Origin: Trichormus sp. M33_DOE_039
GTDB taxonomy: Bacteria > Cyanobacteriota > Cyanobacteriia > Cyanobacteriales > Nostocaceae
Assembly: GCA_015296085.1 (NCBI GenBank)
Contig: DVDT01000095.1
Coordinates: 1 to 64,000 of the forward strand
Length of the DNA stretch: 64,000 bases
Reading direction: 5' to 3'
Shown here: positions 1-64,000 of the stretch, piece after piece
Layout of the letters: each line of letters begins with the position of its first letter
Numbering within the stretch: position 1 is the first letter of the stretch
The notes under the pieces: generated by a model
What the model was told of the DNA's origin: nothing
Seen by the model: only the letters and a program-made list of their open reading frames with translations
Database searches by the model: none
Position numbers and translations under genes: made by a program

Positions 1-391
1 CCAGTTGTCCGAATTCCGGTGGCAGACTGCTCAGTTGATTACTGCGGAGGTCGAGCGATCGCAGGTTGACCAGTTGTCCAAATTCCGGTGGCAGACTGCT
101 CAGTTGATTTTCTTGGAGGTAGAGTGATTGCAGGTTGACCAGTTGTCCGAATTCCGGTGGCAGACTGCTCAGTTGATTACTGCGGAGGTCGAGCGATTGC
201 AGGTTGACCAATTGTCCCAATTCCGGTGGCAGACTGCTCAGTTGATTGTATTGGAGGTAGAGCGATCGCAGGCTAGGAACTAGTCCAATTTCTGGTGGCA
301 ACGTTGTTAAACCTTGTCCAGCAAGGTCTAATTCTGTAATATTGTCTCTGTTCGCTTGTCCAATAATTTGCAGCAGTTCTTCGTTAGTCAT
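1..391 (-). CDS. Leucine-rich-repeat protein, 5' part only
   Basis: Reading leftwards from an ATG at 389-391, the frame stays open to the window edge, giving about 130 residues. The first ~25 residues (MTNEELLQIIGQANRDNITE) form a short cap. They are followed by 23-residue leucine-rich repeats with the pattern LPPE(F/L)GQLVNLQSL. The DNA repeats with a 69-bp period and the units are almost identical, so the array has expanded or been homogenised recently. LRR arrays of this kind mediate protein-protein contacts. In Nostoc-like genomes this N-terminus often belongs to ROCO proteins (LRR followed by a Roc GTPase and COR domain), but any such part lies outside the window. Only the LRR assignment is visible; the ROCO idea is inference. 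Confidence 0.8.
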   Translation of the reverse strand, partial: MTNEELLQIIGQANRDNITELDLAGQGLTTLPPEIGLVPSLRSLYLQYNQLSSLPPELGQLVNLQSLDLRSNQLSSLPPEFGQLVNLQSLYLQENQLSSLPPEFGQLVNLRSLDLRSNQLSSLPPEFGQL

Positions 392-787
392 AGGAATGGA
401 GCGATCGCACCAGTAAAATCAAGTTAAATAATAATGTAGCGTGTATAAACAGTTGCATGAGTTGCATTTAAACTTCGCAACATCAAGATTTCAGGAAAAA
501 AGGCGATCGTTCTCCAGACGAACTCCACAATTTCACCTTTGAACACGAACATTGGAGTAAAAAAGGCGATCGTTCCCCTGACGAACTCCACAATTTCACC
601 TTTGAACACAAACATTGGAGTAAAAAAGGTGATCGTTCTCTAGACGAACTCCACAATTTCACCTTTGAACACGAATATTGGAGTAAAAAAGGCGATCGCT
701 CACCTTCCGAACTCCATGATTTGACTTCTGAACACATCTGAGCAAACAAGGCAACAATAATAAATAGTTAGTTTTGTAAGCAAAGTT
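392..787. other. Intergenic region holding a 63-bp tandem repeat
   Basis: No convincing gene is seen between the divergent LRR and monooxygenase genes. Most of the stretch is the tandem repeat listed separately. The remaining DNA is AT-rich and should hold the promoters of both neighbours, but no clear promoter box was identified. Confidence 0.6.
502..749. repeat. Four-copy 63-bp tandem repeat
   Basis: Units begin at 502, 565, 628 and 691. Each starts with a GGCGATCG-type HIP1-like core, runs through ACGAACTCCACAATTTCACC and ends in TTGGAGTAAAAAA. The fourth copy has diverged. The period is a multiple of three, so an 88-residue frame is open on the minus strand, but it has only repeat-encoded, cysteine/serine-rich residues and looks accidental. 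Confidence 0.85.
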
Positions 788-2224
788 ATGTTGTCTAATA
801 TCTATGATGTTGTGATAGTTGGGGCTGGGCCGATTGGATTGGCAACTGCGATCGGTTTACGCAAGCGGGGGATTGAAAATATTTTAGTGTTAGATCAAAC
901 TCGTGCTTTTCGTCCAGTTGGTCAAGTTTTAGATTTGCTTCCTAATGGCTTAAAATCTCTGAAATATTTAGATACTCATGCTTACGAAGCTGTTAAAAAT
1001 ATAGCCCTTGGTTTGTTGAATTCTCTATCATCCCATCAAGGAGAAAATCTTCCCAAACCTGCACCCAAATGGTCTTATAGAAATTTGCAGGGGCAAGTAA
1101 TACGCTCAATTTCTCTGAGTTTTGATGATTGGTTTCAAGAATATGGCGAAGGTCGAGTTTCACTTGCTTGGTATGATTTGCAGACAACTTTAAGACAACA
1201 ACTACCCCAAGAAATTGTCAAACCTAATCACCGTTGTATTAATGTTGTTGATGAGCCAGAAAATAATTGTGTACGGATAGAATGTGTTTCTGATACTACG
1301 GTAGAAACAAATCCCTATGCTCATTGGAATGAGAACAAACCCGAAAATATAGATACTGATTTTCAAGTATCAGTTACTAATCAATCATTTCGAGCCAGAC
1401 TAGTTGTAGCCGCAGACGGAATTAATTCTACAATTCGCCGATTGCTTTACCAAGATAGCCATTATGAGGACTATGCCAAGCCGGAATATTCTGGTTTTGC
1501 CGCAATATTTTGTCGAGAAATTGTTGATGTTCCTCAAGAATTAGAAGCAGAAATTGAAGCCAAATTTTTGCAGAATTCACGAATTGTTACTATTTGCCAT
1601 GATGAGGTATCCAGAAATACGGTTGGTGAGATGGAAGACACAAGGATAATTTTATTCCGCGATCGCATCAATAATAAATTTGGCTATGTTATCCATTTAC
1701 CAATAATCTTGTCAGCTTTACAGAATAAGTCTGGTAATTCTTTACTTGAATTAGCATTGCAAGCTTTTGCTCAGGCTGGATTTCCCGATGCTCTCACGCG
1801 ATTAATCAATTTATCGCCTCCAGACAATATGGTACAGCGTCCTTATTACATTCATCGGGCAATTATTACTAATTCTGAAAATACACCTATCGAACCCACT
1901 TGGAATCTAGGCAGAGTAGTTTTAGTTGGTGATGCAGCGCATGGAATGCCACCGTTTATGGCTCAAGGTGCGAACCAGGGTTTAGAAGATGCTTTGGCTG
2001 TGGTGACATTAATTGCTAAAATTGCCGCAGAAAATAACTGGAATAACAGACAAGCTATAGCAGCAGCATTTCAAAAATATGAGCAATTGCGTCGTCCGTG
2101 GATGGCGTATGTCCAGGAAGCAACTTTGAATCGACATCCCTATTCTTCAGAACATAACTGGCAACAATATGGTCAACAAATTTATGGACGGGATGTTGAA
2201 CAAGTGATGCAAACTTTAGTTTAA
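788..2224 (+). CDS. FAD-dependent monooxygenase (PHBH fold)
   Basis: This 478-residue flavoprotein has an N-terminal Rossmann dinucleotide-binding motif (VVIVGAGPIGLA, residues ~9-20). Near residue 390 it has the second FAD motif of aromatic-ring hydroxylases (VVLVGDAAHGMPP followed by GANQGLEDA). Members of this class use NAD(P)H and O2 to hydroxylate or epoxidise a substrate. The substrate cannot be told from the sequence. No signal peptide or membrane anchor is seen, so it is probably cytosolic. Its 3' end faces the Rieske oxygenase gene across a hairpin. Related alternatives are zeaxanthin-epoxidase-like or kynurenine-monooxygenase-like enzymes; the family is secure, the reaction is not. 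Confidence 0.85.
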   Translation: MLSNIYDVVIVGAGPIGLATAIGLRKRGIENILVLDQTRAFRPVGQVLDLLPNGLKSLKYLDTHAYEAVKNIALGLLNSLSSHQGENLPKPAPKWSYRNLQGQVIRSISLSFDDWFQEYGEGRVSLAWYDLQTTLRQQLPQEIVKPNHRCINVVDEPENNCVRIECVSDTTVETNPYAHWNENKPENIDTDFQVSVTNQSFRARLVVAADGINSTIRRLLYQDSHYEDYAKPEYSGFAAIFCREIVDVPQELEAEIEAKFLQNSRIVTICHDEVSRNTVGEMEDTRIILFRDRINNKFGYVIHLPIILSALQNKSGNSLLELALQAFAQAGFPDALTRLINLSPPDNMVQRPYYIHRAIITNSENTPIEPTWNLGRVVLVGDAAHGMPPFMAQGANQGLEDALAVVTLIAKIAAENNWNNRQAIAAAFQKYEQLRRPWMAYVQEATLNRHPYSSEHNWQQYGQQIYGRDVEQVMQTLV

Positions 2225-2241
2225 TTGAAAATTCATCTCAT

Positions 2242-2281
2242 GTATTTGTAGAGACGTGATAAATTGTATCTCTACAAATAC
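2242..2281. terminator. Hairpin between convergent genes
   Basis: A perfect 13-bp inverted repeat (GTATTTGTAGAGA, 2242-2254, and its complement, 2269-2281) encloses a 14-nt loop. It lies between the stop codons of two convergent genes, so a bidirectional terminator role is plausible. There is no long T tract. TGTAGAGACG sequences are also common dispersed repeats in Nostoc-type genomes. Confidence 0.5.
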
Positions 2282-2291
2282 GTGATTGATA

Positions 2292-3776
2292 TTATGGATT
2301 GCGAAAATGTTGAAATTCATAGACATAAAATAGTCGGCTGAATTTTTGCAACAAATATCCCGCAACTGCAAATAAAATTCCGCTTCCCAGTGCTAACCAA
2401 AATCCTGTCGGTGGAAGAATTGCAACGGATTTGTCTAATACTGCTTGTGTTGCTACTACGCGTGCATCTAAGATGATTGCCAACAAGAAACATACAGCCG
2501 CCACTACATAAGCTGATACTTTGAGGCGATTAATATTAGCAAGAGCATTTTGGCAAACTGTGCAGTGTTGGGTGTGGGTTGTCCAGACATCAAATAATTT
2601 TTGAGGTTCTGTTTCTCCCAAAGCTGAATCATGGCTGTAACCTTCAGCCCAAGGAATACCACCTCCAGCACGTTTGTCTAGCCATTGGCGAAATGTAATC
2701 ACCATCTTGTCTTGGGGATTGGGTGTAAACACAGCACCCAGCCATTTACCTTTTCTTCTTTGGTTGATAATTTTTTCTTGGTAATGCAGAAACACCATAT
2801 CTTGGTGCAGGAATAGGGATGCTAATACATGACCTAACCAAGTCGGTAAGGGTAGACCAAAAATTGATAACCCTGGGGGTTTCTTCCCTTGGGGATTTTT
2901 TACGAAAACTTGACAACCAATATGGCGACACCAACCCGGACGGGTGGGAGTAGCATACAAGGCTAAAATAAACTTACCGCCATCTTTCGGAGTGGACACA
3001 ATTCTCATGTGACAAGGTGGTTGGAAGTCGTGAATTGCTTGTTCAATGTTGCCGGTTGTGGGTTGAATTTCAAAAGCAAAGCCATCCTGGGTAGATATTT
3101 TGCGGGTGGGAATCATGTCATAATACTTGGCATCTTTGTAGCGATCGCCAACAATTCCATGATGCGAAACTGGTACATGGGCAGGATCTGAGACATTCTC
3201 CATAAAATAATCCCATCCATAGGGCAAATCACGGAAGTTCCAAAATAACTGCTCCACTTGTTCTGAGTTCTCTTCTAATTCGGGAACAAGGCGTGGTTTT
3301 CGCAATTGGCTTTCTAACTCGGCTTCTTCTCCTGCTTCCGCCCATACCCATAATAAGCCTTGATTTTCTTGGGTAGGATAGACAACAGCACAGGATTTGG
3401 GATTTTCACAGTGTTTTGCTTCTGTTTGCTCGTCTAGAGACTGGGGGATACTCACACATTTACCTTGAGCATCAAACCGCCAAGCATGGTAAGCACATAA
3501 CAGTGTACCGTCAGCTTCTACCCTTCCTTGAGAAAGGGGGGCGAGTCGATGGGGACAAAAATCTTCAAAGCAACGCCATTTTCCCCCGCCATCCTGCCAC
3601 AAGACAATATCTTTACCTAACAGTTGCATTGCATGGGGGCGCGAAGGGTCAAGAAATTCCACAACCGCTACTGGATACCACTGCTTTGTCCATTGGAATA
3701 TCTCTTCTTGTGCTTGTGTTTGCTCATCTTTTAGGTTATTTAATAGATTCCCTGGCAAGTTGATATCAGTAGTCAT
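2292..3776 (-). CDS. Rieske non-heme iron oxygenase, pheophorbide a oxygenase-like
   Basis: This is a 494-residue protein. The Rieske [2Fe-2S] cluster motif lies near residues 70-95 (CPHRLAPL then CAYHAWRF, the C-x-H and C-x2-H ligands). The mononuclear iron motif follows near residue 195 (ENVSDPAHVPVSHHG). Near residue 410 there is a C-terminal CTVC pair, typical of the PaO/Tic55/CAO group. Two hydrophobic segments at the C-terminus (~425-480) would anchor it in the thylakoid or plasma membrane. Plant PaO opens the chlorophyll-derived macrocycle; cyanobacterial relatives act on unknown substrates. The family is clear, the substrate unknown. Confidence 0.88.
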   Translation of the reverse strand: MTTDINLPGNLLNNLKDEQTQAQEEIFQWTKQWYPVAVVEFLDPSRPHAMQLLGKDIVLWQDGGGKWRCFEDFCPHRLAPLSQGRVEADGTLLCAYHAWRFDAQGKCVSIPQSLDEQTEAKHCENPKSCAVVYPTQENQGLLWVWAEAGEEAELESQLRKPRLVPELEENSEQVEQLFWNFRDLPYGWDYFMENVSDPAHVPVSHHGIVGDRYKDAKYYDMIPTRKISTQDGFAFEIQPTTGNIEQAIHDFQPPCHMRIVSTPKDGGKFILALYATPTRPGWCRHIGCQVFVKNPQGKKPPGLSIFGLPLPTWLGHVLASLFLHQDMVFLHYQEKIINQRRKGKWLGAVFTPNPQDKMVITFRQWLDKRAGGGIPWAEGYSHDSALGETEPQKLFDVWTTHTQHCTVCQNALANINRLKVSAYVVAAVCFLLAIILDARVVATQAVLDKSVAILPPTGFWLALGSGILFAVAGYLLQKFSRLFYVYEFQHFRNP

Positions 3777-3830
3777 AGCTAGTTCTGTGCTGTTTGAGAT
3801 GACATGACTTTAGCTTAGTCAATTTTTCAG

Positions 3831-3864
3831 GTTTGTAAAAAGGACTAAAGTCCTGACTACAAAC
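3831..3864. repeat. Nested short inverted repeat
   Basis: An outer GTTTGTA/TACAAAC pair (3831-3837 and 3858-3864) encloses an inner AGGACT/AGTCCT pair. The element lies between two divergent genes. It resembles small dispersed palindromes of filamentous cyanobacteria; no function is apparent. Confidence 0.6.
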
Positions 3865-3943
3865 TTACAGAGGCTCGTATTCTGATTAAATAAGGGCTAG
3901 GCTCACAAAAGTTTTCCCCCACACCCTTTTTCCAACAGACACA

Positions 3944-4684
3944 ATGGCAGAATCAAACCAGCACCAACCACAAGGATATCAACATCTCACATCAAGGCTA
4001 CTGTGGATACTGGCAATCGTATATATATATGTTCTGTTATTATCTCCACCGGGACAGTTGTTACCAGGTGAACCAGTGTGGGCAATTCAACCCCAAACCT
4101 TAGAAGAAATTTGGCATGAGTCGATTAACTTCTTTTTTATTGTGCCGATTTTAAATATTCTTGGTTGGGCAAATATGCCTGCGCCAGTTTCCCATCCTTG
4201 GCTAGAGTCTCTCTTCAACTTCGCTGAGGCTTGGATGTTGATGTTTTTACCGTTGATGTTAGCTGATGCTAGAGGGCGCAATTTACCCAAGTTGTTAATT
4301 TGGGGTGTAGCGATGTTTCTCACAAATACTTTCTTGATTCCTTATATGGCGGTGAGAGCCACAAATTACTCAACTCTAGCGGAAGAAAAGCCCAATCAGA
4401 GTTTGCTTAGACGTGTATTTGGCACAATAGGCTTAATTGTAGGGACTATTGCCATAATTTGGGGTGCGATCGCTAGACCAGAATTTGGTGACTTGACGCA
4501 GAGAGCTAATTATTTTGTACAGCATTTGATGAGCGATCGCCTGACTATTGCTTTTTGTGTAGATTTAGTTTGCTTCACTGTTTTCCAAGCTATCTTACTC
4601 GGCGACATTGAACCGCCAACTAGTAAAAAACGCTGGTTAAGATTTATCCCCTTTTGGGGTTTGGTAGTTTGGCTAGTTATTTAA
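3944..4684 (+). CDS. Conserved integral membrane protein, function unknown
   Basis: This 246-residue protein has about six hydrophobic segments: ~18-35, ~58-75, ~90-107, ~116-135, ~158-178 and ~197-216, plus a hydrophobic C-terminal tail. No catalytic motif or recognised domain is visible. It starts divergently from the Rieske oxygenase gene. It ends just before an aldo/keto reductase gene, with 41 bp between its stop codon and the reductase start, so those two are probably cotranscribed. A membrane partner of the neighbouring redox enzymes is conceivable but is inference only. Confidence 0.75.
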   Translation: MAESNQHQPQGYQHLTSRLLWILAIVYIYVLLLSPPGQLLPGEPVWAIQPQTLEEIWHESINFFFIVPILNILGWANMPAPVSHPWLESLFNFAEAWMLMFLPLMLADARGRNLPKLLIWGVAMFLTNTFLIPYMAVRATNYSTLAEEKPNQSLLRRVFGTIGLIVGTIAIIWGAIARPEFGDLTQRANYFVQHLMSDRLTIAFCVDLVCFTVFQAILLGDIEPPTSKKRWLRFIPFWGLVVWLVI

Positions 4685-4725
4685 TTACCAACAATAACAA
4701 TTTAAAATTCAAGATTAAGGTATAT

Positions 4726-5706
4726 ATGCAAACCAGACAAGAATTATTTTTACCACAAATGGGCTGTGGCACTTGGGCTTGGGGCAACCAATTGCTGTGG
4801 GGATATAAAGAAAGTATGGACGACCAATTGCAAGCGGTGTTTAATTTGTGTGTGAGTAATGGTGTCACTCTATTTGATACTGGGGATTCTTACGGAACTG
4901 GACGCTTGCAAGGACGTAGTGAATTACTGTTAGGAAAATTTTCTCGCACATATCAAGGCGTAAACCAAGACCATATCTGCATTGCTACCAAGTTGGCTGC
5001 ATATCCTTGGCGATGGACGCGCCAATCGATGATTCAAGCTTGTAACGCCTCGGCGCGACGTTTGGGGAGAAATGTTGATTTAGTCCAGATGCACTGGTCA
5101 ACTGCAAATTATGCACCTTGGCAAGAGGAGGGACTCTTGGATGGTTTAGCTGACTTATATGAGCAAGGTTTAGTCAAAGGTGTGGGATTGTCTAATTACG
5201 GTACTAAACGTTTGCAACGTGTACATCAAAAGTTTGCGGCGCGGGGAGTACCAATTAAAACTCTACAAGTGCAGTACTCGCTGCTATCGACATATCCTGT
5301 TACTGAATTAGGATTAAAAGAGGTTTGTGATGAACTGGGTATACAACTAATAGCTTACAGTCCTTTAGCTTTGGGCATATTAACAGGAAAATATTCAGAA
5401 AACAGTTCTTACCCTCAAGGTATCAGAGGCTTATTATTCAGACAATTACTGCCGGGAGCGCGATCGCTGTTAGCCTGTTTACGAGCTGTAGCAGAATCTA
5501 GAAATAAAACTATGTCTCAAGTCGCTATTAACTGGTGCATCTGTAAGGGAACTATTCCCATTCCTGGAGCGAAATCTGTTACTCAAGCACAAGATAATAT
5601 TGGCGCGTTGGGTTGGCAATTGGATGCTGGTGAAATTACTGAGTTAGATCAAGTTGCTGCTCGTGCTGATAAAAAAATGGTGCAGAATATTTTTCAGACT
5701 AAATAA
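4726..5706 (+). CDS. Aldo/keto reductase
   Basis: This is a ~326-residue NADPH-dependent reductase with a TIM-barrel fold. The N-terminal GCGTWAWGN leads to the catalytic Asp/Tyr region (LFDTGDSYG, D51 and Y56). The catalytic lysine follows in ATKLAAYPW and the histidine in LVQMHW. The cofactor region near residue 290 reads IPIPGAKS. The ATG at 4726 is preferred over an upstream in-frame ATG at 4654: an AAGG ribosome-binding site lies 5 nt before it, and the upstream start would overlap the preceding gene. It is close to plant and cyanobacterial pyridoxal-reductase-like AKRs, but the substrate is not determined. Confidence 0.87.
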   Translation: MQTRQELFLPQMGCGTWAWGNQLLWGYKESMDDQLQAVFNLCVSNGVTLFDTGDSYGTGRLQGRSELLLGKFSRTYQGVNQDHICIATKLAAYPWRWTRQSMIQACNASARRLGRNVDLVQMHWSTANYAPWQEEGLLDGLADLYEQGLVKGVGLSNYGTKRLQRVHQKFAARGVPIKTLQVQYSLLSTYPVTELGLKEVCDELGIQLIAYSPLALGILTGKYSENSSYPQGIRGLLFRQLLPGARSLLACLRAVAESRNKTMSQVAINWCICKGTIPIPGAKSVTQAQDNIGALGWQLDAGEITELDQVAARADKKMVQNIFQTK

Positions 5707-5723
5707 CGTCTAATGTGAATTAA
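5707..5723 (+). repeat. Extra IS-end-like sequence, left
   Basis: CGTCTAATGTGAATTAA differs by one base from the terminal repeat of the IS that begins 31 bp later. With a matching copy at 6871-6887 in inverse orientation it brackets the IS, which suggests a nested or earlier insertion. Confidence 0.6.
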
Positions 5724-5737
5724 AATCTTATAATTCA

Positions 5738-6738
5738 CGCCTAATGTGAATTAGAAAAAGAGGCGGGAGAAGTAAGAAGATGAAAGTTACCAGCTTTTCA
5801 ATTCAAACTTCCCCCATGAATAGCATAGACTTTGGAACGCTATTAACAACAATATTTGTCTTAGTAGATGATTGGTATCAAAAGCAAGTAAAAACAACAA
5901 CACTTTTAAAACCAGGGGTGAAAGCCAGAATGAGCGATAGTGAAATTATGACACTAGCACTGGTCATGGATTATCTGCCCTTTCTTTCCTGGAGAAACAC
6001 AGTTTCTGGGCTTTATTCGGGGAAATTACAGAGAATGGTTTCCTAATTTACTTGACCAAAGCCAATTCAATCGTCGGTTACGCACATTGGATGAAATGTT
6101 AGAAAGATTACGCCGCAGTTGGGTGGAGCAATTAGGCGGGTTAGGTGAAAAATATTTCATTCTAGACACCAAACCTTTACCAGTATTGGGACTCAAACGT
6201 GACAAACGACATAGTGATTTTGCAGGAAACGCCACCCCTGGTTGGTGCGCGGCCAGAGAAATGCGTTATTTTGGCTACAAGCTAGTTATGCTGTCAACCT
6301 GGCATGGGATTCCGATCTCTTATGATATAGTACCTGCTAACACAGATGAAAGAATCGCAGCTGAGTGTGTTCTAGAAACAGTTAATTCTAGTCATATTTA
6401 CGCTGATAAAGGATTTATTTCGACCGATTGGCAACTAGCGATCGCTCGTCGTACTGGTAATCGCATCTGGACACTAAAGCGCGATAACCAGCATCTGCAA
6501 CATTCTCCTACTTTGAAGCGTTTTATTAGTCGTGTTCGCCAGCGTGTTGAGGGTGTTTTTCACGAAATTCAAAACACTGGCCGTAATCCCGAACGTTTAC
6601 TCAACAAAACTGTTGATGGCTTTTGTGTTCACATTGCTGCCAAAATAGCATCTCACACATTACGTTTATTACTTCGTCGTCATTTTGGTATTGATGTTCT
6701 CACATTCCAGTCTCAACCTATTTAATTCACATTAGGCG
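5738..6738 (+). mobile_element. IS982-like insertion sequence, ~1.0 kb
   Basis: Perfect 16-bp terminal inverted repeats (CGCCTAATGTGAATTA at 5738-5753 and its complement at 6723-6738) bracket a transposase gene read on the plus strand. The flanks TAATTCA (left) and TAATTCC (right) could be an imperfect 7-bp target duplication. Size and transposase type fit IS982-family elements. The transposase frame is broken, so the copy is probably not autonomous. Confidence 0.85.
5780..6725 (+). pseudogene. Transposase of IS982-like element, frameshifted
   Basis: The N-terminal part (5780 to about 5985) and the C-terminal part (about 5990 to 6725) are in different frames. Joined, they give a ~310-residue DDE transposase. 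The C-terminal frame reads back to PGETQFLGFIRGNYREWFPN, which continues the N-terminal DYLPF. At the junction (~5979-5990) the DNA reads CCCTTTCTTTCC, consistent with a 4-bp duplication of TTTC. Acidic residues in the second part (FILDTKPLPV, YADKGF and the later RVEGVFHEIQ) fit the catalytic triad. Programmed frameshifting is less likely, as no slippery A-tract is present. Confidence 0.8.
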
Positions 6739-6755
6739 TAATTCCGTAGACATTT

Positions 6756-6818
6756 GTAGGGGCGGGTTAATCAAATATCATGAACAATTAACGATGATCC
6801 AGGTGAACCCGCCCCTAC
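6756..6818. repeat. Inverted repeat GTAGGGGCGGGTT
   Basis: GTAGGGGCGGGTT at 6756-6768 pairs exactly with its complement at 6806-6818, with a 37-bp spacer. Such GGGGCGGGTT hairpins resemble the dispersed palindromic repeats of Nostoc-type genomes. It has no T tract and is not next to a stop codon. Confidence 0.7.
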
Positions 6819-6870
6819 CGAGTCTCATTAGCTCTAAGCATAGGCTATTTTTTGGATATAGAAGGATTTC

Positions 6871-6887
6871 CTAATTCACATCAGGCG
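6871..6887 (-). repeat. Extra IS-end-like sequence, right
   Basis: CTAATTCACATCAGGCG closely matches the complement of the IS terminal repeat, with one change in the core. It lies 132 bp beyond the IS end, paired with the copy at 5707-5723. Confidence 0.6.
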
Positions 6888-7061
6888 TAAATAATAAATT
6901 AGCCTTAAAGGTAGTAGTGACCTTTGCTCCGAATTGGTCTATCTCGACAAAGGTTGGGACGGTCTACTAGTTCTCTTAAAAACAAAGTTGAGTAGAGCGA
7001 TCGCTCCACCCAAGTTACAGTTTTTTAGCTGAGTTAGACAAGCAATCCAATGCTCACTTGA

Positions 7062-8552
7062 TTACGTGCCTACAGATTGAGTAGACTTTGAAATCATGGA
7101 TGGGTCGATCGCAATTCCTAAACCTTCGGCTATGCGTTGACCATAATTCACATCCGCTCGGAAAAAATGGCAGAGTTGGCGCATCTGAATGTTGTTGTGT
7201 GCCTGACTTAAACTACCTACGATGTTCTGAATGAGACGCTGTTGTTGGTCGGGTGTCATCAGGCGATAAAGTTCTCCAGCTTGAGTATAGTCGTCATTAC
7301 CGACGCGGTGATCATAGCGATCGGCTTTGATGTTGCCTAAATCTAAGGCTGGTTCTACATAAGCACAATTTTGCTTTGGTGTATCCTCGTAGCTGTTGGG
7401 TTCGTAGTTGGGTGTATTCCCCCCATTATTACCCAATGCCATCGCGCCATCACGTTGGTAGTGCATCACCGGACATTTCGGTTGATTCACAGGTAATTGC
7501 TGATAGTTTGCGCCGATGCGATAGCGGTGAGCATCGGGGTAAGACATGATGCGTGCTTGCAATACTTTATCTGGAGAGAAACTAATCCCAGGAACAACGT
7601 TAGAAGGCGAAAAAGCTGCTTGCTCGACTTCAGCAAAGTAGTTTTGGGGATTGCGGTTGAGTTCCAGAGTACCGACATCTATCAGGGGATATTCGGAATG
7701 TCTCCAAACCTTCGTTAAGTCAAAGGGATTATCCCGATGGCGTGCGGCTTGTTCTTCCGTCATCACCTGAATGCAGACTCGCCACTTGGGATAGTTGCCG
7801 CGTGTGATCGCTTCCAATAAGTCACGGGTTGCATGGTCTGGATCTTCTCCTTTAACCCGCACAGCCTCTTCGGTGGTGAAGTTTTCTATACCTTGGCGGG
7901 TTTTGAAATGAAACTTACACCAAACTCTTTGTCCTTCAGCATTGATCAGGCTGAATGTATGGCTACCATAGCCGTTCATGTGGCGATAGGTTTTGGGAGT
8001 ACCGCGATCGCTAAACAAAATCGTCACCTGATGCAAAGCCTCTGGACTGAGTGACCAATAATCCCACATCGCATTAGCATCTTTACAATTGGTTTGCGGA
8101 TTGCGCTTTTGAGTGTGGACAAAATCAGGAAACTTGAGCGGGTCACGAATGAAGAAAACTGGGGTATTATTACCTGCCAAATCCCAGTTACCTTCTTCAG
8201 TATAAAACTTAACTGCAAACCCTCTGGGGTCGCGTTCCGCATCAGCTGAACCCTTTTCACCGCCTACTGTAGAGAAGCGGAGGAGAACCTGAGTTTGTTT
8301 GCCAATTTCCGCAAAAACTTTAGCTTTAGTGTAACGAGTAATATCATGCGTAACTGTGAAAGTACCAAATGCTGCTGCACCTTTAGCATGGACAACACGC
8401 TCAGGGATTCGTTCTCGGTTGAAGTGCGCTAGTTTTTCCATCAAGTGGAAATCTTGCATCAGTACAGGGCCGCGCTCACCTGCTGTCAAAGAATTTTGGT
8501 TATCTCCAACCGGAATACCATCAGCCGTTGTCAATGTTTTGGGATCTGCCAT
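7062..8552 (-). CDS. Monofunctional heme catalase
   Basis: This ~496-residue enzyme disproportionates hydrogen peroxide to water and oxygen. Visible hallmarks are the distal histidine motif ([14 protein letters not shown]), the active-site asparagine region ([11 protein letters not shown]), and the proximal heme-ligand motif with tyrosine ([17 protein letters not shown]). The length fits the small-subunit catalase clade. The ATG at 8552 ([12 protein letters not shown]) is chosen over a TTG start 39 nt upstream because family members begin near this point. No signal peptide is seen, so it is cytosolic. It is monocistronic, with a long upstream region that could carry oxidative-stress control. 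Confidence 0.95.
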
Positions 8553-9022
8553 AGTAGTTGATTTCTCTATTGATTGAATAAGACGTTGCAATATCTTTTG
8601 AATAGGTCAAAGCAATTCGCTTTTTCCCATTCACAATGAACTAAGTCCCGCTACGCTAACGCAATTGTCATCAGTAGGAGCTAGCACCCTTTAATTAACA
8701 ATTAAATGATTAAGAAATTTCTTGTATTTAATTGCGAATTGACAATTGTTTTGGTCAACTTTGAACTCATTAACTCCGGTTTATTCATAGTCGTTATGAG
8801 TTTGTCTTTTTAGCGTAGTCGAAATGACTTTAAGTTAGCAACCTGACAGCAGAGATTGCAATAAGACGAGACAAAAATCAGCCAATAGAGGGAAGTGTTT
8901 GACACTCCAAGAATCACACTGGTAAGTAAGATCAATTTGTCATTGAGGTTTCTAGAGAAAGCATCTCTATTACCTGATATGAGCGAATTGGTAGAAGAGA
9001 GATGCTTTGGGAGTACGGAAAA
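8553..9022. other. Intergenic region between divergent catalase and DUF3134 genes
   Basis: No gene is seen. It contains a fragment of a dispersed repeat (CCCGCTACGCTAACG, about 8647-8661), an AAGAAATTTCTT palindrome near 8712, and AT-rich DNA that should hold both promoters. No regulator box was recognised. Confidence 0.5.
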
Positions 9023-9259
9023 ATGGTGAAACAATCTAACCCACCTCTCCACGAAGAACCCCGTTACCAACCAGCACCGATAATTCCGCTTAAACAAGAG
9101 GAATCATTAATTGATTGGTTACAAAATAGTGGTCGATTAATTTCTTACCCATCTGTTGACTACTATTACGAAGACGAGGGAGACGAAGAAGACTATGTGG
9201 AAGAAGTAATGGATACCTTTGACTTTGAAGGGGAAGAAGTCGAAGATTTAGAAGAGTAA
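9023..9259 (+). CDS. Small acidic protein, DUF3134-like
   Basis: This ~78-residue protein begins MVKQSNPPLHEEPRYQPAP. It continues with a conserved-looking QEESLIDWLQNSGRLI segment and ends in a very acidic tail rich in Glu and Asp (EDEGDEEDYVEE). It resembles the cyanobacterial DUF3134 family, whose function is unknown. The start at 9023 is preferred because GGAG lies 9 nt upstream; an in-frame ATG at 9002 is the alternative. A strong hairpin follows directly. Confidence 0.7.
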   Translation: MVKQSNPPLHEEPRYQPAPIIPLKQEESLIDWLQNSGRLISYPSVDYYYEDEGDEEDYVEEVMDTFDFEGEEVEDLEE

Positions 9260-9265
9260 AGTCAT

Positions 9266-9294
9266 CCACCAACAGTCCTCATAACTGTTGGTGG
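9266..9294 (+). terminator. Rho-independent-type hairpin
   Basis: CCACCAACAGT (9266-9276) pairs perfectly with ACTGTTGGTGG (9284-9294) over 11 bp with a 7-nt loop. It sits 6 bp after the stop codon of the small acidic protein. A short T run comes only some 10 nt later. It could serve both this gene and the converging glycosyltransferase gene. Confidence 0.75.
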
Positions 9295-9323
9295 AACATC
9301 ATACTTTTTAACTTATGATATAG

Positions 9324-10370
9324 TTACTTAGTGAAAGTTAATTGTTGTAGTGGTAAAGTTTCTTTTTGAATAGGTGGTAACTCAATTTTATTTTTTGGTA
9401 GCGACTTTGCATAACGATCAGTGAGAAAACGATTAATTTTTCGATCTACTTTCTTCAAAAACCTTTTTAATGGTTTGTTTTCATTACCAAAGCTAACTTG
9501 ACGGACAAAAGGTTTAATAATTGTTGCTACTCTTCTCACACCCAATTTTTTGTATTTAGTTTGAAAATAACCATCTTCCGATAAATTCCATTTAGTACGG
9601 ATGCGTTGGAGACTCCCTAATGTCCAAGCGTCACTCCAACGCAGCATATAAAAGTGTAAATCACTCCACTCTAAGGGAGGGCCTGGTACATAAGTAACTA
9701 CACTATCAGGTTCAAAATAAACTTTACCACCTGCCTGTCGCACAGTCATACAAAAATCTAGATGTTCTTTAGTGTTGAGCATCTCTTCATCTAAATAGCC
9801 GATTTGCTCAAATATTTCAGTACGAACTAAAGTGCAGTGAAATTCTGCCAATTCTGTTTCAGTACGCTGGAGTTGGGGAAGTAATTCTGATATTTGATGA
9901 CCTTGTTTGTACATCTTCTCACGGAGATGTCGCCTGCCCTTAATATCGATGACAATATGACTTTCTCCACCAGCAAAGTGAACCCTTTGGTGTATAGGTT
10001 GTTTTTCGCACATTAAAGGGCCGACAACAGTTGCACCTGTTATTTCTGCACAATTAACTAAGGCTTCTAACCAACCTGGAGAAACTATGACATCGTTATC
10101 AATGAATACTAGATATTTAGTATCAACGTGGCTCAAACCGATATTACGTGCATGGTTAGGAGATAGATAGTAATTAGTGTGAATTAATTTAAAGTTCTTT
10201 TCTTGTGCTTTCGTTTGCAGATAACTATGAACTTTATTTAGGGAATTACCATCAATATAAATTAGTTTGAAGGGAATTTTAGTATATTCATAAATACTTT
10301 CTAGAGATGCTTGAGTGCAGCTAAAACGTTCACGAGGTACAACAACCAGGGTCACAATTGGTTCTAACAT
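9324..10370 (-). CDS. Family 2 glycosyltransferase (GT-A fold)
   Basis: This ~348-residue inverting glycosyltransferase has the GT-A nucleotide-sugar region (residues 5-110). The DxD-like metal motif reads VFIDNDVIV (~90), preceded by SPNHARNIGL, and an acceptor-side segment LNTKEHLDFCMTVRQAGG lies near 205-222. No membrane segment is visible, so it is a cytoplasmic or peripheral enzyme. The ATG at 10370 has GGAG 9 nt upstream and is preferred over one 15 nt earlier. It is the last gene of the minus-strand arm, 23 bp after the GT4 gene. The sugar is unknown. Confidence 0.85.
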   Translation of the reverse strand: MLEPIVTLVVVPRERFSCTQASLESIYEYTKIPFKLIYIDGNSLNKVHSYLQTKAQEKNFKLIHTNYYLSPNHARNIGLSHVDTKYLVFIDNDVIVSPGWLEALVNCAEITGATVVGPLMCEKQPIHQRVHFAGGESHIVIDIKGRRHLREKMYKQGHQISELLPQLQRTETELAEFHCTLVRTEIFEQIGYLDEEMLNTKEHLDFCMTVRQAGGKVYFEPDSVVTYVPGPPLEWSDLHFYMLRWSDAWTLGSLQRIRTKWNLSEDGYFQTKYKKLGVRRVATIIKPFVRQVSFGNENKPLKRFLKKVDRKINRFLTDRYAKSLPKNKIELPPIQKETLPLQQLTFTK

Positions 10371-10393
10371 TATTAATAACTCCATTTTAATTG

Positions 10394-11683
10394 TTAAGAG
10401 TTGGAACTGATTAATCGCTTGTCTGCAAAATGATCTGTGGTTAATTTACTATGTAAAATCTGTTGATAAATTGCTACTAATTCATCATTTAGCTTGTCCA
10501 TGTCGTATTTTTCTACAACACGCATACGTCCAGCTTTACCCATTTTTCCCCACAGTTCGGGATGTGTAATTAAGTAGGATAATTTATTGGCGATCGCATC
10601 CACATCTCGTTCTGGAACTAAAAACCCTGAAACACTATCTTCGACTAGTTCAGGAATCCCGCCGTGTTGGGTACTAATCACAGGTAAACCCATCGCCATT
10701 GCTTCTTTTAATGTATTGACTGGTGCGTCTTGATTTCCATCTTTCCCGGTGATACTAGGTGCGACAAAAATATGGCATTGATTCAGAATTTCGATAATTT
10801 CTTTTTGTTGTTTCCAGCCTAATAATTTAACGATGTGATTGAGACCTAGGCTAGAAATCAGTTTTTGGAAATATTCTTTTAATTCTCCATCACCGATAAT
10901 ATTGTATTCAAGATGAGGGTGATATTTAACTATTTGAGCAATAGCTTTGATGACATATTCAATTCCTTTTTTTTCCACTAAACGTCCAGTAGTGGCGATG
11001 CGGATAATCCCATCGTTAGGAAAATCACGTTCTTTAAAAAAGAAATTATTACAATCAATTCCTGAACCGTGGATATGAATCTTGTGTGCATCACAACCCA
11101 AAGCCACAGCTTTATTTTTGAAAAATTCACAGTTAGCTAAAAAGTAGTCTGTTTCCGTAAATAATTCCTGATATACCTTTTCTCCCCACTTGGGGAGAAA
11201 CTTACTAATATCTGAACCCCGGAAAGTAGAAATTAATTTACCTTCAATTAAACCAAGTTGACGAAACCACACACCAAACACACCTAACGTGCTGAATTGA
11301 CAGTGAATGATGTCGTAAGATTTTTTTTCTAAAAAGGGTAACGCTCGATAGAGCATTTTTAATGATTTGGCTTGGCTGACATAGCGGTTAGTATCGAGTA
11401 ATTGTAGACAGACAGTGGGGTTTTTATAAAAGTTGAGCAGTAGTAAAGTTAAGCCTTTAACCCATCGCCATAACTCATTCTTTGGTCGAGTGGGAGCATA
11501 AATTGTTCGTTTGATTAGCTGATATTTTTCAACCAATGGGTGTACTTTAGATGTATCTTGAGGACGACCATCAAGGGAATAAATATCAACCTCATGTCCG
11601 CGCTCTATTGTACCGACGATTTGATTTAAAATAAAAGGCTCAGATAGCACTGGGAAATGTGCTACGAAGAATGCGACTTTCAT
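10394..11683 (-). CDS. Family 4 glycosyltransferase (copy 1)
   Basis: This 429-residue retaining GT-B glycosyltransferase resembles WcaL-type enzymes of exopolysaccharide clusters. The N-terminal acceptor domain starts MKVAFFVAHFPVLSEPFILN. The nucleotide-sugar domain has TTGRLVEKKGIEY (~231-243), GDGELKEYF and the terminal motif KEAMAMGLPVISTQHGGIPE. The usual EX7E motif reads as DX7E, because DAPVNTLKE has Asp in the first position. The next gene upstream encodes a close paralogue, long stretches of whose C-terminal half are identical, so the pair arose by tandem duplication. Gaps of about 10-24 bp to its neighbours suggest one operon. Confidence 0.9.
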   Translation of the reverse strand: MKVAFFVAHFPVLSEPFILNQIVGTIERGHEVDIYSLDGRPQDTSKVHPLVEKYQLIKRTIYAPTRPKNELWRWVKGLTLLLLNFYKNPTVCLQLLDTNRYVSQAKSLKMLYRALPFLEKKSYDIIHCQFSTLGVFGVWFRQLGLIEGKLISTFRGSDISKFLPKWGEKVYQELFTETDYFLANCEFFKNKAVALGCDAHKIHIHGSGIDCNNFFFKERDFPNDGIIRIATTGRLVEKKGIEYVIKAIAQIVKYHPHLEYNIIGDGELKEYFQKLISSLGLNHIVKLLGWKQQKEIIEILNQCHIFVAPSITGKDGNQDAPVNTLKEAMAMGLPVISTQHGGIPELVEDSVSGFLVPERDVDAIANKLSYLITHPELWGKMGKAGRMRVVEKYDMDKLNDELVAIYQQILHSKLTTDHFADKRLISSNS

Positions 11684-11692
11684 AAATTTATA

Positions 11693-12976
11693 TTAGATAT
11701 AGTTTAATTCCTGCCTCAAAGCCTGTTGAGGTAATTCTGGTTTCAGTAGTTGTTGATAAATCGCAACTAATTCATCATTGAGCTTATTCATATCGTATTT
11801 ATTTTCAACACAGTTACGCCCAGCTTTACCCATGTTTTCCCATAGTTCGGGATGTGTAATTAGATAAGATAATTTATTTGCGATCGCATCCACATCTCGT
11901 TCTGGGACTAAAAAACCTGAAACCCCATCTTCTACTAGTTCAGGAATCCCGCCGTGTCGGGTACTAATCACAGGTAAACCCATCGCCATTGCTTCTTTTA
12001 ATGTATTTACTGGCGCATCTTGGTTCCCATCAACAGCAGTTACACTAGGAGCAATAAAAATGTGAGCATGATCAAGAATTTCGACAATCTCTTTTTGCTG
12101 TTTCCATCCCAACAATTTGGCAATATGACCAATATTGAGTTCAGTAATCAGTAACTCAAACTGTTCCTTTAACTCCCCGTCACCGATAATATTGTATTCA
12201 ATATTCGGATGAATTCCCGCTACTTTAGCAACTGCGCGGATAGCATATTCTATCCCTTTCTTTTCTACTAACCTTCCTGTTGTGGCAATCTGAATTTTAC
12301 CATTTGCAGGGAAATGACGGGATTTAAAGGCGAATTTATGACAATCTAAACCAGAACCATGAACAAGGATTTTATGAGGATCACAGCCTAAATTAATGGC
12401 GCGATCGCCAAAAAATTTGCAGTTTGCCAAGAAAAATTCTCCTTCTCGGAAGAGTTGTTTATAAACATCTTTTCCATTTTCTTGGACATATTTACTAATA
12501 TCAATACCGCGAAAAGTTGTAATTAATTTACCAGAAATTATTCCTGCTTCACGATAAGCAAGAGCAATAGGAGATAACGTCCCAAATTGACAGTGAATAA
12601 TATCATATGCACCATCTTGAAGTAAAGACTCAATACGATAAAATGTTTTTAAAGTGGCTAATTCTTTGTCATACTTCCCAGGCTGGAAAAAACGCAAACT
12701 CTTTAAAGAGCCTTTGTGAATATTTTTAATCAGTAATACTATACCCTTGAAAAATCGCCAAATAATATTTTGAGGTACAGTAGGTGGGAAATATGTGCAT
12801 TCCATTAGCTTATATTCTTCTATAATAGGATGTACCTTCCCTGTATAATTTTTTGGTAACCCATTCACAGGATGAATATAAACCTCATGTCCACGGTCAA
12901 TTAAACCTGTAATTTGATTTAGAATAAACGCCTCAGATAAAACCGGGAATCGCCAAACAATAAACGCCACTTTCAT
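11693..12976 (-). CDS. Family 4 glycosyltransferase (copy 2)
   Basis: This 427-residue paralogue of the preceding enzyme has the same architecture: MKVAFIVWRFPVLSEAFILN at the N-terminus, GRLVEKKGIEYAIRAV in the centre, GDGELKEQF, and the donor motif DAPVNTLKEAMAMGLPVIS. The N-terminal acceptor halves differ more than the C-terminal donor halves. This suggests the two use a similar sugar nucleotide but different acceptors and act one after the other on a growing oligosaccharide. That is inference from the divergence pattern. It lies 14 bp downstream of the histidine phosphatase stop codon. Confidence 0.9.
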   Translation of the reverse strand: MKVAFIVWRFPVLSEAFILNQITGLIDRGHEVYIHPVNGLPKNYTGKVHPIIEEYKLMECTYFPPTVPQNIIWRFFKGIVLLIKNIHKGSLKSLRFFQPGKYDKELATLKTFYRIESLLQDGAYDIIHCQFGTLSPIALAYREAGIISGKLITTFRGIDISKYVQENGKDVYKQLFREGEFFLANCKFFGDRAINLGCDPHKILVHGSGLDCHKFAFKSRHFPANGKIQIATTGRLVEKKGIEYAIRAVAKVAGIHPNIEYNIIGDGELKEQFELLITELNIGHIAKLLGWKQQKEIVEILDHAHIFIAPSVTAVDGNQDAPVNTLKEAMAMGLPVISTRHGGIPELVEDGVSGFLVPERDVDAIANKLSYLITHPELWENMGKAGRNCVENKYDMNKLNDELVAIYQQLLKPELPQQALRQELNYI

Positions 12977-12990
12977 AGTTAAACCTCGGT

Positions 12991-13710
12991 TTAATTACGC
13001 AATATTTTATATTTATGAAGCCTCTCTTCGTCCTTACTCAAAAAATTAATATGATGGGTTAAGTTCATCACTTCTAATTTTCCAGAAGCCAAAGAACCAT
13101 CAGAAAAATTGAGTATGCTTATCCCACAGTTTGACTGATGAAAAGAATGATAAAATGCCGGACTTATACCCAAAGCCGTGCTGATTAAAGCCCGATTTGT
13201 CCCTCCATGTGCAACAACCAACAAAGTTTTACCTACATTATTTGGTAATACCTCGTGCCAAAATTCTTGCACCCGTGCAAATAAACTCAGAGCAGGATAA
13301 AATCGTGTCTCAGCATCTACCTGCATCCAAAACTCATGGGGACGTTGTTTCCAAAGTTGATATGCTTCCGGGAAAGTTTCTCGCACATATTGAAATGCTA
13401 ATCCCTCCCAGTTAGGCAAATCATTTTCTCTTAACTTATCAGTAATAAAAACTGCCTTTGGTAGAACATTAATTACCTCTAAAATTTCCTTAGCGGTTTC
13501 CTGCGCTCGTTTTAATGAACTAATATAAACAGCATCAAATGCTATTCCCTGCAAAAACTCACCTGTAATTCGTGCATCTCTGCGTCCAATTTCAGTTAAT
13601 ACAGACTTATCACTGCTACCTTGATATAAACCCAAAACATTAAATGTACTCTCTCCGTGGCGGAGAAGAATCACGCGAGTTCCGGGAGAATGTTTAAGCT
13701 TCAACAGCAT
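12991..13710 (-). CDS. Histidine phosphatase (phosphoglycerate mutase-like)
   Basis: This ~239-residue member of the histidine phosphatase superfamily has the phosphohistidine motif LLRHGEST near residue 16 and the second catalytic histidine in VVAHGGTNRAL (~170). Family members are 2,3-bisphosphoglycerate-independent phosphatases, mutases or sugar-phosphate phosphatases. The exact substrate is not readable. The ATG at 13710 overlaps the 3' end of the ABC exporter gene by 17 bp and follows a GGGAG site, indicating translational coupling; an earlier in-frame start at 13770 would overlap by 77 bp. Its place in a sugar cluster suggests removal of phosphate from a sugar or glycerate intermediate. 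Confidence 0.85.
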   Translation of the reverse strand: MLLKLKHSPGTRVILLRHGESTFNVLGLYQGSSDKSVLTEIGRRDARITGEFLQGIAFDAVYISSLKRAQETAKEILEVINVLPKAVFITDKLRENDLPNWEGLAFQYVRETFPEAYQLWKQRPHEFWMQVDAETRFYPALSLFARVQEFWHEVLPNNVGKTLLVVAHGGTNRALISTALGISPAFYHSFHQSNCGISILNFSDGSLASGKLEVMNLTHHINFLSKDEERLHKYKILRN

Positions 13711-15538
13711 AGATATCTCCCTCTGCATCGACAATACTTTGCATCCGGTATAAAGTGGCGTAACAACCACCTAAACGCATCAGTTCGGTGTGTGTACCTT
13801 GTTCTAAAATGCTTCCTCCTTCGACGTAGAGAATCATATCTGCGTTCTCTACCGCCTTAAGATTGTGGGAAATAATAAAAGTTGTACGTCCCTCAGTTAA
13901 CTTACTGAGTGCGGCGTTGACGATATATTCACTTTTTTTATCTAAACCTGTGGTGGGTTCATCCAGAATTACTATCGGTGCTTGTCTGATTGCAGCACGA
14001 GCGATCGCAATTCTTTGTCTTTGTCCTCCTGATAGTGTACCACCGCGATCGCCCAAAATTGTATCGTAACCTTGGGGCAAGTTGATGATAAATTCATGTG
14101 CGTTCGCTAATTTTGCAGCTTGTTCCACCTCTTTTTGGGAACATCCTAATTTACCGTAAGCAATATTTTCTCTAACACTCACGCCAAATAACACACTATC
14201 TTGCAAAACTACGCTAATTTGCTGTCTGAGAGAATTTAAAGTATATTCGCGGATATCTTGACCATCGATTAAAATGCGTCCCGCTTCTGGATCGTACAGT
14301 CGTAAAATTAAACTCAGGAGTGTTGATTTACCGCTACCGGAAGCTCCTACTATTGCTACTTGCTGTCCTGGTTGCACAGTAAAACTAATATCTTTTAAAA
14401 TATCCTTCCCCGTATCGTAGCCAAAGTAAACATTTTCAAAACGTACCGCACCAAAAAAAGGATGCGAGGGTTTCGCCTGCGGTAAATCTTGCACATTTGG
14501 TTCATAGTCGAGAAGTTCCACTACCCGTTCCCCGGAAGCAGTCGCTTTAGCAATTTGTCCGATTTGGTTGGAAAGTTTCCGCATCGGTTCAAAAGCATTT
14601 TTCAAATAAGTCATGAATACCAACAATTCTCCAGGTGTGAGTTCCTTATTTAGCACTACATGAGAACCCCGCCACAACACCGCAGCAATAATAATCGCCA
14701 TCAAAATTTGTACACCCCTTTCGAGTGCAGCTGACAGTCTTAAAGATTCGATAGCTTCATCTAAACTCTTTTTATTTTGTGTTGAGAAAACATCGTGCAG
14801 CATTTTCTGAAGAGATAGGACTTGTACAACTTTAATTGCGCCGATAGTTTCACCAGTAGTTGCTGCTAAAACACCTTCTGAATCACGATGTTTTTTCGCA
14901 AATTTACGAATGCGGCTAATCATATTACTGGTTAATAACATTAAGACCGGGAAAATAGCCATCACTACTAATGCTAATTCCCAATTGAGCCAAAACATAA
15001 TACCTAACATCCCCAAACAAGAGAATGTATTAGTAAATAAAGGCAAAGCTGTTTTTACAGTTACAGTCCTCATCTTTTCAATATCAGCGGTGACACGAGC
15101 AATTAAATCTCCACTCTTAGATTTCTGGTGGAAGGATAGAGAAAGATGTTGTAAATGATTGAAAACATCAGCACGCACTTCTGATAATATTCGTACCACA
15201 GCCAAGGACATGCCATAGGTGCTGAGGTATGCAGCTATGCTACTAATACCAGAAATCACAACAATTGCTATAGCCGATATAGTTAATAATAAAACTGGAC
15301 TTAATCCATAAGTTTGAGTAAAATTTACTGAGTTAGTATGAGATGGTATAAGGATATAATCAAATACATATTTTAAAGGCCAAGGCTCAAGTAAATGCAA
15401 GCCAGTTTCTAGTACAAGTGCCAGAAAAGAACCAGCTATTAAAATTTTTTGTTGATGAATATAGGATGAAAATTTCTCTAAGATTTGTAAAATACCTGGA
15501 ATAACTCCCTTTAAGTCTTTTTCTTTAGCACGACCCAT
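13694..15538 (-). CDS. ABC exporter, fused permease and ATPase (copy 1)
   Basis: This 614-residue half-transporter has six membrane segments in residues ~30-320. The ATPase domain follows with Walker A GASGSGKST (~395), the signature LSGGQRQRIAIARA (~500) and Walker B IVILDEPTTGLD. This is the MsbA/lipid-flippase type of type IV ABC exporter and should act as a homodimer in the inner membrane. Within a glycosyltransferase operon the likely cargo is a lipid-linked saccharide or glycolipid. A paralogue in the other arm (25114-26910) shares the unusual N-terminal LEPWPLK(Y/F)VFDY. The histidine phosphatase start overlaps its 3' end. Confidence 0.92.
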   Translation of the reverse strand: MGRAKEKDLKGVIPGILQILEKFSSYIHQQKILIAGSFLALVLETGLHLLEPWPLKYVFDYILIPSHTNSVNFTQTYGLSPVLLLTISAIAIVVISGISSIAAYLSTYGMSLAVVRILSEVRADVFNHLQHLSLSFHQKSKSGDLIARVTADIEKMRTVTVKTALPLFTNTFSCLGMLGIMFWLNWELALVVMAIFPVLMLLTSNMISRIRKFAKKHRDSEGVLAATTGETIGAIKVVQVLSLQKMLHDVFSTQNKKSLDEAIESLRLSAALERGVQILMAIIIAAVLWRGSHVVLNKELTPGELLVFMTYLKNAFEPMRKLSNQIGQIAKATASGERVVELLDYEPNVQDLPQAKPSHPFFGAVRFENVYFGYDTGKDILKDISFTVQPGQQVAIVGASGSGKSTLLSLILRLYDPEAGRILIDGQDIREYTLNSLRQQISVVLQDSVLFGVSVRENIAYGKLGCSQKEVEQAAKLANAHEFIINLPQGYDTILGDRGGTLSGGQRQRIAIARAAIRQAPIVILDEPTTGLDKKSEYIVNAALSKLTEGRTTFIISHNLKAVENADMILYVEGGSILEQGTHTELMRLGGCYATLYRMQSIVDAEGDIYAVEA

Positions 15539-15563
15539 TAATTATCTTTCTCCTTATTAAATA

Positions 15564-16778
15564 TTAATCTTTATAAACCTGGCCTCTCACAGCAATTGAT
15601 GATTTGGTTTGATTTAGAAAATCATGCAGAAAAATCGCTGTTTTCTCGGCACCATGCAAATCAAATTTGTGAGAATCATCTAAAACTATATTTTTGTTTA
15701 AACAACTAATAATTCTATCTACCAGATGAGATGCTTCTAAATCTTGTGGAGGAATATAATCAACAATTCCTAAATTTTGTAACTTTTGAGTTCTGACTAA
15801 TTGTTCTTTATCTTGTTGCTCATGACCAATTGGAACAACGATAGCACGTACACCCGTACTCAAAATATTCATGGTTGTGTTATAACCACTTAAACTAAGA
15901 GAAATATCAGCCGTTTGCATATAAGCAGGTAGCTGTAAAGTATATGTTTCAATATGAATATTGTCTTGATGTACGGCAAATTGCTTTAATTGTTTCGCTT
16001 TTGCATCTGGCATGAATGGGCCAGTAAATATTTTAATAATATGTGGTATTTTTTTTGATAAAATTTGACTTGCAGCTATCACTGTTTCTAAAAGTTCATA
16101 GCCGATTCTCCCGCCACCAACACTCACTAAAATTTTTACTGTTTCTGGATTTGCTTCTCCCCACAATCTATAACTACGAAAATTTGCTGTTACAGATTGG
16201 GTCACGAACCCAGTATGAATAATTTCTGATTTGATATCTCTATATCTACTAAAACTCTCTGAAAATTTTAGAAATCTAGCATCTGAGTGAAAGAGTAATA
16301 AATCAAAATAGCGATTCATTAAATCGCAGATAGTTTCCTCTTCTTCTGGAGTAGATTCTTTGCCAATCACATCACGTAAACTGCAAACAATTTTTGTATC
16401 AGGACTTGCAGTTTTGATATATTCAACTAAAGGAATTAACTCAAAAAATAGCTTGTGTCTACCAAAGGGAAAAAATTCCGTAATTAAACAATCAGGTTTA
16501 ATTCTGTTAAATTCCGAAATTAATAAACTTTTTCTGATTTCTTTGACTTCCTCAACACTTTTATCTCTATCATTGACTCTAAATTTACCATCTTCTAACC
16601 ATAGTGCAGGTAGTCTAATTAATTTTACTTGTGGCGGTATTTCAAAACCTGCTATTTCTGGGCCTCCACAAATAAAATATACTTGAAAATATTTAACTAA
16701 ACTCCGCACTATTTCTGTGCTTCTTACTAAATGACCCATACCGCTAAGGTACTGGCAATAAAACATGATTTTTTTCAT
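15564..16778 (-). CDS. MurG-like (GT28-type) glycosyltransferase A
   Basis: This ~404-residue GT-B enzyme has an N-terminal glycine loop (YLSGMGHLVRS, near residue 10), a central ILVSVGGGRIGYE (~220) and the donor-site SLSGYNTTMNIL (~300). The last is the counterpart of the MurG GGSGA loop. Such proteins transfer sugar from UDP-sugars, often to a lipid carrier at the membrane face. The chosen ATG (16778) overlaps the 3' end of the upstream paralogue by 35 bp; an alternative start lies 18 nt earlier. Two paralogues are in the locus (16744-17961, 21338-22612). Donor and acceptor are unknown. Confidence 0.85.
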   Translation of the reverse strand: MKKIMFYCQYLSGMGHLVRSTEIVRSLVKYFQVYFICGGPEIAGFEIPPQVKLIRLPALWLEDGKFRVNDRDKSVEEVKEIRKSLLISEFNRIKPDCLITEFFPFGRHKLFFELIPLVEYIKTASPDTKIVCSLRDVIGKESTPEEEETICDLMNRYFDLLLFHSDARFLKFSESFSRYRDIKSEIIHTGFVTQSVTANFRSYRLWGEANPETVKILVSVGGGRIGYELLETVIAASQILSKKIPHIIKIFTGPFMPDAKAKQLKQFAVHQDNIHIETYTLQLPAYMQTADISLSLSGYNTTMNILSTGVRAIVVPIGHEQQDKEQLVRTQKLQNLGIVDYIPPQDLEASHLVDRIISCLNKNIVLDDSHKFDLHGAEKTAIFLHDFLNQTKSSIAVRGQVYKD

Positions 16779-17961
16779 GATTGAATTGACGCTCACAACT
16801 TGTTTGAGTTAATAGCAGATAAATGCGATCTGTAATGTTATCCAAGCCATTCATAGTTAATTCAATTTCAGGTGCAGATAAATCCATGAGAGATGATTTC
16901 AATGATTCCGCATTAAAGCTATCTGGATGAATTGCTGAAAAAAAACCTAATTTTCCCATTCTTTGCGAGCGAATTAATTGCTCTTGGGATGGATGACAAC
17001 GTGGTACAACTACCGCAGGTTTTTTGGCAACCAAAATTTCACAAATTGTGTTATAACCAGCCATTGAAACTATTGCGTCTGCTGCTTGGATATAACTCAT
17101 TAAATCGTCTGTAAATTCCTTAACTTTAACTTGTGGATTATTTGCGGCTGCTTGGATTACAAGTTGCTGTTGTATTCTGGGCATTTCCGGCCCGTAAATT
17201 ATGAGGCTTTTGTAAATATTAGTTGTATCCAATAGTTTAATTGCATCGAGATAAGTAGCAACTAATTCATAACCATCTTCACCGCCGCCAGGGGTGACTA
17301 GAATCAATTTTTCTTGGGAAGATATTTGTAATTCTGCTCTAATTTTTTTGGGTGATATTAACCCTGATTGATGGCTTATATAACCGCAGTAATAGGAATT
17401 TTGGATAATGTTGGGTGAAAATTGATATTCTTTAACAGTATCAAAAACTTCGGGTATGCCGACTATTAAAACTTGATGATAATACTTTTCAATAGCTGTG
17501 TAGTAACCATTTTTTGTCCACTCGGAAATAGTGAATTCTGGCGAATCGAGAATATCCCGCAGTAGGAGAACTAGCTTAGTTTGAGGTAGGTGTTGATGAA
17601 AATAATTAATGGTGTCAGCTAACTCGCGTTTGACTCCGTATGGTTTTTTATCTACTAAAAATAGGTCTGGTTGAAAATTAATTGCAGCCGAGAGAATCAG
17701 TTGCGATCGCAATTTTACCGTCTCTTCTACCCCCATTCCCAAATACTTTACCGCCACTTCGCCAGTTGCGCCCCTGTTTAAACAAGGAAGTTTGATGTAA
17801 TCTAAACCTTTGGGTAAACGAAACCCCTGTAGCATCGGCGAGCCAGACAGCAATAAAATCGAGATTTCAGGTATTTTATCCAGTAGATGTTGGCAAATAG
17901 TCAACATTCTACGGATGTTACCAAGTCCGTATGCGTCGTGGGAATATACCAGCAGTCGCAT
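16744..17961 (-). CDS. MurG-like (GT28-type) glycosyltransferase B
   Basis: This ~405-residue GT-B protein starts MRLLVYSHDAYGLGNIRRML. The glycine loop is near residue 10, LVTPGGGEDGYEL lies near 220 and the donor loop SMAGYNTICE near 300, followed by RCHPSQEQLIRSQRM. It is more like the plus-arm paralogue at 21338 than its direct neighbour: both share YSHD, the RRxL turn and LLLRDILD/LGLRDILD. It is the first gene of the minus arm. The start at 17961 is chosen because the family begins with this strand; upstream ATGs at 18003 and 18030 are possible. Confidence 0.83.
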   Translation of the reverse strand: MRLLVYSHDAYGLGNIRRMLTICQHLLDKIPEISILLLSGSPMLQGFRLPKGLDYIKLPCLNRGATGEVAVKYLGMGVEETVKLRSQLILSAAINFQPDLFLVDKKPYGVKRELADTINYFHQHLPQTKLVLLLRDILDSPEFTISEWTKNGYYTAIEKYYHQVLIVGIPEVFDTVKEYQFSPNIIQNSYYCGYISHQSGLISPKKIRAELQISSQEKLILVTPGGGEDGYELVATYLDAIKLLDTTNIYKSLIIYGPEMPRIQQQLVIQAAANNPQVKVKEFTDDLMSYIQAADAIVSMAGYNTICEILVAKKPAVVVPRCHPSQEQLIRSQRMGKLGFFSAIHPDSFNAESLKSSLMDLSAPEIELTMNGLDNITDRIYLLLTQTSCERQFNHEKNHVLLPVP

Positions 17962-18056
17962 AATTGTTACCAAATGACGTTGGGATATTGATGGCAGAAA
18001 CATCCGTTTGATGTTCTCTTGCTGATACATATAATTACTGTTGTAGATGAATTCTT

Positions 18057-18084
18057 CATGAAACTTTCATGAGAAGGTTCTCAT
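18057..18084. promoter_or_regulatory. Two overlapping palindromes, putative operator 1
   Basis: CATGAAA-C-TTTCATG (18057-18071) overlaps ATGAGAA-GG-TTCTCAT (18069-18084). Both are perfect 7-bp dyads, typical in size of helix-turn-helix regulator sites. They lie in the divergent region. The second motif recurs 121 bp away with a different 2-bp spacer, which argues against chance. Confidence 0.6.
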
Positions 18085-18189
18085 CAAGCTGTTAAACATA
18101 TTCATCAGTATTTTTCCAGACTAGAACGGGAATAATCACCATTTTTGGATGCAGCGAATAGGCAATCTCTCATATCTGGTGCTGGTTTT

Positions 18190-18227
18190 ATGAGAACTTT
18201 CTCATGCTTCCTTCATTACTTTCTCAT
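18190..18227. promoter_or_regulatory. Palindrome plus half-site, putative operator 2
   Basis: ATGAGAA-CT-TTCTCAT (18190-18205) is a second perfect dyad of the same type. The sequence ACTTTCTCAT then repeats 22 bp further on, ending at 18227, about two helical turns away on the same face. The group lies 115-150 bp before the permease start codon. Confidence 0.6.
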
Positions 18228-18341
18228 AAAGCTTTGATTAAACTGACTTTAAGCTGAAATTAATCAACACTCAGTAACACTTACATCTTAATTTAGGAGC
18301 TACATAAACTTACTAAGATTAATAAAATTAAATAGAGCAAA

Positions 18342-19808
18342 ATGGAAACAAACAAACCAAAAACCTATTATTGCCATGCAAATACTCAAATAAGCAAATT
18401 TTTACGGAATTTTAGCTTTTTAAGTCATTGGCAAATCAAATCACTGTTGACACTATTTTTAACTTTTATCTCTGGTATCACAGTATTTATACTTAATGGC
18501 TTATCAATACAAGGAAGGTTGACCATATTTGTATTTCTACTGTCAGTAGTTCTGTGGTCAACTACTGCAATTAATGCTAGTTACATTGCCTTAGTTTCAG
18601 TGCTTGTATTGCTGTTAACTGGTGGCGTTTCCCAAGCACAATTTTTTGAGTCTTTGGGTTCTGATGTCGTCTGGTTAATGATAGGTGCATTTGTTTTGGG
18701 GAGTGCAGTTAAGCAAACTGGTTTAGCCACCAGGCTCACACAAGTAGTAGCAGCCAAGGCAAAAAATATCAGTAGTTTATTTTGGTTGCTCACTACTGTT
18801 TTAATTCCACTCTCTTTTTTGATTCCCTCTACCTCTGGACGCGCGGCTGTTACCTACCCAATTTTTCGGAGTGTCGCTTATGCCATAGAAGACCAGCGTA
18901 CCCGCCGCGCTCTAGCGTTGTTGATGCCTTCTATTATCTTGGTATCGACAATTGCTTCCTTGACTGGCGCAGGTTCTCATCTAGTTGCTAAAGATTTATT
19001 AGTCGAAATTTCTGGCAAAGATATATCTTTTAGCCAGTGGTTGCTTTACGGTTTACCCTTTGGTGTTGTCGCCAGTTATGCTTCTTGTTGGGTAATCATG
19101 CGCTTGTTTCTAGACAAAAGACGCTGCCAACAAAAGTTAGATGTTAAGCACCTGCAATCAGCACCTCTATCTTTACCAGAGCGCAAAACATTATTGATTG
19201 TCTTATTAATGTTGCTGCTGTGGCTCACCGAACAATGGCATGGATTGGAAATTGCCACCGTTACCATCCTTGGTGCTATCATTCTCACCGCACCAAATAT
19301 TGGGGTAATGAAGTGGAAAAATGCTGTCAAAGATGTTTCGTGGGATCTGATTATTTTCGTCGGTGCAACTCTAGTTTTAGGAAAAGCATTAATTAGTTCT
19401 GGCGCATCAGAATGGATTATTAATAACATCTTCCGCTTTAGTGATATCAACAGCACTAAATCTCACTTCTTTATTCTGCTTTTACTTACAGTCATTAGTT
19501 TGACTTCTCATATCTATATGACTTCCCACACAGCCAGAGCAGCAGCTTTAGTTCCCCCCCTGTTGTATCTCGCTAGCAGTCTTAATCTCAATCCTGTCAC
19601 TGTCTTGTTTCTCAGCACCCTAGGAATGGACTATTGCCTCACATTCCCCGTCAGTTCTAAAGCACTGATGGTTTACCAAGACACACAAGAAGATGGTTTT
19701 CAACCAACAGATTTACTCCGGCTAAGTTCAGTAATGATTCTTGTTCACCTCGCTTTAGTTATCCTGTTCTACTACACCTGGTGGCGTTGGGTAGGCTTAT
19801 CCTTCTGA
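18342..19808 (+). CDS. SLC13/DASS-family anion permease
   Basis: This 488-residue membrane protein has about eleven hydrophobic segments and two similar halves. The family hallmark serine/threonine-rich loops appear as IPSTSGRAAVTYP (~165) and SHIYMTSHTARAAAL (~390), the latter near the anion-binding motif. DASS proteins carry dicarboxylates, sulfate or related organic anions with sodium. It heads the plus arm, directly after the operator region and 69 bp before the glycerate kinase gene. This makes a small C3-C4 hydroxy acid such as glycerate a reasonable guess; sulfate is the main alternative. Confidence 0.85.
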   Translation: METNKPKTYYCHANTQISKFLRNFSFLSHWQIKSLLTLFLTFISGITVFILNGLSIQGRLTIFVFLLSVVLWSTTAINASYIALVSVLVLLLTGGVSQAQFFESLGSDVVWLMIGAFVLGSAVKQTGLATRLTQVVAAKAKNISSLFWLLTTVLIPLSFLIPSTSGRAAVTYPIFRSVAYAIEDQRTRRALALLMPSIILVSTIASLTGAGSHLVAKDLLVEISGKDISFSQWLLYGLPFGVVASYASCWVIMRLFLDKRRCQQKLDVKHLQSAPLSLPERKTLLIVLLMLLLWLTEQWHGLEIATVTILGAIILTAPNIGVMKWKNAVKDVSWDLIIFVGATLVLGKALISSGASEWIINNIFRFSDINSTKSHFFILLLLTVISLTSHIYMTSHTARAAALVPPLLYLASSLNLNPVTVLFLSTLGMDYCLTFPVSSKALMVYQDTQEDGFQPTDLLRLSSVMILVHLALVILFYYTWWRWVGLSF

Positions 19809-19877
19809 GTGCCGATTGGATTGAATTGATTTAGTTCCCGATTTAATGACGACAAAACGGCTGGGTTGCCGTAGGAA

Positions 19878-21146
19878 ATGAATATGACACTGAACATTTT
19901 AATCGCTCCCTCTGGATTTAAAGAAAGTCTAGATGCCGAACAAGTGGCTGATTGCATTGCTACTGGGATTACTAGAGTTATTCCCGATGCTAATATCTGC
20001 AAAGCACCCTTAGTAGATGGGGGTGAAGGCTTTACTAAAACTCTGGTAGCAGCTACAGGCGGAACTTTACATCATTTGACAGTCACCGGGCCTGTGGGGC
20101 AAAAAGTAGCAGCTCACTTTGGTTTTCTTGGTGGAACGACAAAAAAAACTGCCGTGTTAGAAATGGCTGCTGCGGCTGGGTTGCGCCTCGTACCCTTGGA
20201 TATGCGAAATCCCATGATAACAACAACCTACGGTGTGGGAGAGTTAATCAAAGCTGCCTTAGATGCTGGTGCAGAACGCATTTTAGTTGGCTGTGGTGAT
20301 TCTGGTACTAATGATGGCGGTGCGGGAATGGCTCAAGCCTTAGGTGTGCAGTTATTAGATGAAAATGGTCAGCAGTTAGGTTTGGGTTGTGGCGAATTAA
20401 TTAAACTTAAGCGCATTGATTTATCTCAAAGAGATCCTCGTTTAAATCGAGTCAAGATTGATGTGGCTTGTAACTGGCATAACATCTTGTGTGGTGAAAA
20501 CGGTGTAGCGAAGATTTTCGGCCCACAAAAAGGAGCATCTCCAGCAACAGTGGCAGCAATGGCTGCTGCACTAGAACACTACGCCGCAGTTATTCAAACA
20601 GAGTTAGGGATTGAAGTACGCAAAATGCCTGGTGGCGGTGCTTCTGGTGGTTTGGGTACAGGTTTACACGCTTTAATTGGAGCTAATTTACACTCGCGCT
20701 ACGATATCGTTATGCAGTATTTGGAGTTGGATAATCTCATACCCGCAGCTGATTTGGTGATTACGGCGGAAGGTTGCATTGATTGCCAAACCCCACGCGG
20801 TAAAATTCCGGCGGAAGTAGCAAAGCGTGCCAAGCGTTATCAGTTACCAGTAATTGCACTTGTTGGCACTATTGGCGAAGGTGCAGACATCAATCTCCAG
20901 CAAGGCATTGATTATTTTAATAGTATTTTGACTCATCCTTGTCAATTGAGTGAGGCTATTGTTCAAACCTCAACTTTGCTAACAAATGCAGCTGAACAGG
21001 TAGCGCGGCTGCTGTTAGTTGGGAGGCAAATTAGCAGCTTTAATAATGCGCGTTTCAAACATATGAGATTCAATTATCCTAATTTATCTGCAAAAAATCA
21101 AAAATTTAAACCAGTACAAATTGTCCCTAGAAGAATATTGTCATAA
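19878..21146 (+). CDS. Glycerate kinase (type I family)
   Basis: This 422-residue kinase phosphorylates glycerate with ATP, giving 2- or 3-phosphoglycerate depending on the subtype. Family features include MTLNILIAPSGFKESLDAEQ at the start, LVDGGEGFT, the glycine-rich GCGDSGTNDGGAGMAQALG (~145) and MPGGGASGGLGTGLHAL (~255). The last 40 residues (after RLLLVGRQ) extend beyond the usual ~380. In cyanobacteria the enzyme normally closes photorespiration. Here it sits between an anion permease and glycosyltransferases, so a role in making a glycerate-containing saccharide, or in using imported glycerate, is possible but unproven. Confidence 0.9.
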   Translation: MNMTLNILIAPSGFKESLDAEQVADCIATGITRVIPDANICKAPLVDGGEGFTKTLVAATGGTLHHLTVTGPVGQKVAAHFGFLGGTTKKTAVLEMAAAAGLRLVPLDMRNPMITTTYGVGELIKAALDAGAERILVGCGDSGTNDGGAGMAQALGVQLLDENGQQLGLGCGELIKLKRIDLSQRDPRLNRVKIDVACNWHNILCGENGVAKIFGPQKGASPATVAAMAAALEHYAAVIQTELGIEVRKMPGGGASGGLGTGLHALIGANLHSRYDIVMQYLELDNLIPAADLVITAEGCIDCQTPRGKIPAEVAKRAKRYQLPVIALVGTIGEGADINLQQGIDYFNSILTHPCQLSEAIVQTSTLLTNAAEQVARLLLVGRQISSFNNARFKHMRFNYPNLSAKNQKFKPVQIVPRRILS

Positions 21147-21337
21147 TTGGTGTTAGCAACACATTATTTATCAGGTGAATCTTTAGAGAACGTACAAGTA
21201 ATATCATATTTCTACGACTTCAGTTGCTTGAATTTTTAAATAGCTTACCAATTCTCTACTATTCAGATGTTGATTGATTTGTTAGTTAATTATCAAAATT
21301 TAAAAATTTTTCAACCCCGTCAATCTGGTGTGTTCTA

Positions 21338-22612
21338 ATGAACAACTTCTTACCCGAATTTGGAGAAATCCCCAGAACATCTTCTAGTATCGTGTCTTCA
21401 CAAATTAGTAGTTTAGTTAGTAATCATCGTAAATGTCGCATTGCTTTATATTCTCACGACACAATGGGGCTAGGACACAAACGTCGTAATTTGTTGATTG
21501 CTCAAACTTTAGGATGTTCACCCCTAAAGACTGATGTTTTAATGATTAGTGGTATTCCAGATGCTAGTAATGTACCAACACCTCCAGGGGTAGATTGTTT
21601 GACTCTCCCAGCTTTGCGTAAAAACATTGATGGGCAATATCAGGCCAGAAGATTGGATTTATCATTACAGGAAATTATTACACTACGATCGCAAGTCATT
21701 CTTACTACTATCAAAACCTTTAAGCCTGACATTTTCATTGTGGATAATGTGCCACGAGGCGCAGTGAGAGAATTAGATCCCACCCTAGAATATTTGCGTA
21801 GCCAAGGCAAAACACGCTGCATTCTCGGTTTACGGGATATCTTAGATGAACCCGCTTCTGTGCGCCGAGATTGGAAGCGGGGAGCTAATGAAGAAGCGAT
21901 TCAAACTTATTATGATCAGGTTTGGGTGTATGGCGATCGCAATATCTATGACCTAGCCAAAGAATATCACTTCCACCCCAAAACCGTTGCTAAATTTCGC
22001 TACACTGGCTATCTTGACCAACGTAGTCGCCTCAAACATCTGAATTTAGACAGCGTTCAAGCATTTAAATCCCTGAATCTAACATCTGAAAGATTAGTAT
22101 TGTGCTTAGTGGGTGGTGGACAAGACGGCGCACAGTTAGCAGAAACCTTTGCTCATGCTGAACTACCACCAGAGATGAACGGTATCATCTTGACAGGGCC
22201 ATTTATGCCGCGAGAAGTAAGGCAACAGTTGAGGAATTATGCAGCGCAGCGTGATAATTTGCGTGTCTTGGAATATTTAGTTGAGCCAACGCTGTTAATC
22301 AATCAAGCCGAACGGGTGATTGCAATGGGTGGTTACAATACCACTTGTGAACTGTTGTCATTTGGCAAGCGATCGCTCATTTTACCCCGCATCAAACCCC
22401 GCAAAGAACAATTAATCCGTGCGGAAAGATTACAAGCACTGGGTTTAATTGATATACTGCATCCCCATCAACTGATACCCGCTGCAATTAGCGACTGGCT
22501 CAGGCAAGATATTGAACTACCACCAGTCCGTAATTTCGTTGATCTCAAAGGACTTACCCGCATACCCCAATTCATCGATGAAATCCTGATTTCTGCTCAT
22601 CAAGCATCTTGA
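21338..22612 (+). CDS. MurG-like (GT28-type) glycosyltransferase C
   Basis: This 424-residue GT-B enzyme carries ~35 N-terminal residues before the core. It has ALYSHDTMGLGHKRRNLL (~36-53), CLVGGGQDGAQLAETF (~255), LTGPFMPREV and the donor loop AMGGYNTTCELLSFG (~328). It is the plus-arm counterpart of the enzyme at 16744-17961. No signal or membrane segment is seen; MurG-like enzymes bind the cytoplasmic membrane face. It is followed 27 bp later by a GT4 gene. A second start at the conserved core is not supported by a ribosome-binding site. Confidence 0.85.
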   Translation: MNNFLPEFGEIPRTSSSIVSSQISSLVSNHRKCRIALYSHDTMGLGHKRRNLLIAQTLGCSPLKTDVLMISGIPDASNVPTPPGVDCLTLPALRKNIDGQYQARRLDLSLQEIITLRSQVILTTIKTFKPDIFIVDNVPRGAVRELDPTLEYLRSQGKTRCILGLRDILDEPASVRRDWKRGANEEAIQTYYDQVWVYGDRNIYDLAKEYHFHPKTVAKFRYTGYLDQRSRLKHLNLDSVQAFKSLNLTSERLVLCLVGGGQDGAQLAETFAHAELPPEMNGIILTGPFMPREVRQQLRNYAAQRDNLRVLEYLVEPTLLINQAERVIAMGGYNTTCELLSFGKRSLILPRIKPRKEQLIRAERLQALGLIDILHPHQLIPAAISDWLRQDIELPPVRNFVDLKGLTRIPQFIDEILISAHQAS

Positions 22613-22639
22613 ATAGTCAACAATCAACAGTCATCAACT

Positions 22640-23908
22640 ATGTCCATGTGTGTCGGTTACGTTCTCAAACGTTATCCCCGTTATTCTGAAACCTTTGTTG
22701 TTAATGAAATTCTGGCTCATGAAACAGTCGGCTTAAAAATTGAGATTTTCGCTTTGAGACCACCTGCTGACACCCACTTTCAAAATATTATTTCTCAAGT
22801 ACGTGCGCCTGTAACTTACATTCGTAAGCCGATTCAAGGTAGGGTGAGCGATTCACTTAATAGTCTCGCACCTACAGCCGCTAGTTATTTTTGGGCAGAA
22901 TTACAAGAAGCTAGTCAAGTTATCCCCGATTTTTGGTCAAAACTGGGCTTTGCTCAAGGTGAAAAAGCCAGCACTGTCTACCAAGCTGCATGGTTAGCGC
23001 GAGAAGTAAAACTTAAAGGGATTACTCATTTACACGCTCATTTTGGGACTGTAGCAACTAGCGTAGCTCGGCTAGCATCTCACTTTACAGGCGTTCCTTA
23101 TACTTTTACTGCTCATGCTAAAGACATCTTTCATGAAAGCGTTGAATTTGAGGATATGGAACGCAAGCTGAAAGATGCGGCTAAGGTGGTGACAGTCAGT
23201 GACTATAATCTCAAATATCTGCACAAGAAATATAATTTGGCTGCAAACCAAGTTAAACGCATCTACAACGGTTTAGATTTGCGACAATTGCAATATTCTT
23301 CCCCGGCTGAACGTCCGCCATTGATTATCTCCGTTGGTCGGTTAATCGAGAAGAAAGGTTTATCTATTTTGATTGATGCTTGTGCGATTCTCCAGCAGCA
23401 AAATTATCAGTTTCAGTGTCAAATTGTTGGTACTGGTTCTTTAGAATCGTCTTTGCGTCAGCAAATTGTCGATTTAGGACTGCAATCTTGTGTGGAAATT
23501 GTCGGTGCGCGTCCGCAAAATGAGGTGTTTGAATTGGTGCAGCAGGCGGCTGTGTTTGCTGCGCCTTATGTGATTGGTAAAGATGGTAATCGGGACGGAC
23601 TACCTACAGTTTTACTGGAAGCTATGGCTTTGGGAACTCCCTGTGTGAGTACGAATGTGACGGGGATTCCTGAAGTGGTGAGGGATGGGGAGACTGGGTT
23701 GATTGTAGGGCAATATGATGCGGATGAGTTAGCGATCGCTCTTGGGCAACTTTTGAAGGATGCAGCTTTGCGGGTGAGGTTGTCTACTCAGGCTAGGAGG
23801 TTGATTGAGTCTGAGTTTGATATTTGTCTGAATACGGAGGTGTTAAGGGAGTTATTTTTCACGCAGAGACGCGGTTCGCTGTTCGGCAAAGCCGTTCTCG
23901 TAGAGTAA
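22640..23908 (+). CDS. Family 4 glycosyltransferase (copy 3)
   Basis: This 422-residue retaining GT-B enzyme begins MSMCVGYVLKRYPRYSETFV. It has the acceptor-domain motif HLHAHFGTVATSVARL (~132), SVGRLIEKKGLSILIDA (~231) and the donor motif RDGLPTVLLEAMALGTPCVS, again DX7E rather than EX7E. It resembles the minus-arm GT4 pair. The last ~15 residues (QRRGSLFGKAVLVE) appear to be encoded by a dispersed repeat that runs on past the stop codon, so the original C-terminus was probably replaced. Confidence 0.9.
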   Translation: MSMCVGYVLKRYPRYSETFVVNEILAHETVGLKIEIFALRPPADTHFQNIISQVRAPVTYIRKPIQGRVSDSLNSLAPTAASYFWAELQEASQVIPDFWSKLGFAQGEKASTVYQAAWLAREVKLKGITHLHAHFGTVATSVARLASHFTGVPYTFTAHAKDIFHESVEFEDMERKLKDAAKVVTVSDYNLKYLHKKYNLAANQVKRIYNGLDLRQLQYSSPAERPPLIISVGRLIEKKGLSILIDACAILQQQNYQFQCQIVGTGSLESSLRQQIVDLGLQSCVEIVGARPQNEVFELVQQAAVFAAPYVIGKDGNRDGLPTVLLEAMALGTPCVSTNVTGIPEVVRDGETGLIVGQYDADELAIALGQLLKDAALRVRLSTQARRLIESEFDICLNTEVLRELFFTQRRGSLFGKAVLVE

Positions 23909-23935
23909 GCGTTCCCGGAGGGTGGCACAGAGGAG
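23861..23935. repeat. Dispersed repeat overlapping a glycosyltransferase 3' end
   Basis: The sequence CACGCAGAGACGCGGTTCGC, continuing through GGCAAAGCCGTTCTCGTAGA to AAGCGTTCCCGGAGGGTGGC, resembles dispersed intergenic repeats of Nostoc-type genomes. It covers the last codons of one GT4 gene and most of the gap to the next. Confidence 0.5.
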
Positions 23936-23943
23936 GTATAAAG

Positions 23944-25113
23944 ATGAGAGTTGCTTATATTTGTGCTGATGCGGGGATTCCTGTGTTTGGGCAGAAGGGA
24001 TGCTCGATTCATGTGCAGGAGGTGATCCGGGCTTTACAAGGGCAAGGTTTAAGGGTGGATTTGTTTGCTACTCGGATGGGGGGAGAATTACCTGGGGATT
24101 TGGCTGGATTGGTGGTGCATCAACTTCCGGCTATTCCCAAAATGGAAAGACGGCAACGAGAGCAAGTAGCTTTAGGAATGAATCCTGATTTGCGGTTAAG
24201 TTTGGAGAAATCTGCACCTTTTGATTTGGTTTATGAGCGTTATTCTCTGTGGAGTTATGGCGGGATGGAATTTGCCCAAGCTATGGGAATTCCAGGTTTG
24301 TTGGAGGTGAATTCACCTTTAATTTTAGAACAAGCACAGCATCGCGGTTTGATTGATCGGGATGGGGCGGAAGCGGTGGCACGTCGGGTGTTTTCAGCCG
24401 CTACAGCTTTGATTGCGGTTTCTGAGGTGGTGAAAACTTACTTGATAAATTACGTAGATGAGAGCAAAATTCATGTTATCCCTAATGGTGTCAATCCTCA
24501 CCGCTTTTCTACTCTGTGTCCCGAAACTAACTCAGAAAGTTTTACGGTGGGATTTGTTGGGAGTTTGAAACCTTGGCATGGATTACCAATTCTCACGGAG
24601 GCTTTTAACTTACTGCATCAACGTGTTCCCAATGCCAAACTTTTAATTGTGGGTGATGGCCCGGAACGGGAAAATCTAGAAGCTGAATTAGCTACACGGG
24701 GATTAGATACTCACACTCAATTTACAGGTGCGGTGAATCCTGAAGAAGTACCGCAATTATTAGCTGCAATGGATGTCGCTGTTGCACCCTACGCCGCACA
24801 ATCTGATTTTTACTTTTCACCGTTGAAAGTGTATGAATATATGGCGGCTTGTTTACCTGTAGTTGTTAGTCAGATTGGGCAATTGGCAGATTTAATTGAT
24901 CATGGGGTGAATGGCCTGCTTTGTCCTCCTGGTGATGCGATCGCTTTAGCAGACGCATTAGAAAAATTATGGCGATCGCCTCATCTCTGTCATAATTTAG
25001 GACAAGCTGCACGAAAAACGGTAATAAGCCGTCATACTTGGGATGCGATCGCCAAGAAAATTATTGACATAGCTGGGCTAGATTCTCCATTACCAATGGA
25101 GGTGAAACGCTAA
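23944..25113 (+). CDS. Family 4 glycosyltransferase (copy 4)
   Basis: This 389-residue GT-B glycosyltransferase begins MRVAYICADAGIPVFGQKG, followed by GCSIHVQEVIRAL. The donor domain has FVGSLKPWHGLPIL, IVGDGPERENLEAEL and SPLKVYEYMAACLPVVVS, in which E of YEY is the family's second catalytic acidic residue. It is a different GT4 subgroup from the WcaL-like trio. The ATG at 23944 follows a strong GAGGAGG site; an in-frame start 120 nt upstream lies inside the preceding gene. It is directly followed, without a gap, by the ABC exporter gene. Confidence 0.9.
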   Translation: MRVAYICADAGIPVFGQKGCSIHVQEVIRALQGQGLRVDLFATRMGGELPGDLAGLVVHQLPAIPKMERRQREQVALGMNPDLRLSLEKSAPFDLVYERYSLWSYGGMEFAQAMGIPGLLEVNSPLILEQAQHRGLIDRDGAEAVARRVFSAATALIAVSEVVKTYLINYVDESKIHVIPNGVNPHRFSTLCPETNSESFTVGFVGSLKPWHGLPILTEAFNLLHQRVPNAKLLIVGDGPERENLEAELATRGLDTHTQFTGAVNPEEVPQLLAAMDVAVAPYAAQSDFYFSPLKVYEYMAACLPVVVSQIGQLADLIDHGVNGLLCPPGDAIALADALEKLWRSPHLCHNLGQAARKTVISRHTWDAIAKKIIDIAGLDSPLPMEVKR

Positions 25114-26910
25114 ATGCCAAAATCTCGCAACCCAGATTTTCCAGGTTTGTGGGGAGTGCTGGTTTATTTTTGGCCTGATATTCGTCCCCAGTATGGACTA
25201 CTTTTGATTTCGGCGATCGCTCTAGTTGCAGATGTCGGACTGCGAGTATTAGAACCTTGGCCTCTCAAGTTTGTGTTTGATTATGTTCTCCTGCGCGGTG
25301 AAAAGCTAAATAATCTACCCGTTAGTTTAGAACCAATCACATTACTCACACTCTCAGCCGTTGCAGTCTTACTCATTACAGGTTTACGCGCCCTTGCTGC
25401 CTATGGGAGTACCGTCGGACTCGCCACAGTTAGTAGCCGAGTTATGGCGACAGTCCGTAATCGTTTATATTGTCATCTGCAAGATTTATCTCTGACTTAT
25501 CACACTAGAGCGCGTAGCGGTGATTTAATTATTCGTGTCAGTGGCGATGCTAGCCGTCTCCAAGAAATTATGATTACGGCAGCATTACCACTATTAGTCA
25601 GCATTCTGTCTCTAGTAGGCATGATTGGGGTGATGTTTTGGATGAATCGCAGTCTCACCTTCTTGTCACTGCTTACACTGCCCTTATTTTGGCTAGTGAC
25701 TAACCGACTCAGCCGACGCATTAAAGATTCCTCACTAAAGCAACGCCAACAAGAAGGTGCGGTGGCGGCGACGGCGGCTGAGTCTCTTGCAGCCATTAAA
25801 TTAGTCAAAGCTCTCTCTCTACAAGATGCTTTTGCACGCGTATTTTCTCAACAAAATCACCGTAGTCTGAAGGAAAGCGTCAAAACCCAACGTCTAGCGG
25901 CTCACTTGGAACGTACCGTGGATGGGGTGATTGCCTTGGGAACTGCGATCGTTTTATGGTACGGCTCTTGGCTAGCTCTACGAGATGCTTTAACTCCTGG
26001 TGATGTGCTAGTATTCCTTACCTACCTAAAGAACGCCTTTAAGCCGGTGCAGAACTTCGCTAAGTACACCGGACGACTTGCTAAAGCTGCGGCTTCTAGT
26101 GAGCGCATTTTAGATGTATTAAATCAGCAACCAGATATTCGGGATTTATCAGATGCAATTCCCGCGCCAATTTTTCGAGGTGCAGTATGTTTTGATCACG
26201 TTCACTTTGCCTATGAATCAGGACAAGTTCTCCTGCAAGATATCAACTTCAATATTCAACCAGGACAGCAAGTAGCGATTGTTGGGACTTCTGGTGGTGG
26301 GAAATCGACATTAGTCAGTCTCTTATTACGGTTGTATGATCCCACATCTGGGCATGTGATGATTGATGGGCGGGATATTCGAGAATATACACTGGCATCA
26401 TTACGTCCGCAAATTAGTGTAGTGTTGCAAGATAGTCTTTTATTTGCTGCTAGTATTCGCGAAAATATTGCTTACGGTATTGCTGGGATTTCGGATGCGG
26501 AAATTGAAGCAGCGGCGCGTTTAGCTCATGCTCATGATTTTATCCAAGCTTTACCGCAAGGATACGACACCCTTGTCGGGGAAAGAGGCGCAACTCTTTC
26601 GGGGGGACAAAGACAAAGAATTGCGATCGCTCGTGCTGCGATTCGTCAAGCTCCTATCCTGATTTTAGATGAACCAACTACGGGGTTAGATAAGGGTAAT
26701 GAGAAAGGTGTGATTGATGCGCTGCAAAGACTGGCAGAAAATCGCACAACTTTCTTAATTACTCATGATCTGGATTTTGCCACCCGCGCAGATATGATTG
26801 TCTATCTAGAAAATGGGCGGATAGTGGAACAAGGTTCTCATCGGGAATTGATGCACAAAAATGGGCGTTATGCGGCTTTGTATGAGGTGCAGGCTTCTTT
26901 GAGGATTTAG
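25114..26910 (+). CDS. ABC exporter, fused permease and ATPase (copy 2)
   Basis: This 598-residue half-transporter is paralogous to 13694-15538. The membrane domain (~20-320) has the shared LRVLEPWPLKFVFDYVL and the coupling segment near TARSGDLIIRVSGD. The ATPase has Walker A GTSGGGKST (~392), signature LSGGQRQRIAIARA (~493) and Walker B ILILDEPTTGLD. The start codon follows the preceding stop immediately, so translation is coupled. Each arm has its own exporter, which suggests two different export substrates or a heterodimer; neither is decided by sequence. Confidence 0.92.
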   Translation: MPKSRNPDFPGLWGVLVYFWPDIRPQYGLLLISAIALVADVGLRVLEPWPLKFVFDYVLLRGEKLNNLPVSLEPITLLTLSAVAVLLITGLRALAAYGSTVGLATVSSRVMATVRNRLYCHLQDLSLTYHTRARSGDLIIRVSGDASRLQEIMITAALPLLVSILSLVGMIGVMFWMNRSLTFLSLLTLPLFWLVTNRLSRRIKDSSLKQRQQEGAVAATAAESLAAIKLVKALSLQDAFARVFSQQNHRSLKESVKTQRLAAHLERTVDGVIALGTAIVLWYGSWLALRDALTPGDVLVFLTYLKNAFKPVQNFAKYTGRLAKAAASSERILDVLNQQPDIRDLSDAIPAPIFRGAVCFDHVHFAYESGQVLLQDINFNIQPGQQVAIVGTSGGGKSTLVSLLLRLYDPTSGHVMIDGRDIREYTLASLRPQISVVLQDSLLFAASIRENIAYGIAGISDAEIEAAARLAHAHDFIQALPQGYDTLVGERGATLSGGQRQRIAIARAAIRQAPILILDEPTTGLDKGNEKGVIDALQRLAENRTTFLITHDLDFATRADMIVYLENGRIVEQGSHRELMHKNGRYAALYEVQASLRI

Positions 26911-26939
26911 TTTTTAAACGCAAAGGTAAGCGCAGAGGT

Positions 26940-27929
26940 ATGCAAAGTATGGGTTTTAGTGATAGTAAAATGCCTTTTTTGTCGGATGCGCTTGATCCGT
27001 TACAGGTAGAGGAGTGTTTTCATCGGTGTGTGGCGATCGCTGCAAATTGTCGTGTGCAGAAAATCCAGGTTATTCGCCATAAATTGGGGCGGCGTTGTTT
27101 GATTGAATATGAGTTAATTAATGATGCTGGGAAAATAATTACATTAATTGGTAAAGTGAGAGCTAAGGGGACAGATTTTCATAGTTATGAGTTACAAAAA
27201 TCTCTATGGCAATCGGGATTTAGTGATGATAGTCCTGATGGAATTTCTGTACCTGAACCTGTTGGTGTAATTCCTGAATGGCAGATGTGGTTACAGCGTC
27301 AGGTTGCAGGGAAAATTGCTACTCAATTTCTTTCACAAAGCAACAGTCTTTTCCCCGCCAAACTCATTGCTGAAGCTGCTCATAAACTTCACCAAGCTAA
27401 TATTATTCCTCGTCGTTCTCATACTATTTCCGATGAACTGCGAATTTTGCATGAGCGAATTCCATTAGTGATGCAACAATATCCACAATGGCAAGAACGT
27501 TTAGAAAGAGTATTAACAGCAAGTGATTATTTGGGAGAAAACACGCCAGAACCAAAAAGCTGTGGTATTCATCGTGATTTTTATCCTGACCAAGTAATTA
27601 TTAACAATTCCCGTTTATATCTCATTGACTTAGATTTATATTGTGCAGGTAATCCGGCACTTGATATCGGTAATTTTATTGCTCATCTTCAAGAATACAG
27701 TCTTCGTACTTTTGGGAATTTTCAAGTATTTCAAGATTATGAAAATGCTCTTATTACGAGATTTATTGAACTGACAGGTAATGAATTTCTCCCTGCAATT
27801 CAAGCCTATAACACTCTAACTTTAGTCCGACATCTTCATATAAGCACCCAATTTACCGAACGTCGTGCTTTTACCGAAAGACTATTAAACCTATGCGAAC
27901 AACGCCTCAAGATAACTCATGATTTATAG
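26940..27929 (+). CDS. APH-fold phosphotransferase
   Basis: This 329-residue kinase-like protein has the catalytic-loop motif CGIHRDFYPDQV (~208) and the metal-binding segment LIDLDLYCAGNPALDIGNF (~226). The standard HxDxxxxN motif has Gln instead of Asn in the last position (HRDFYPDQ). Relatives phosphorylate sugars, choline, homoserine or aminoglycosides. Being the last gene of the plus arm, it probably phosphorylates a sugar or polyol. An antibiotic-resistance role is unlikely in this context. ATGs at 26940, 26949 and 26970 are all possible; the first is taken because GCAGAGG lies just upstream. Confidence 0.8.
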   Translation: MQSMGFSDSKMPFLSDALDPLQVEECFHRCVAIAANCRVQKIQVIRHKLGRRCLIEYELINDAGKIITLIGKVRAKGTDFHSYELQKSLWQSGFSDDSPDGISVPEPVGVIPEWQMWLQRQVAGKIATQFLSQSNSLFPAKLIAEAAHKLHQANIIPRRSHTISDELRILHERIPLVMQQYPQWQERLERVLTASDYLGENTPEPKSCGIHRDFYPDQVIINNSRLYLIDLDLYCAGNPALDIGNFIAHLQEYSLRTFGNFQVFQDYENALITRFIELTGNEFLPAIQAYNTLTLVRHLHISTQFTERRAFTERLLNLCEQRLKITHDL

Positions 27930-27990
27930 TTCGCATTCGTAATTATAAGTTTTTGTCACTGCAATTGATTGTTTTCAGGAGATAGACCTG

Positions 27991-29535
27991 ATGGGTTTAA
28001 TTTTTGTGCGGAAAGTTCACTTGATTGGTTTAATTATTTCATTGACTTTTAGCAGTATAAATAAAGCTAGTGCCACAAATATACCATCTGTAAGAGACAA
28101 TAATCCATTAAACAAAATCACATCAGTTTCTCAATTGTCGGATGTTAGTGCTGATAGTTGGGCATCGCAAAAACTACAAGCACTGATTGAGGAATATGAT
28201 TGCATTAGTCCCGATAATATTACCAACAATCAAATTCTGACTAGATATCAATTTGCCGCCAAATTAAATGCTTGCATCGTACAAATCAATGAGCTAATTA
28301 CTCAAAATAAAATTGATGCGATTGATCGAGGAAATTTAAGCGCCATTCAAAAATTAAAAGCGGAATTTTCGACAGAATTATTAACTTTTAGAAACCGAGT
28401 TGATTTATTAGAAAACAAAGTGACTGCATTGCAATCACAACAGTTCTCACCCCAAGTAGAGCTAGAGGGAGAAATTATCTTTGCTGTGACTGGAGTGGCT
28501 GGAGAAAAAAAAGCCAACAGTAAAACTAAGCCCATCAATGAAAATTTGGTGTTGAGCGATCGCGTTCGTCTGAGTTTAGAGACTAGTTTTACTGGCAAAG
28601 ATCAACTACAAGTCCGCTTGCAAGGACGCAACACCCCAGAATTGGCAGATGTGACCGGCACTAAAATGGCCAATTTGGGATTTGATGGTGACGATGATCA
28701 TGAGGTGGAAATAGATGAGATAGATTATAAATTCCCTCTAGGCGATCAAACACGCATCACTTTGTACGCGATAGGAGGCGGATTAGGTGATTTTGTTCCT
28801 AGTGTTAATCCTCTGTTTAGCGGTAGTGGAGACGGTTCAATTTCTACATTTGGGCGAGAAAATCCAATTCGCCGCCAAGGAGGGGGTACAGGTATTGGTA
28901 TTTCTCATAATTTAAATGACTCTGTGAATTTGTCATTGGGATATATTACCAACGATGCAGCTAATCCAGAGACAGGAGTTTTTGCTAGTCCTTATGGTGC
29001 GATCGCTCAACTCACCGTTGAACCCACCAAAACTACAGCACTTAGTCTTACCTATATCCACTCTTATAATAATGTGAAGACTGGAACTGGCAGCGAATTA
29101 ACCAACAATCCTTTTAATGATCAAGCGGATGCAATTATAGCTAATTCCTTTGGTGCAGAAGCAGCTTGGCAAATTAACCCCACTATCAGTCTAGGAGGGC
29201 GAGTTGGTTTTATTGATGCGAAAGCCGAAGATTTACCAACCACCCCCAACGCTAATATTTCCACATGGGCGTTACTACTAACTCTCAGAGATATAGGTCA
29301 AGAAGGTAGTTTTGCCGGATTTGTAGTGGGTCAACCGCCTAAAGTCACTCATAATAGTTTCGGTGATGCCTTTAAAGATAAGGATACATCTTTACACCTA
29401 GAAGCTTTTTACCACTGGCAAATCACAGATGATCTAGCAATAACTCCAGGGTTTTTTGTGATTACGAGTCCAGAAAATAATAATAGTAATGACAACATTT
29501 ATGTTGGTACAGTTCGGACAACATTTAGCTTCTAA
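27991..29535 (+). CDS. Cyanobacterial outer-membrane porin with SLH domain
   Basis: This 514-residue protein has a signal peptide (hydrophobic 10-24, cleavage near SINKASA-TN). A surface-layer homology domain follows at ~45-95 (LSDVSADSWASQKLQALIEE), then a coiled coil (~105-150), and then an OprB-type beta-barrel ending in VGTVRTTFSF. A terminal phenylalanine is the usual outer-membrane assembly signal. Such SOM/iron-uptake porins span the outer membrane and bind peptidoglycan-linked polymer through the SLH domain. It lies 61 bp after the kinase gene and may give the exported saccharide, or small ions, a way through the outer membrane. The reading frame stays open past its TAA stop through a tandem repeat. 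Confidence 0.9.
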   Translation: MGLIFVRKVHLIGLIISLTFSSINKASATNIPSVRDNNPLNKITSVSQLSDVSADSWASQKLQALIEEYDCISPDNITNNQILTRYQFAAKLNACIVQINELITQNKIDAIDRGNLSAIQKLKAEFSTELLTFRNRVDLLENKVTALQSQQFSPQVELEGEIIFAVTGVAGEKKANSKTKPINENLVLSDRVRLSLETSFTGKDQLQVRLQGRNTPELADVTGTKMANLGFDGDDDHEVEIDEIDYKFPLGDQTRITLYAIGGGLGDFVPSVNPLFSGSGDGSISTFGRENPIRRQGGGTGIGISHNLNDSVNLSLGYITNDAANPETGVFASPYGAIAQLTVEPTKTTALSLTYIHSYNNVKTGTGSELTNNPFNDQADAIIANSFGAEAAWQINPTISLGGRVGFIDAKAEDLPTTPNANISTWALLLTLRDIGQEGSFAGFVVGQPPKVTHNSFGDAFKDKDTSLHLEAFYHWQITDDLAITPGFFVITSPENNNSNDNIYVGTVRTTFSF

Positions 29536-29541
29536 GTCAAA

Positions 29542-29755
29542 ACAGAAGTCGCTACAGCCTACGCGATATACGGAAATGCGAAAGCGGAAGCAGCTACAGA
29601 AAAGACAGAAGTTGCTACAGACTACGCAATATACGGAAATGTGAAAGCGGAAGCAGCTACAGAGAAAACAGAAGTTGCTACAGACTACGCGATATACGGA
29701 AATGTGAAAGCGGAAGCAGTTACAGGGAAGACAGAAGTTGCTTCAAACAAGACAA
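29542..29755 (+). repeat. 63-bp tandem repeat after the porin stop codon
   Basis: Copies start at 29542, 29605 and 29668, with a partial one from 29731. Each unit contains ACAGAAGTTGCTACAGACTA followed by a GGAAATGTGAAAGCGGAAGC segment. In the porin frame the units encode TEVATDYAIYGNVKAEAATE without a stop. The period equals that of the unrelated repeat at 502-749. Confidence 0.85.
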
Positions 29756-29801
29756 AACAAAGAAATTTAGGCATTGCTGAAAACTCGGCTTTCAAAGCCT
29801 C

Positions 29802-29999
29802 TCCCCCCGCGGCTACGGTGTACACACATCTTTGTTGCTCAGTGCAGAATGTGGTTTGATCCCCCTAAATCCCCCTTAAAAGGGGGACTTTGATTCTTGT
29901 TCCCCCTTTTTTAAGGGGGGTTAGGGGGGATCAAAACGTTGTCGGGCTAGGTTATTAGACTTGTGTGTACACTGTAGCCCACGGAGGGAGAGGCTTTGA
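29802..29999. repeat. MITE-like long inverted repeat, copy 1
   Basis: The ends TCAAAGCCTCTCC and GGAGAGGCTTTGA begin imperfect terminal inverted repeats of about 36 bp that run into GTGTACACAC. Inside is a second hairpin built from ATCCCCCTAAATCCCCC and its complement. The element has no coding capacity and is about 198 bp. A related copy lies at 31461-31771. Confidence 0.8.
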
Positions 30000-30048
30000 C
30001 AGCTAGGTTTATTTTTTTCTCTGATTGTATGAAACCACCCTCCCTACT

Positions 30049-31242
30049 CTATTCCTTGCTGGGAGTTAGGAGTATTATTTGCTGCTTTTGGAGCGATCGC
30101 ACATCTGCCAAACTAGCGTTGACTGACTGCAAGATTTCCTGTGTCGTCTGTTTCCCATCACAAGCCAGGAGAAATTGCCATTCAGCTTCATTCACATTCA
30201 CAATTTGATAATCATGATTGAAAAACTGTTTGCTATCTCGCCATCCCTGAATACAAGGACTCGGTTCAGGAATAGCTGACAATAACTTAGGATCTGATGT
30301 CCAATCTTCCCTAGCAATGGGGCTGCGTCCTAAGAAAAACTCATAGTGGGTAATTGATGACGGATCTAGCACTTCAATCAAGCGATATCTTTGGCGATCG
30401 CTTAATGATTTGGCTCGTTCAATTAATTCTGGTGCTTTGCCAATTAATCGGTCTAAATTCCAAATCTGCGGATTAGAAAACCCAATAAATTCTAATCCCG
30501 ACGCATCAATCAATTCAAACAATGTATTAATGTTGTAATCAATTTCTTGGGGATGCACATACATATCAGCAAAGTAGCCATCCCGTTGATTTTCCCATGA
30601 CCAACGTTCTTCTTCACGTTTCCGCAGGCGGTTATCTTCTGGGAGGGTAGCAAATAATTTTCGTCCCACGGCTACACCGTCCGTATAATCTCCCCGTTGA
30701 TCACCTTGGATGAGAGCGATCGCCTCTTGCATTAATTTAATTTCCCAACGCCCCAATTCACCATACACAAAAATGTGCATTATCCCACCGGGGGCTAATT
30801 TTTTAGCTAAAGCTTGAATCCCCCGAATCGGATCAGGTGTATGGTGTAGAACTCCCACGCAGTTAATCAGATCAAACTCACCTGGAAGTTGCTCAACATC
30901 AAACAAACTCAGATGATGGAATTCTACCCCCGTAGCCCCTGATTTTTGACAACGTTCTTGAGCGACTGCTAGCGCGCCAGAACTCAAATCAATGCCCACA
31001 ACGGCTGCATCCGGGTTGAGATGTACCAGATATTCTGTTCCTACACCTGTCCCACATCCAGCATCCAAAATACGGACATTATCTTGGGAGGGTTTTTTGC
31101 CGGTGCAGAAGTTATACGCTGCTAACCAATTCCATCGCCAGTTATAACCAGGTGGTGGCTCATCTAATAAAGGTTCTGGCGGGAATGGATAAGTATTGTA
31201 GAGTTTGGCAACTGCTGCGCTAATTGTTTGAGAATCTGACAT
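30049..31242 (-). CDS. Class I SAM-dependent methyltransferase
   Basis: This 397-residue protein has an N-terminal segment, LYNTYPFPPEPLLDEPPPGY (~15-35). The SAM-binding fold follows: ILDAGCGTGVGTEYL (~78), the acidic VVGIDLSSGAL (~99) and a motif IV/post-motif region LINCVGVLHHTPDP (~148). The C-terminal 150 residues have no recognised domain; residues 355-397 (DGKQTTQEIL) resemble a small helical module. The substrate is unknown. It stands alone between two copies of a MITE-like repeat. Confidence 0.82.
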   Translation of the reverse strand: MSDSQTISAAVAKLYNTYPFPPEPLLDEPPPGYNWRWNWLAAYNFCTGKKPSQDNVRILDAGCGTGVGTEYLVHLNPDAAVVGIDLSSGALAVAQERCQKSGATGVEFHHLSLFDVEQLPGEFDLINCVGVLHHTPDPIRGIQALAKKLAPGGIMHIFVYGELGRWEIKLMQEAIALIQGDQRGDYTDGVAVGRKLFATLPEDNRLRKREEERWSWENQRDGYFADMYVHPQEIDYNINTLFELIDASGLEFIGFSNPQIWNLDRLIGKAPELIERAKSLSDRQRYRLIEVLDPSSITHYEFFLGRSPIAREDWTSDPKLLSAIPEPSPCIQGWRDSKQFFNHDYQIVNVNEAEWQFLLACDGKQTTQEILQSVNASLADVRSLQKQQIILLTPSKE

Positions 31243-31866
31243 GGCTGAAGAACAGTAATTCGTAAGTTTATTGTCAAGGAAAGTTGAGCTATTGCGCCTT
31301 TAAATTACATCGTCACTAATAAATTTTGCTGACTGTTGACTATTGACTGTTAGCAGTTAACAGCTAACACAAAAAAATTTGCAAGTTATAGCAGTTTGCA
31401 GTTGAGTCCAATACAGACCTAACCCCCAGCCCCTTCCCTACAAGGGAAGGGGAGTAAGTTTCAAAGCCTCTCTTCTACAAGGCTACGGTGTACACACATC
31501 TTTGTTGCTCAGTGCAAAATGTGGTTCGATCCCCCTAAATCCCCCTTTTTAAGGGGGACTTTGATTCTTGTTCCCCCTTTTTTAAGGGGGATTAGGGGGG
31601 ATCAAAACGTTGTCGGGCTAGGTTATGAGACTTGTGTGTACACCGTAGCCTTAAAAAGGGGGACTTTGATTCTTGTTCCCCCCTTTTTTAAGGGGGGTTA
31701 GGGGGGATCAAAACGATGTGGGACAAGGTTATAAGACTTGTGTGTACACCGTAGCCTACAAGGAGAGAGGTCAGAATGTATTGCACATAAATGAGAATCG
31801 CTATATATGCACGACAGCTTTGTCAAAGCCAGTAATTTTTAGTTTATCGGATAGTGTTGATTAACC
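31243..31866. other. Intergenic repeat-rich region
   Basis: No gene is supported. Short reading frames on the plus strand are made of inverted-repeat DNA. Contents are fragments like GACTGTTGACTATTGACTG and GTTAGCAGTTAACAGC near 31335-31370, a CCCCAGCCCCTTCCC-type fragment near 31425, and the rearranged MITE-like element. Confidence 0.6.
31461..31771. repeat. MITE-like inverted repeat, copy 2, internally duplicated
   Basis: This starts with the same TCAAAGCCTCTC end and GGCTACGGTGTACACAC as copy 1. The right arm (AAGGGGGACTTTGATTCTTG through to TTGTGTGTACACCGTAGCC) occurs twice in a row, at about 31550-31650 and 31655-31757. The outermost right end has decayed. Confidence 0.75.
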
Positions 31867-32019
31867 CTAATAGTCACTGTCAGCCACACAAATTCCCTTA
31901 CATTTGATGCCATTGGTTGCTGTGCGCTGACAATGAGGACAGAGAATTTTTTCTGTGTCTGGAGGGATATTTTTACTTGTGCTGTCTTGTGGTTTGTCTT
32001 TGTCGGTTTGGAGGTTCAC
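31867..32019 (-). CDS. Small zinc-ribbon-like protein, 50 residues
   Basis: This small gene reads VNLQTDKDKPQDSTSKNIPP in its first 20 codons. It then has CPHC (27-30) and CKGIC (40-44), a four-cysteine arrangement typical of a small zinc ribbon, and ends in VADSDY. The start is a GTG at 32017-32019, with no strong ribosome-binding site. Codon use is ordinary and the cysteine spacing is sensible, which argues for a real gene. Function unknown. Confidence 0.55.
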   Translation of the reverse strand: MNLQTDKDKPQDSTSKNIPPDTEKILCPHCQRTATNGIKCKGICVADSDY

Positions 32020-32145
32020 GGTGATTAGGGTAATGTAAATTTTTTATGGCTTATTGTTACATTTTACAAACCATAGAGATTCACCCTACCAAACAGGTTT
32101 TCACAAACCATCGTGACTACTACAGTTACCAACAGTAACAGTTAA

Positions 32146-32760
32146 TTATCTTTCTCCTCTTTGAAACTTGGCTGTCATTTCTACGCGAGACAATGCACTG
32201 GTAGCAGACTCACGCACATAGGAATCGGTAGATTCATCCTCAATTAAGGATTTCAGCACCTCTACAGTTTTTGGATCGCCAATTGATGCCAAAGCATTCA
32301 CCAGGGAGATTCCCAAAGCTGGGTTATCTGTGGTTTGCAAAGCTTCAATCAAAACATCCACAACGGGAGAACCAATTTCACCCAACGCCATCACAGCTGC
32401 AATATGCACTACGGGATTAGGATCATTGAGAGCAGTCTTTAAACCTTGCACACCTTCTTCCGCAAAGGGAACATCGGGATGATTAATGGCAACTTGCGCC
32501 AGTGCTTTGGCAGCACTTCCCCGAACGGTGACATTTTCACTATTGAGCAAGGCTGCAACTAAAGGATTTACTGCATCAGGGCCGATCGCGCCTAAAGCCT
32601 TAACAGCCGCTCGTCGATAGGTGGTGTCTTCTTCATCCAAGATACTCATTAACCGAGGAATAATTGTTTCATCTGGATTCTCAGCCAACGCCCACATTGC
32701 TTGATCGCGTAGGTGGGGGTTAGGGTGCTTCAGTTGTTGAAATAGTTCTTCTGTAGACAT
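32146..32760 (-). CDS. cpeZ: Phycoerythrin bilin-lyase subunit CpeZ
   Basis: This 204-residue protein is made of HEAT-like helical repeats (HLRDQAMWALAENPDETIIP, AAVKALGAIGPDAV, GSAAKALAQ, AAVMALGEIGSP), as in the CpcE/F-type lyase superfamily. Length and place downstream of cpeBA and cpeY identify it as CpeZ. It helps CpeY and other lyases attach phycoerythrobilin and has a chaperone-like role for phycoerythrin subunits in Fremyella. It acts in the cytosol during phycobilisome assembly. It is separated from cpeY by an acetyltransferase gene in the same orientation, 41 bp upstream. Confidence 0.88.
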   Translation of the reverse strand: MSTEELFQQLKHPNPHLRDQAMWALAENPDETIIPRLMSILDEEDTTYRRAAVKALGAIGPDAVNPLVAALLNSENVTVRGSAAKALAQVAINHPDVPFAEEGVQGLKTALNDPNPVVHIAAVMALGEIGSPVVDVLIEALQTTDNPALGISLVNALASIGDPKTVEVLKSLIEDESTDSYVRESATSALSRVEMTAKFQRGER

Positions 32761-32801
32761 AGTTTTGAATTAAAAATCACAGTAAATTAAAATGCAATCA
32801 T

Positions 32802-33281
32802 TCACGAATTGAAAGCAATATCTAAACGCATTTCGTTGCTCGCCTGAAATCCCAAATTACTATAAAGTGGTTTCCCAGAGAGGGACGCGTGGAGAATAAC
32901 ACTGGTGCATTTGAGGGATTGGAGATGAGCGATCGCCATTTGAGTGAGAGATTTAGCAATTCCTTGGCGACGATATCCTGGCTCAACATAAACTCCCCAA
33001 ATATATCCATATTTTCTTTGCTGTTCAGCTAAAACATGGGGATACAATCCTGCAAATAGTTGACATCCTACGGAAGCAATAATTTCTCCGTTTATTTCTG
33101 CGGTGAAGGCTTTGTAAGCTAATGTTTCTCGTGCATGAGTGATAAATTGCTGAGTTGTTTCTAGCCAATTGGCTTGAATAGATGCTTCTGGAACATCATT
33201 ATCACGCCATAGCTGAAAAAAATGCCGCGCAATAGTTACATCATCATCGACATTAGCTTCTCGAAACCTGATAACATCCAT
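32802..33281 (-). CDS. GNAT acetyltransferase inside the cpe operon
   Basis: This 159-residue GNAT-fold protein has the acetyl-CoA-binding motif GVYVEPGYRRQGIAKSLTQM (~100-119), in which RRQGIA is the pyrophosphate loop. It ends with LHASLSGKPLYSNLGFQ, a typical motif B. It lies 14 bp downstream of the cpeY stop and 41 bp before cpeZ, all on the same strand, so it is very likely cotranscribed. The acceptor is unknown; a protein N-terminus, lysine or small amine is possible. A role in phycoerythrin modification is inference from position alone. Confidence 0.85.
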   Translation of the reverse strand: MDVIRFREANVDDDVTIARHFFQLWRDNDVPEASIQANWLETTQQFITHARETLAYKAFTAEINGEIIASVGCQLFAGLYPHVLAEQQRKYGYIWGVYVEPGYRRQGIAKSLTQMAIAHLQSLKCTSVILHASLSGKPLYSNLGFQASNEMRLDIAFNS

Positions 33282-33295
33282 AGATTTGGGATTCG

Positions 33296-34585
33296 TTAGG
33301 CTGTCTTTTCTTGGTTTTCCAGGGTCATTAAAGCTTTAGCCGCAATCAGCCAATCACTATCTTGTGCTGCTTGTTTGTGTCCACTGGTATCGCCCAGTTT
33401 TTCTAGTGACATCAAGGCTGCATACTTTAAATCCCAGATTTTGGTTTCTAAACAGGCTTTGAGTTCAGGAATAGCTCGTGATTCACCCAATTCACCGAGA
33501 GCGATCGCTGCCGCCGCCCGTGATTTTTGGAATTGTGGTTGTTTGTTATGCAGGGCTTCAATCAGTAAATCATATGCTGGGTGATGTTTCAACCAACCAA
33601 ACAGTTTCACCACATGAAAATGCGCCCCATAATCATTATTGGCTTCTGCGGCATAGGTAGCAAACAAAGCCTCTGGTGCAACATCGGCGTAATGTTCCAA
33701 AATAGTTTTGCTGGCTAAATAGCAGCGGCCAAAGTCAGTTTCGTATAATCCACGTATTAAAACTGACAATTCTGGTAGTTGATTATAACTATGTACCAAA
33801 TCTAAATTCTGGGGATGGTCGTATAATGTCTGCTCTAAATAAGGTTGAATTGTTGCAAAGGTAATTGCACCACTAGAGATACCCGCTTCTGCTAAAGTTC
33901 TGATACCCCGTAGCCGAAAAACTAAAGAGACCGGGCATCGGGCAATATTGGGAATTGCATCATAGTAACAAGCATCCATTAAATCTTGAATAGACAACCG
34001 CCGCCCTAAGACATTCGTGTGCCGCAATATTGCCACTACCTTGCCCATCTGGGAATAATCTTTAGTTAAGCGGCAAACTGCGGCGATCGCAGCACTAGCC
34101 GTAGGCGGATCAGCATCATCAACAAAGGAGCGAATCCGTTCTAAGGCAGGTTGATAATCAAATTTTGTCAGTGTATGAATAATTACTCTGTAAGTTTGCC
34201 CAGGTTTATCTAGCAACTGCGCTACTTCTTCAAGTAAATCGGGGTCTTCTGTACCAATTTCACCAATCGCCCACACAGCATTTTCCACCGTGTAACAGTC
34301 ATCATCACTTAGACAAGTGCGAATCACTGGTAAAGCTGTAGTAGCTTTGAGTCGTCCCAAAGTTTCCACCGACTTCCGGCGGACAATGCGGTTATCTAAT
34401 GTTGGGTCAGTTTGCTGTACGGCGCGGATGAGTGCATTAATTGACCGTTCTGTGGGAAAGTTCACCAAATGAGCCGCCGCCACATAGCGGGAATCATCCT
34501 CACTCACTTGGTCTGGAGGAGTATCCAAAAGAGCGATCGCCTGGTCTTCTGTAAGATTAAATAAATTAAAAAAACGTTTATCCAT
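33296..34585 (-). CDS. cpeY: Phycoerythrobilin lyase CpeY
   Basis: This ~429-residue HEAT-repeat lyase has repeats such as SVETLGRLKATTALPVIRTC, VENAVWAIGEIGTED, AAAAIALGELGESRAIPELK and AALMSLEKLGDT. In Fremyella, CpeY attaches phycoerythrobilin to cysteine 82 of the alpha subunit, with CpeZ improving yield. It follows cpeA by about 200 bp. That gap holds two short tandem repeats and a small hairpin, which may reduce expression relative to cpeBA. The ATG at 34585 is chosen; another ATG two codons upstream is equally possible, and neither has a clear ribosome-binding site because a TAGTCAT repeat occupies the leader. Confidence 0.9.
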   Translation of the reverse strand: MDKRFFNLFNLTEDQAIALLDTPPDQVSEDDSRYVAAAHLVNFPTERSINALIRAVQQTDPTLDNRIVRRKSVETLGRLKATTALPVIRTCLSDDDCYTVENAVWAIGEIGTEDPDLLEEVAQLLDKPGQTYRVIIHTLTKFDYQPALERIRSFVDDADPPTASAAIAAVCRLTKDYSQMGKVVAILRHTNVLGRRLSIQDLMDACYYDAIPNIARCPVSLVFRLRGIRTLAEAGISSGAITFATIQPYLEQTLYDHPQNLDLVHSYNQLPELSVLIRGLYETDFGRCYLASKTILEHYADVAPEALFATYAAEANNDYGAHFHVVKLFGWLKHHPAYDLLIEALHNKQPQFQKSRAAAAIALGELGESRAIPELKACLETKIWDLKYAALMSLEKLGDTSGHKQAAQDSDWLIAAKALMTLENQEKTA

Positions 34586-34650
34586 AGTCATTAGTCATTA
34601 GTCATTAGTTTTTCCTCACACCCCTACACCCCTACACCCCTACACCCCTA
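34586..34650. repeat. Two short tandem repeats between cpeA and cpeY
   Basis: TAGTCAT repeats three times directly before the cpeY start (34587-34608). An 8-bp ACCCCTAC unit repeats about four times at 34620-34650. Such short tandem arrays are frequent in heterocystous cyanobacteria. Their place in the cpeY leader could change in length between strains. Confidence 0.75.
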
Positions 34651-34738
34651 AAGTCTAAAACAAAACAAACCCAGAGATTATTTGCCATTACTCAACCTTC
34701 ACAGGCAAAGCAAAGAGCCAAGAACCTCTAGGTTTGCA

Positions 34739-34755
34739 AGGGTAACAACTACCCT
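34739..34755. terminator. Small hairpin after cpeA
   Basis: AGGGTA (34739-34744) pairs with TACCCT (34750-34755) around a 5-nt loop, about 30 bp after the cpeA stop. There is no T run in the minus direction. It may attenuate or stabilise the 3' end of the cpeBA transcript and not fully stop transcription. Confidence 0.35.
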
Positions 34756-34786
34756 GATGAACCAATCACAAGTATGATAACGAAAC

Positions 34787-35284
<498 letters not shown>

Positions 35285-35361
35285 TTAAATCTCCCGAAAG
35301 GCTGTTAATTTAAATGGTGTTGGATATCAATACTGTTGAGTTAATTGCAATGTGCAATTAA

Positions 35362-36006
<645 letters not shown>

Positions 36007-36051
36007 TCAGTCTCGGTTATGAGAAACAAAGTAATAATCCTTAACAAAATA

Positions 36052-36079
36052 TCCCCTGTCAGGAAGTTCTAACAGGGGA
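36052..36079 (-). terminator. Terminator between nblA and cpeB
   Basis: TCCCCTGT (36052-36059) pairs perfectly with ACAGGGGA (36072-36079) around a 12-nt loop. Read on the minus strand, the stem is followed by TATTTTG. It sits about 83 bp after the nblA stop and before the cpeB leader. It should separate the nblA transcript from cpeBA, or let part of it through. Confidence 0.75.
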
Positions 36080-36162
36080 CAATGTTTTTATGGTTAAGTT
36101 TTGTAAAATTATTTACGAGCAGCGAAACGATGAGGGATTAGTGATTTGCTTAAAGGATAAAC

Positions 36163-36330
36163 CTAGACCTGCTTGAGAAGATGCTTGATCATATTGTCTT
36201 TGACCATTAACTGCCGTAGCACCTCTAGGAGAAACTTTTGTGATTCTTCTTTGCTTAATTCCTTAACTTGCTCTTCGTAAAGTTTGAGATTAAATTTCTG
36301 CTCTAAGTTAAGCTCCATTGGAATATCCAT
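36163..36330 (-). CDS. nblA: Phycobilisome degradation protein NblA
   Basis: This 55-residue protein starts MDIPMELNLEQKFNLKLYEE and continues with QVKELSKEESQKFLLEVLRQ, LMVKDNMIKHLLKQV. This matches the NblA family: two helices, the EQKFNLK segment, and the conserved C-terminal lysine and leucines that bind phycobiliproteins and the ClpC chaperone. NblA delivers phycobilisomes to the Clp protease during nitrogen or other starvation. Lying directly upstream of cpeBA on the same strand, it may act mainly on phycoerythrin rods. A comparable nblA-cpeBA arrangement is, as I recall, known in Tolypothrix. A candidate promoter lies about 55-85 bp upstream. Confidence 0.95.
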   Translation of the reverse strand: MDIPMELNLEQKFNLKLYEEQVKELSKEESQKFLLEVLRQLMVKDNMIKHLLKQV

Positions 36331-36385
36331 CTTGTTTACTCTCCGTGTTTCGCAATATCAATATTTCATCTAGCTCTTAAACCTT

Positions 36386-36415
36386 AGATTAACAAAAATT
36401 ACACCTACTTGACAA
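36386..36415 (-). promoter_or_regulatory. Candidate sigma-70-type promoter of nblA
   Basis: Read on the minus strand, TTGTCA (36410-36415) and TAATCT (36386-36391) are 18 bp apart, acceptable -35 and -10 boxes. The implied start is near 36379, a leader of about 50 nt. No GTA-N8-TAC NtcA site was recognised next to it. Confidence 0.35.
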
Positions 36416-36593
36416 GTGGACTGTTTTAGACGTTAACGAATAAACGACTAGAGGTATAGGGGTGTAATGGGGAGAGAAGAAAGAGTTTGTTCCTAATGCC
36501 CCATGTTCCGTAGGCAATTCTCAATCCAAAATCCAAAGTGGTATATTGAGGCATAGGGTTGTCAAATTTTTGTTCGGAGTTAGCGTTTAAGTT

Positions 36594-37187
36594 ATGGATG
36601 CAATGGAGTTTTTTCAGCTAAGTAGTGGTAAATGGCGATCGCAACGCACAACACACCACCTTGCTTTCAAAAGAACTGAAGCTGGAGAATCCGAAATCCA
36701 GGTTCAAGCCTTGGCTGCTGATGACCCTCAAGTGATCGCTATTTGCCAACTCCATGAGGTTGACCCCAAGTTGGCGATCGGTGGTGCTTATGTCACCTGG
36801 CAAGGGGCAATGGGATGGGATAGAGAAGATGAAAACCATGAAGGTTCAACAGTATTTGCTCTAGTTCCTGATGCTGATCATCCCCGCCAAGGTTCACTGC
36901 TACGAGAACGGGGCTATGCAGAAATTGTCCCGGTGGTAGGTCAATATCACATGGATGATGAAAACGGGTTAGTTTTGACAACCGAATATGAAACGATGAG
37001 TTCGGTGGAAAGGTTTTGGTTTGTTAGCCCTAGCCTACGGATGCGAAGCAGCACTGTGAAACGATTTGGTGGCTTTAGTACTGCAACATTTTGTACAGAA
37101 TTCAGAATTGCAGATGCTTCCGGGGAAGTCTCGAACTTGAATGAGACCGCTCAACGCATAAAATACTTCTCCTTATTTGGTGGATAA
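36594..37187 (+). CDS. cpeS: CpeS/CpcS-family bilin lyase
   Basis: This 197-residue lipocalin-like lyase has MEFFQLSSGKWRSQRTTHHL at residues 4-23, WQGAMGWDREDENHEGSTVFALVP in the middle, and the late ERFWFVSPSLRMRSSTVKRFGG segment typical of CpeS/CpcS. The family attaches phycoerythrobilin or phycocyanobilin to the Cys82-equivalent of beta subunits, here Cys80 of CpeB. The phycoerythrin context supports CpeS over CpcS. It is divergent from nblA with a 263-bp control region between them. It overlaps the start of the next gene. Confidence 0.88.
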   Translation: MDAMEFFQLSSGKWRSQRTTHHLAFKRTEAGESEIQVQALAADDPQVIAICQLHEVDPKLAIGGAYVTWQGAMGWDREDENHEGSTVFALVPDADHPRQGSLLRERGYAEIVPVVGQYHMDDENGLVLTTEYETMSSVERFWFVSPSLRMRSSTVKRFGGFSTATFCTEFRIADASGEVSNLNETAQRIKYFSLFGG

Positions 37188-37734
37188 GTTAATCATCACC
37201 ACCAGTAATGATCCATTTACGCGAGGGCTAGACTACCTTTATGGAATTAGGTGTCTAGCTCTTGACTCAGAAATGATAGATGTGGTTTATGATATGAATA
37301 ACCGCATCCCTATGTGTGTTTGGATCGGTCAACACATTGACAGGGTGAACAAACAACTCGAAAACTATCTTCAGGCTTGCCACGATTGTTTTCACCCTTG
37401 GGAGCAACCTACTGTGCAGATTTTTGCTGCTCCCCTAGCCCAACGCTTTGGGATTGATGGTTTGTGTAATCTTGATACCAATCCCATAACAATCCTCATT
37501 GATGTGGGACGAGTAGCGTCGGCAGACTGGCTACTACTGGTAGTACATGAATATGCCCATGCTCATGCGGGTTCGCCGGGACATCATGAGCAATTTGCGC
37601 GATCGCTGGCTCATTTGTGTCTGGGATTGGGAATTGTACCTCCTGTTTGGGAAGTCGGCATGGAATATCACCTGCGATTTTATCCCCATTGCCGTGCAAC
37701 TCAAAACCCCTTGGCGTTTTGGCGAGGAGAATAA
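37180..37734 (+). CDS. HEXXH zincin-like protein next to cpeS
   Basis: This ~184-residue protein has a clear zinc-metallopeptidase motif, VVHEYAHAHAGSPGHHEQF (HEYAH at ~123-127). A downstream His or Glu at 135-137 could be the third ligand, as in SprT/minigluzincin-like folds. No signal peptide or membrane segment is visible. The proposed GTG start (37180) overlaps the cpeS stop codon, implying coupled translation; a TTG one codon earlier or an ATG near 37273 are alternatives. cpcL follows 214 bp later. It might process or check phycobilisome linkers or lyases, but this is inference from position; no function is recognised. Confidence 0.75.
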   Translation: MDKLIITTSNDPFTRGLDYLYGIRCLALDSEMIDVVYDMNNRIPMCVWIGQHIDRVNKQLENYLQACHDCFHPWEQPTVQIFAAPLAQRFGIDGLCNLDTNPITILIDVGRVASADWLLLVVHEYAHAHAGSPGHHEQFARSLAHLCLGLGIVPPVWEVGMEYHLRFYPHCRATQNPLAFWRGE

Positions 37735-37948
37735 GCAGGGTTAACAATCAAATGTTACGAATTGCTGCTTTCTGCCGCAAATCAAATGGCGAAACTTCTA
37801 CATAGGCTTATTCTGAATTTTCAGATTCCTAATTGTGGATAGCAGGTGCATCAACCGTAGTGAAAGACTGCGGTCATAAACTGCTACCCACTTGATGATA
37901 ATGGCGGGATTTTTTTGGTGAATTCTTCAGACCATAGAGGTATTTGTT

Positions 37949-38680
37949 ATGTCAATTCCTTTGTTGGAGTATACCCCTTCATCTCAAAATCAGCGAGTTG
38001 TTGGTTTTGAAGTACCTGGTGATGAACAGCCGAGAGTTTACACAACAGATAACCTGCCATCACCCGGTGAAATGGATGTCTTGATTGCGGCTGCTTATCG
38101 TCAAATTTTCCATGAGCAGCAGATGTTGTTGAGTAATCGTCAAATCTTTCTAGAATCTCAACTCAGAGCTGGACAAATCACGGTTAAAGATTTTATTCGT
38201 GGATTAGTTATGTCCGATTCTTTTCGGCGGCTAAATTACGATGCTAACAACAATTACCGTTTTGTAGAAATTTGTGTACAAAGGATTTTAGGACGGAGGA
38301 TTTATAGCGATCGCGAAAAACTTTCTTGGTCAATAGTCATTGCCACAAAAGGGCTATCAGGCTTCATTCAAGATTTACTCAATAGCGAAGAATATAATAC
38401 CAACTTTGGTGATAATACAGTTCCTTACCAACTGCGACGGGTATTACCCCAGCGTTCTAGAGGCGAGTTACCCTTTGAACGGATGGCACGCTACGGTACT
38501 GATTATCGGGATAAATTGCCAGCTTCGATGAGAGGATATGAACCATTGAATTGGCAAACATTCTTACGTGGTTCTAACAAAGATGTCATGCAATGGCTAG
38601 CAGCTACCGTTGTCTTTCTCATAGCTTCCTGGTACTTACTACCTGTCTTTAATCTGTTGCCACACATTGGCCCCTATTAA
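37949..38680 (+). CDS. cpcL: CpcL-type rod linker with C-terminal membrane anchor
   Basis: This 243-residue protein has a phycobilisome linker domain at ~15-180 (EMDVLIAAAYRQIFHEQQML through LNSEEYNTNFGDNTVPYQLR) and the rod-core segment ELPFERMARYGTDYRDKLP. It then ends in a hydrophobic helix (VMQWLAATVVFLIASWYLL, ~213-231). That anchor in place of the CpcG C-terminal domain defines CpcL (also called CpcG2). CpcL builds rod-only phycobilisomes without a core, attached to thylakoids and feeding photosystem I. AGAGG before the ATG serves as ribosome-binding site. It stands last in the cpeS gene group. Confidence 0.93.
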   Translation: MSIPLLEYTPSSQNQRVVGFEVPGDEQPRVYTTDNLPSPGEMDVLIAAAYRQIFHEQQMLLSNRQIFLESQLRAGQITVKDFIRGLVMSDSFRRLNYDANNNYRFVEICVQRILGRRIYSDREKLSWSIVIATKGLSGFIQDLLNSEEYNTNFGDNTVPYQLRRVLPQRSRGELPFERMARYGTDYRDKLPASMRGYEPLNWQTFLRGSNKDVMQWLAATVVFLIASWYLLPVFNLLPHIGPY

Positions 38681-38689
38681 TACAAAAAG

Positions 38690-38741
38690 GTAAAAATAAA
38701 AAGTAAAGAGGAAAAGTAAAATTTACTTTTTACTTTTTATG
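38690..38741 (+). terminator. AT-rich palindrome after cpcL
   Basis: AAAAGTAAA followed at once by TTTACTTTT forms a near-perfect palindrome about 30-45 bp after the cpcL stop, with further TTTTTACTTTTTA. It could end the cpcL transcript, though the stem is only A-T pairs. Confidence 0.4.
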
Positions 38742-38782
38742 CTTCCTATTCCTCCGAACTTCTGAGCGGAGGTCTCCTCTAC

Positions 38783-39511
38783 TCAGAGTTCTCTTTGTTC
38801 CCTATTCTCCTCTGGATTCAGCAGTTGCTCATGGAGGTTTTCCTCATGTTGTTCTCTACTGTATGACTGGGAAAGGATATGAATTTCTGCTTTTAGGTTA
38901 TATCTAGCAAATAGCTCTGCAAACTCCAACATCAAAGGCGTAAAGTATATTTGTGGTCTTTGCAAAAATTTCTGTAAAACTTGCTGACGTGCTTTCATGT
39001 ACTCTGATGTTGGCAACCAAGAGTATTCTTGGCGAATCGCATCTGCATATTCTTGATATTGCTCTGGTTTAGCAGCTAAAATCCCCAAGTCTGCGTCTAA
39101 TAAAACTTGACTATCAATATCATGATCATCAGCTTGATGGTCTTTAGTTTTGAGAATCAGACGACTGATATTATTGATATAATGGCTCGGAATGCCTAAA
39201 CTACTCAATAATTTATCTGCATATTCAGCACTTTTTTCTTCGTTATCCTTAGCTTGCGGCTCATACACAACATCATGAAACCAAGCCGCTAGTTCCACAG
39301 CAGGTACATTTTCTGCATAAGTTTGTAAAGTCTGAATGATTTCCAGAACATGATTAACATGATTCAGATTATGGTAGTGGCGATGAGAAGCAGAATAAAC
39401 AGCGACTAATTGAGCAAACGCTCTTTCCATAGCTACTTGGTCAACGCCAAAGGGCTGGAGCGTCTGTTGCCATCGATACAATAAGATATCTGTCAGATTG
39501 TTCTTAAACAT
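38783..39511 (-). CDS. HD-domain phosphohydrolase
   Basis: This 242-residue protein has the metal ligands of the HD superfamily: H in HRHYHNLNHVNHVLEI (~38-53), HD in AAWFHDVVYEP (~80) and a later D in LDADLGILAAKP (~142). The NHVNHVLEI pattern fits a group of predicted metal-dependent phosphohydrolases whose substrate is unknown. The C-terminus is rich in Glu, Gln and Arg. It is monocistronic, convergent with cpcL. No membrane segment is visible. Confidence 0.83.
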   Translation of the reverse strand: MFKNNLTDILLYRWQQTLQPFGVDQVAMERAFAQLVAVYSASHRHYHNLNHVNHVLEIIQTLQTYAENVPAVELAAWFHDVVYEPQAKDNEEKSAEYADKLLSSLGIPSHYINNISRLILKTKDHQADDHDIDSQVLLDADLGILAAKPEQYQEYADAIRQEYSWLPTSEYMKARQQVLQKFLQRPQIYFTPLMLEFAELFARYNLKAEIHILSQSYSREQHEENLHEQLLNPEENREQREL

Positions 39512-39964
39512 AACGAAATATTAAGTAAGTCGGTGAAAAAAACACAACCATATCAAGCAAGATAAACTAGGACACAACTCTCTTCTCTTCTGCTTTCTGC
39601 CTTATCCAAATCACAAATATTTCAGCCGTTCTACTGAGAATATAGTTATTCCTCTTAAGTTTTAACACGCTGAATCTGTTTATATGGAAGTTCGTAGTTC
39701 CTGTTTACAAGAAAAACTACTCAGGGATATACCGGAAATTGAGTGAACGAAATGATACTAACTATAGTTATCAGAGAGCCACTACAAAGTAGATATTTGC
39801 TGGATGTTAGTTTATAACGTGTATCCCTATCTTTTAGATGTCTCTATGACTTAGACTTGTACTATCGAAGACTTTCAACCCCGCCAAATTTTCCGAATTC
39901 AGAAAATTTATTCTTGTGATGGATTTCGTACTATTAATAATGCCGAAAAAATTCAGTTATGTTA
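39512..39964. other. Intergenic region, nothing recognised
   Basis: This is 453 bp between the HD phosphohydrolase start and the cyclase stop codon. No reading frame with a convincing start, no hairpin and no recognised motif is seen. Confidence 0.5.
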
Positions 39965-41422
39965 TTACTTGTATTGCAGTTCATAAATTGCGATCGCTTC
40001 ATCCTTACCTTTTAATTTCACTGCTGAATCTACTAATTCCAGCGCAAATAATTCCGGGGACGCTAAATTTTTCACTACTGACTCAGTGATCAAGATACTA
40101 CAGCCATAGAGCTTAGTTAATCCCTCAACACGAGAAGCCACATTGACAGCATCACCCACTACCGTAGAATCAATACGGCAAGTGAAACCCACCGTTCCCA
40201 TCACCACCTCACCGCGATGAATACCAATACCGACAGCAATTTTTGGTAAATGCTTTTGTCCTCGCTCATCATTAAATTCATCTAAAGCTTGCTGCATGAA
40301 AATTGCTGCTTGTAATGCGCCATCGGTAGCAGGATCATCAAACAAAGCCATAATGGCATCACCGATATATTTATCAATAAAACCGCCAGCTTGGTCTATT
40401 GCTTTGCCCATACAAGCCAGATAATCATTTAAAAAGGTAAAAGTTTCTTGTGGTGTCATCACCTCTGACATCGATGTGTAACCACGGATATCACAAAATA
40501 AAATCGTGATGCTTTTAGTAGCGGCTACACCCACAACAATATTTTCAATACCCTGGGGTGCGATCGCTAAAATAAATTTATTCGGTACAAATAATTCAAA
40601 TGATTCTAAAGTCTTTTGTAACTTATTAAACGAACTCTGCAAAGCAGTAGACATTTCATTAAAAGAAGTTGCCAACGTACCGATTTCATCTCTGTTGGTA
40701 ATTTGGGCGCGATGTTGCAAATCTCCAGCAGCAATTTTCGTTGCACTTAGCTGTAAGCGAAGGATGGGATCACTTAACCGCTTGGCCAAAATATAAGCTA
40801 ATACCCAACCAATCATCAGTCCGATCAAACCTACACCCAAAGCCTGTTTGACTACTTCAGTAATAGCACGGTCAACTCGGCGTAAGGAAATACCCATGCG
40901 AACAGTACCGACTTTTTTCCCAGAGGACAAGCGGATATCGGAAGCAACTTCCATCACCCTTTCACCCCGCTTGGCTCGCAGATGACGAGAAAAGTAGACA
41001 TCGCGCAAGATCAATGTCTCCATGACAATGGATGGTTGTGTTGAAGCTAAGGCCTTATTTGTGACGCTCAAAGGCACAATGTCAGGAATATACTGATTTT
41101 GTAACTCATTAACAGAAGCAGCAATAATCCGATTGTCTTGGCGTGCATCGGAGATGAAAACATAGACGAAGTCTTGATTTTCTTGTAAAATTACATCGAG
41201 AGTGAGCCGGATTTGACTCCAGTTTTCTTCGATTAATTCATCGCCCAAAGTATAAGTTAGGACTCTGACAAAAGAGTTGGCATCCTGCACATTTTCCTCT
41301 CGATAGAGGTGACTTTCACTTTTAGCCCACACAGAGACGATCGCACCAATCACAGTCAGCAACAAAAGTGTAGTATTAACCATAATTCGGGTGCGGATTG
41401 ACTGAAAACTCGGAAGTTTCAT
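39965..41422 (-). CDS. Membrane-bound class III nucleotide cyclase with HAMP
   Basis: This 485-residue protein has a first membrane segment (~12-30), a periplasmic sensor region (~31-190), a second segment (~192-212), a HAMP domain (KRLSDPILRLQLSATKIAAG) and a C-terminal catalytic domain. Metal-binding aspartates lie in LFCDIRGYTSMSE (~308) and the second in DKYIGDAIMALF (~345), whose lysine fits adenine recognition. VVGDAVNVASRVEGLTK supplies the Asn-Arg pair. It should make cAMP in the cytosol in response to a periplasmic signal. Its ATG overlaps the stop codon of the upstream lipoprotein (ATGA), so the two are translationally coupled and probably act together. Confidence 0.9.
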   Translation of the reverse strand: MKLPSFQSIRTRIMVNTTLLLLTVIGAIVSVWAKSESHLYREENVQDANSFVRVLTYTLGDELIEENWSQIRLTLDVILQENQDFVYVFISDARQDNRIIAASVNELQNQYIPDIVPLSVTNKALASTQPSIVMETLILRDVYFSRHLRAKRGERVMEVASDIRLSSGKKVGTVRMGISLRRVDRAITEVVKQALGVGLIGLMIGWVLAYILAKRLSDPILRLQLSATKIAAGDLQHRAQITNRDEIGTLATSFNEMSTALQSSFNKLQKTLESFELFVPNKFILAIAPQGIENIVVGVAATKSITILFCDIRGYTSMSEVMTPQETFTFLNDYLACMGKAIDQAGGFIDKYIGDAIMALFDDPATDGALQAAIFMQQALDEFNDERGQKHLPKIAVGIGIHRGEVVMGTVGFTCRIDSTVVGDAVNVASRVEGLTKLYGCSILITESVVKNLASPELFALELVDSAVKLKGKDEAIAIYELQYK

Positions 41423-42456
41423 AGTTTAATGACCAATTCTTCGACAAAATTTACCCACCGCAAATCATTAGTTTGAGCTTGACAGTCAGAACCAAACGCT
41501 AAGGTAAGTGGCCCGCCCATTCTGGCTGGAATGGGTTGTTTGTTGTCACCCCATTTTGTGGCTAAAAGAATGTCACAGTTTTTGATATCAGCAGAGGCTA
41601 ATGTGACTGAGTTAATGTTGTTTTGGGAAAGGGCTGTTTTTCCTTGCACGATGATTTTCCCTGACAGAGTATTAGCAGCCAAAATATCTCGTACACGCAC
41701 CCCATGTAGTTTGACTTTGCCACTCGGCCAACCACTACGATAACCAACGTTTTCTGTAATAGTAATTTGGGGTAATTTTTCTAAATCAGCCAAGTGGAGT
41801 TGACGTTTCCCTACCCGCAGCCGAATCGGTTCTGTTCCCACCAATATATTGCTGACATAAAACACCCAAAATGATTCAGGATACTGCTGTTTCAGATAGG
41901 GATATTGACTATGGGGAAAAACGAGATAAATCGGGCCACCTTGGTTGCGACTAATGGGTTTACCGTTGTTAGCGATCGCTAGAATAATGGGGTATTTTAA
42001 TAAATCCTGTAAATTGACAGTTACTTGGTAAGAGTTATAAGCCATAAAAGTTACTTCCGTCACATCAGGCTGATAACCCAACTGTTGCAACAATGTTGAT
42101 ACAGGTAGACCACGAAAATCAAACACTTGATCCGGCTGAAGGATGTAATTAGCATCGGTTGTTTGCAGGTGAGTAGTAGCTAATGATTGTAGTTGCTGCC
42201 AATTTAACGTCACTGTTTTATTAGTCTTTGTCTCACCCTGAATGACTAAATTCCACTCCCTTTGCTGAGAGCTTTTGGTGTTATTAGCCATAATTTCGGC
42301 GTTGCGGGCGATCGCTTCTTTACGCCATACTTCCAGTTGTTCATGACTAGGCTGATGCGTACAACCCCCTAAGCAAACAGCGGTGATTATCAAAATGTTG
42401 AGTAGTGAGTTCTGAGTTCTGAGTAAAAACACAGGTGTTTTGCGTATATTCCTCAT
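41419..42456 (-). CDS. Lipoprotein with two sulfite-oxidase-fold (OxMoco) domains
   Basis: This 345-residue protein has a lipoprotein signal peptide (LIITAVCLGGC lipobox, Cys ~32). Two consecutive domains of the molybdopterin-binding sulfite-oxidase fold follow. Domain 1 (~66-215) has FDFRGLPVSTLLQQLGY and NQGGPIYLVFP; domain 2 (~218-345) has VKLHGVRVRDILAAN and MGGPLTLAFG. The cysteine that coordinates molybdenum in active enzymes is not seen in domain 1. Domain 2 has Cys in KNCDILLA and SDCQAQT, not in the usual place. It is thus probably a non-catalytic periplasmic binding protein. Overlap with the cyclase gene suggests it feeds a signal to that enzyme. Confidence 0.8.
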   Translation of the reverse strand: MRNIRKTPVFLLRTQNSLLNILIITAVCLGGCTHQPSHEQLEVWRKEAIARNAEIMANNTKSSQQREWNLVIQGETKTNKTVTLNWQQLQSLATTHLQTTDANYILQPDQVFDFRGLPVSTLLQQLGYQPDVTEVTFMAYNSYQVTVNLQDLLKYPIILAIANNGKPISRNQGGPIYLVFPHSQYPYLKQQYPESFWVFYVSNILVGTEPIRLRVGKRQLHLADLEKLPQITITENVGYRSGWPSGKVKLHGVRVRDILAANTLSGKIIVQGKTALSQNNINSVTLASADIKNCDILLATKWGDNKQPIPARMGGPLTLAFGSDCQAQTNDLRWVNFVEELVIKL

Positions 42457-42639
42457 CTCTCCCTACCCCTCTTTTCACGCGTGTATTACTGTTTTACACC
42501 TTGTATCAAAAACGTCCAGAAAAAACTTCACTCTAATTTTAAATTTCTGATCTGTGGTGACAAAAAAATTGACGAGCCACAATAGAAAGCACGGACTTCA
42601 TAAATTAAACTCTTAACTTACATCAGGAGTTCACTATCA

Positions 42640-45624
42640 GTGGTATTACAAATACAAACCAGCACCTACGAAGCGAAAACCCAAGAAATTGCTAAACAAC
42701 TTTTAGCAGCAACTCAGGAAAATCGCTCATTTTTAGCTTCTCTGCGTGACCAAATGCGTTGGGATGATAAATTACTAGCTTGGGCAATGAGTAACCCCGG
42801 TTTACGGGTGCAATTATTCCGGTTTATTGATACTCTTCCTGCGCTACGGAGCAAATCAGAAATTGCTGGACATCTCCAAGAATATTTAGGTGATGAATCT
42901 GTCGAACTTCCAGCCGCTTTAAAAGGAATGCTCAACTTTGCCAACCCCGATTCCATGCCAGGACAGGTGGCTGCAACGACTGTCTCTACAGCAGTTGAGA
43001 CTTTGGCTCATAAATATATCTCTGGCGAAAATATTCAACAAGTCATTAAAACTGTTGAACGACTGCGAAAAGAAAAAATGGCTTTCACCATTGATTTACT
43101 TGGTGAGGCGGTAATTACGGAAGCAGAGGCGCAGTCTTATCTAGAACGCTATCGAGAATTAATCACGCAATTAACAGCCGCTTCTAAGAATTGGGGCCAG
43201 ATTGGGGCTATTGATGAAGCTGATGGCGAACCGTTAGCTAAAGTCCAGGTTTCTGTAAAGTTAACGGCGTTTTATTCCCAATTTGACCCTTTAGATGCTC
43301 AGGGCAGTGAAGAGCGAGTTAGCGATCGCATCCGTACCCTATTACGTCACGCTCAAGAGTTGGGTGCAGCTATCCATTTTGATATGGAACAGTACGCTTA
43401 TAAAGACTTAACTCTGAATATTTTGCAAAAAATCTTATTAGAAGATGAGTTCCGTCAACGTACTGATATTGGGATAACTATTCAAGCCTATCTGCGTGAT
43501 AGTGAGCAAGATGCTAAAAATATCATTGCTTGGTTGAAACAGCGTGGTTATCCGTTAACCATTCGGTTAGTCAAAGGGGCGTATTGGGATCAGGAAACTA
43601 TCAAAGCAGCACAAAGACACTGGAATCAGCCTGTTTTTAACGATAAAGTGGCTACAGATGCGAATTTTGAGACAATAACTCAGTTATTGTTAGAAAATCA
43701 TCAATATGTTTATGCTGCTATTGGTAGTCATAATGTGCGATCGCAAGCACGAGCGATCGCTATAGCAGAAACTCTCAATGTTCCCCGGCGACGGTTTGAA
43801 ATGCAGGTGTTGTACGGGATGGGGGATAAGTTGGCTAAGGCTTTGGTGGATAGGGGTTATCGGGTGCGGGTTTATTGTCCTTATGGGGAATTATTGCCGG
43901 GGATGGCTTACCTGATTCGACGTTTGTTGGAAAATACGGCTAATAGTTCTTTCTTGCGGCAAAATTTGGAAAATAGACCTATAGCGGAATTGCTTGCGCC
44001 TCCAGATGTTGATTTAGCTCACGCAAAGTCGCAAAGTCGCGAAGAAGGAAAGGAAGGGTTTGTTGGTGCGGCAGATACGGATTATGCGGAGGAAGCAGAG
44101 AGGAAGGAGGCAGCACGGGCTTTTGCATCTGTGCGTCAGCAATTAGGGAAGAGTTATTTTCCTCTGATTGATGGGGAGTATGTGAATACTTCTGCGGTGA
44201 TTGATTCGGTTAATCCTTCTAATTTTAGTGAGGTGGTGGGGAAGGTTGGACTGATATCCGTTGAACAGGCTGAACAGGCTATGCAGGCTGCTAAGGCGGC
44301 GTTTCCTGGTTGGAAGAGTACGCCTGTGAAAGAACGGGCGGGGATTTTAAGGAAAGCGGCTGAGTTGATGGAAGCGCGTCGGGCGGAACTCTCGGCTTGG
44401 ATTGTTCTGGAGGTGGGAAAACCTGTTAAGGAAGCTGATGCTGAGGTTTCGGAGGCGATTGATTTTTGTCTCTACTATGCTGATGAGATGGAACGGTTTG
44501 ATCAGGGTGTAATTTATGACGTAGCTGGGGAAACCAATAGATATATTTATCAGCCGCGTGGGATTGCTGTGGTGATTTCACCTTGGAATTTTCCCTTGGC
44601 GATCGCCTGTGGAATGACTGTTGCAGCGTTAGTTGCAGGCAATTGTACCTTACTCAAGGCTGCGGAAACTTCTTCTGTGATTACAGCTAAACTCACGGAA
44701 ATCTTGGTAGAAGCAGGCATTCCCAAAGGTGTATTTCAATACGTGCCTGGCAAGGGTTCGCAAGTTGGTGCTTATTTGGTGAGTCATCCTGATACCCATG
44801 TCATCGCTTTTACTGGTTCTCAGGAAGTGGGTTGTCGTATCTATGCAGAAGCCGCTACCCTCAAGCCTGGACAAAGGCATATGAAGCGGGTAATTGCGGA
44901 AATGGGGGGTAAAAATGCCATCATAGTTGATGAGAGTGCTGATTTAGACCAAGCTGTCGTGGGTGTACTACAGTCAGCCTTTGGTTACAGTGGACAAAAA
45001 TGTTCTGCTTGTTCGCGAGTAGTTGTGGTAGAAAGCATTTATGATGCTTTTATTCGGAGATTGGTGGAAGCCACAAAATCTTTGAATATTGGAGAAGCTG
45101 AGTTACCTAGTACTCAAGTTGGCCCGGTAATTGATGCTAATGCCCGCGATCGCATTTGTGAGTATATTGAAAAGGGTAAGGCAGAATCACAAGTGGCGTT
45201 AGAGTTATCAGCACCTAACCACGGTTATTTTGTCGGGCCAGTTATCTTTAGTGAAGTGCCACCCAATGGGATAATTGCCCAGCAAGAGATTTTCGGCCCT
45301 GTACTAGCTGCTATTAAAGTCAAAGATTTTGCCGAAGCCTTAGCAGTTGCCAACGATACCAACTACGCATTGACTGGTGGAATTTATTCCCGCACACCTT
45401 CCCATATTCAAAAGGCGCAGACAGATTTTGAAGTCGGGAATTTGTACATTAACCGTACTATTACAGGAGCGATCGTCGCTCGGCAACCATTTGGCGGCTT
45501 TAAACTTTCTGGTGTAGGTTCTAAAGCCGGAGGTCCTGATTATCTCCTGCAATTCCTCGAACCACGTACCATCACCGAAAACATTCAACGCCAAGGTTTT
45601 GCACCCATTGAAGGGGCGGAATAA
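42640..45624 (+). CDS. putA: Bifunctional proline dehydrogenase / P5C dehydrogenase PutA
   Basis: This 994-residue enzyme converts proline to glutamate. The N-terminal FAD-dependent proline dehydrogenase barrel (~135-450) has KVQVSVKLTAFYSQFDP, IHFDMEQYAYKDLTL and RLVKGAYWDQE. The C-terminal aldehyde dehydrogenase (~500-985) has SPWNFPLAIACGM, AFTGSQEVG, EMGGKNAII and the catalytic cysteine in SGQKCSACSR (~788). There is no DNA-binding N-terminal domain, so it is a short PutA without repressor function. The GTG start has AGGAG 10 nt upstream. The linker (~460-500) is low-complexity and repeat-derived. In Anabaena, PutA works with AgrE in arginine catabolism. Confidence 0.95.
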   Translation: MVLQIQTSTYEAKTQEIAKQLLAATQENRSFLASLRDQMRWDDKLLAWAMSNPGLRVQLFRFIDTLPALRSKSEIAGHLQEYLGDESVELPAALKGMLNFANPDSMPGQVAATTVSTAVETLAHKYISGENIQQVIKTVERLRKEKMAFTIDLLGEAVITEAEAQSYLERYRELITQLTAASKNWGQIGAIDEADGEPLAKVQVSVKLTAFYSQFDPLDAQGSEERVSDRIRTLLRHAQELGAAIHFDMEQYAYKDLTLNILQKILLEDEFRQRTDIGITIQAYLRDSEQDAKNIIAWLKQRGYPLTIRLVKGAYWDQETIKAAQRHWNQPVFNDKVATDANFETITQLLLENHQYVYAAIGSHNVRSQARAIAIAETLNVPRRRFEMQVLYGMGDKLAKALVDRGYRVRVYCPYGELLPGMAYLIRRLLENTANSSFLRQNLENRPIAELLAPPDVDLAHAKSQSREEGKEGFVGAADTDYAEEAERKEAARAFASVRQQLGKSYFPLIDGEYVNTSAVIDSVNPSNFSEVVGKVGLISVEQAEQAMQAAKAAFPGWKSTPVKERAGILRKAAELMEARRAELSAWIVLEVGKPVKEADAEVSEAIDFCLYYADEMERFDQGVIYDVAGETNRYIYQPRGIAVVISPWNFPLAIACGMTVAALVAGNCTLLKAAETSSVITAKLTEILVEAGIPKGVFQYVPGKGSQVGAYLVSHPDTHVIAFTGSQEVGCRIYAEAATLKPGQRHMKRVIAEMGGKNAIIVDESADLDQAVVGVLQSAFGYSGQKCSACSRVVVVESIYDAFIRRLVEATKSLNIGEAELPSTQVGPVIDANARDRICEYIEKGKAESQVALELSAPNHGYFVGPVIFSEVPPNGIIAQQEIFGPVLAAIKVKDFAEALAVANDTNYALTGGIYSRTPSHIQKAQTDFEVGNLYINRTITGAIVARQPFGGFKLSGVGSKAGGPDYLLQFLEPRTITENIQRQGFAPIEGAE
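44019..44057 (+). repeat. Repeat-derived linker inside putA
   Basis: ACGCAAAGTCGCAAAGTCGC followed by GAAGAAGGAAAGGAAGG looks like an intergenic ACGCAAAG-type tandem repeat inserted in frame. It codes for the charged part of the linker (AHAKSQSREEGKEG) between the two enzyme domains. Confidence 0.55.
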
Positions 45625-45690
45625 TTGGTAATGGGGCATTGGGTATGGCTGCTGTTTCTTACTAGCCCTGCCCCCTGTCCCCTGCTTTCC

Positions 45691-47412
45691 TCAACTCTCC
45701 TGTTCTGGCAAAAACAGTGTGAATTGACTACCTACCCCCAAGGTTGATGTTACTGTCACATCCCCACCATGCAAACGGGCTAATTTTCGAGTTAGGGCTA
45801 AACCTAGTCCAGTGCCTTCATACTGACGATTTAATTTACTATCTAACTGTTTAAAAGGTTCAAATAAAAATTGAAATTGACTGGCATCAATGCCAATACC
45901 TGTGTCTGAGACTGTGAATGTCATCCCTTGCGGAACTTTCTTGACTGTTAAGGAAACTTCACCGGTGGCAGTAAATTTAATGGCATTAGTTAGCAAATTG
46001 AGTAACATCTGCTTCATACGACGCTCATCAGCTATGCAAATGTCTGCTAAGGGGTCAATTTCATAGGAGAGTTTTAACCCTTTTTCATGGGCGCGATCGC
46101 GCACTGTTGATGAAACATAATTACATAAATCTGAAACTGATATAGGCATCAAAAATAATTCTTCTTTGCCCACGTCCACTTTTGATAAATCTAAAATATC
46201 GTTAATTAGTGCCAATAGATGTTCGCCACTGCTATATATACAGGTAATATATTCTTTTTGTTTTTGATTTAAAGAGCCAGTTATTTCTTGCTGTAGTAAC
46301 TGAGACAAACCCATAATGGCATTCAGAGGTGTCCGCAATTCATGGCTCATGGTTGCCAAAAATTCACTTTTAGCCCTACTACCCGCTTCGGCTGCTGCTT
46401 GCGAGGCACGCAGTTGCAACTCAGTTCGTTTGTATTCGGTCATATCCTTAAAAATGACCAACAATAACTCAGGTTCACCATCAGAACCAGGCATGACAGA
46501 CACACAAAGTTTTGTCCAAATTGATTTGCCGTTTTTATGCAAGAAGCGTCTTTCAATTTCAACGTGTTTTGGCTCATCCAGCTGTTTACCACTGATGTAG
46601 ATTTCAACCAACAATTTTTGATAAGTATTTAACTCTGCTTGTGTTTGAAAAATATAATCTGTCAAGGAATGTCCGCATAATTCTTCTCGACTATACCCCA
46701 GCAATTGACACAAGGCTGGATTTACGTCCATAATATGGGCTGTATAATCTACTACTCCAATCCCAACAGACGAACGCTCAAAAATAGCTCCAAATTGGGC
46801 TTCACTTTTTTGTAGTGCTACCTGTGCAGTGTTGTGTTCTCTCGCTTCTATTGCTAATGATGTAAAATCTGCTACTGCACCAGCAAAATATTTTTCTTCT
46901 AGAGTCCATTCCCGCACTTCGGCACAATGCTCACAGCACAATATTCCCAATAGACGATCTTCCACCCAAATGGGTGTACTAAGTAACGACATCACGTCAA
47001 AAATAGAGAGATAATTCGTAAATAAATCTTTCGTTTTGTGATCATTTATGACATTATTAATTGCTAGACTTTCGCCTGCCGCTAAAGCTTGAAAATAGGC
47101 AGGATAGCTGGCTTTTGACAAAATTTGACCATAAGAATGCTCTTGAGTATTGAGATTATATAAATCTATACAATCAAAGCATGAATCTTCTTCATTGTAT
47201 AACCACACACTAACTCGCTGTACTAAAAGCGTGTGCGCTACAACTTCTGTTATTTCTCGGAATACGTCACTAAGAGTACCTGTTTGGAACGTTTTGCTCT
47301 TTGCCAAGTACAGTAGTGTCCGGCTATGTTTTCGTCGCTTGTTGTCTGAAATCGACAGTACCTCTTGGGACTGTAGGGATTTGGTAAGATCTTTAACCAC
47401 TAGCACCTGCAT
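45691..47412 (-). CDS. GAF-PAS sensor histidine kinase
   Basis: This 573-residue soluble kinase has no membrane segment. A GAF domain spans ~40-195 (with [16 protein letters not shown] and [19 protein letters not shown]) and a PAS domain ~205-330. The HisKA motif [20 protein letters not shown] (His ~355) and a HATPase domain ([46 protein letters not shown]) follow. The GAF domain lacks the DXCF/PCF signatures I would expect of a bilin-binding cyanobacteriochrome, but DSCFDC has cysteines near that place. No receiver domain is fused and no response regulator is adjacent, so the partner is elsewhere. Confidence 0.9.
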
Positions 47413-47967
47413 GTGTTCTCAACAGAAATCACTTTGCATTGCAGTTCTAAGAAATAAATAGAACTGTTTATATAAATACAACTTCGATATATACATTTAC
47501 ATACTCCAAAGGTATATTTTTTTGTCTATTTTTTTGTAATTATTATGTTTTGAAATGAAATCTCTTTTTGATAAGCTGTTCTTAACTTGATCCCAATGGT
47601 CAAAATGCCAGAAAGCTATTCTAATAGCTACATATTTGTTAAATTTTTACACAGATTTTACATAAATTTTTAAAACTCAGCTCACAGTCAAAATAGGTCA
47701 CGGTAAATCAAAATCAATAAAGATTGATCAAACTATACATTAACAAAAGTAATTTAGATAGTGATTCCGGCTAATTACTGACGATGTGATTAATATTGTG
47801 TAAATACTTTTTCATCTTTAGGATCACTTATCTACACAAATATACTCATTTTTACAGTATTTATAAGATTAACACTTGTGTATTCTCCTCTGGAAAGATA
47901 CCGCAATAGCTAAATTTTGCAACAATTAAAGTAAGGCAAGAGTAGCGGATCAAGAGGTGGCGCAATT
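47413..47967. other. Intergenic region between divergent genes, nothing recognised
   Basis: This is 555 bp of AT-rich DNA between the kinase and the BtuF-like gene. No reading frame, riboswitch-like structure or repeat could be supported. It must carry two divergent promoters. Confidence 0.5.
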
Positions 47968-48894
47968 ATGAAAAATTCTAGTGTCAGAATTATTTCTCTC
48001 ATTCCCAGTGGAACAGAGATTTTAGCAGCCTTGGGTTTAACAGATGCTATGGTTGGGCGATCGCATGAATGTGACTATCCCCCAGAAATTACAGACCTGC
48101 CTATTTGTACCAAAGCTCGCTTAGATAGTAATATCCCTAGTGATAAAATCCACGATCAGATTAATGATTTGCTACAGTCTGCCCTCAGTATTTATCAAGT
48201 CAAGACAGATATCGTAGAACAATTACAGCCCACCCATATATTAACTCAAGACCAATGTCATGTTTGTGCAGTCAGCTTAAAGGAAGTGGAAAAGGCTGTG
48301 GATGAACTGACACAAAGTTCGCCTCAAGTTATCTCCTTACGACCTAATCTACTAGAAGATGTTTGGCATGATATTGAGCGTGTAGCAAATATCTTTGATG
48401 TTGATGCAGTGAAAGTCTTAGAAAATTTAGAAGCTCGTGTTAAGATTTGCCAGCAAAAAATCCAAGGACTGTCTTTGGAGGAACTACCAACTGTCGCCTG
48501 TATTGAGTGGACAAATCCTCTCATGGTAGCAGCCAATTGGATTCCTGAATTAACCAACTTAGCTGGCGGACAATCATTATTTTGTGTCACAGGTCAACCG
48601 TCTCCCAATCTGAAATGGGAAACACTTTTGGTTAGTAACCCAGATGTAATTATTTTCATGCCTTGCGGTTTTAACTTAAATCGTACCCGTCAAGAAGCAC
48701 AGTTAATTACTCAGCAACCTGATTGGCAAAAACTCCATGCTACTAAAAGTGGTAGAGTCTACATCACCGATGGCAATGCTTACTTCAACCGCCCTGGCCC
48801 AAGATTAGTAGATTCTCTAGAAATTATGGCGGAAATTTTACACCCTGAGATTTTTGAATACGGTTATAAAGGCACAGCTTGGGAAAGATTATAA
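47968..48894 (+). CDS. BtuF-like periplasmic-binding-fold protein without signal peptide
   Basis: This 308-residue protein of the helical-backbone metal/cobalamin-receptor fold starts RIISLIPSGTEILAALGL, the usual first strand of BtuF/FhuD-type proteins. It continues with YPPEI and THILTQDQCHVCAVS, and ends with the YITDGNAYFNRPGPRLVDSL segment. The mature-like N-terminus begins at residue 6, so there is no signal peptide or lipobox and the protein should stay in the cytosol. No ABC permease or ATPase gene is adjacent. A ligand such as a corrinoid or metal chelate is likely from the family only. AGAGGTGG precedes the ATG. Confidence 0.82.
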   Translation: MKNSSVRIISLIPSGTEILAALGLTDAMVGRSHECDYPPEITDLPICTKARLDSNIPSDKIHDQINDLLQSALSIYQVKTDIVEQLQPTHILTQDQCHVCAVSLKEVEKAVDELTQSSPQVISLRPNLLEDVWHDIERVANIFDVDAVKVLENLEARVKICQQKIQGLSLEELPTVACIEWTNPLMVAANWIPELTNLAGGQSLFCVTGQPSPNLKWETLLVSNPDVIIFMPCGFNLNRTRQEAQLITQQPDWQKLHATKSGRVYITDGNAYFNRPGPRLVDSLEIMAEILHPEIFEYGYKGTAWERL

Positions 48895-48915
48895 AAGATA
48901 AAAGAGAGAAATGTT

Positions 48916-49215
48916 TTAATTAGATTTTGCTAACTGATTTAGAAATTCGATCAGAGTTTTTATAGTGTTGGTAAGTGCAGTTTCGCTCAAAATTACTGTG
49001 TGTTGTTGTCCATGATCTTCTACAGTTAACCTGTATTGAAAGCGATCGCACTGCGAATTGTCACCAATTATTTGTTCTGGTAGTTGAAAAAAATCTGCTG
49101 AGGCTACAAGTCTTGATAATTCCTCTACCGTCTGAGACTGTAGAGTATTAGTGTCAACACGAATGGTTTTACTAATTCCAGCAAAACCACCCGTGCGTTC
49201 TAAAAATACCAGCAT
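48916..49215 (-). CDS. Emfourin-like protease inhibitor
   Basis: This 99-residue protein has LVFLERTGGFAGISKTIRVD (2-21), EELSRLVASADFFQLPEQ (~32-49), DRFQYRLTVEDHGQQHTVIL and a C-terminal helix. The pattern (ERTGGFAG, then the ADFFxLP and D-x-F-x-Y-x-(I/L)-TV segments) matches emfourin, the protein inhibitor of protealysin from Serratia. It lies 131 bp downstream of an M4 protealysin-like gene on the same strand, as in known pairs. It should bind and hold the protease inactive inside the cell. A short GGGCATTGG-type tandem repeat occupies the gap. Confidence 0.82.
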   Translation of the reverse strand: MLVFLERTGGFAGISKTIRVDTNTLQSQTVEELSRLVASADFFQLPEQIIGDNSQCDRFQYRLTVEDHGQQHTVILSETALTNTIKTLIEFLNQLAKSN

Positions 49216-49237
49216 TGTTGAGAAGAATAGGTACTCA

Positions 49238-49305
49238 ATACCAGTCTAGCAAAAGTAGGAAGTTGGGCATGGGGCATTGGGAATAGGGCGTTGGGCATGG
49301 TGTAA
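49238..49305. repeat. Short GGGCATTGG-type repeats between protease and inhibitor genes
   Basis: GGGCATGGGGCATTGGGAAT and following GGGCGTTGGGCATGG are degenerate copies of a heptamer-type short tandem repeat common in heterocystous cyanobacteria. Confidence 0.6.
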
Positions 49306-49346
49306 AATCTACCTTGTCTTCTTCTACACCCCTGCCCCATCACCCT

Positions 49347-50435
49347 CTACACGCTTACCAAAACTCCCACCTCTTGCCAAGCCTTCTTTATTGCTTGATG
49401 TTCTGTACTACCTTCTCCGTAGAGTTCCTTAGCTATCTGCACAGTAATGTCGGCAGTTTGTTGAAACGTCGCTTTAGGTCGCAGGCGATCGCATAAGGCA
49501 ATATACCAAATTTTTCCGGCTTTCTCCCAAGCGTAGCCCCCGATTTCCATTGCTGCTAAATAGAAAGCGCGGTTAGGTATACCTGAATTGATATGCACAC
49601 CACCATTATCAGCCCAGCCAGTATATTGGTCTTTCACATGACCTGGTTGGGGGTCTTTACCCAATACGGGATCATCATATGCTGTCCCTGGTTCTTTCAT
49701 AGAGCGAATACCAATACCTTTGACATTGGGCATTAGTAAACCTTCGCCAATAATCCAGTCAGCTGCTTCGACTGTCTGATTGTTGACTCTCTGTTTGACC
49801 AAAGCACCAAACACATCAGAGAAGGACTCATTTAATGCTCCTGATTCCCCATAATATTGTAAGCCTGCTTCATACTGAGTAACACCATGAGTTAACTCAT
49901 GGGCAATCACATCAATACATTTAGTAAAACGATCAAACAGTTCACCATCACCATCACCATAAACCATCTGATCGCCATTCCAAAAAGCATTTTCGTATTT
50001 CACGCCATAATGAACTGTTGCATCTAAACGCAGTCCTTTATTATCAATTGAATTGCGTTCAAAGATTTCATAAAACAAATCATAAGTAGCACCAGCAGCA
50101 TTTACAGCTTCATTGACTGCTTCATCACTGCTAGGGAGATCACCTTCATTCCATGCTACAGTTCCCGGTAGTTGATACCCATTTTTCGCATCATAAACTG
50201 TGCGTTGCTTTTGCCCTGGAGAGGGAGCAAAAAAGATATTCCCAACAACATCTCTACGTCCACGCAGTTGTGCTGAGAGATTTAATGTATGAAAAGCCCA
50301 ATTTCGTTGCTGTTCTGTACCATTTATCGCCACATTTTCTAACATATGTGGTGGGATCACACAACATATAGGACATCTAGTATTGAGTGAATGCTGGCAC
50401 TTAGAACCAGGCAATTTCTGTTTATTTCTAGCCAT
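49347..50435 (-). CDS. M4-family metallopeptidase, protealysin-like
   Basis: This 362-residue thermolysin-family zinc protease has HELTH (179-183) with the third ligand Glu203 in GALNESFSDVFG, a late GGVHINSGIPNRAFY segment (~285) and the catalytic His in DPQPGHVKD. The short N-terminal propeptide carries IPPHML (27-32), the hallmark of protealysin-type precursors that self-cleave. It is preceded by a small cysteine group (C13, C21, C24, C25) that could bind metal. There is no secretion signal, as in protealysin. Together with the downstream inhibitor gene this forms a protease-inhibitor pair. The physiological target is unknown. Confidence 0.92.
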   Translation of the reverse strand: MARNKQKLPGSKCQHSLNTRCPICCVIPPHMLENVAINGTEQQRNWAFHTLNLSAQLRGRRDVVGNIFFAPSPGQKQRTVYDAKNGYQLPGTVAWNEGDLPSSDEAVNEAVNAAGATYDLFYEIFERNSIDNKGLRLDATVHYGVKYENAFWNGDQMVYGDGDGELFDRFTKCIDVIAHELTHGVTQYEAGLQYYGESGALNESFSDVFGALVKQRVNNQTVEAADWIIGEGLLMPNVKGIGIRSMKEPGTAYDDPVLGKDPQPGHVKDQYTGWADNGGVHINSGIPNRAFYLAAMEIGGYAWEKAGKIWYIALCDRLRPKATFQQTADITVQIAKELYGEGSTEHQAIKKAWQEVGVLVSV

Positions 50436-50955
50436 CTAAACCAGTCTCCTTGGGTTAATAAGTAATGAACAACCGTGGATAAAACACCACGGTTGGAAGG
50501 AGCAGAGTCATTAATGGAGATGGCGAATCCCTGGTTAATATTCTGATGAATCTTTCTTATCTCTTATTGTGAGACATATTTCTAAAAAATCAACAGCATT
50601 AATAGTAGAAAACCAGAATTTGCCCATAATAAAAAAATTAGCTTTTATTTATATTTGCTATTTTGTATTTGCAAAGCTGTTCTTTTACTAATAAGTTCCT
50701 AAATATTGCGACCACACCAAAAAGCAAGTATCTACTTTAAGAGTATTAATACAGGTTATAAAATATGTATAAAATCAAATAGTTTAGTTTTATTCAGTAA
50801 AATTTCTATTACTGATAAAATAATTTTTTCTAGTAGTTAATGTTAAATTTAATTAAACTGAAATTTTCCTCTTTGATTAGATTCACATCGTCAGACTAGA
50901 AAACCCCGGTTGCTAATGGAAACCAGGGTTTTTAACCGTCAAAACTCAGCACTTT
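50436..50955. other. AT-rich intergenic region
   Basis: This is 520 bp upstream of the protease gene. No gene is seen. The left part must hold the protease promoter; the right end carries the methyltransferase terminator, listed separately. Confidence 0.5.
50900..50933 (-). terminator. Terminator of the methyltransferase gene
   Basis: AAAACCCCGGTT (50900-50911) pairs with AACCAGGGTTTT (50921-50932) with one mismatch and a 9-nt loop. It lies about 25 bp beyond the stop codon at 50956. Read on the minus strand it ends in GGGGTTTTCT, a typical rho-independent form. Confidence 0.8.
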
Positions 50956-51672
50956 CTAACGCCAACCACCAAAAACGGCTAACCCGTAATATTTCCAAGG
51001 GACTGCGACCGTCTGAAATCCCGCCTGAGTTAACATTTGCAGATGAGTGTCTAAAGTCGCTAGTTGGTCTTGGCTAGAGTGTCCTTGTGGACTGCTGTTG
51101 CCTAATTTAGCGCGAATATCTGCCAAATTAGTACCTTGTTGGCTAGCCCATTCCTCTCGCACTGCTTGATAAATTTCTGCTAGGGTTGGTGATTCTGGTA
51201 ATATGGGGTCGGCATTCCAAAAACAACCGTTTTGGCTGAGGCTAGCAGCAATCTGCTGAAAGAGTTTGAGCTTCATCTCATCGTAGAGGTGGTGAATCGC
51301 TAAAGATGAAACACAGGCATCAAATTCCCTACCTATATTGAAATCTTCTGGATTAATTGCCCAATCACCAAAATCAGCTTGTATTCCCGTCCATCTTTGT
51401 GCGTAACCAGCTGCGGTAATTTTTGCTTGGGCAAATTGTAGCATTCGGGGTGAATAATCTAAGGCAACAATGTGTGCTTCTGGACAGCGTTTGAGTACCT
51501 TGAGACTAACTTCACCCGTACCACAGCCTAATTCTAGTATGTAACGGCTACTAGTAGGCAAACAACGGGGAATGACATCTATGATTTCGTCATATCGTGG
51601 TAAGAGTTGACGAATTCCATGATCAAAATCAATTGTGTTGGCGAATACTTCTCCAGGAAATAGTTGTGACAT
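50956..51672 (-). CDS. Class I SAM-dependent methyltransferase
   Basis: This ~238-residue methyltransferase starts MSQLFPGEVFANTIDFDHGI. It has motif I YILELGCGTGEVSLKVL (~42-58), the acidic residue in VALDYSPRML (~66) and FDACVSSLAIHHLYDE (~115), the usual post-motif with substrate-side His-His. C-terminal features (LQMLTQAGFQTVAVPWKYYG) resemble UbiE/trans-aconitate-type enzymes. The substrate is unknown. The ATG at 51672 is chosen because earlier residues (from 51726) look non-conserved; no strong ribosome-binding site decides between them. Confidence 0.82.
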   Translation of the reverse strand: MSQLFPGEVFANTIDFDHGIRQLLPRYDEIIDVIPRCLPTSSRYILELGCGTGEVSLKVLKRCPEAHIVALDYSPRMLQFAQAKITAAGYAQRWTGIQADFGDWAINPEDFNIGREFDACVSSLAIHHLYDEMKLKLFQQIAASLSQNGCFWNADPILPESPTLAEIYQAVREEWASQQGTNLADIRAKLGNSSPQGHSSQDQLATLDTHLQMLTQAGFQTVAVPWKYYGLAVFGGWR

Positions 51673-51803
51673 ATATTTTTGACAATTCTTTTTGTTGAGG
51701 CGATCGCTTGTTCTATATATGAACAATCGCCTATATCTTTAACTCATAATTAAAGATAGCCACTTATCAGGAGATTATCTATTCCCCATTTGTGGGAAAC
51801 TGT

Positions 51804-52850
51804 ATGCTACAGCTCATTACTACAATCTTTGTCGTCATTCTAGGTTCAGCATTGTGTTCTAGTATAGAGACGGCACTGTTTTCCGTTTCTACACTCAGGG
51901 TCAGACAATTAGCACAATCGAATAATCCTTCAGCCGTTGCACTGTTGGCAATCCGAGACAATATGAATCGTCCCATTGCAACGGTCGTCATTCTCAATAA
52001 CACTTTTAATATTATTGGCAGTATCATCACAGGTAGTGTTGCAACTCAAGTTTTGGGATCGCAGTGGTTGGGTATATTTTCCGCTGCATTGACTTTCTTG
52101 ATTATTATCTTTGGTGAAATCATTCCCAAAACGCTGGGAGAAAGATACTGTGAAGCAATCGCCATGCTAGCAGCTATACCCATTACTGGACTTTCTATTG
52201 TTTTTACACCCTTGGTCTGGGTTCTAGAAAACGTCACTGCACCGTTCTCTCAAGGTAAAAAAAGACCGACAACTAATGAGGCGGAAATCAAGCTACTAGC
52301 AAATATCGGTCAACAGGAAGGGATCATTCAAAGTAGTGAAGCGGAAATGATTCAAAGAGTTTTTAAACTCAATGATGTGACAGCATGTGATCTCATGACC
52401 CCCCGCATTATGGTCACACATATCAACGGCGATCGCACCATAGCTGGAGCTAAAGCAGACATTATTGCTTCTCAGCATACTCGGATTATTGTTACCGATG
52501 AGTCGATTGATCAAGTTATGGGCTTTACTTTAAAACAAGAGTTACTTACGGCGATCGCACTAGGCCAAGAAAATCAAAAAATTGCCACACTCACTCGCCA
52601 AGTCCGCTTTGTGCCAGAAGTAATTCAAGCCGATAAGTTGCTAAAAAACTTCATTGAAGCCCGTGAACATCTAGCGGTAGTAGTAGATGAATATGGTAGT
52701 GTTGCCGGCGTAGTCACTTTAGAAGATGTGCTAGAAGTGATCACTGGTGAAATTGTCGATGAAACTGATAGAAGCGTTGACTTGCAAGAAATCGCCCGCA
52801 AAAAGCGAGAAAAAATGTTGCAAAGTCTCACTAACGCGTCCTGGAAATAA
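51804..52850 (+). CDS. CNNM/CBS-domain membrane protein
   Basis: This ~348-residue protein has a DUF21 (CNNM) membrane domain at ~1-170 with three or four hydrophobic segments (LQLITTIFVVILGSALCSSI, FNIIGSIITGSV, FLIIIFGEIIPKTLGERYCE). A pair of CBS domains follows at ~190-310 (LMTPRIMVTHING, VVDEYGSVAGVVTLEDVLEV). The family's usual C-terminal CorC/HlyC domain is missing; the protein ends ~25 residues after the CBS pair. Homologues are linked to magnesium or other cation transport or efflux. An in-frame GTG four codons upstream is an alternative start. Confidence 0.86.
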   Translation: MLQLITTIFVVILGSALCSSIETALFSVSTLRVRQLAQSNNPSAVALLAIRDNMNRPIATVVILNNTFNIIGSIITGSVATQVLGSQWLGIFSAALTFLIIIFGEIIPKTLGERYCEAIAMLAAIPITGLSIVFTPLVWVLENVTAPFSQGKKRPTTNEAEIKLLANIGQQEGIIQSSEAEMIQRVFKLNDVTACDLMTPRIMVTHINGDRTIAGAKADIIASQHTRIIVTDESIDQVMGFTLKQELLTAIALGQENQKIATLTRQVRFVPEVIQADKLLKNFIEAREHLAVVVDEYGSVAGVVTLEDVLEVITGEIVDETDRSVDLQEIARKKREKMLQSLTNASWK

Positions 52851-53117
52851 AAGGGAATTGGGGCAGGGTGCAGGGGGCAAGCTGACAAGTGTAGGTTTTT
52901 AATAGAGTAGTAAGTAATTTCATCCACCCCTACACACGGCAGTTTGCTCAAGTCGGGAAACCCGCCCACGCAACTGCCTCTCCTATACCCTTACACCCTT
53001 ACACCCTAAAACAGTGTCTTATAGGCAAAGCGTAGAAAACCTACACGTGTGAGCAGGGTGCAAGGTGGAGAAGAATTTTTCCGTTTCTCCCTACTCCTCT
53101 GCTTTCCTCGTTTCCAA

Positions 53118-55367
53118 TCACTCCTCCTGACCAACGCGGCGGATATTGAGGATGTCGCTCATTTTTTTGATTTGGGTGAATACTTGCTCTAGTTGGGGGC
53201 GATCGCGTATTTCTATTCCTAAGTCCATTAATGCTGGTTGACCAATGGAGGTTTTGACTTGGGCATGACGGACGTTGATCCCCTGATCACTTAATCTTGA
53301 CAAAATATCTTTGAGTACCCCTACCCTATCAAGGGCTTCAATTTGAATATTCACTGGGTAGGTGTGGGGACGACCACTGTTTTCAACACTGTTATTCCAG
53401 CTAACTGGGACTAAGCGATCGCCTTCTACTGGCTCTAAATTATGACATCCTTGGCGATGGATGGAAATTCCCCGGCCGCGTGTGACCACGCCAATAATCG
53501 GTTCACCAGGAATAGGGGTACAACAACCGGCTAGATGATACACTAACCCCTCAACACCGACAATGGGCGAGTCACTACTGCGGGAAATATTGGGATGGGC
53601 TTTTGCTGTCGATGACTCCTTTGGGATCAAAGGAATAACTTCTGCGGTTGGTTGTTGGGCTTTGACTACTTCTCGCCAACGATTCAGCACTAGGTTGAGG
53701 GTGACTTCACCGTAACCTAAACCTGCAAGTAAATCTTCTGTACTGTGGTAATTACATCTTTCTGATACAGTCTGCATTGACTCTGATTTCAGCAGATTGT
53801 CAAAACCCGTTTTACCTAGTTCTTTTTCTAATAAGTCTCGTCCACGGGCAACATTCTCTTCCCGGCGCGATCGCTTATACCATTGTTTAATCCGGTACTT
53901 CGCCGTTGAAGTCCGCACGAAATTCAGCCAATCTAAGCTAGGATGACTATTCTTTTGGGTAATAATATCGACAATATCACCATTTTGTAGTCGTGTAGAT
54001 AGAGGCACCATCCTACCATTCACCCGCGCCCCAGCGCAGTGGTTGCCGACTTCTGTATGAATACGATAGGCAAAATCTATAGTAGTTGAACCTGGATTTA
54101 AAGAAACGACATCCCCTTTGGGTGTAAAGACATAAACATCATCTTCAAATAAATTATCTTTGACGCTATCAAGATACTCTTGTGCGTCCTTCATATCACT
54201 TTGCCATTCTAGGAGTTGTCGCAACCACGTAAACTTCTCATCACTGGTGGTTAGCTGACTATGAGACCCACCTGTTTCTTTATACTTCCAATGAGCAGCG
54301 ATCCCGTATTCTGCAATGCGGTGCATTTCCATTGTGCGAATCTGCACTTCTAAAGGACGACCTGTTAAACCAATGACTCCTGTATGCAAAGATTGATAGC
54401 GATTAGGTTTAGGTAAGCCAATATAATCTTTAAATCTGCCGGGGATCGGGCGAAAAGCATCGTGTACTATAGCTAAAGCACGATAGCATTCCTCGTTTGT
54501 CTCAACAATAATCCGTAAGGCTGCTAAGTCGTAAATTTCATGAAATTCTTTTTGCTGTCGGTGCATCTTTTGATAGATGCTATATAGATGCTTGGGACGA
54601 CCACTAATATCTAAACATCGAATTCCTGCTTGCTGTAATCTTTCTTGTAAAGTTGCGGTGGCTTTGGCTAATTTTTCTTCCCGTGCATCCCGTTTTTCCG
54701 AGACATACTTTTGCATCTGACGGAAAGCTTCTGGTTCTAAATACTTAAAGGCTAAATCTTCTAATTCCCACTTAATACGCCAGATTCCCAAGCGATTGGC
54801 TAAAGGTGCAAAGATATCACGTGTTTCCTGGGCTGAACGGCGGCGGCTGTCTTCCGACATATATTGCAGAGTTCGCATATTATGCAAACGGTCTGCTAAT
54901 TTCACGACAATTACCCGGATATCTTGCGCCATCGCCAAAAACATCCGGCGAAAGTTTTCCGCTTGGCTTTCAGTCTTGCTTTTGAAATTGATTTTAGACA
55001 GCTTGGTGACACCTTCCACCAATTGACGCACTTCTGCGCCAAAATGCTGTTCTATTTCTTCAATTGTGACATCTGTATCTTCAACTACATCATGAAGAAA
55101 TCCTGCTGCTATCATAGCAGGACTACCTCCTAAGTCGCGCAGCAATCCAGCTACAGCCACAGGATGGCTAATATAGAGTTCTCCAGACTTACGATATTGA
55201 CCTTTATGCAGCTGATAAGCAAATTCAAATGCTCGGCAGATTAAAGTGTTATCACTATAATGGTCATCTTGTGATTTGTTGTCTTTGGCTGATGTGTCCC
55301 GCAAACATTTCTTCAGCCATTCAGGAAGCGAAAGATCAGTTGGGGAACTTATAGCTATACTGCTCAT
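53118..55367 (-). CDS. spoT: Bifunctional (p)ppGpp synthetase/hydrolase
   Basis: This 749-residue RelA/SpoT-type protein has an HD hydrolase domain (~55-200; AGFLHDVVEDTDVTIEEI with the HDxxED motif) and a synthetase domain (~245-365; RFKDYIGLPKPNRYQSLHT and EVQIRTMEMHRIAEYGIAAH). A TGS domain (~410-470; VYVFTPKGDVVSLNPGSTT) and a C-terminal ACT domain (~670-740; EALDRVGVLKDILSRLSD) follow. An intact HD motif and the synthetase motif RFKD point to a bifunctional enzyme, as expected for the single long RSH of cyanobacteria. It makes and degrades the stringent-response alarmone. Monocistronic. Confidence 0.95.
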   Translation of the reverse strand: MSSIAISSPTDLSLPEWLKKCLRDTSAKDNKSQDDHYSDNTLICRAFEFAYQLHKGQYRKSGELYISHPVAVAGLLRDLGGSPAMIAAGFLHDVVEDTDVTIEEIEQHFGAEVRQLVEGVTKLSKINFKSKTESQAENFRRMFLAMAQDIRVIVVKLADRLHNMRTLQYMSEDSRRRSAQETRDIFAPLANRLGIWRIKWELEDLAFKYLEPEAFRQMQKYVSEKRDAREEKLAKATATLQERLQQAGIRCLDISGRPKHLYSIYQKMHRQQKEFHEIYDLAALRIIVETNEECYRALAIVHDAFRPIPGRFKDYIGLPKPNRYQSLHTGVIGLTGRPLEVQIRTMEMHRIAEYGIAAHWKYKETGGSHSQLTTSDEKFTWLRQLLEWQSDMKDAQEYLDSVKDNLFEDDVYVFTPKGDVVSLNPGSTTIDFAYRIHTEVGNHCAGARVNGRMVPLSTRLQNGDIVDIITQKNSHPSLDWLNFVRTSTAKYRIKQWYKRSRREENVARGRDLLEKELGKTGFDNLLKSESMQTVSERCNYHSTEDLLAGLGYGEVTLNLVLNRWREVVKAQQPTAEVIPLIPKESSTAKAHPNISRSSDSPIVGVEGLVYHLAGCCTPIPGEPIIGVVTRGRGISIHRQGCHNLEPVEGDRLVPVSWNNSVENSGRPHTYPVNIQIEALDRVGVLKDILSRLSDQGINVRHAQVKTSIGQPALMDLGIEIRDRPQLEQVFTQIKKMSDILNIRRVGQEE

Positions 55368-55657
55368 ACAATAGGAGAGGTGATCTGTGGTTTAGGTAAG
55401 AAATAGATGCAGTTGACAGCATTGTCAGGGGGTGATGCTGCTGTCTTCGTAGGGGTAAAATTTGTCCTAGGATGATTCCCTATATGCCTATGGTACTCAT
55501 CCACTGGGAATTTTCATGCTCATAATTGAAGAAAAAATGTAGATGGCAAACACAGCCTCAAAGCCAATTTTGAGGCTGAAGAAGTAACTAAGAGCGTAAG
55601 ATAGATTATTGTAGAAGAAATTTTTCTTGAGATTAATACTATCCTAAATAGGAGTGA

Positions 55658-56008
55658 ATGTCTTTAACTTCTGATAAATATCAAGCACTGGTAAATTTAC
55701 TTGAACAATTGCGTACAGATGTCAGCAATCTTCAAGTAAGTACATCTGAACTGAAAGAACGTATAGTTGTCTTGCAAAGATTTTTTGGGAAAGAAATTGT
55801 TCCTTTAGTGGCAGATGCCAACTCGCGAGAGCAATCCTATCATACGGAGATGAGCAAGCAGTTGCGGCTATTGGAATTAGATGTCATGTTTTTGCAAGGG
55901 GCGAGGCAAACATCGACGACGCAAACTAGACTCAAGACAATTAGCGATCGCCTTTTTACTTTAATGCAATATTGTCAAGCCCTACTGCAACAAAGGACAC
56001 AAGAATGA
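55658..56008 (+). CDS. Small helical protein, function unknown
   Basis: This 116-residue, almost fully helical protein has heptad-like leucines (ALVNLLEQLRTDVSNLQVST, ELKERIVVLQRFFGKEIVPL, QLRLLELDVMFLQG), consistent with a coiled coil. No domain is recognised. AGGAG 3 nt before the ATG supports the start. It lies 290 bp upstream of, and divergent from, the spoT gene. Soluble, cytoplasmic. Confidence 0.75.
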   Translation: MSLTSDKYQALVNLLEQLRTDVSNLQVSTSELKERIVVLQRFFGKEIVPLVADANSREQSYHTEMSKQLRLLELDVMFLQGARQTSTTQTRLKTISDRLFTLMQYCQALLQQRTQE

Positions 56009-56085
56009 GGGTGTAGGGGTTTAGGGGTGTGGGGATGTAAGGGGAGGACAAGGTAGATTTTATCCCATGCCCTATGCCCCATGCC

Positions 56086-58866
56086 TTATGGACTAATCTT
56101 TTGTCGTTTCACAAATATAAATATTGCAGCTGCACTGACACCCAAAATCCAGCCACCAGAAGGTTCGGGTACGCTGGTTTTAAAGGGATTATTAGGTTTG
56201 GTGAGGGTTTCTTTACCATCTTCTACTTTACGGTCAAAGCGATCACTTGCCGCTTCGGCTTCTTGGAGTAAGCGTCTTTGTTCATCGTTGACTAATACCA
56301 GCATGGAAGAATAAGGACTAACAATCTGATACTTTTTGGCGATGGCGTGAATTGCATCTAAGCTTTCGAGGTTGTCTAATTTGATTCGTTTACTGAAACC
56401 TAAAATCAATTGTCGGGCAGCTAATGGCTGTAAGTCTGTAGAGTTTTTTGGATTATTTACGTCTGCGGTGTCAGATTGTTGCATATACCAAGCATAATCA
56501 TCTACCACACTCACCACAGAGTCGCCTAATGCTGATTTCGTGGCAATTCTTTGCAACACTTCAGCGATATCTTCTGAGACTCCGCCGCCGGTGTCTTGGA
56601 TAGATTTGATAATCCCATCGTTGTAGGCTGCGGGTAATCCCCCTAAATGCACCATCCATAAAGGTGCAGGTGGGACAACCACAGTTTTGTTACTGCGGGA
56701 TAACTCATAACTTCCTTCATCACTCAGCAGTAAAACTGCATCATAGGCTGTGTCACCACGCAGTTGATTAAACTGTTCCAACATTTCCTGGGGTTGAATT
56801 GTGCCGTAAAAGATAGTTTTTTCGGCTTGAAATTGTTGGATATCATCTATTCGACTTGGTGCAGCACCTTTAGCGACACTAATATATAAATCAGCATCGT
56901 TATTGATGACATCTTTGTCTGCAAAACTGTGCTGTTTCAACCAATCCCAGGTTTTTGATAATTCCTTGATATGGTTGCCCATACTGCGGGAGGTATCCAA
57001 AACTAAGGCGATGCGTTTGCCTGTGGGTAAAGAGTAATCTTTGAGAGATAAAGGCTTGATGAGGAAGCGATCGCCATTTTCTAAATTCACTTCATGCAAT
57101 GCAGGTTGTATCTGACTACTCGCAGGGACAAATGTTTCCAACCAAGCATCTTCTTTCAAGTTAAAGGCTCTACCGTTGCGGGTACGTTTAGTGTCATCAG
57201 TCCAGAAAATATTGCGTCTTTCCCCTAAATCGGGCATTGGCCAGCCTTGTTCTTTACCCATTACTTTGTAGGTTAGCCATAGGTGCATTTCTGTAGGACG
57301 TGGTGGTTGTTCCTGGATTTGCTGGACATTATTGGGAGGGATAGGAAAAGCCCGTAAGCGATAATGTCTTGGCCCTACTTGCTCCAGTAAAGCTGGATCT
57401 ACAGGACGTTCCCTTCTCACTTGGGAATTATAAACTTTCTGGGCAGCACCACGCGGAGAAACCACAAACGGGAAACGTTGGGACAATTTGTCAGTGTCTC
57501 CCAACCATAACCCGGTAATTACAGCACTTTCCGGCAAAGAGAAGGAGTAAAAAACTTCTTGAACTTCTGGAGTTTGGTTTTTGTAAACTTCGTATAATTC
57601 CACATCAGCCCAATCACCATGTTCTTTCACTGTGACTTGTTGCGATGCCAACCATACTTTTTTTTCATTGATATTTAATAATCCAGCTTTAACTTCTTGC
57701 TGGTCAAAAGTAGATTGTATGGCGTGAGTTACTGCTGCTTGTTCAGCTTTTTGTAAGGGAGTATCAAAAAATTCAGCATAAAGTTTTTCAGCTTTTTCAA
57801 TATCTTTGGCTGAACCTTGATACAAAAATGGTGACATCAAAAAGTTGTAGCTATTTTGGACATTATTAGCTACAGATTTATCTAATCCTAATACCTGTCG
57901 ATACATGGCACTGATATGATTATTTTCTTCTTTGCTACTAAGGTATCGATAGGAAGATAAATAAGCGTTAACTAAACCGTCACGGATTACGTTAGATTTT
58001 GTGAGAATAGTCTGGCGATCTCGATCATTTTTAGGAGTATTGGCTAACAGCGAAAAAGCTAAAACTTGGGGTTGTTGTTGCAATGATAAAAAGACAATTA
58101 TAAAGGCAACAAAAACAGTAGTAAAACCAGTTAAAGCCTTTTTGTTTCCGTAATCTCTAGCGAAAGCTTGTAAAACTCTAGAGCCAGAATTTACATACAT
58201 CGCTGCTATTGCCGAAGGCATAAAAACAAATAAAGTGGCACTAAAAGCGAATAGAATTAGCGAAAGACTAAGAAGCCACAATCCGCTAATCAGAGACACA
58301 TCAGTCAAGACATGCCATAAACCTTGTAGCCACTCGAATTTAAGAAACTCTTGCAGCAGAAATATTGCTAAAGGCAAAGCATAAAATAGTAAGATAACAC
58401 CTGCATATATGCCGAATAGCAACATTAAACTGTGTGCTGCCATTTGTACCCATTGCAGAGCATTTTTTTGTCTAGAAGCGTAGCCATAAAATAATTCTCC
58501 ACAAAATGCCACAATACAAATGCCGATTGTCGCGAGAATTTGAGTGCTAGCGGGAGTCAACTCCCTAATTACAAACAAACGTAGCAAACACAAAACAAAC
58601 AGTGGTGCTTCTACACCATAAAATAAGCGGATGAGTTGTAGGGGTTGTTTGATGAGAAACTTACCACCAATAATTGTAGAGATTGTTGGTATAGCAATTA
58701 AAGCAACTAAAGTGAGAGAAAATTCAACTGGGATATCGCCTTGCACTGTAGCTTGGAATAATGGCACAGTCAGCCAAGGTAATATCCCAAAATAGACAAA
58801 CATTAAAAATGTTAAATTCCACAGCCAAAATATGACATAAAAAGCAGTATTCCAGAAAATCTTCAC
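56086..58866 (-). CDS. PEP-CTERM membrane protein with VIT and vWA domains
   Basis: This 926-residue protein has about eight N-terminal membrane segments in the first ~270 residues. A VIT-like region follows (~410-520; VKEHGDWADVELYEVYKNQT), then a von Willebrand A domain (~600-790) with the MIDAS start ALVLDTSRSMGNH. The C-terminus is a PEP-CTERM sorting signal: VPEPSGGWILG, a hydrophobic helix, then KRQK. It resembles the TIGR02921 family. PEP-CTERM proteins are processed by exosortases and are linked to exopolysaccharide or sheath formation. No exosortase gene is in the window. Confidence 0.85.
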   Translation of the reverse strand: MKIFWNTAFYVIFWLWNLTFLMFVYFGILPWLTVPLFQATVQGDIPVEFSLTLVALIAIPTISTIIGGKFLIKQPLQLIRLFYGVEAPLFVLCLLRLFVIRELTPASTQILATIGICIVAFCGELFYGYASRQKNALQWVQMAAHSLMLLFGIYAGVILLFYALPLAIFLLQEFLKFEWLQGLWHVLTDVSLISGLWLLSLSLILFAFSATLFVFMPSAIAAMYVNSGSRVLQAFARDYGNKKALTGFTTVFVAFIIVFLSLQQQPQVLAFSLLANTPKNDRDRQTILTKSNVIRDGLVNAYLSSYRYLSSKEENNHISAMYRQVLGLDKSVANNVQNSYNFLMSPFLYQGSAKDIEKAEKLYAEFFDTPLQKAEQAAVTHAIQSTFDQQEVKAGLLNINEKKVWLASQQVTVKEHGDWADVELYEVYKNQTPEVQEVFYSFSLPESAVITGLWLGDTDKLSQRFPFVVSPRGAAQKVYNSQVRRERPVDPALLEQVGPRHYRLRAFPIPPNNVQQIQEQPPRPTEMHLWLTYKVMGKEQGWPMPDLGERRNIFWTDDTKRTRNGRAFNLKEDAWLETFVPASSQIQPALHEVNLENGDRFLIKPLSLKDYSLPTGKRIALVLDTSRSMGNHIKELSKTWDWLKQHSFADKDVINNDADLYISVAKGAAPSRIDDIQQFQAEKTIFYGTIQPQEMLEQFNQLRGDTAYDAVLLLSDEGSYELSRSNKTVVVPPAPLWMVHLGGLPAAYNDGIIKSIQDTGGGVSEDIAEVLQRIATKSALGDSVVSVVDDYAWYMQQSDTADVNNPKNSTDLQPLAARQLILGFSKRIKLDNLESLDAIHAIAKKYQIVSPYSSMLVLVNDEQRRLLQEAEAASDRFDRKVEDGKETLTKPNNPFKTSVPEPSGGWILGVSAAAIFIFVKRQKISP

Positions 58867-59136
58867 AGCCTAATCCCCTCCAATCAGCAGTCATTACTGC
58901 TGCTACAAAATCTAGATCCTGCATTCCTCACAAGTGATAGATGAATTTAAAAAAATTTACAATTTTCCTCAAAAACTCACACTAAATTTATAGTTCCCAA
59001 AAATCTACTGCGGGTGGAGAGACAACACACCTAATCAAGATGAAGATTAGATGATGACTGAACTGGGGACATAAATCTAGATCATCGGAACGGGAATCAT
59101 AGGATTCACAATATTGTGGGTAATTGTGTAAATTCT

Positions 59137-60957
59137 ATGCTGACTATCAAGTTGAGTGTTGGGCAAAGGATAGCTTTAGGATATATGATTGCTGTAGGAA
59201 TTGCGGTTTCTGGAACAGTCGCAGGTTTTAGCATTGGTAACTATTATCATCGACAAGCTTCTGAACACGAAAAACATGTCCGCAGCGAATTTGAGTTGCT
59301 ACATCGTTTGCAAAGAAATATTCTTCAAGCTCGTACTCATCAGCAACAACTCATTCCCTTATTAAAATATCCCCAACGTCATAGTGAAGAATATACTAAT
59401 TTGTTGGGACATCAAGTTGCAATCAATAACTCTTGGGCTAAGTTAAAAGCTTTTCTGAAGATGAATCCTGTATCTGCGGAAGATGTACACCTAGAAGAAA
59501 TACCCAAGTTTCTGCAAACTTATCATCAGATTCCACAAAAGTATTTTGAGGGACTGCAAAACCGCAGACAACAGATTCAGCGGTTGAATTTGAATTCACC
59601 AAAAGATATGATTAAAGCTCAGAATATATTACTAGAATTTAGTGATAGTGAATTAGCAATTAAGTTTGATAGTATATCTGACGATTTGGAGAAGATGCTG
59701 CAAAAAGCTGAAGGAGAAGACGACAAAGCAGCACAGTTATTTCAACGGTCAAGCAGAATTGCACAGAAAATCGTTCTTAGTAGTGTTGCATTGTCCGTAG
59801 CACTTTCAATTATCTTAGCAGTTGTTACCAGTCAATCGATCGCACGCCCTATTCAAACGTTAACTCAGGTAGCTAAACGCTCTACACAAGAATACAATTT
59901 CAATTTACAAGTAGATATTGCTCGTGATGATGAAATCGGTGTATTAGGTAACTCTTTCAATCAATTAATTGCTACAGTTAAAAATTTATTACAAGAGCAG
60001 CAGACAGCTAATAAACAATTGGTTGATTCTAACGAAATTTTAGCGATCAGAAATGCAGAAATTAAAGAAAAAAACATCCAATTAGAAGAAATTTTGGCAG
60101 AATTAAAACGCACTCAATTAAAAATGGTGCAAAGTGAAAAAATGTCTACTTTGGGTGAAATGGTAGCAGGAATCGCCCACGAAATTAATAATCCTGTTAG
60201 CTTTATCCACGGTAATTTAACCTATGTGCAAGAGTATACTAAACACCTGCTATCTTTTGTGGAGTTGTACCAAAAATACTATCCTGAACCAGTATCAGAA
60301 ATAGTCACAGCAGCAGAGAATATTGAAATTGAATTTATCAAAGAAGACTTCCCGAAAATTCTGGATTCTATACAGATAGGAACAAAGAGAATTACCAATA
60401 TTGTCTTGTCATTACGTAACTTTTCACGTCTTGATGAATCAGAATTTAAGGTGGTAGATATTCACGAAGGTATTGATAATACTTTGCTAATTTTACAGCA
60501 TCGTCTTAAAGAAACTCCAGAACGTCCTCCTATTCAAATTATTAAAAATTATGGCAATTTACCTTTAATAGATTGCTATCCTGGGCAATTGAATCAGGTA
60601 TTCATGAATATTTTGGCTAACGCTATTGACGCTCTAGAAACAAACAAGATTAATCAAAAAAATAGTCAAATTACTATCACTACTTCAGTAAAAGATGAAA
60701 AGTGGGTGCAAATTGCGATCGCTGATAATGGAACTGGTATACCCAAAGATATTCAAACCCAGATATTCCAACCTTTTTTTACTACTAAACCATGCGGTAA
60801 AGGTACAGGTTTGGGAATGTCCATCAGTCAGCAAATTATTACTGAAAAGCATGGGGGTAAAATAGATTTACGTTCTAATATTGGTGAAGGGACAGAGTTT
60901 ATCATTCAGATTCCTGCAAGTCAAAATCTTCCCATGAATAATAGCAATTGCAATTAG
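59137..60957 (+). CDS. Membrane sensor histidine kinase with HAMP
   Basis: This ~606-residue kinase has a first membrane segment (~14-36), a periplasmic helical sensor (~40-215), a second segment (~218-238), a HAMP domain (SIARPIQTLTQVAKRSTQEY) and a long coiled coil (~300-335). The HisKA motif is EMVAGIAHEINNPVSFIHGN (His ~353) and the HATPase domain has NILANAIDAL, DNGTGIP and GKGTGLGMSISQQII. The IAHEINNP form and the following LTYVQEYTKHLL mark a group common in filamentous cyanobacteria. A GTG seven codons upstream is an alternative start. It is convergent with a close paralogue (60990-62633). No response regulator is adjacent. Confidence 0.9.
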   Translation: MLTIKLSVGQRIALGYMIAVGIAVSGTVAGFSIGNYYHRQASEHEKHVRSEFELLHRLQRNILQARTHQQQLIPLLKYPQRHSEEYTNLLGHQVAINNSWAKLKAFLKMNPVSAEDVHLEEIPKFLQTYHQIPQKYFEGLQNRRQQIQRLNLNSPKDMIKAQNILLEFSDSELAIKFDSISDDLEKMLQKAEGEDDKAAQLFQRSSRIAQKIVLSSVALSVALSIILAVVTSQSIARPIQTLTQVAKRSTQEYNFNLQVDIARDDEIGVLGNSFNQLIATVKNLLQEQQTANKQLVDSNEILAIRNAEIKEKNIQLEEILAELKRTQLKMVQSEKMSTLGEMVAGIAHEINNPVSFIHGNLTYVQEYTKHLLSFVELYQKYYPEPVSEIVTAAENIEIEFIKEDFPKILDSIQIGTKRITNIVLSLRNFSRLDESEFKVVDIHEGIDNTLLILQHRLKETPERPPIQIIKNYGNLPLIDCYPGQLNQVFMNILANAIDALETNKINQKNSQITITTSVKDEKWVQIAIADNGTGIPKDIQTQIFQPFFTTKPCGKGTGLGMSISQQIITEKHGGKIDLRSNIGEGTEFIIQIPASQNLPMNNSNCN

Positions 60958-60989
60958 TTAAAATTCTCATTATGATGTTGTGTTGTTTT

Positions 60990-62633
60990 CTAGGCTAAAC
61001 GATGAATAATCGGAACTTCAATCACAAATTCTGTACCTTTTCCTTGAGTGGAATTGCAATATAGCTTTCCAGAATGTTTATCTACAATAATCTGGTAACT
61101 AATTGATAATCCTAGTCCTGTACCCTGACCTACTGGCTTAGTTGTAAAAAATGGATTAAACAGTTTATCACGAATATTTTCTGGAATACCTGTACCATTA
61201 TCAATGATCCGAACTTGTATCCAAGACTCATTGAGTTGATGAGTGCAAATACGAATTTCTGAAGGGTTATCCTGAATTTCATCAACTGTACGTTGCACGT
61301 TGTATTCATATAAAGAATCTATCGCATTTGCGAGAATATTCATAAACACCTGATTCAGTAAACCAGGATAACATTCAACCATCGGTAATAGAGCATATTC
61401 TTTAATGATAGAAATGTGGGGATTTTTGTTTACAGCTTTCAACCGATGTGAGAGGATCATTAAAGTACCGTCAATACCTTCATGAATATCTACTGCTTTG
61501 ATTTCTGCTTCATCAAGGCGAGAAAAATTACGCAGTGATTTAACAATTTGTTCAACTCTATCAGTACCAACTTCTATGGATTGTAGAATTTTGGTAAAGT
61601 CTTCTTGGATAAATTCTAAATCAATATCTTTAATTTTTGTTTGTATAATTTCTGGTGGTTGCATATAATATCGCTGGTAAAGTCTAACAAGGTCTAATAA
61701 ATTGATAGAATATTCCTTTACATACTCAATATTACATTTAACAAAAGTGATTGGATTATTTATTTCATGGGCAATACCAGCTACCATTTCACCCAGTGAT
61801 GACATTTTTTCTGTTTGAATTAATTGGATTTGAGCTTGCTGTAATCTTTGTAGAGTTTGAGTTAATTGGATATTTTTATATTGTAATTCTTCGGCTCTCT
61901 TCTCAACACGAACTTCTAGTTCATGATTGATATTTTTTAGTGTTTTTTGAGCGAGTTTACTAGTTTTTAAATAGTTTTTCAATAGGCGTAGCACTAACAA
62001 CCATGAAGGTATCAGAAAAGCCAAACTGATAAATGAACCACAAATTGACCATAATAGATATTTACGATAGTTAGAAACTCTATTATATATTTGCTTACTA
62101 ATACGTTGATTTATTTTCTTAACACCTGAAGCATATTTTTGTTTTTCTGATTCGTATTTATTGCTTGATATCAGAGATGCTGCTGCTAATTTTTCACCTT
62201 TATTAACTAAATCAAAAGATTGATATTCCATCGCCACTAAACGCTGATTAGCTATATCAGTTGCTTTGGCATCTTGGCTATTGTAAGCATCCGGTGCAAG
62301 TTTAATTGATTCCTTGATTGCTGCATCTAATAAAGGTTCAAATTGACGATACCTAGTTTCCCAAACAGAATTGCCTGTAGCAGCATTCATGCGTGCTGAC
62401 ATTGTTAATACTTCATCATAATAAGTAATTTTGTCACTAAGATTTTGTAGCCTTAGTTCGTTTTTAATAATACTATTAAAATCATTGTAAGCTTGCCAAG
62501 TAATCCATGTTTGCGGGACAAATAAAAATAGAGTTAGTACCACTGTGATACTAATTACCTGAGATGGGAGTAGTTTAAACGGAATGCGAATAAATTTGAA
62601 AAGTATTGATTTAATTTTTTGCTTTTGCAACAT
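60990..62633 (-). CDS. Membrane sensor histidine kinase, paralogue
   Basis: This 547-residue kinase has membrane segments at ~25-45 and ~195-217 around a periplasmic helical sensor that includes ETRYRQFEPLLDAAIKESI. No clear HAMP domain is visible; a coiled coil (~225-275) leads to EMVAGIAHEINNPITFVKCN (His ~292). The HATPase domain has NILANAIDSLY, DNGTGIPENIRDKLFNPFFT and GTGLGLSISYQIIVDKH. The catalytic half is very similar to the convergent neighbour, whereas sensor halves differ. The gene pair arose by duplication with inversion. No receiver domain or response regulator is nearby. Confidence 0.9.
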   Translation of the reverse strand: MLQKQKIKSILFKFIRIPFKLLPSQVISITVVLTLFLFVPQTWITWQAYNDFNSIIKNELRLQNLSDKITYYDEVLTMSARMNAATGNSVWETRYRQFEPLLDAAIKESIKLAPDAYNSQDAKATDIANQRLVAMEYQSFDLVNKGEKLAAASLISSNKYESEKQKYASGVKKINQRISKQIYNRVSNYRKYLLWSICGSFISLAFLIPSWLLVLRLLKNYLKTSKLAQKTLKNINHELEVRVEKRAEELQYKNIQLTQTLQRLQQAQIQLIQTEKMSSLGEMVAGIAHEINNPITFVKCNIEYVKEYSINLLDLVRLYQRYYMQPPEIIQTKIKDIDLEFIQEDFTKILQSIEVGTDRVEQIVKSLRNFSRLDEAEIKAVDIHEGIDGTLMILSHRLKAVNKNPHISIIKEYALLPMVECYPGLLNQVFMNILANAIDSLYEYNVQRTVDEIQDNPSEIRICTHQLNESWIQVRIIDNGTGIPENIRDKLFNPFFTTKPVGQGTGLGLSISYQIIVDKHSGKLYCNSTQGKGTEFVIEVPIIHRLA

Positions 62634-63117
62634 GAGCGGTCTATAGATTAATTTTTAAGATATATAAATTAGATGAAAAGTTTCATAAAAATACTAACTG
62701 CGATCGCATGCACATCAATAGGAAATTCTTATAGTATGATGACACTTTATGATTATTTATACTCGTTTAATATAGTCTGTTTTCGTACTTCTATGACCTC
62801 CGTATTTATCTTGATCTTTTAAAATATCAAACAGCAAATTTATTCTATATATGAGATCGATAACCAAAATATTTTGAAAAATATTAAGAATTGGCAAAAT
62901 ACCTAAAACTCAATATCAGTATAAGCTCTTCTACTAAAGAACATACAACGAAATTATTGTATCAGCAATATGAAGTACATCTTTATACAAAGATTAGTAT
63001 AAATGCGAATCCCGAAGCTGGTTAATTGAGCCAATATATAGTTGTAATACTCAAAATAGTGCGGTCGATATTCTTTAGACAATAAACCTTAGTCATATAA
63101 TTTGGGGCTTAAGAATA
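62634..63117. other. AT-rich intergenic region, nothing recognised
   Basis: This is 484 bp between the kinase start and the DUF4189 gene. No gene, repeat or recognised motif is seen. It must hold both promoters. Confidence 0.5.
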
Positions 63118-63516
63118 ATGCAGAAAAATTACTTTCAAAAAGGCTTTTTGGCAACCATTACAGTATGTTCTCTATTAGCAGGAATAACTCAGTCTGCTCA
63201 TGCACAATCGAGAAATGTATTTGGAGCGATTTCTTATTCTCCATCTACTCAAACTTACTCATCAGGAATTGCTAAGTCAAAACAGGCAGCTATTAATGCA
63301 GCTTTAAATAATTGTATTCGTGAGAGTGAAGCTCAAGATTGCACAGTACCACTATGGTTTAAGAATGCTTGGGGTGCTTTAGCTATTGGTTCTGATGGTA
63401 GTTATGGAACAGGCTGGGGAACTAGCCAAGCCTTAGCAGAAAAGTTTGCTGTCAGCACCTGTCAACGTTATGGTGGCGATAATTGTCGAGTTATTTTTAT
63501 CCGACAAGCCAGATAA
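63118..63516 (+). CDS. Secreted DUF4189-like protein
   Basis: This 132-residue protein has a clear signal peptide (KGFLATITVCSLLAGITQSA, cleavage after AHA). The mature ~100-residue domain has FGAISYSPSTQTYSSGIAKS, WGALAIGSDGSYGTGWGTS and paired cysteines (C80, C88, C115, C122), fitting DUF4189. The protein should be periplasmic or extracellular with disulfides. Function unknown. A strong terminator follows. Confidence 0.82.
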   Translation: MQKNYFQKGFLATITVCSLLAGITQSAHAQSRNVFGAISYSPSTQTYSSGIAKSKQAAINAALNNCIRESEAQDCTVPLWFKNAWGALAIGSDGSYGTGWGTSQALAEKFAVSTCQRYGGDNCRVIFIRQAR

Positions 63517-63555
63517 TTAGCTTTTTTGTGTGACTATCCTCAATAATTCATAAAA

Positions 63556-63593
63556 AAAGATCCCAAGCTATTTTGAATAGTCTGGGATCTTTT
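63556..63593 (+). terminator. Rho-independent terminator after the DUF4189 gene
   Basis: AAAAGATCCCAAGCTATT pairs with AATAGTCTGGGATCTTTT, with one internal mismatch and a very short loop, 39 bp after the stop codon. The GC-rich part and the trailing TTTT form a classical terminator. Confidence 0.85.
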
Positions 63594-63750
63594 GCATTGG
63601 GTTGCAAGTAATTACTTTAATCTTGATGATTCTCTATGAAGCTGAAGGGTGTAACTTGCTGAGTCTGTTCATACTTTAATTTCAAGAATTTGATACACTA
63701 GCTTAAATTTAAAATTATCCCAGCTACTAGCTTCGGGTTGCTAACTAACT

Positions 63751-64000
63751 ATGAGTAAAGATTTATTTTGTATCGAAAATCTGCGTGTCGCCTATCCACA
63801 ACGTAGTGGGGAAGAACCACAGTGGGCGGTTGATGATGTATCTTTTACCTTACAACCTGGTGAAAGAATGGGATTGGTGGGTGAGTCGGGTTGTGGTAAA
63901 TCTACCTTGGGACGGGCGGCGATGCGCCTACTACCAGCCTCTAGCCGTGTGGAAGGGCGGGTGAGGTTTCAAGGAGAATCAGTATTTGATTTAACACCAA
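63751..64000 (+). CDS. Peptide-type ABC transporter ATPase, 5' part only
   Basis: The gene starts at ATG 63751 and runs off the window after 83 codons. It begins [20 protein letters not shown] and reaches Walker [10 protein letters not shown] (~46-54), followed by [11 protein letters not shown]. The pattern fits the ATP-binding subunits of the oligopeptide/nickel (Dpp/Opp) importers, or their two-domain YejF-type fusions. The signature and Walker B lie outside the window. Confidence 0.88.

Follow-up and report, generated by a model that had tools for sequence, protein, structure and literature searches.

In cyanobacteria, the MsbA-like half-transporter HepA, found beside glycosyltransferases, has a role in the export of the heterocyst envelope polysaccharide. 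In ABC-transporter-dependent polysaccharide export, of the Wzm/Wzt and KpsMT kind, the transporter can be accompanied by a chain-end kinase of the WbdD type, while in streptomycin export a kinase serves self-protection or supplies a protecting group. Alginate is exported through an outer-membrane beta-barrel, AlgE. Several cyanobacteria lack obvious candidates for Wzx and/or KpsM/Wzm according to a survey of EPS genes across the phylum, which also mentions a hypothesis by which EPS production may, in some strains, fall outside existing models (PMC4594306).

Here we describe two versions of a sugar-export cassette lying back to back in one cyanobacterium, Trichormus sp. M33_DOE_039, as divergent left and right arms (Table 1) in a window of 64,000 nucleotides (the whole stretch of DNA analysed). 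The arms share with HepA an MsbA-like half-transporter beside glycosyltransferases; however, their exporters score under the cut-off of 725 of the HepA equivalog NF045513 (left 399.2, right 380), and the modules also occur outside cyanobacteria. The likeness to Wzm/Wzt and KpsMT export would hold if a completed chain, its end marked by the kinase, is what leaves the cell, but the arms carry a fused MsbA-type exporter, and no OPX, PCP or Kdo families were matched in them. As in alginate export, an outer-membrane beta-barrel lies beside glycan genes; the barrel in the window, however, is OprB, and no synthase family was matched in the arms.

Results

A sequence-only reading of this DNA had named the genes of both arms, and all were recovered where it had placed them. 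It had ended the locus at 27929; the genes inside that boundary hold, but the right module runs on into the OprB porin. Its view that this is not a standard cluster was borne out, as no Pfam match to Wzx, Wzy, Wzz, KpsM/Wzm or OPX was found among the arm proteins. Thus the flippase and polymerase of a Wzx/Wzy-dependent pathway are missing from the arms, as are the separate ABC-2 permease and ATPase with OPX/PCP partners of KpsMT or Wzm/Wzt export, the arms having fused exporters only. Nor did any arm protein match an initiating phosphoglycosyltransferase family (Pfam). The best reading of this gene content is glycan synthesis and export that would proceed without Wzx/Wzy, KpsM or OPX genes in the arms.

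Table 1. Genes and candidate control sites of the two arms and the region between them.
Feature	Coordinates	Strand	Remarks
GT2-like glycosyltransferase	9324..10385	-	PF00535 8e-15; 59% identical copy on contig C65 adjoining Wzt-like ATPase
GT4 glycosyltransferase	10394..11683	-	PF00534; 63% identical to next gene (11693..12976)
GT4 glycosyltransferase	11693..12976	-	PF00534; 60% identical copy on C65
Histidine phosphatase	12991..13770	-	PF00300 3e-45; RHG motif read from sequence
MsbA-type ABC exporter, LEPWPLKYVFD motif	13694..15538	-	PF00664 and PF00005
MurG-like GT	15564..16796	-	PF04101
MurG-like GT, first left-arm gene	16744..18030	-	PF04101; 34% to right-arm MurG-like
TCAT-N7-TCAT-N7-TCAT direct repeats	18047..18072	-	Directed to left arm; candidate response-regulator site
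Second direct-repeat site (candidate)	18202..18227	+	Directed to SLC13 and right arm; homologous segment before right arm in genome G001
SLC13-type permease	18342..19808	+	PF00939/PF03600; 2/13 same-genus genomes
Glycerate kinase	19878..21146	+	PF02595; same 2/13 same-genus genomes
MurG-like GT, first right-arm gene	21338..22612	+	PF04101; motif YSHDTxGxGHxRRN; scan seed
GT4	22640..23908	+	PF00534; downstream in 73/80 loci (best 80 of 335)
GT4	23824..25113	+	PF00534; in 69/80 loci (best 80 of 335)
MsbA-type ABC exporter, LEPWPLKFVFD motif	25114..26910	+	Exporter downstream in 70/80 loci (best 80 of 335)
APH-fold small-molecule kinase	26940..27929	+	PF01636; catalytic loop HRDxYxxQ; downstream in 63/80 loci (best 80 of 335)
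OprB outer-membrane porin	27991..29535	+	PF04966 1e-66

The first left-arm gene and the histidine phosphatase probably start near 17961 and 13710, respectively. For the second right-arm GT4, the ATG near 23944 is the likelier start, since the resulting length fits its relatives. The phosphatase frame is 244-270 aa long in the five same-genus loci that have one (the window included) and 389-434 aa in seven such loci of other relatives. Elsewhere in the genome, on contig C65, a GT2/GT4 pair 59-60% identical to that of the left arm adjoins the Wzt-like ATPase and a hydrophobic permease-like protein.

The MurG-like enzymes are far from MurG itself: against the equivalog TIGR01133 (cut-off 250.25) the left pair scores 32.1 and 37.5, and the right-arm protein has no match at 0.001. 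A structural model of the latter (pLDDT 85.9) is a GT-B fold, with Foldseek matches among GT-B enzymes and UDP-GlcNAc 2-epimerases that indicate no substrate. Nor is a substrate indicated for the APH-fold kinase (pLDDT 94.3), whose Foldseek matches are MTR, choline, homoserine and aminoglycoside kinases; phmmer found no match to it in the PDB at 0.1. One of 17 aligned kinases has N in place of the Q of the catalytic loop.

The two exporters are 51% identical and also fall below the cut-off of 602 of the MsbA lipid A exporter TIGR02203 (465.2 left, 427.4 right). As for the N-terminal motif that the earlier reading had seen in both, within the first 140 aa its strict form (like LEPWPLK..FD..L) occurs in 60 of 78 right-type frames, 15 of 16 left-type frames and none of six labelled other, and its relaxed form in 74/78, 16/16 and 0/6, as well as in the single unclassed one. 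The four right-type frames that miss the relaxed form are over-long (702-916 aa). One of the six motif-less "other" exporters, at locus L127, is a truncated cassette exporter. In a quick tree of 73 of 101 exporter rows (28 were dropped by locus list, being near copies, over-long frames and others), the left-type exporters cluster as a single group of 14 rows with an SH-aLRT of 93. We considered and rejected the idea that one arm arose from the other by recent duplication in place, given the exporters' 51% identity and their separate groups, which contain other genomes.

Among 59 related genomes, 24 bear modules: five both types, nine the right only and ten the left only. The two arms are thus separable modules. 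They are adjacent and divergent in four same-genus genomes (the window's and three others), whereas a further genome with both types (G051) has them on different contigs. The earlier interpretation is partly supported, in that there are two arms for glycan synthesis and export; one locus with one product is not supported, because 19 of the 24 module genomes are single-type and the arms of G051 are apart.

Using the right-arm MurG-like protein as seed, we scanned 84,980 species and found 335 relatives, the best 80 of which were analysed. All five families are present in 59 of these 80 loci, 57 of them in the fixed order MurG-like GT, GT4, GT4, MsbA-type exporter, APH-fold kinase(s), the kinase gene being often doubled or fused. 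Glycosyltransferases and exporter are thus conserved together, and their order marks the right arm as a conserved operon. Within the best 80, the set is complete in 55 of 62 loci with at least 6.5 kb downstream, and in 37/37 of those from cyanobacteria. At one cyanobacterial locus the kinases and porin are on the opposite strand and no GT4 or exporter follows the MurG-like gene. The parts of both arms co-occur in other genomes, so the lack of co-occurrence that would have spoken against the earlier reading is seen for neither.

The right-type order recurs in several bacterial phyla and, as a complete set, in the archaeon Ca. Methanoperedens; the core is present in two of three Chloroflexota loci with room. 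Plasmids of Paracoccus, Pseudorhodobacter and E. coli carry collinear five-gene sets, with 41-52% identity in the four non-kinase genes, and Picosynechococcus sp. PCC 7117, whose genome is complete, has a relative of the cassette. No relatives were confirmed in the viral contigs scanned. Downstream of the right-type module, a porin was matched at 20 of the 34 cyanobacterial loci that had room, and no porin was detected at the other 14 or at 8/8 planctomycete loci with room. This slot is occupied by PF04966 or PF13372: PF13372 or an alginate-export annotation was found in an unclassified bacterium and on one E. coli and one Nitrospirota plasmid, and alginate-export barrels in some Pseudomonadota. 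Uronate and sulfate genes neighbour some loci. There are weak hints that the product may be an acidic sugar.

The SLC13 permease and glycerate kinase, taken earlier for parts of an arm, belong to neither glycan module. They are absent from all three of the other genomes whose arms adjoin and are paired in G002, which has neither arm, so the glycerate-bearing product proposed on their account is unsupported. In G002 a segment homologous to the right-hand repeat precedes SLC13. The pair is therefore better described as an accessory placed under that candidate control site than as a plain insertion.

The TCAT repeats, of 11-bp period, match at only two places in the 7.0-Mb genome; both lie between the arms and point outwards (reversed control 0; shuffles 0.02 per window). 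Three of the four adjacent-arm genomes have two sites between the arms and the fourth has one. Sites occur in 18 of 29 module upstream regions, or 14/25 counting shared regions once, against 1/290 shuffles, a frequency that is partly circular because the pattern was discovered in these regions; a perfect site is missing from 11/29. At 76 held-out loci (1.27 Mb, not used for discovery) there are seven sites and none in the reversed control, all seven directed to the MurG-like gene and lying 49-445 bp before it or the module, though only at 7/76 loci, some of them close kin. The pattern is not specific across the 59 genomes, 49 of which have a match; sites outnumber reversed controls by 89 to 40 in module genomes, compared with 63 to 59 in the others. 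The shared repeats favour co-expression of the two arms.

A histidine kinase of one family (1e-100) is present in 23 of 24 module genomes, compared with 7 of the 35 other genomes (Fisher 3e-9, with no correction for relatedness), one genome with a weak match (8e-20) having been grouped with the module-less ones before the count. In the window's genome the regulator genes are unlinked to the arms, and their 19.9-kb stretch has no perfect repeat site; the response regulator gene is on contig C21 at about 59315-59992. In Vibrio, the PepSY protein, histidine kinase and response regulator of DbfQRS govern the biofilm lifecycle (PMC12714742). In a comparable gene arrangement here, a small PepSY-family protein lies no more than four genes from a two-component pair, but it is of the PF11396 PepSY_like family (4/4 such small proteins scanned) and the regulator is OmpR-type.

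Discussion

We favour, at a probability of roughly 60%, the reading that the arms are diverged forms of a single modular pathway of glycan synthesis and MsbA-type ABC export, joined by a porin in many outer-membrane-bearing organisms. The glycan would be made in the cytoplasm, where MurG-like and GT4 enzymes may assemble a short saccharide, perhaps an acidic one, with no Wzy involved, and would exit via the dedicated MsbA-type exporter, which may carry the finished chain. The APH-fold kinase might phosphorylate the acceptor or the end of the chain, possibly to mark it for export, and a beta-barrel would release the glycan, OprB in cyanobacteria and alginate-export barrels in some Pseudomonadota. 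The PepSY-like/histidine kinase/OmpR-type regulator set may control both arms via the repeats, with SLC13 and glycerate kinase a likely metabolic accessory outside the glycan pathway.

The arms could instead be ordinary clusters for surface polysaccharide or LPS side chains, whose glycosyltransferases extend a lipid-linked glycan that the exporter flips in the manner of PglK or MsbA, with initiation, polymerisation and ligation elsewhere. The best named exporter profiles include the MsbA lipid A exporter and HepA, all below cut-off, and the C65 pair next to its Wzt-like ATPase and permease-like protein fits such a role; but porins recur next to the module in cyanobacteria, and the same core is found in Ca. 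Methanoperedens and Chloroflexota, for which, to our knowledge, lipid A linkage is not expected. We regard this alternative as unlikely, and rather more so a small secreted oligosaccharide metabolite with the kinase acting as in streptomycin export. The right arm's three glycosyltransferases without a matched polymerase family would suit it, as would the kinase's fold, near APH, choline and MTR kinases, and its frequent doubling or fusion; however, neither arm has Pfam matches to cyclitol or amino-sugar synthesis families, and the alginate-type barrels, with uronate and sulfate genes nearby, tend to favour a polyanion.

That unrelated clusters adjoin here by chance is very improbable. The predominance of single-type genomes, the G+C contents (0.367 vs 0.427) and the separate exporter groups would agree with it, but the divergent arrangement and intervening sites recur in the four same-genus genomes, and both arms use the same enzyme families.

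Beyond the favoured reading of one modular pathway in two versions, we put forward only tentatively that the cassette represents an undescribed, horizontally spread class of glycan secretion, in which the genes from MurG-like GT through two GT4 and the LEPWPLK-motif ABC exporter to one or two APH-fold kinases form a fixed operon combined with an exchangeable outer-membrane barrel, and phosphorylation of the chain may couple synthesis to export, two versions here sharing one divergent control region. No description of the cassette was found in the literature searched, at the level of titles and starts of abstracts. The cassette is a concrete candidate for an EPS route outside existing models, with a small testable gene set and a predicted control site, and, being found on plasmids as well as in an archaeon, it exemplifies a probable surface-glycan system that moves between distantly related lineages.

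Gene content and separability of the two arms

Every gene that the sequence-only reading had named, in two divergent operons and between them, was confirmed at the locus by ORFs and Pfam families. Its statement that Wzx, Wzy, Wzz and KpsM-type genes are missing was borne out for the arm proteins, among which no match to the Wzx, Wzy, Wzz, KpsM/Wzm or OPX families of Pfam was found. The two exporters are 51% identical, the MurG-like proteins of both arms 27-34%, and the two left-arm GT4s 63% to each other.

Features of the window in and around the two arms
Feature	Position	Strand	Content
DDE transposase ORF	6087-6725		212 aa, near left arm
Catalase gene	7062-8591		adjoins transposase ORF
Left arm	9324-18030	minus	GT2-like, GT4, GT4, histidine phosphatase, ABC exporter, MurG-like, MurG-like
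Exact repeat	18047-18072	minus	between arms, points outwards to left
Exact repeat	18202-18227	plus	between arms, points outwards to right
SLC13, then glycerate kinase		plus	between left and right arm
Right arm	21338-27929	plus	MurG-like, GT4, GT4, ABC exporter, APH-fold kinase
OprB	27991-29535		directly after right arm's APH-fold kinase
Phycobilisome genes	34.8-38.7 kb		mark the host as a cyanobacterium
Two histidine kinase genes	59116-62633		convergent, side by side

The histidine phosphatase ORF (12991-13770 in the window) is 244-270 aa long in five same-genus loci and 389-434 aa in seven loci of other relatives, a C-terminal part being absent in the window. Contig C65 of the same genome (L009:9232-13824) carries a pair of GT2 and GT4 genes that share 59-60% identity with genes of the left arm. 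The pair adjoins an ATPase showing a Wzt C-terminal match and a hydrophobic protein that resembles a permease and has no Pfam match; given this neighbourhood, glycosyltransferases like the left arm's GT2 and GT4 may serve two kinds of exporter.

The two arms are separable modules. The right-arm MurG-like protein found a match at 1e-15 in 25 of 59 genomes (the window's own included), one of them weak (G037, 8e-20) and left out of the module-type counts; of the 24 module genomes that remain, 5 carry both types, 9 the right type only and 10 the left type only. All 13 right modules in 27 stretches fetched from relatives keep the order MurG-like, GT4, GT4, ABC exporter, and an OprB match lies downstream in 12. 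The window-type APH-fold kinase directly follows the exporter in 11; in L052 one other APH-like protein stands between them, and in L053 the window-type kinase precedes the operon and the other APH-like protein comes after the exporter. The left modules of the same stretches have a more variable glycosyltransferase set, and the 12.3-Mb relative G030 (loci L056 and L066) holds at least two left-type clusters. In three genomes (G001, G003 and G011) the arms are adjacent and divergent, with neither SLC13 nor glycerate kinase between them. A phylum survey gave a match in 32 of 386 genomes, so the spread of the cassette is patchy.

A right-type operon in several phyla

A profile of nine right-type MurG-like proteins, run against one genome per species (84,980 species), gave 335 relatives, the best 80 of which were counted: 47 cyanobacteria, 13 Pseudomonadota, 11 Planctomycetota, 3 Chloroflexota, 2 Acidobacteriota and one each from Verrucomicrobiota, Deferribacterota, Methanobacteriota and an unclassified lineage. 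Many of these 80 loci are cut by contig ends and one yielded no MurG-like ORF; all five families lie downstream in 59, in order in 57. Of the best 80, 62 extend at least 6.5 kb downstream, and 55 of these have the complete set (cyanobacteria 37/37, Planctomycetota 8/10, Pseudomonadota 5/9, Chloroflexota 2/3, and 1/1 each for the archaeon, Deferribacterota and the unclassified genome). The conserved synteny of exporter, MurG-like and GT4 genes for which the sequence-only reading had proposed a search is thus present in cyanobacteria. An exception outside the 6.5-kb count is the cyanobacterial locus L104, with kinases and porin on the opposite strand and no GT4 or exporter downstream of the MurG-like gene. 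The scan loci often carry two kinases, or a single fusion protein of about 800 aa.

The archaeal set, on a 721-kb contig of Ca. Methanoperedens, has two kinases; identities are 57% for its MurG-like protein, 60 and 57% for its GT4s and 59% for its exporter. In a quick exporter tree its exporter stands beside a Dehalococcoidia row (SH-aLRT 91), which suggests transfer. Plasmids of Paracoccus and Pseudorhodobacter carry the five genes collinearly (four non-kinase genes 44-52%), as does an E. coli plasmid (41-45% for the same four), whose exporter gene occurs in 18 of 5426 genomes and is plasmid-borne in all 18. Rhizobial plasmids hold a variant cassette, in R. etli two MurG-like proteins with one glycosyltransferase between them and a 904-aa exporter. 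Exporter profiles match this protein (p42e, L152:13317-16031) at about 80-470 and 750-900, as if some 280 aa had been inserted in the ATPase domain.

Candidate control of the arms

TCAT three times at 11-bp spacing, a candidate response-regulator site, was found upstream of modules. The exact pattern matches twice in the window's genome, both times between the arms, and its reversed control not at all there; the shuffled window gave 0.02 matches. Among the 800-bp regions upstream of modules, 18 of 29 contain a perfect site (shuffles 1/290), a frequency partly circular since the pattern was derived from such regions, or 14 of 25 with four shared divergent regions each counted once. A check free of this circularity covered 76 held-out scan loci (80 less 4 repeating fetched genomes; 1.27 Mb): there are seven sites, one in a gammaproteobacterium, all pointing at the MurG-like gene from 49-445 bp upstream, and no reversed control. 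Weighing against the repeat as a control site are the 69 held-out loci that lack it and the genome-wide counts: the pattern matches somewhere in 49 of 59 genomes, and the 24 module genomes have 89 sites to 40 reversed controls, the remaining genomes 63 to 59. The highest count among the 59 genomes, 25 sites, is that of G030.

SLC13 and glycerate kinase are side by side in two of 13 same-genus genomes, the window's own and G002, which has neither arm; the pair is not required for the glycan modules. Homology between the window and G002 runs from about 18189, shortly before the plus-strand site, to about 21046; homology with G001 reaches to about 18276 and resumes at about 21313. By these bounds the unit and its repeat are common to the window and G002, and in the window the unit sits between site and right arm. 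Its neighbours in G002 (OprB, a PepSY-like gene, and the histidine kinase and regulator treated below), together with the shared repeat, indicate that the pair is probably under the same regulator as that proposed for the arms.

The histidine kinase beside the right arm in G009, used as query at 1e-100, matched in 23 of 24 module genomes versus 7 of 35 others (raw counts, kinship ignored), within about 10 kb of the module in 15 of the 24 by eye comparison of coordinates. In the window's genome the related kinase, its regulator and a PepSY-like protein are encoded together on contig C21. Repeat sites directly before the kinase gene in G001 and G003 suggest that this gene is autoregulated. DbfQRS of Vibrio (PMC12714742) is a working analogue of the kinase, regulator and PepSY-like set.

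Predicted function

A porin match (loci with 8.5 kb of room; blastp at 1e-7, so that divergent barrels may be missed) lies downstream among the best 80 of 335 in 20 of 34 cyanobacteria, 3 of 9 Pseudomonadota and the one unclassified locus, and in none of 8 Planctomycetota, 2 Chloroflexota and one archaeon. Among 100 scanned of 167 listed neighbour proteins of non-cyanobacterial loci were HEAT repeats (8), sulfotransferases (5) and alginate export proteins (4). HEAT-repeat, DUF1559 and sulfotransferase genes recur beside the cassette in such loci, those inspected singly being planctomycetes (L131, L136, L140, L148 and others).

The MurG-like model (pLDDT 85.9) has a GT-B fold and the kinase model (pLDDT 94.3) that of APH and choline kinases, including an HRDxYxxQ loop; neither indicates a substrate. 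The last gene of the E. coli set is closest to UDP-glucose 6-dehydrogenase (568 bits, below the cut-off of 757). Near the R. etli variant, about 8 kb off on the opposite strand, lies a gene for a nucleotide sugar dehydrogenase, and one protein of a Nitrospirota cluster matches heparin lyase weakly (52 bits versus a cut-off of 700). To guess at an acidic glycan as the product is reasonable, but it is no more than a guess. No description of the cassette was found in the titles and abstract openings of the literature searched. The cassette is real and co-conserved and, judging from its component genes, would belong to a pathway of glycan synthesis and export.
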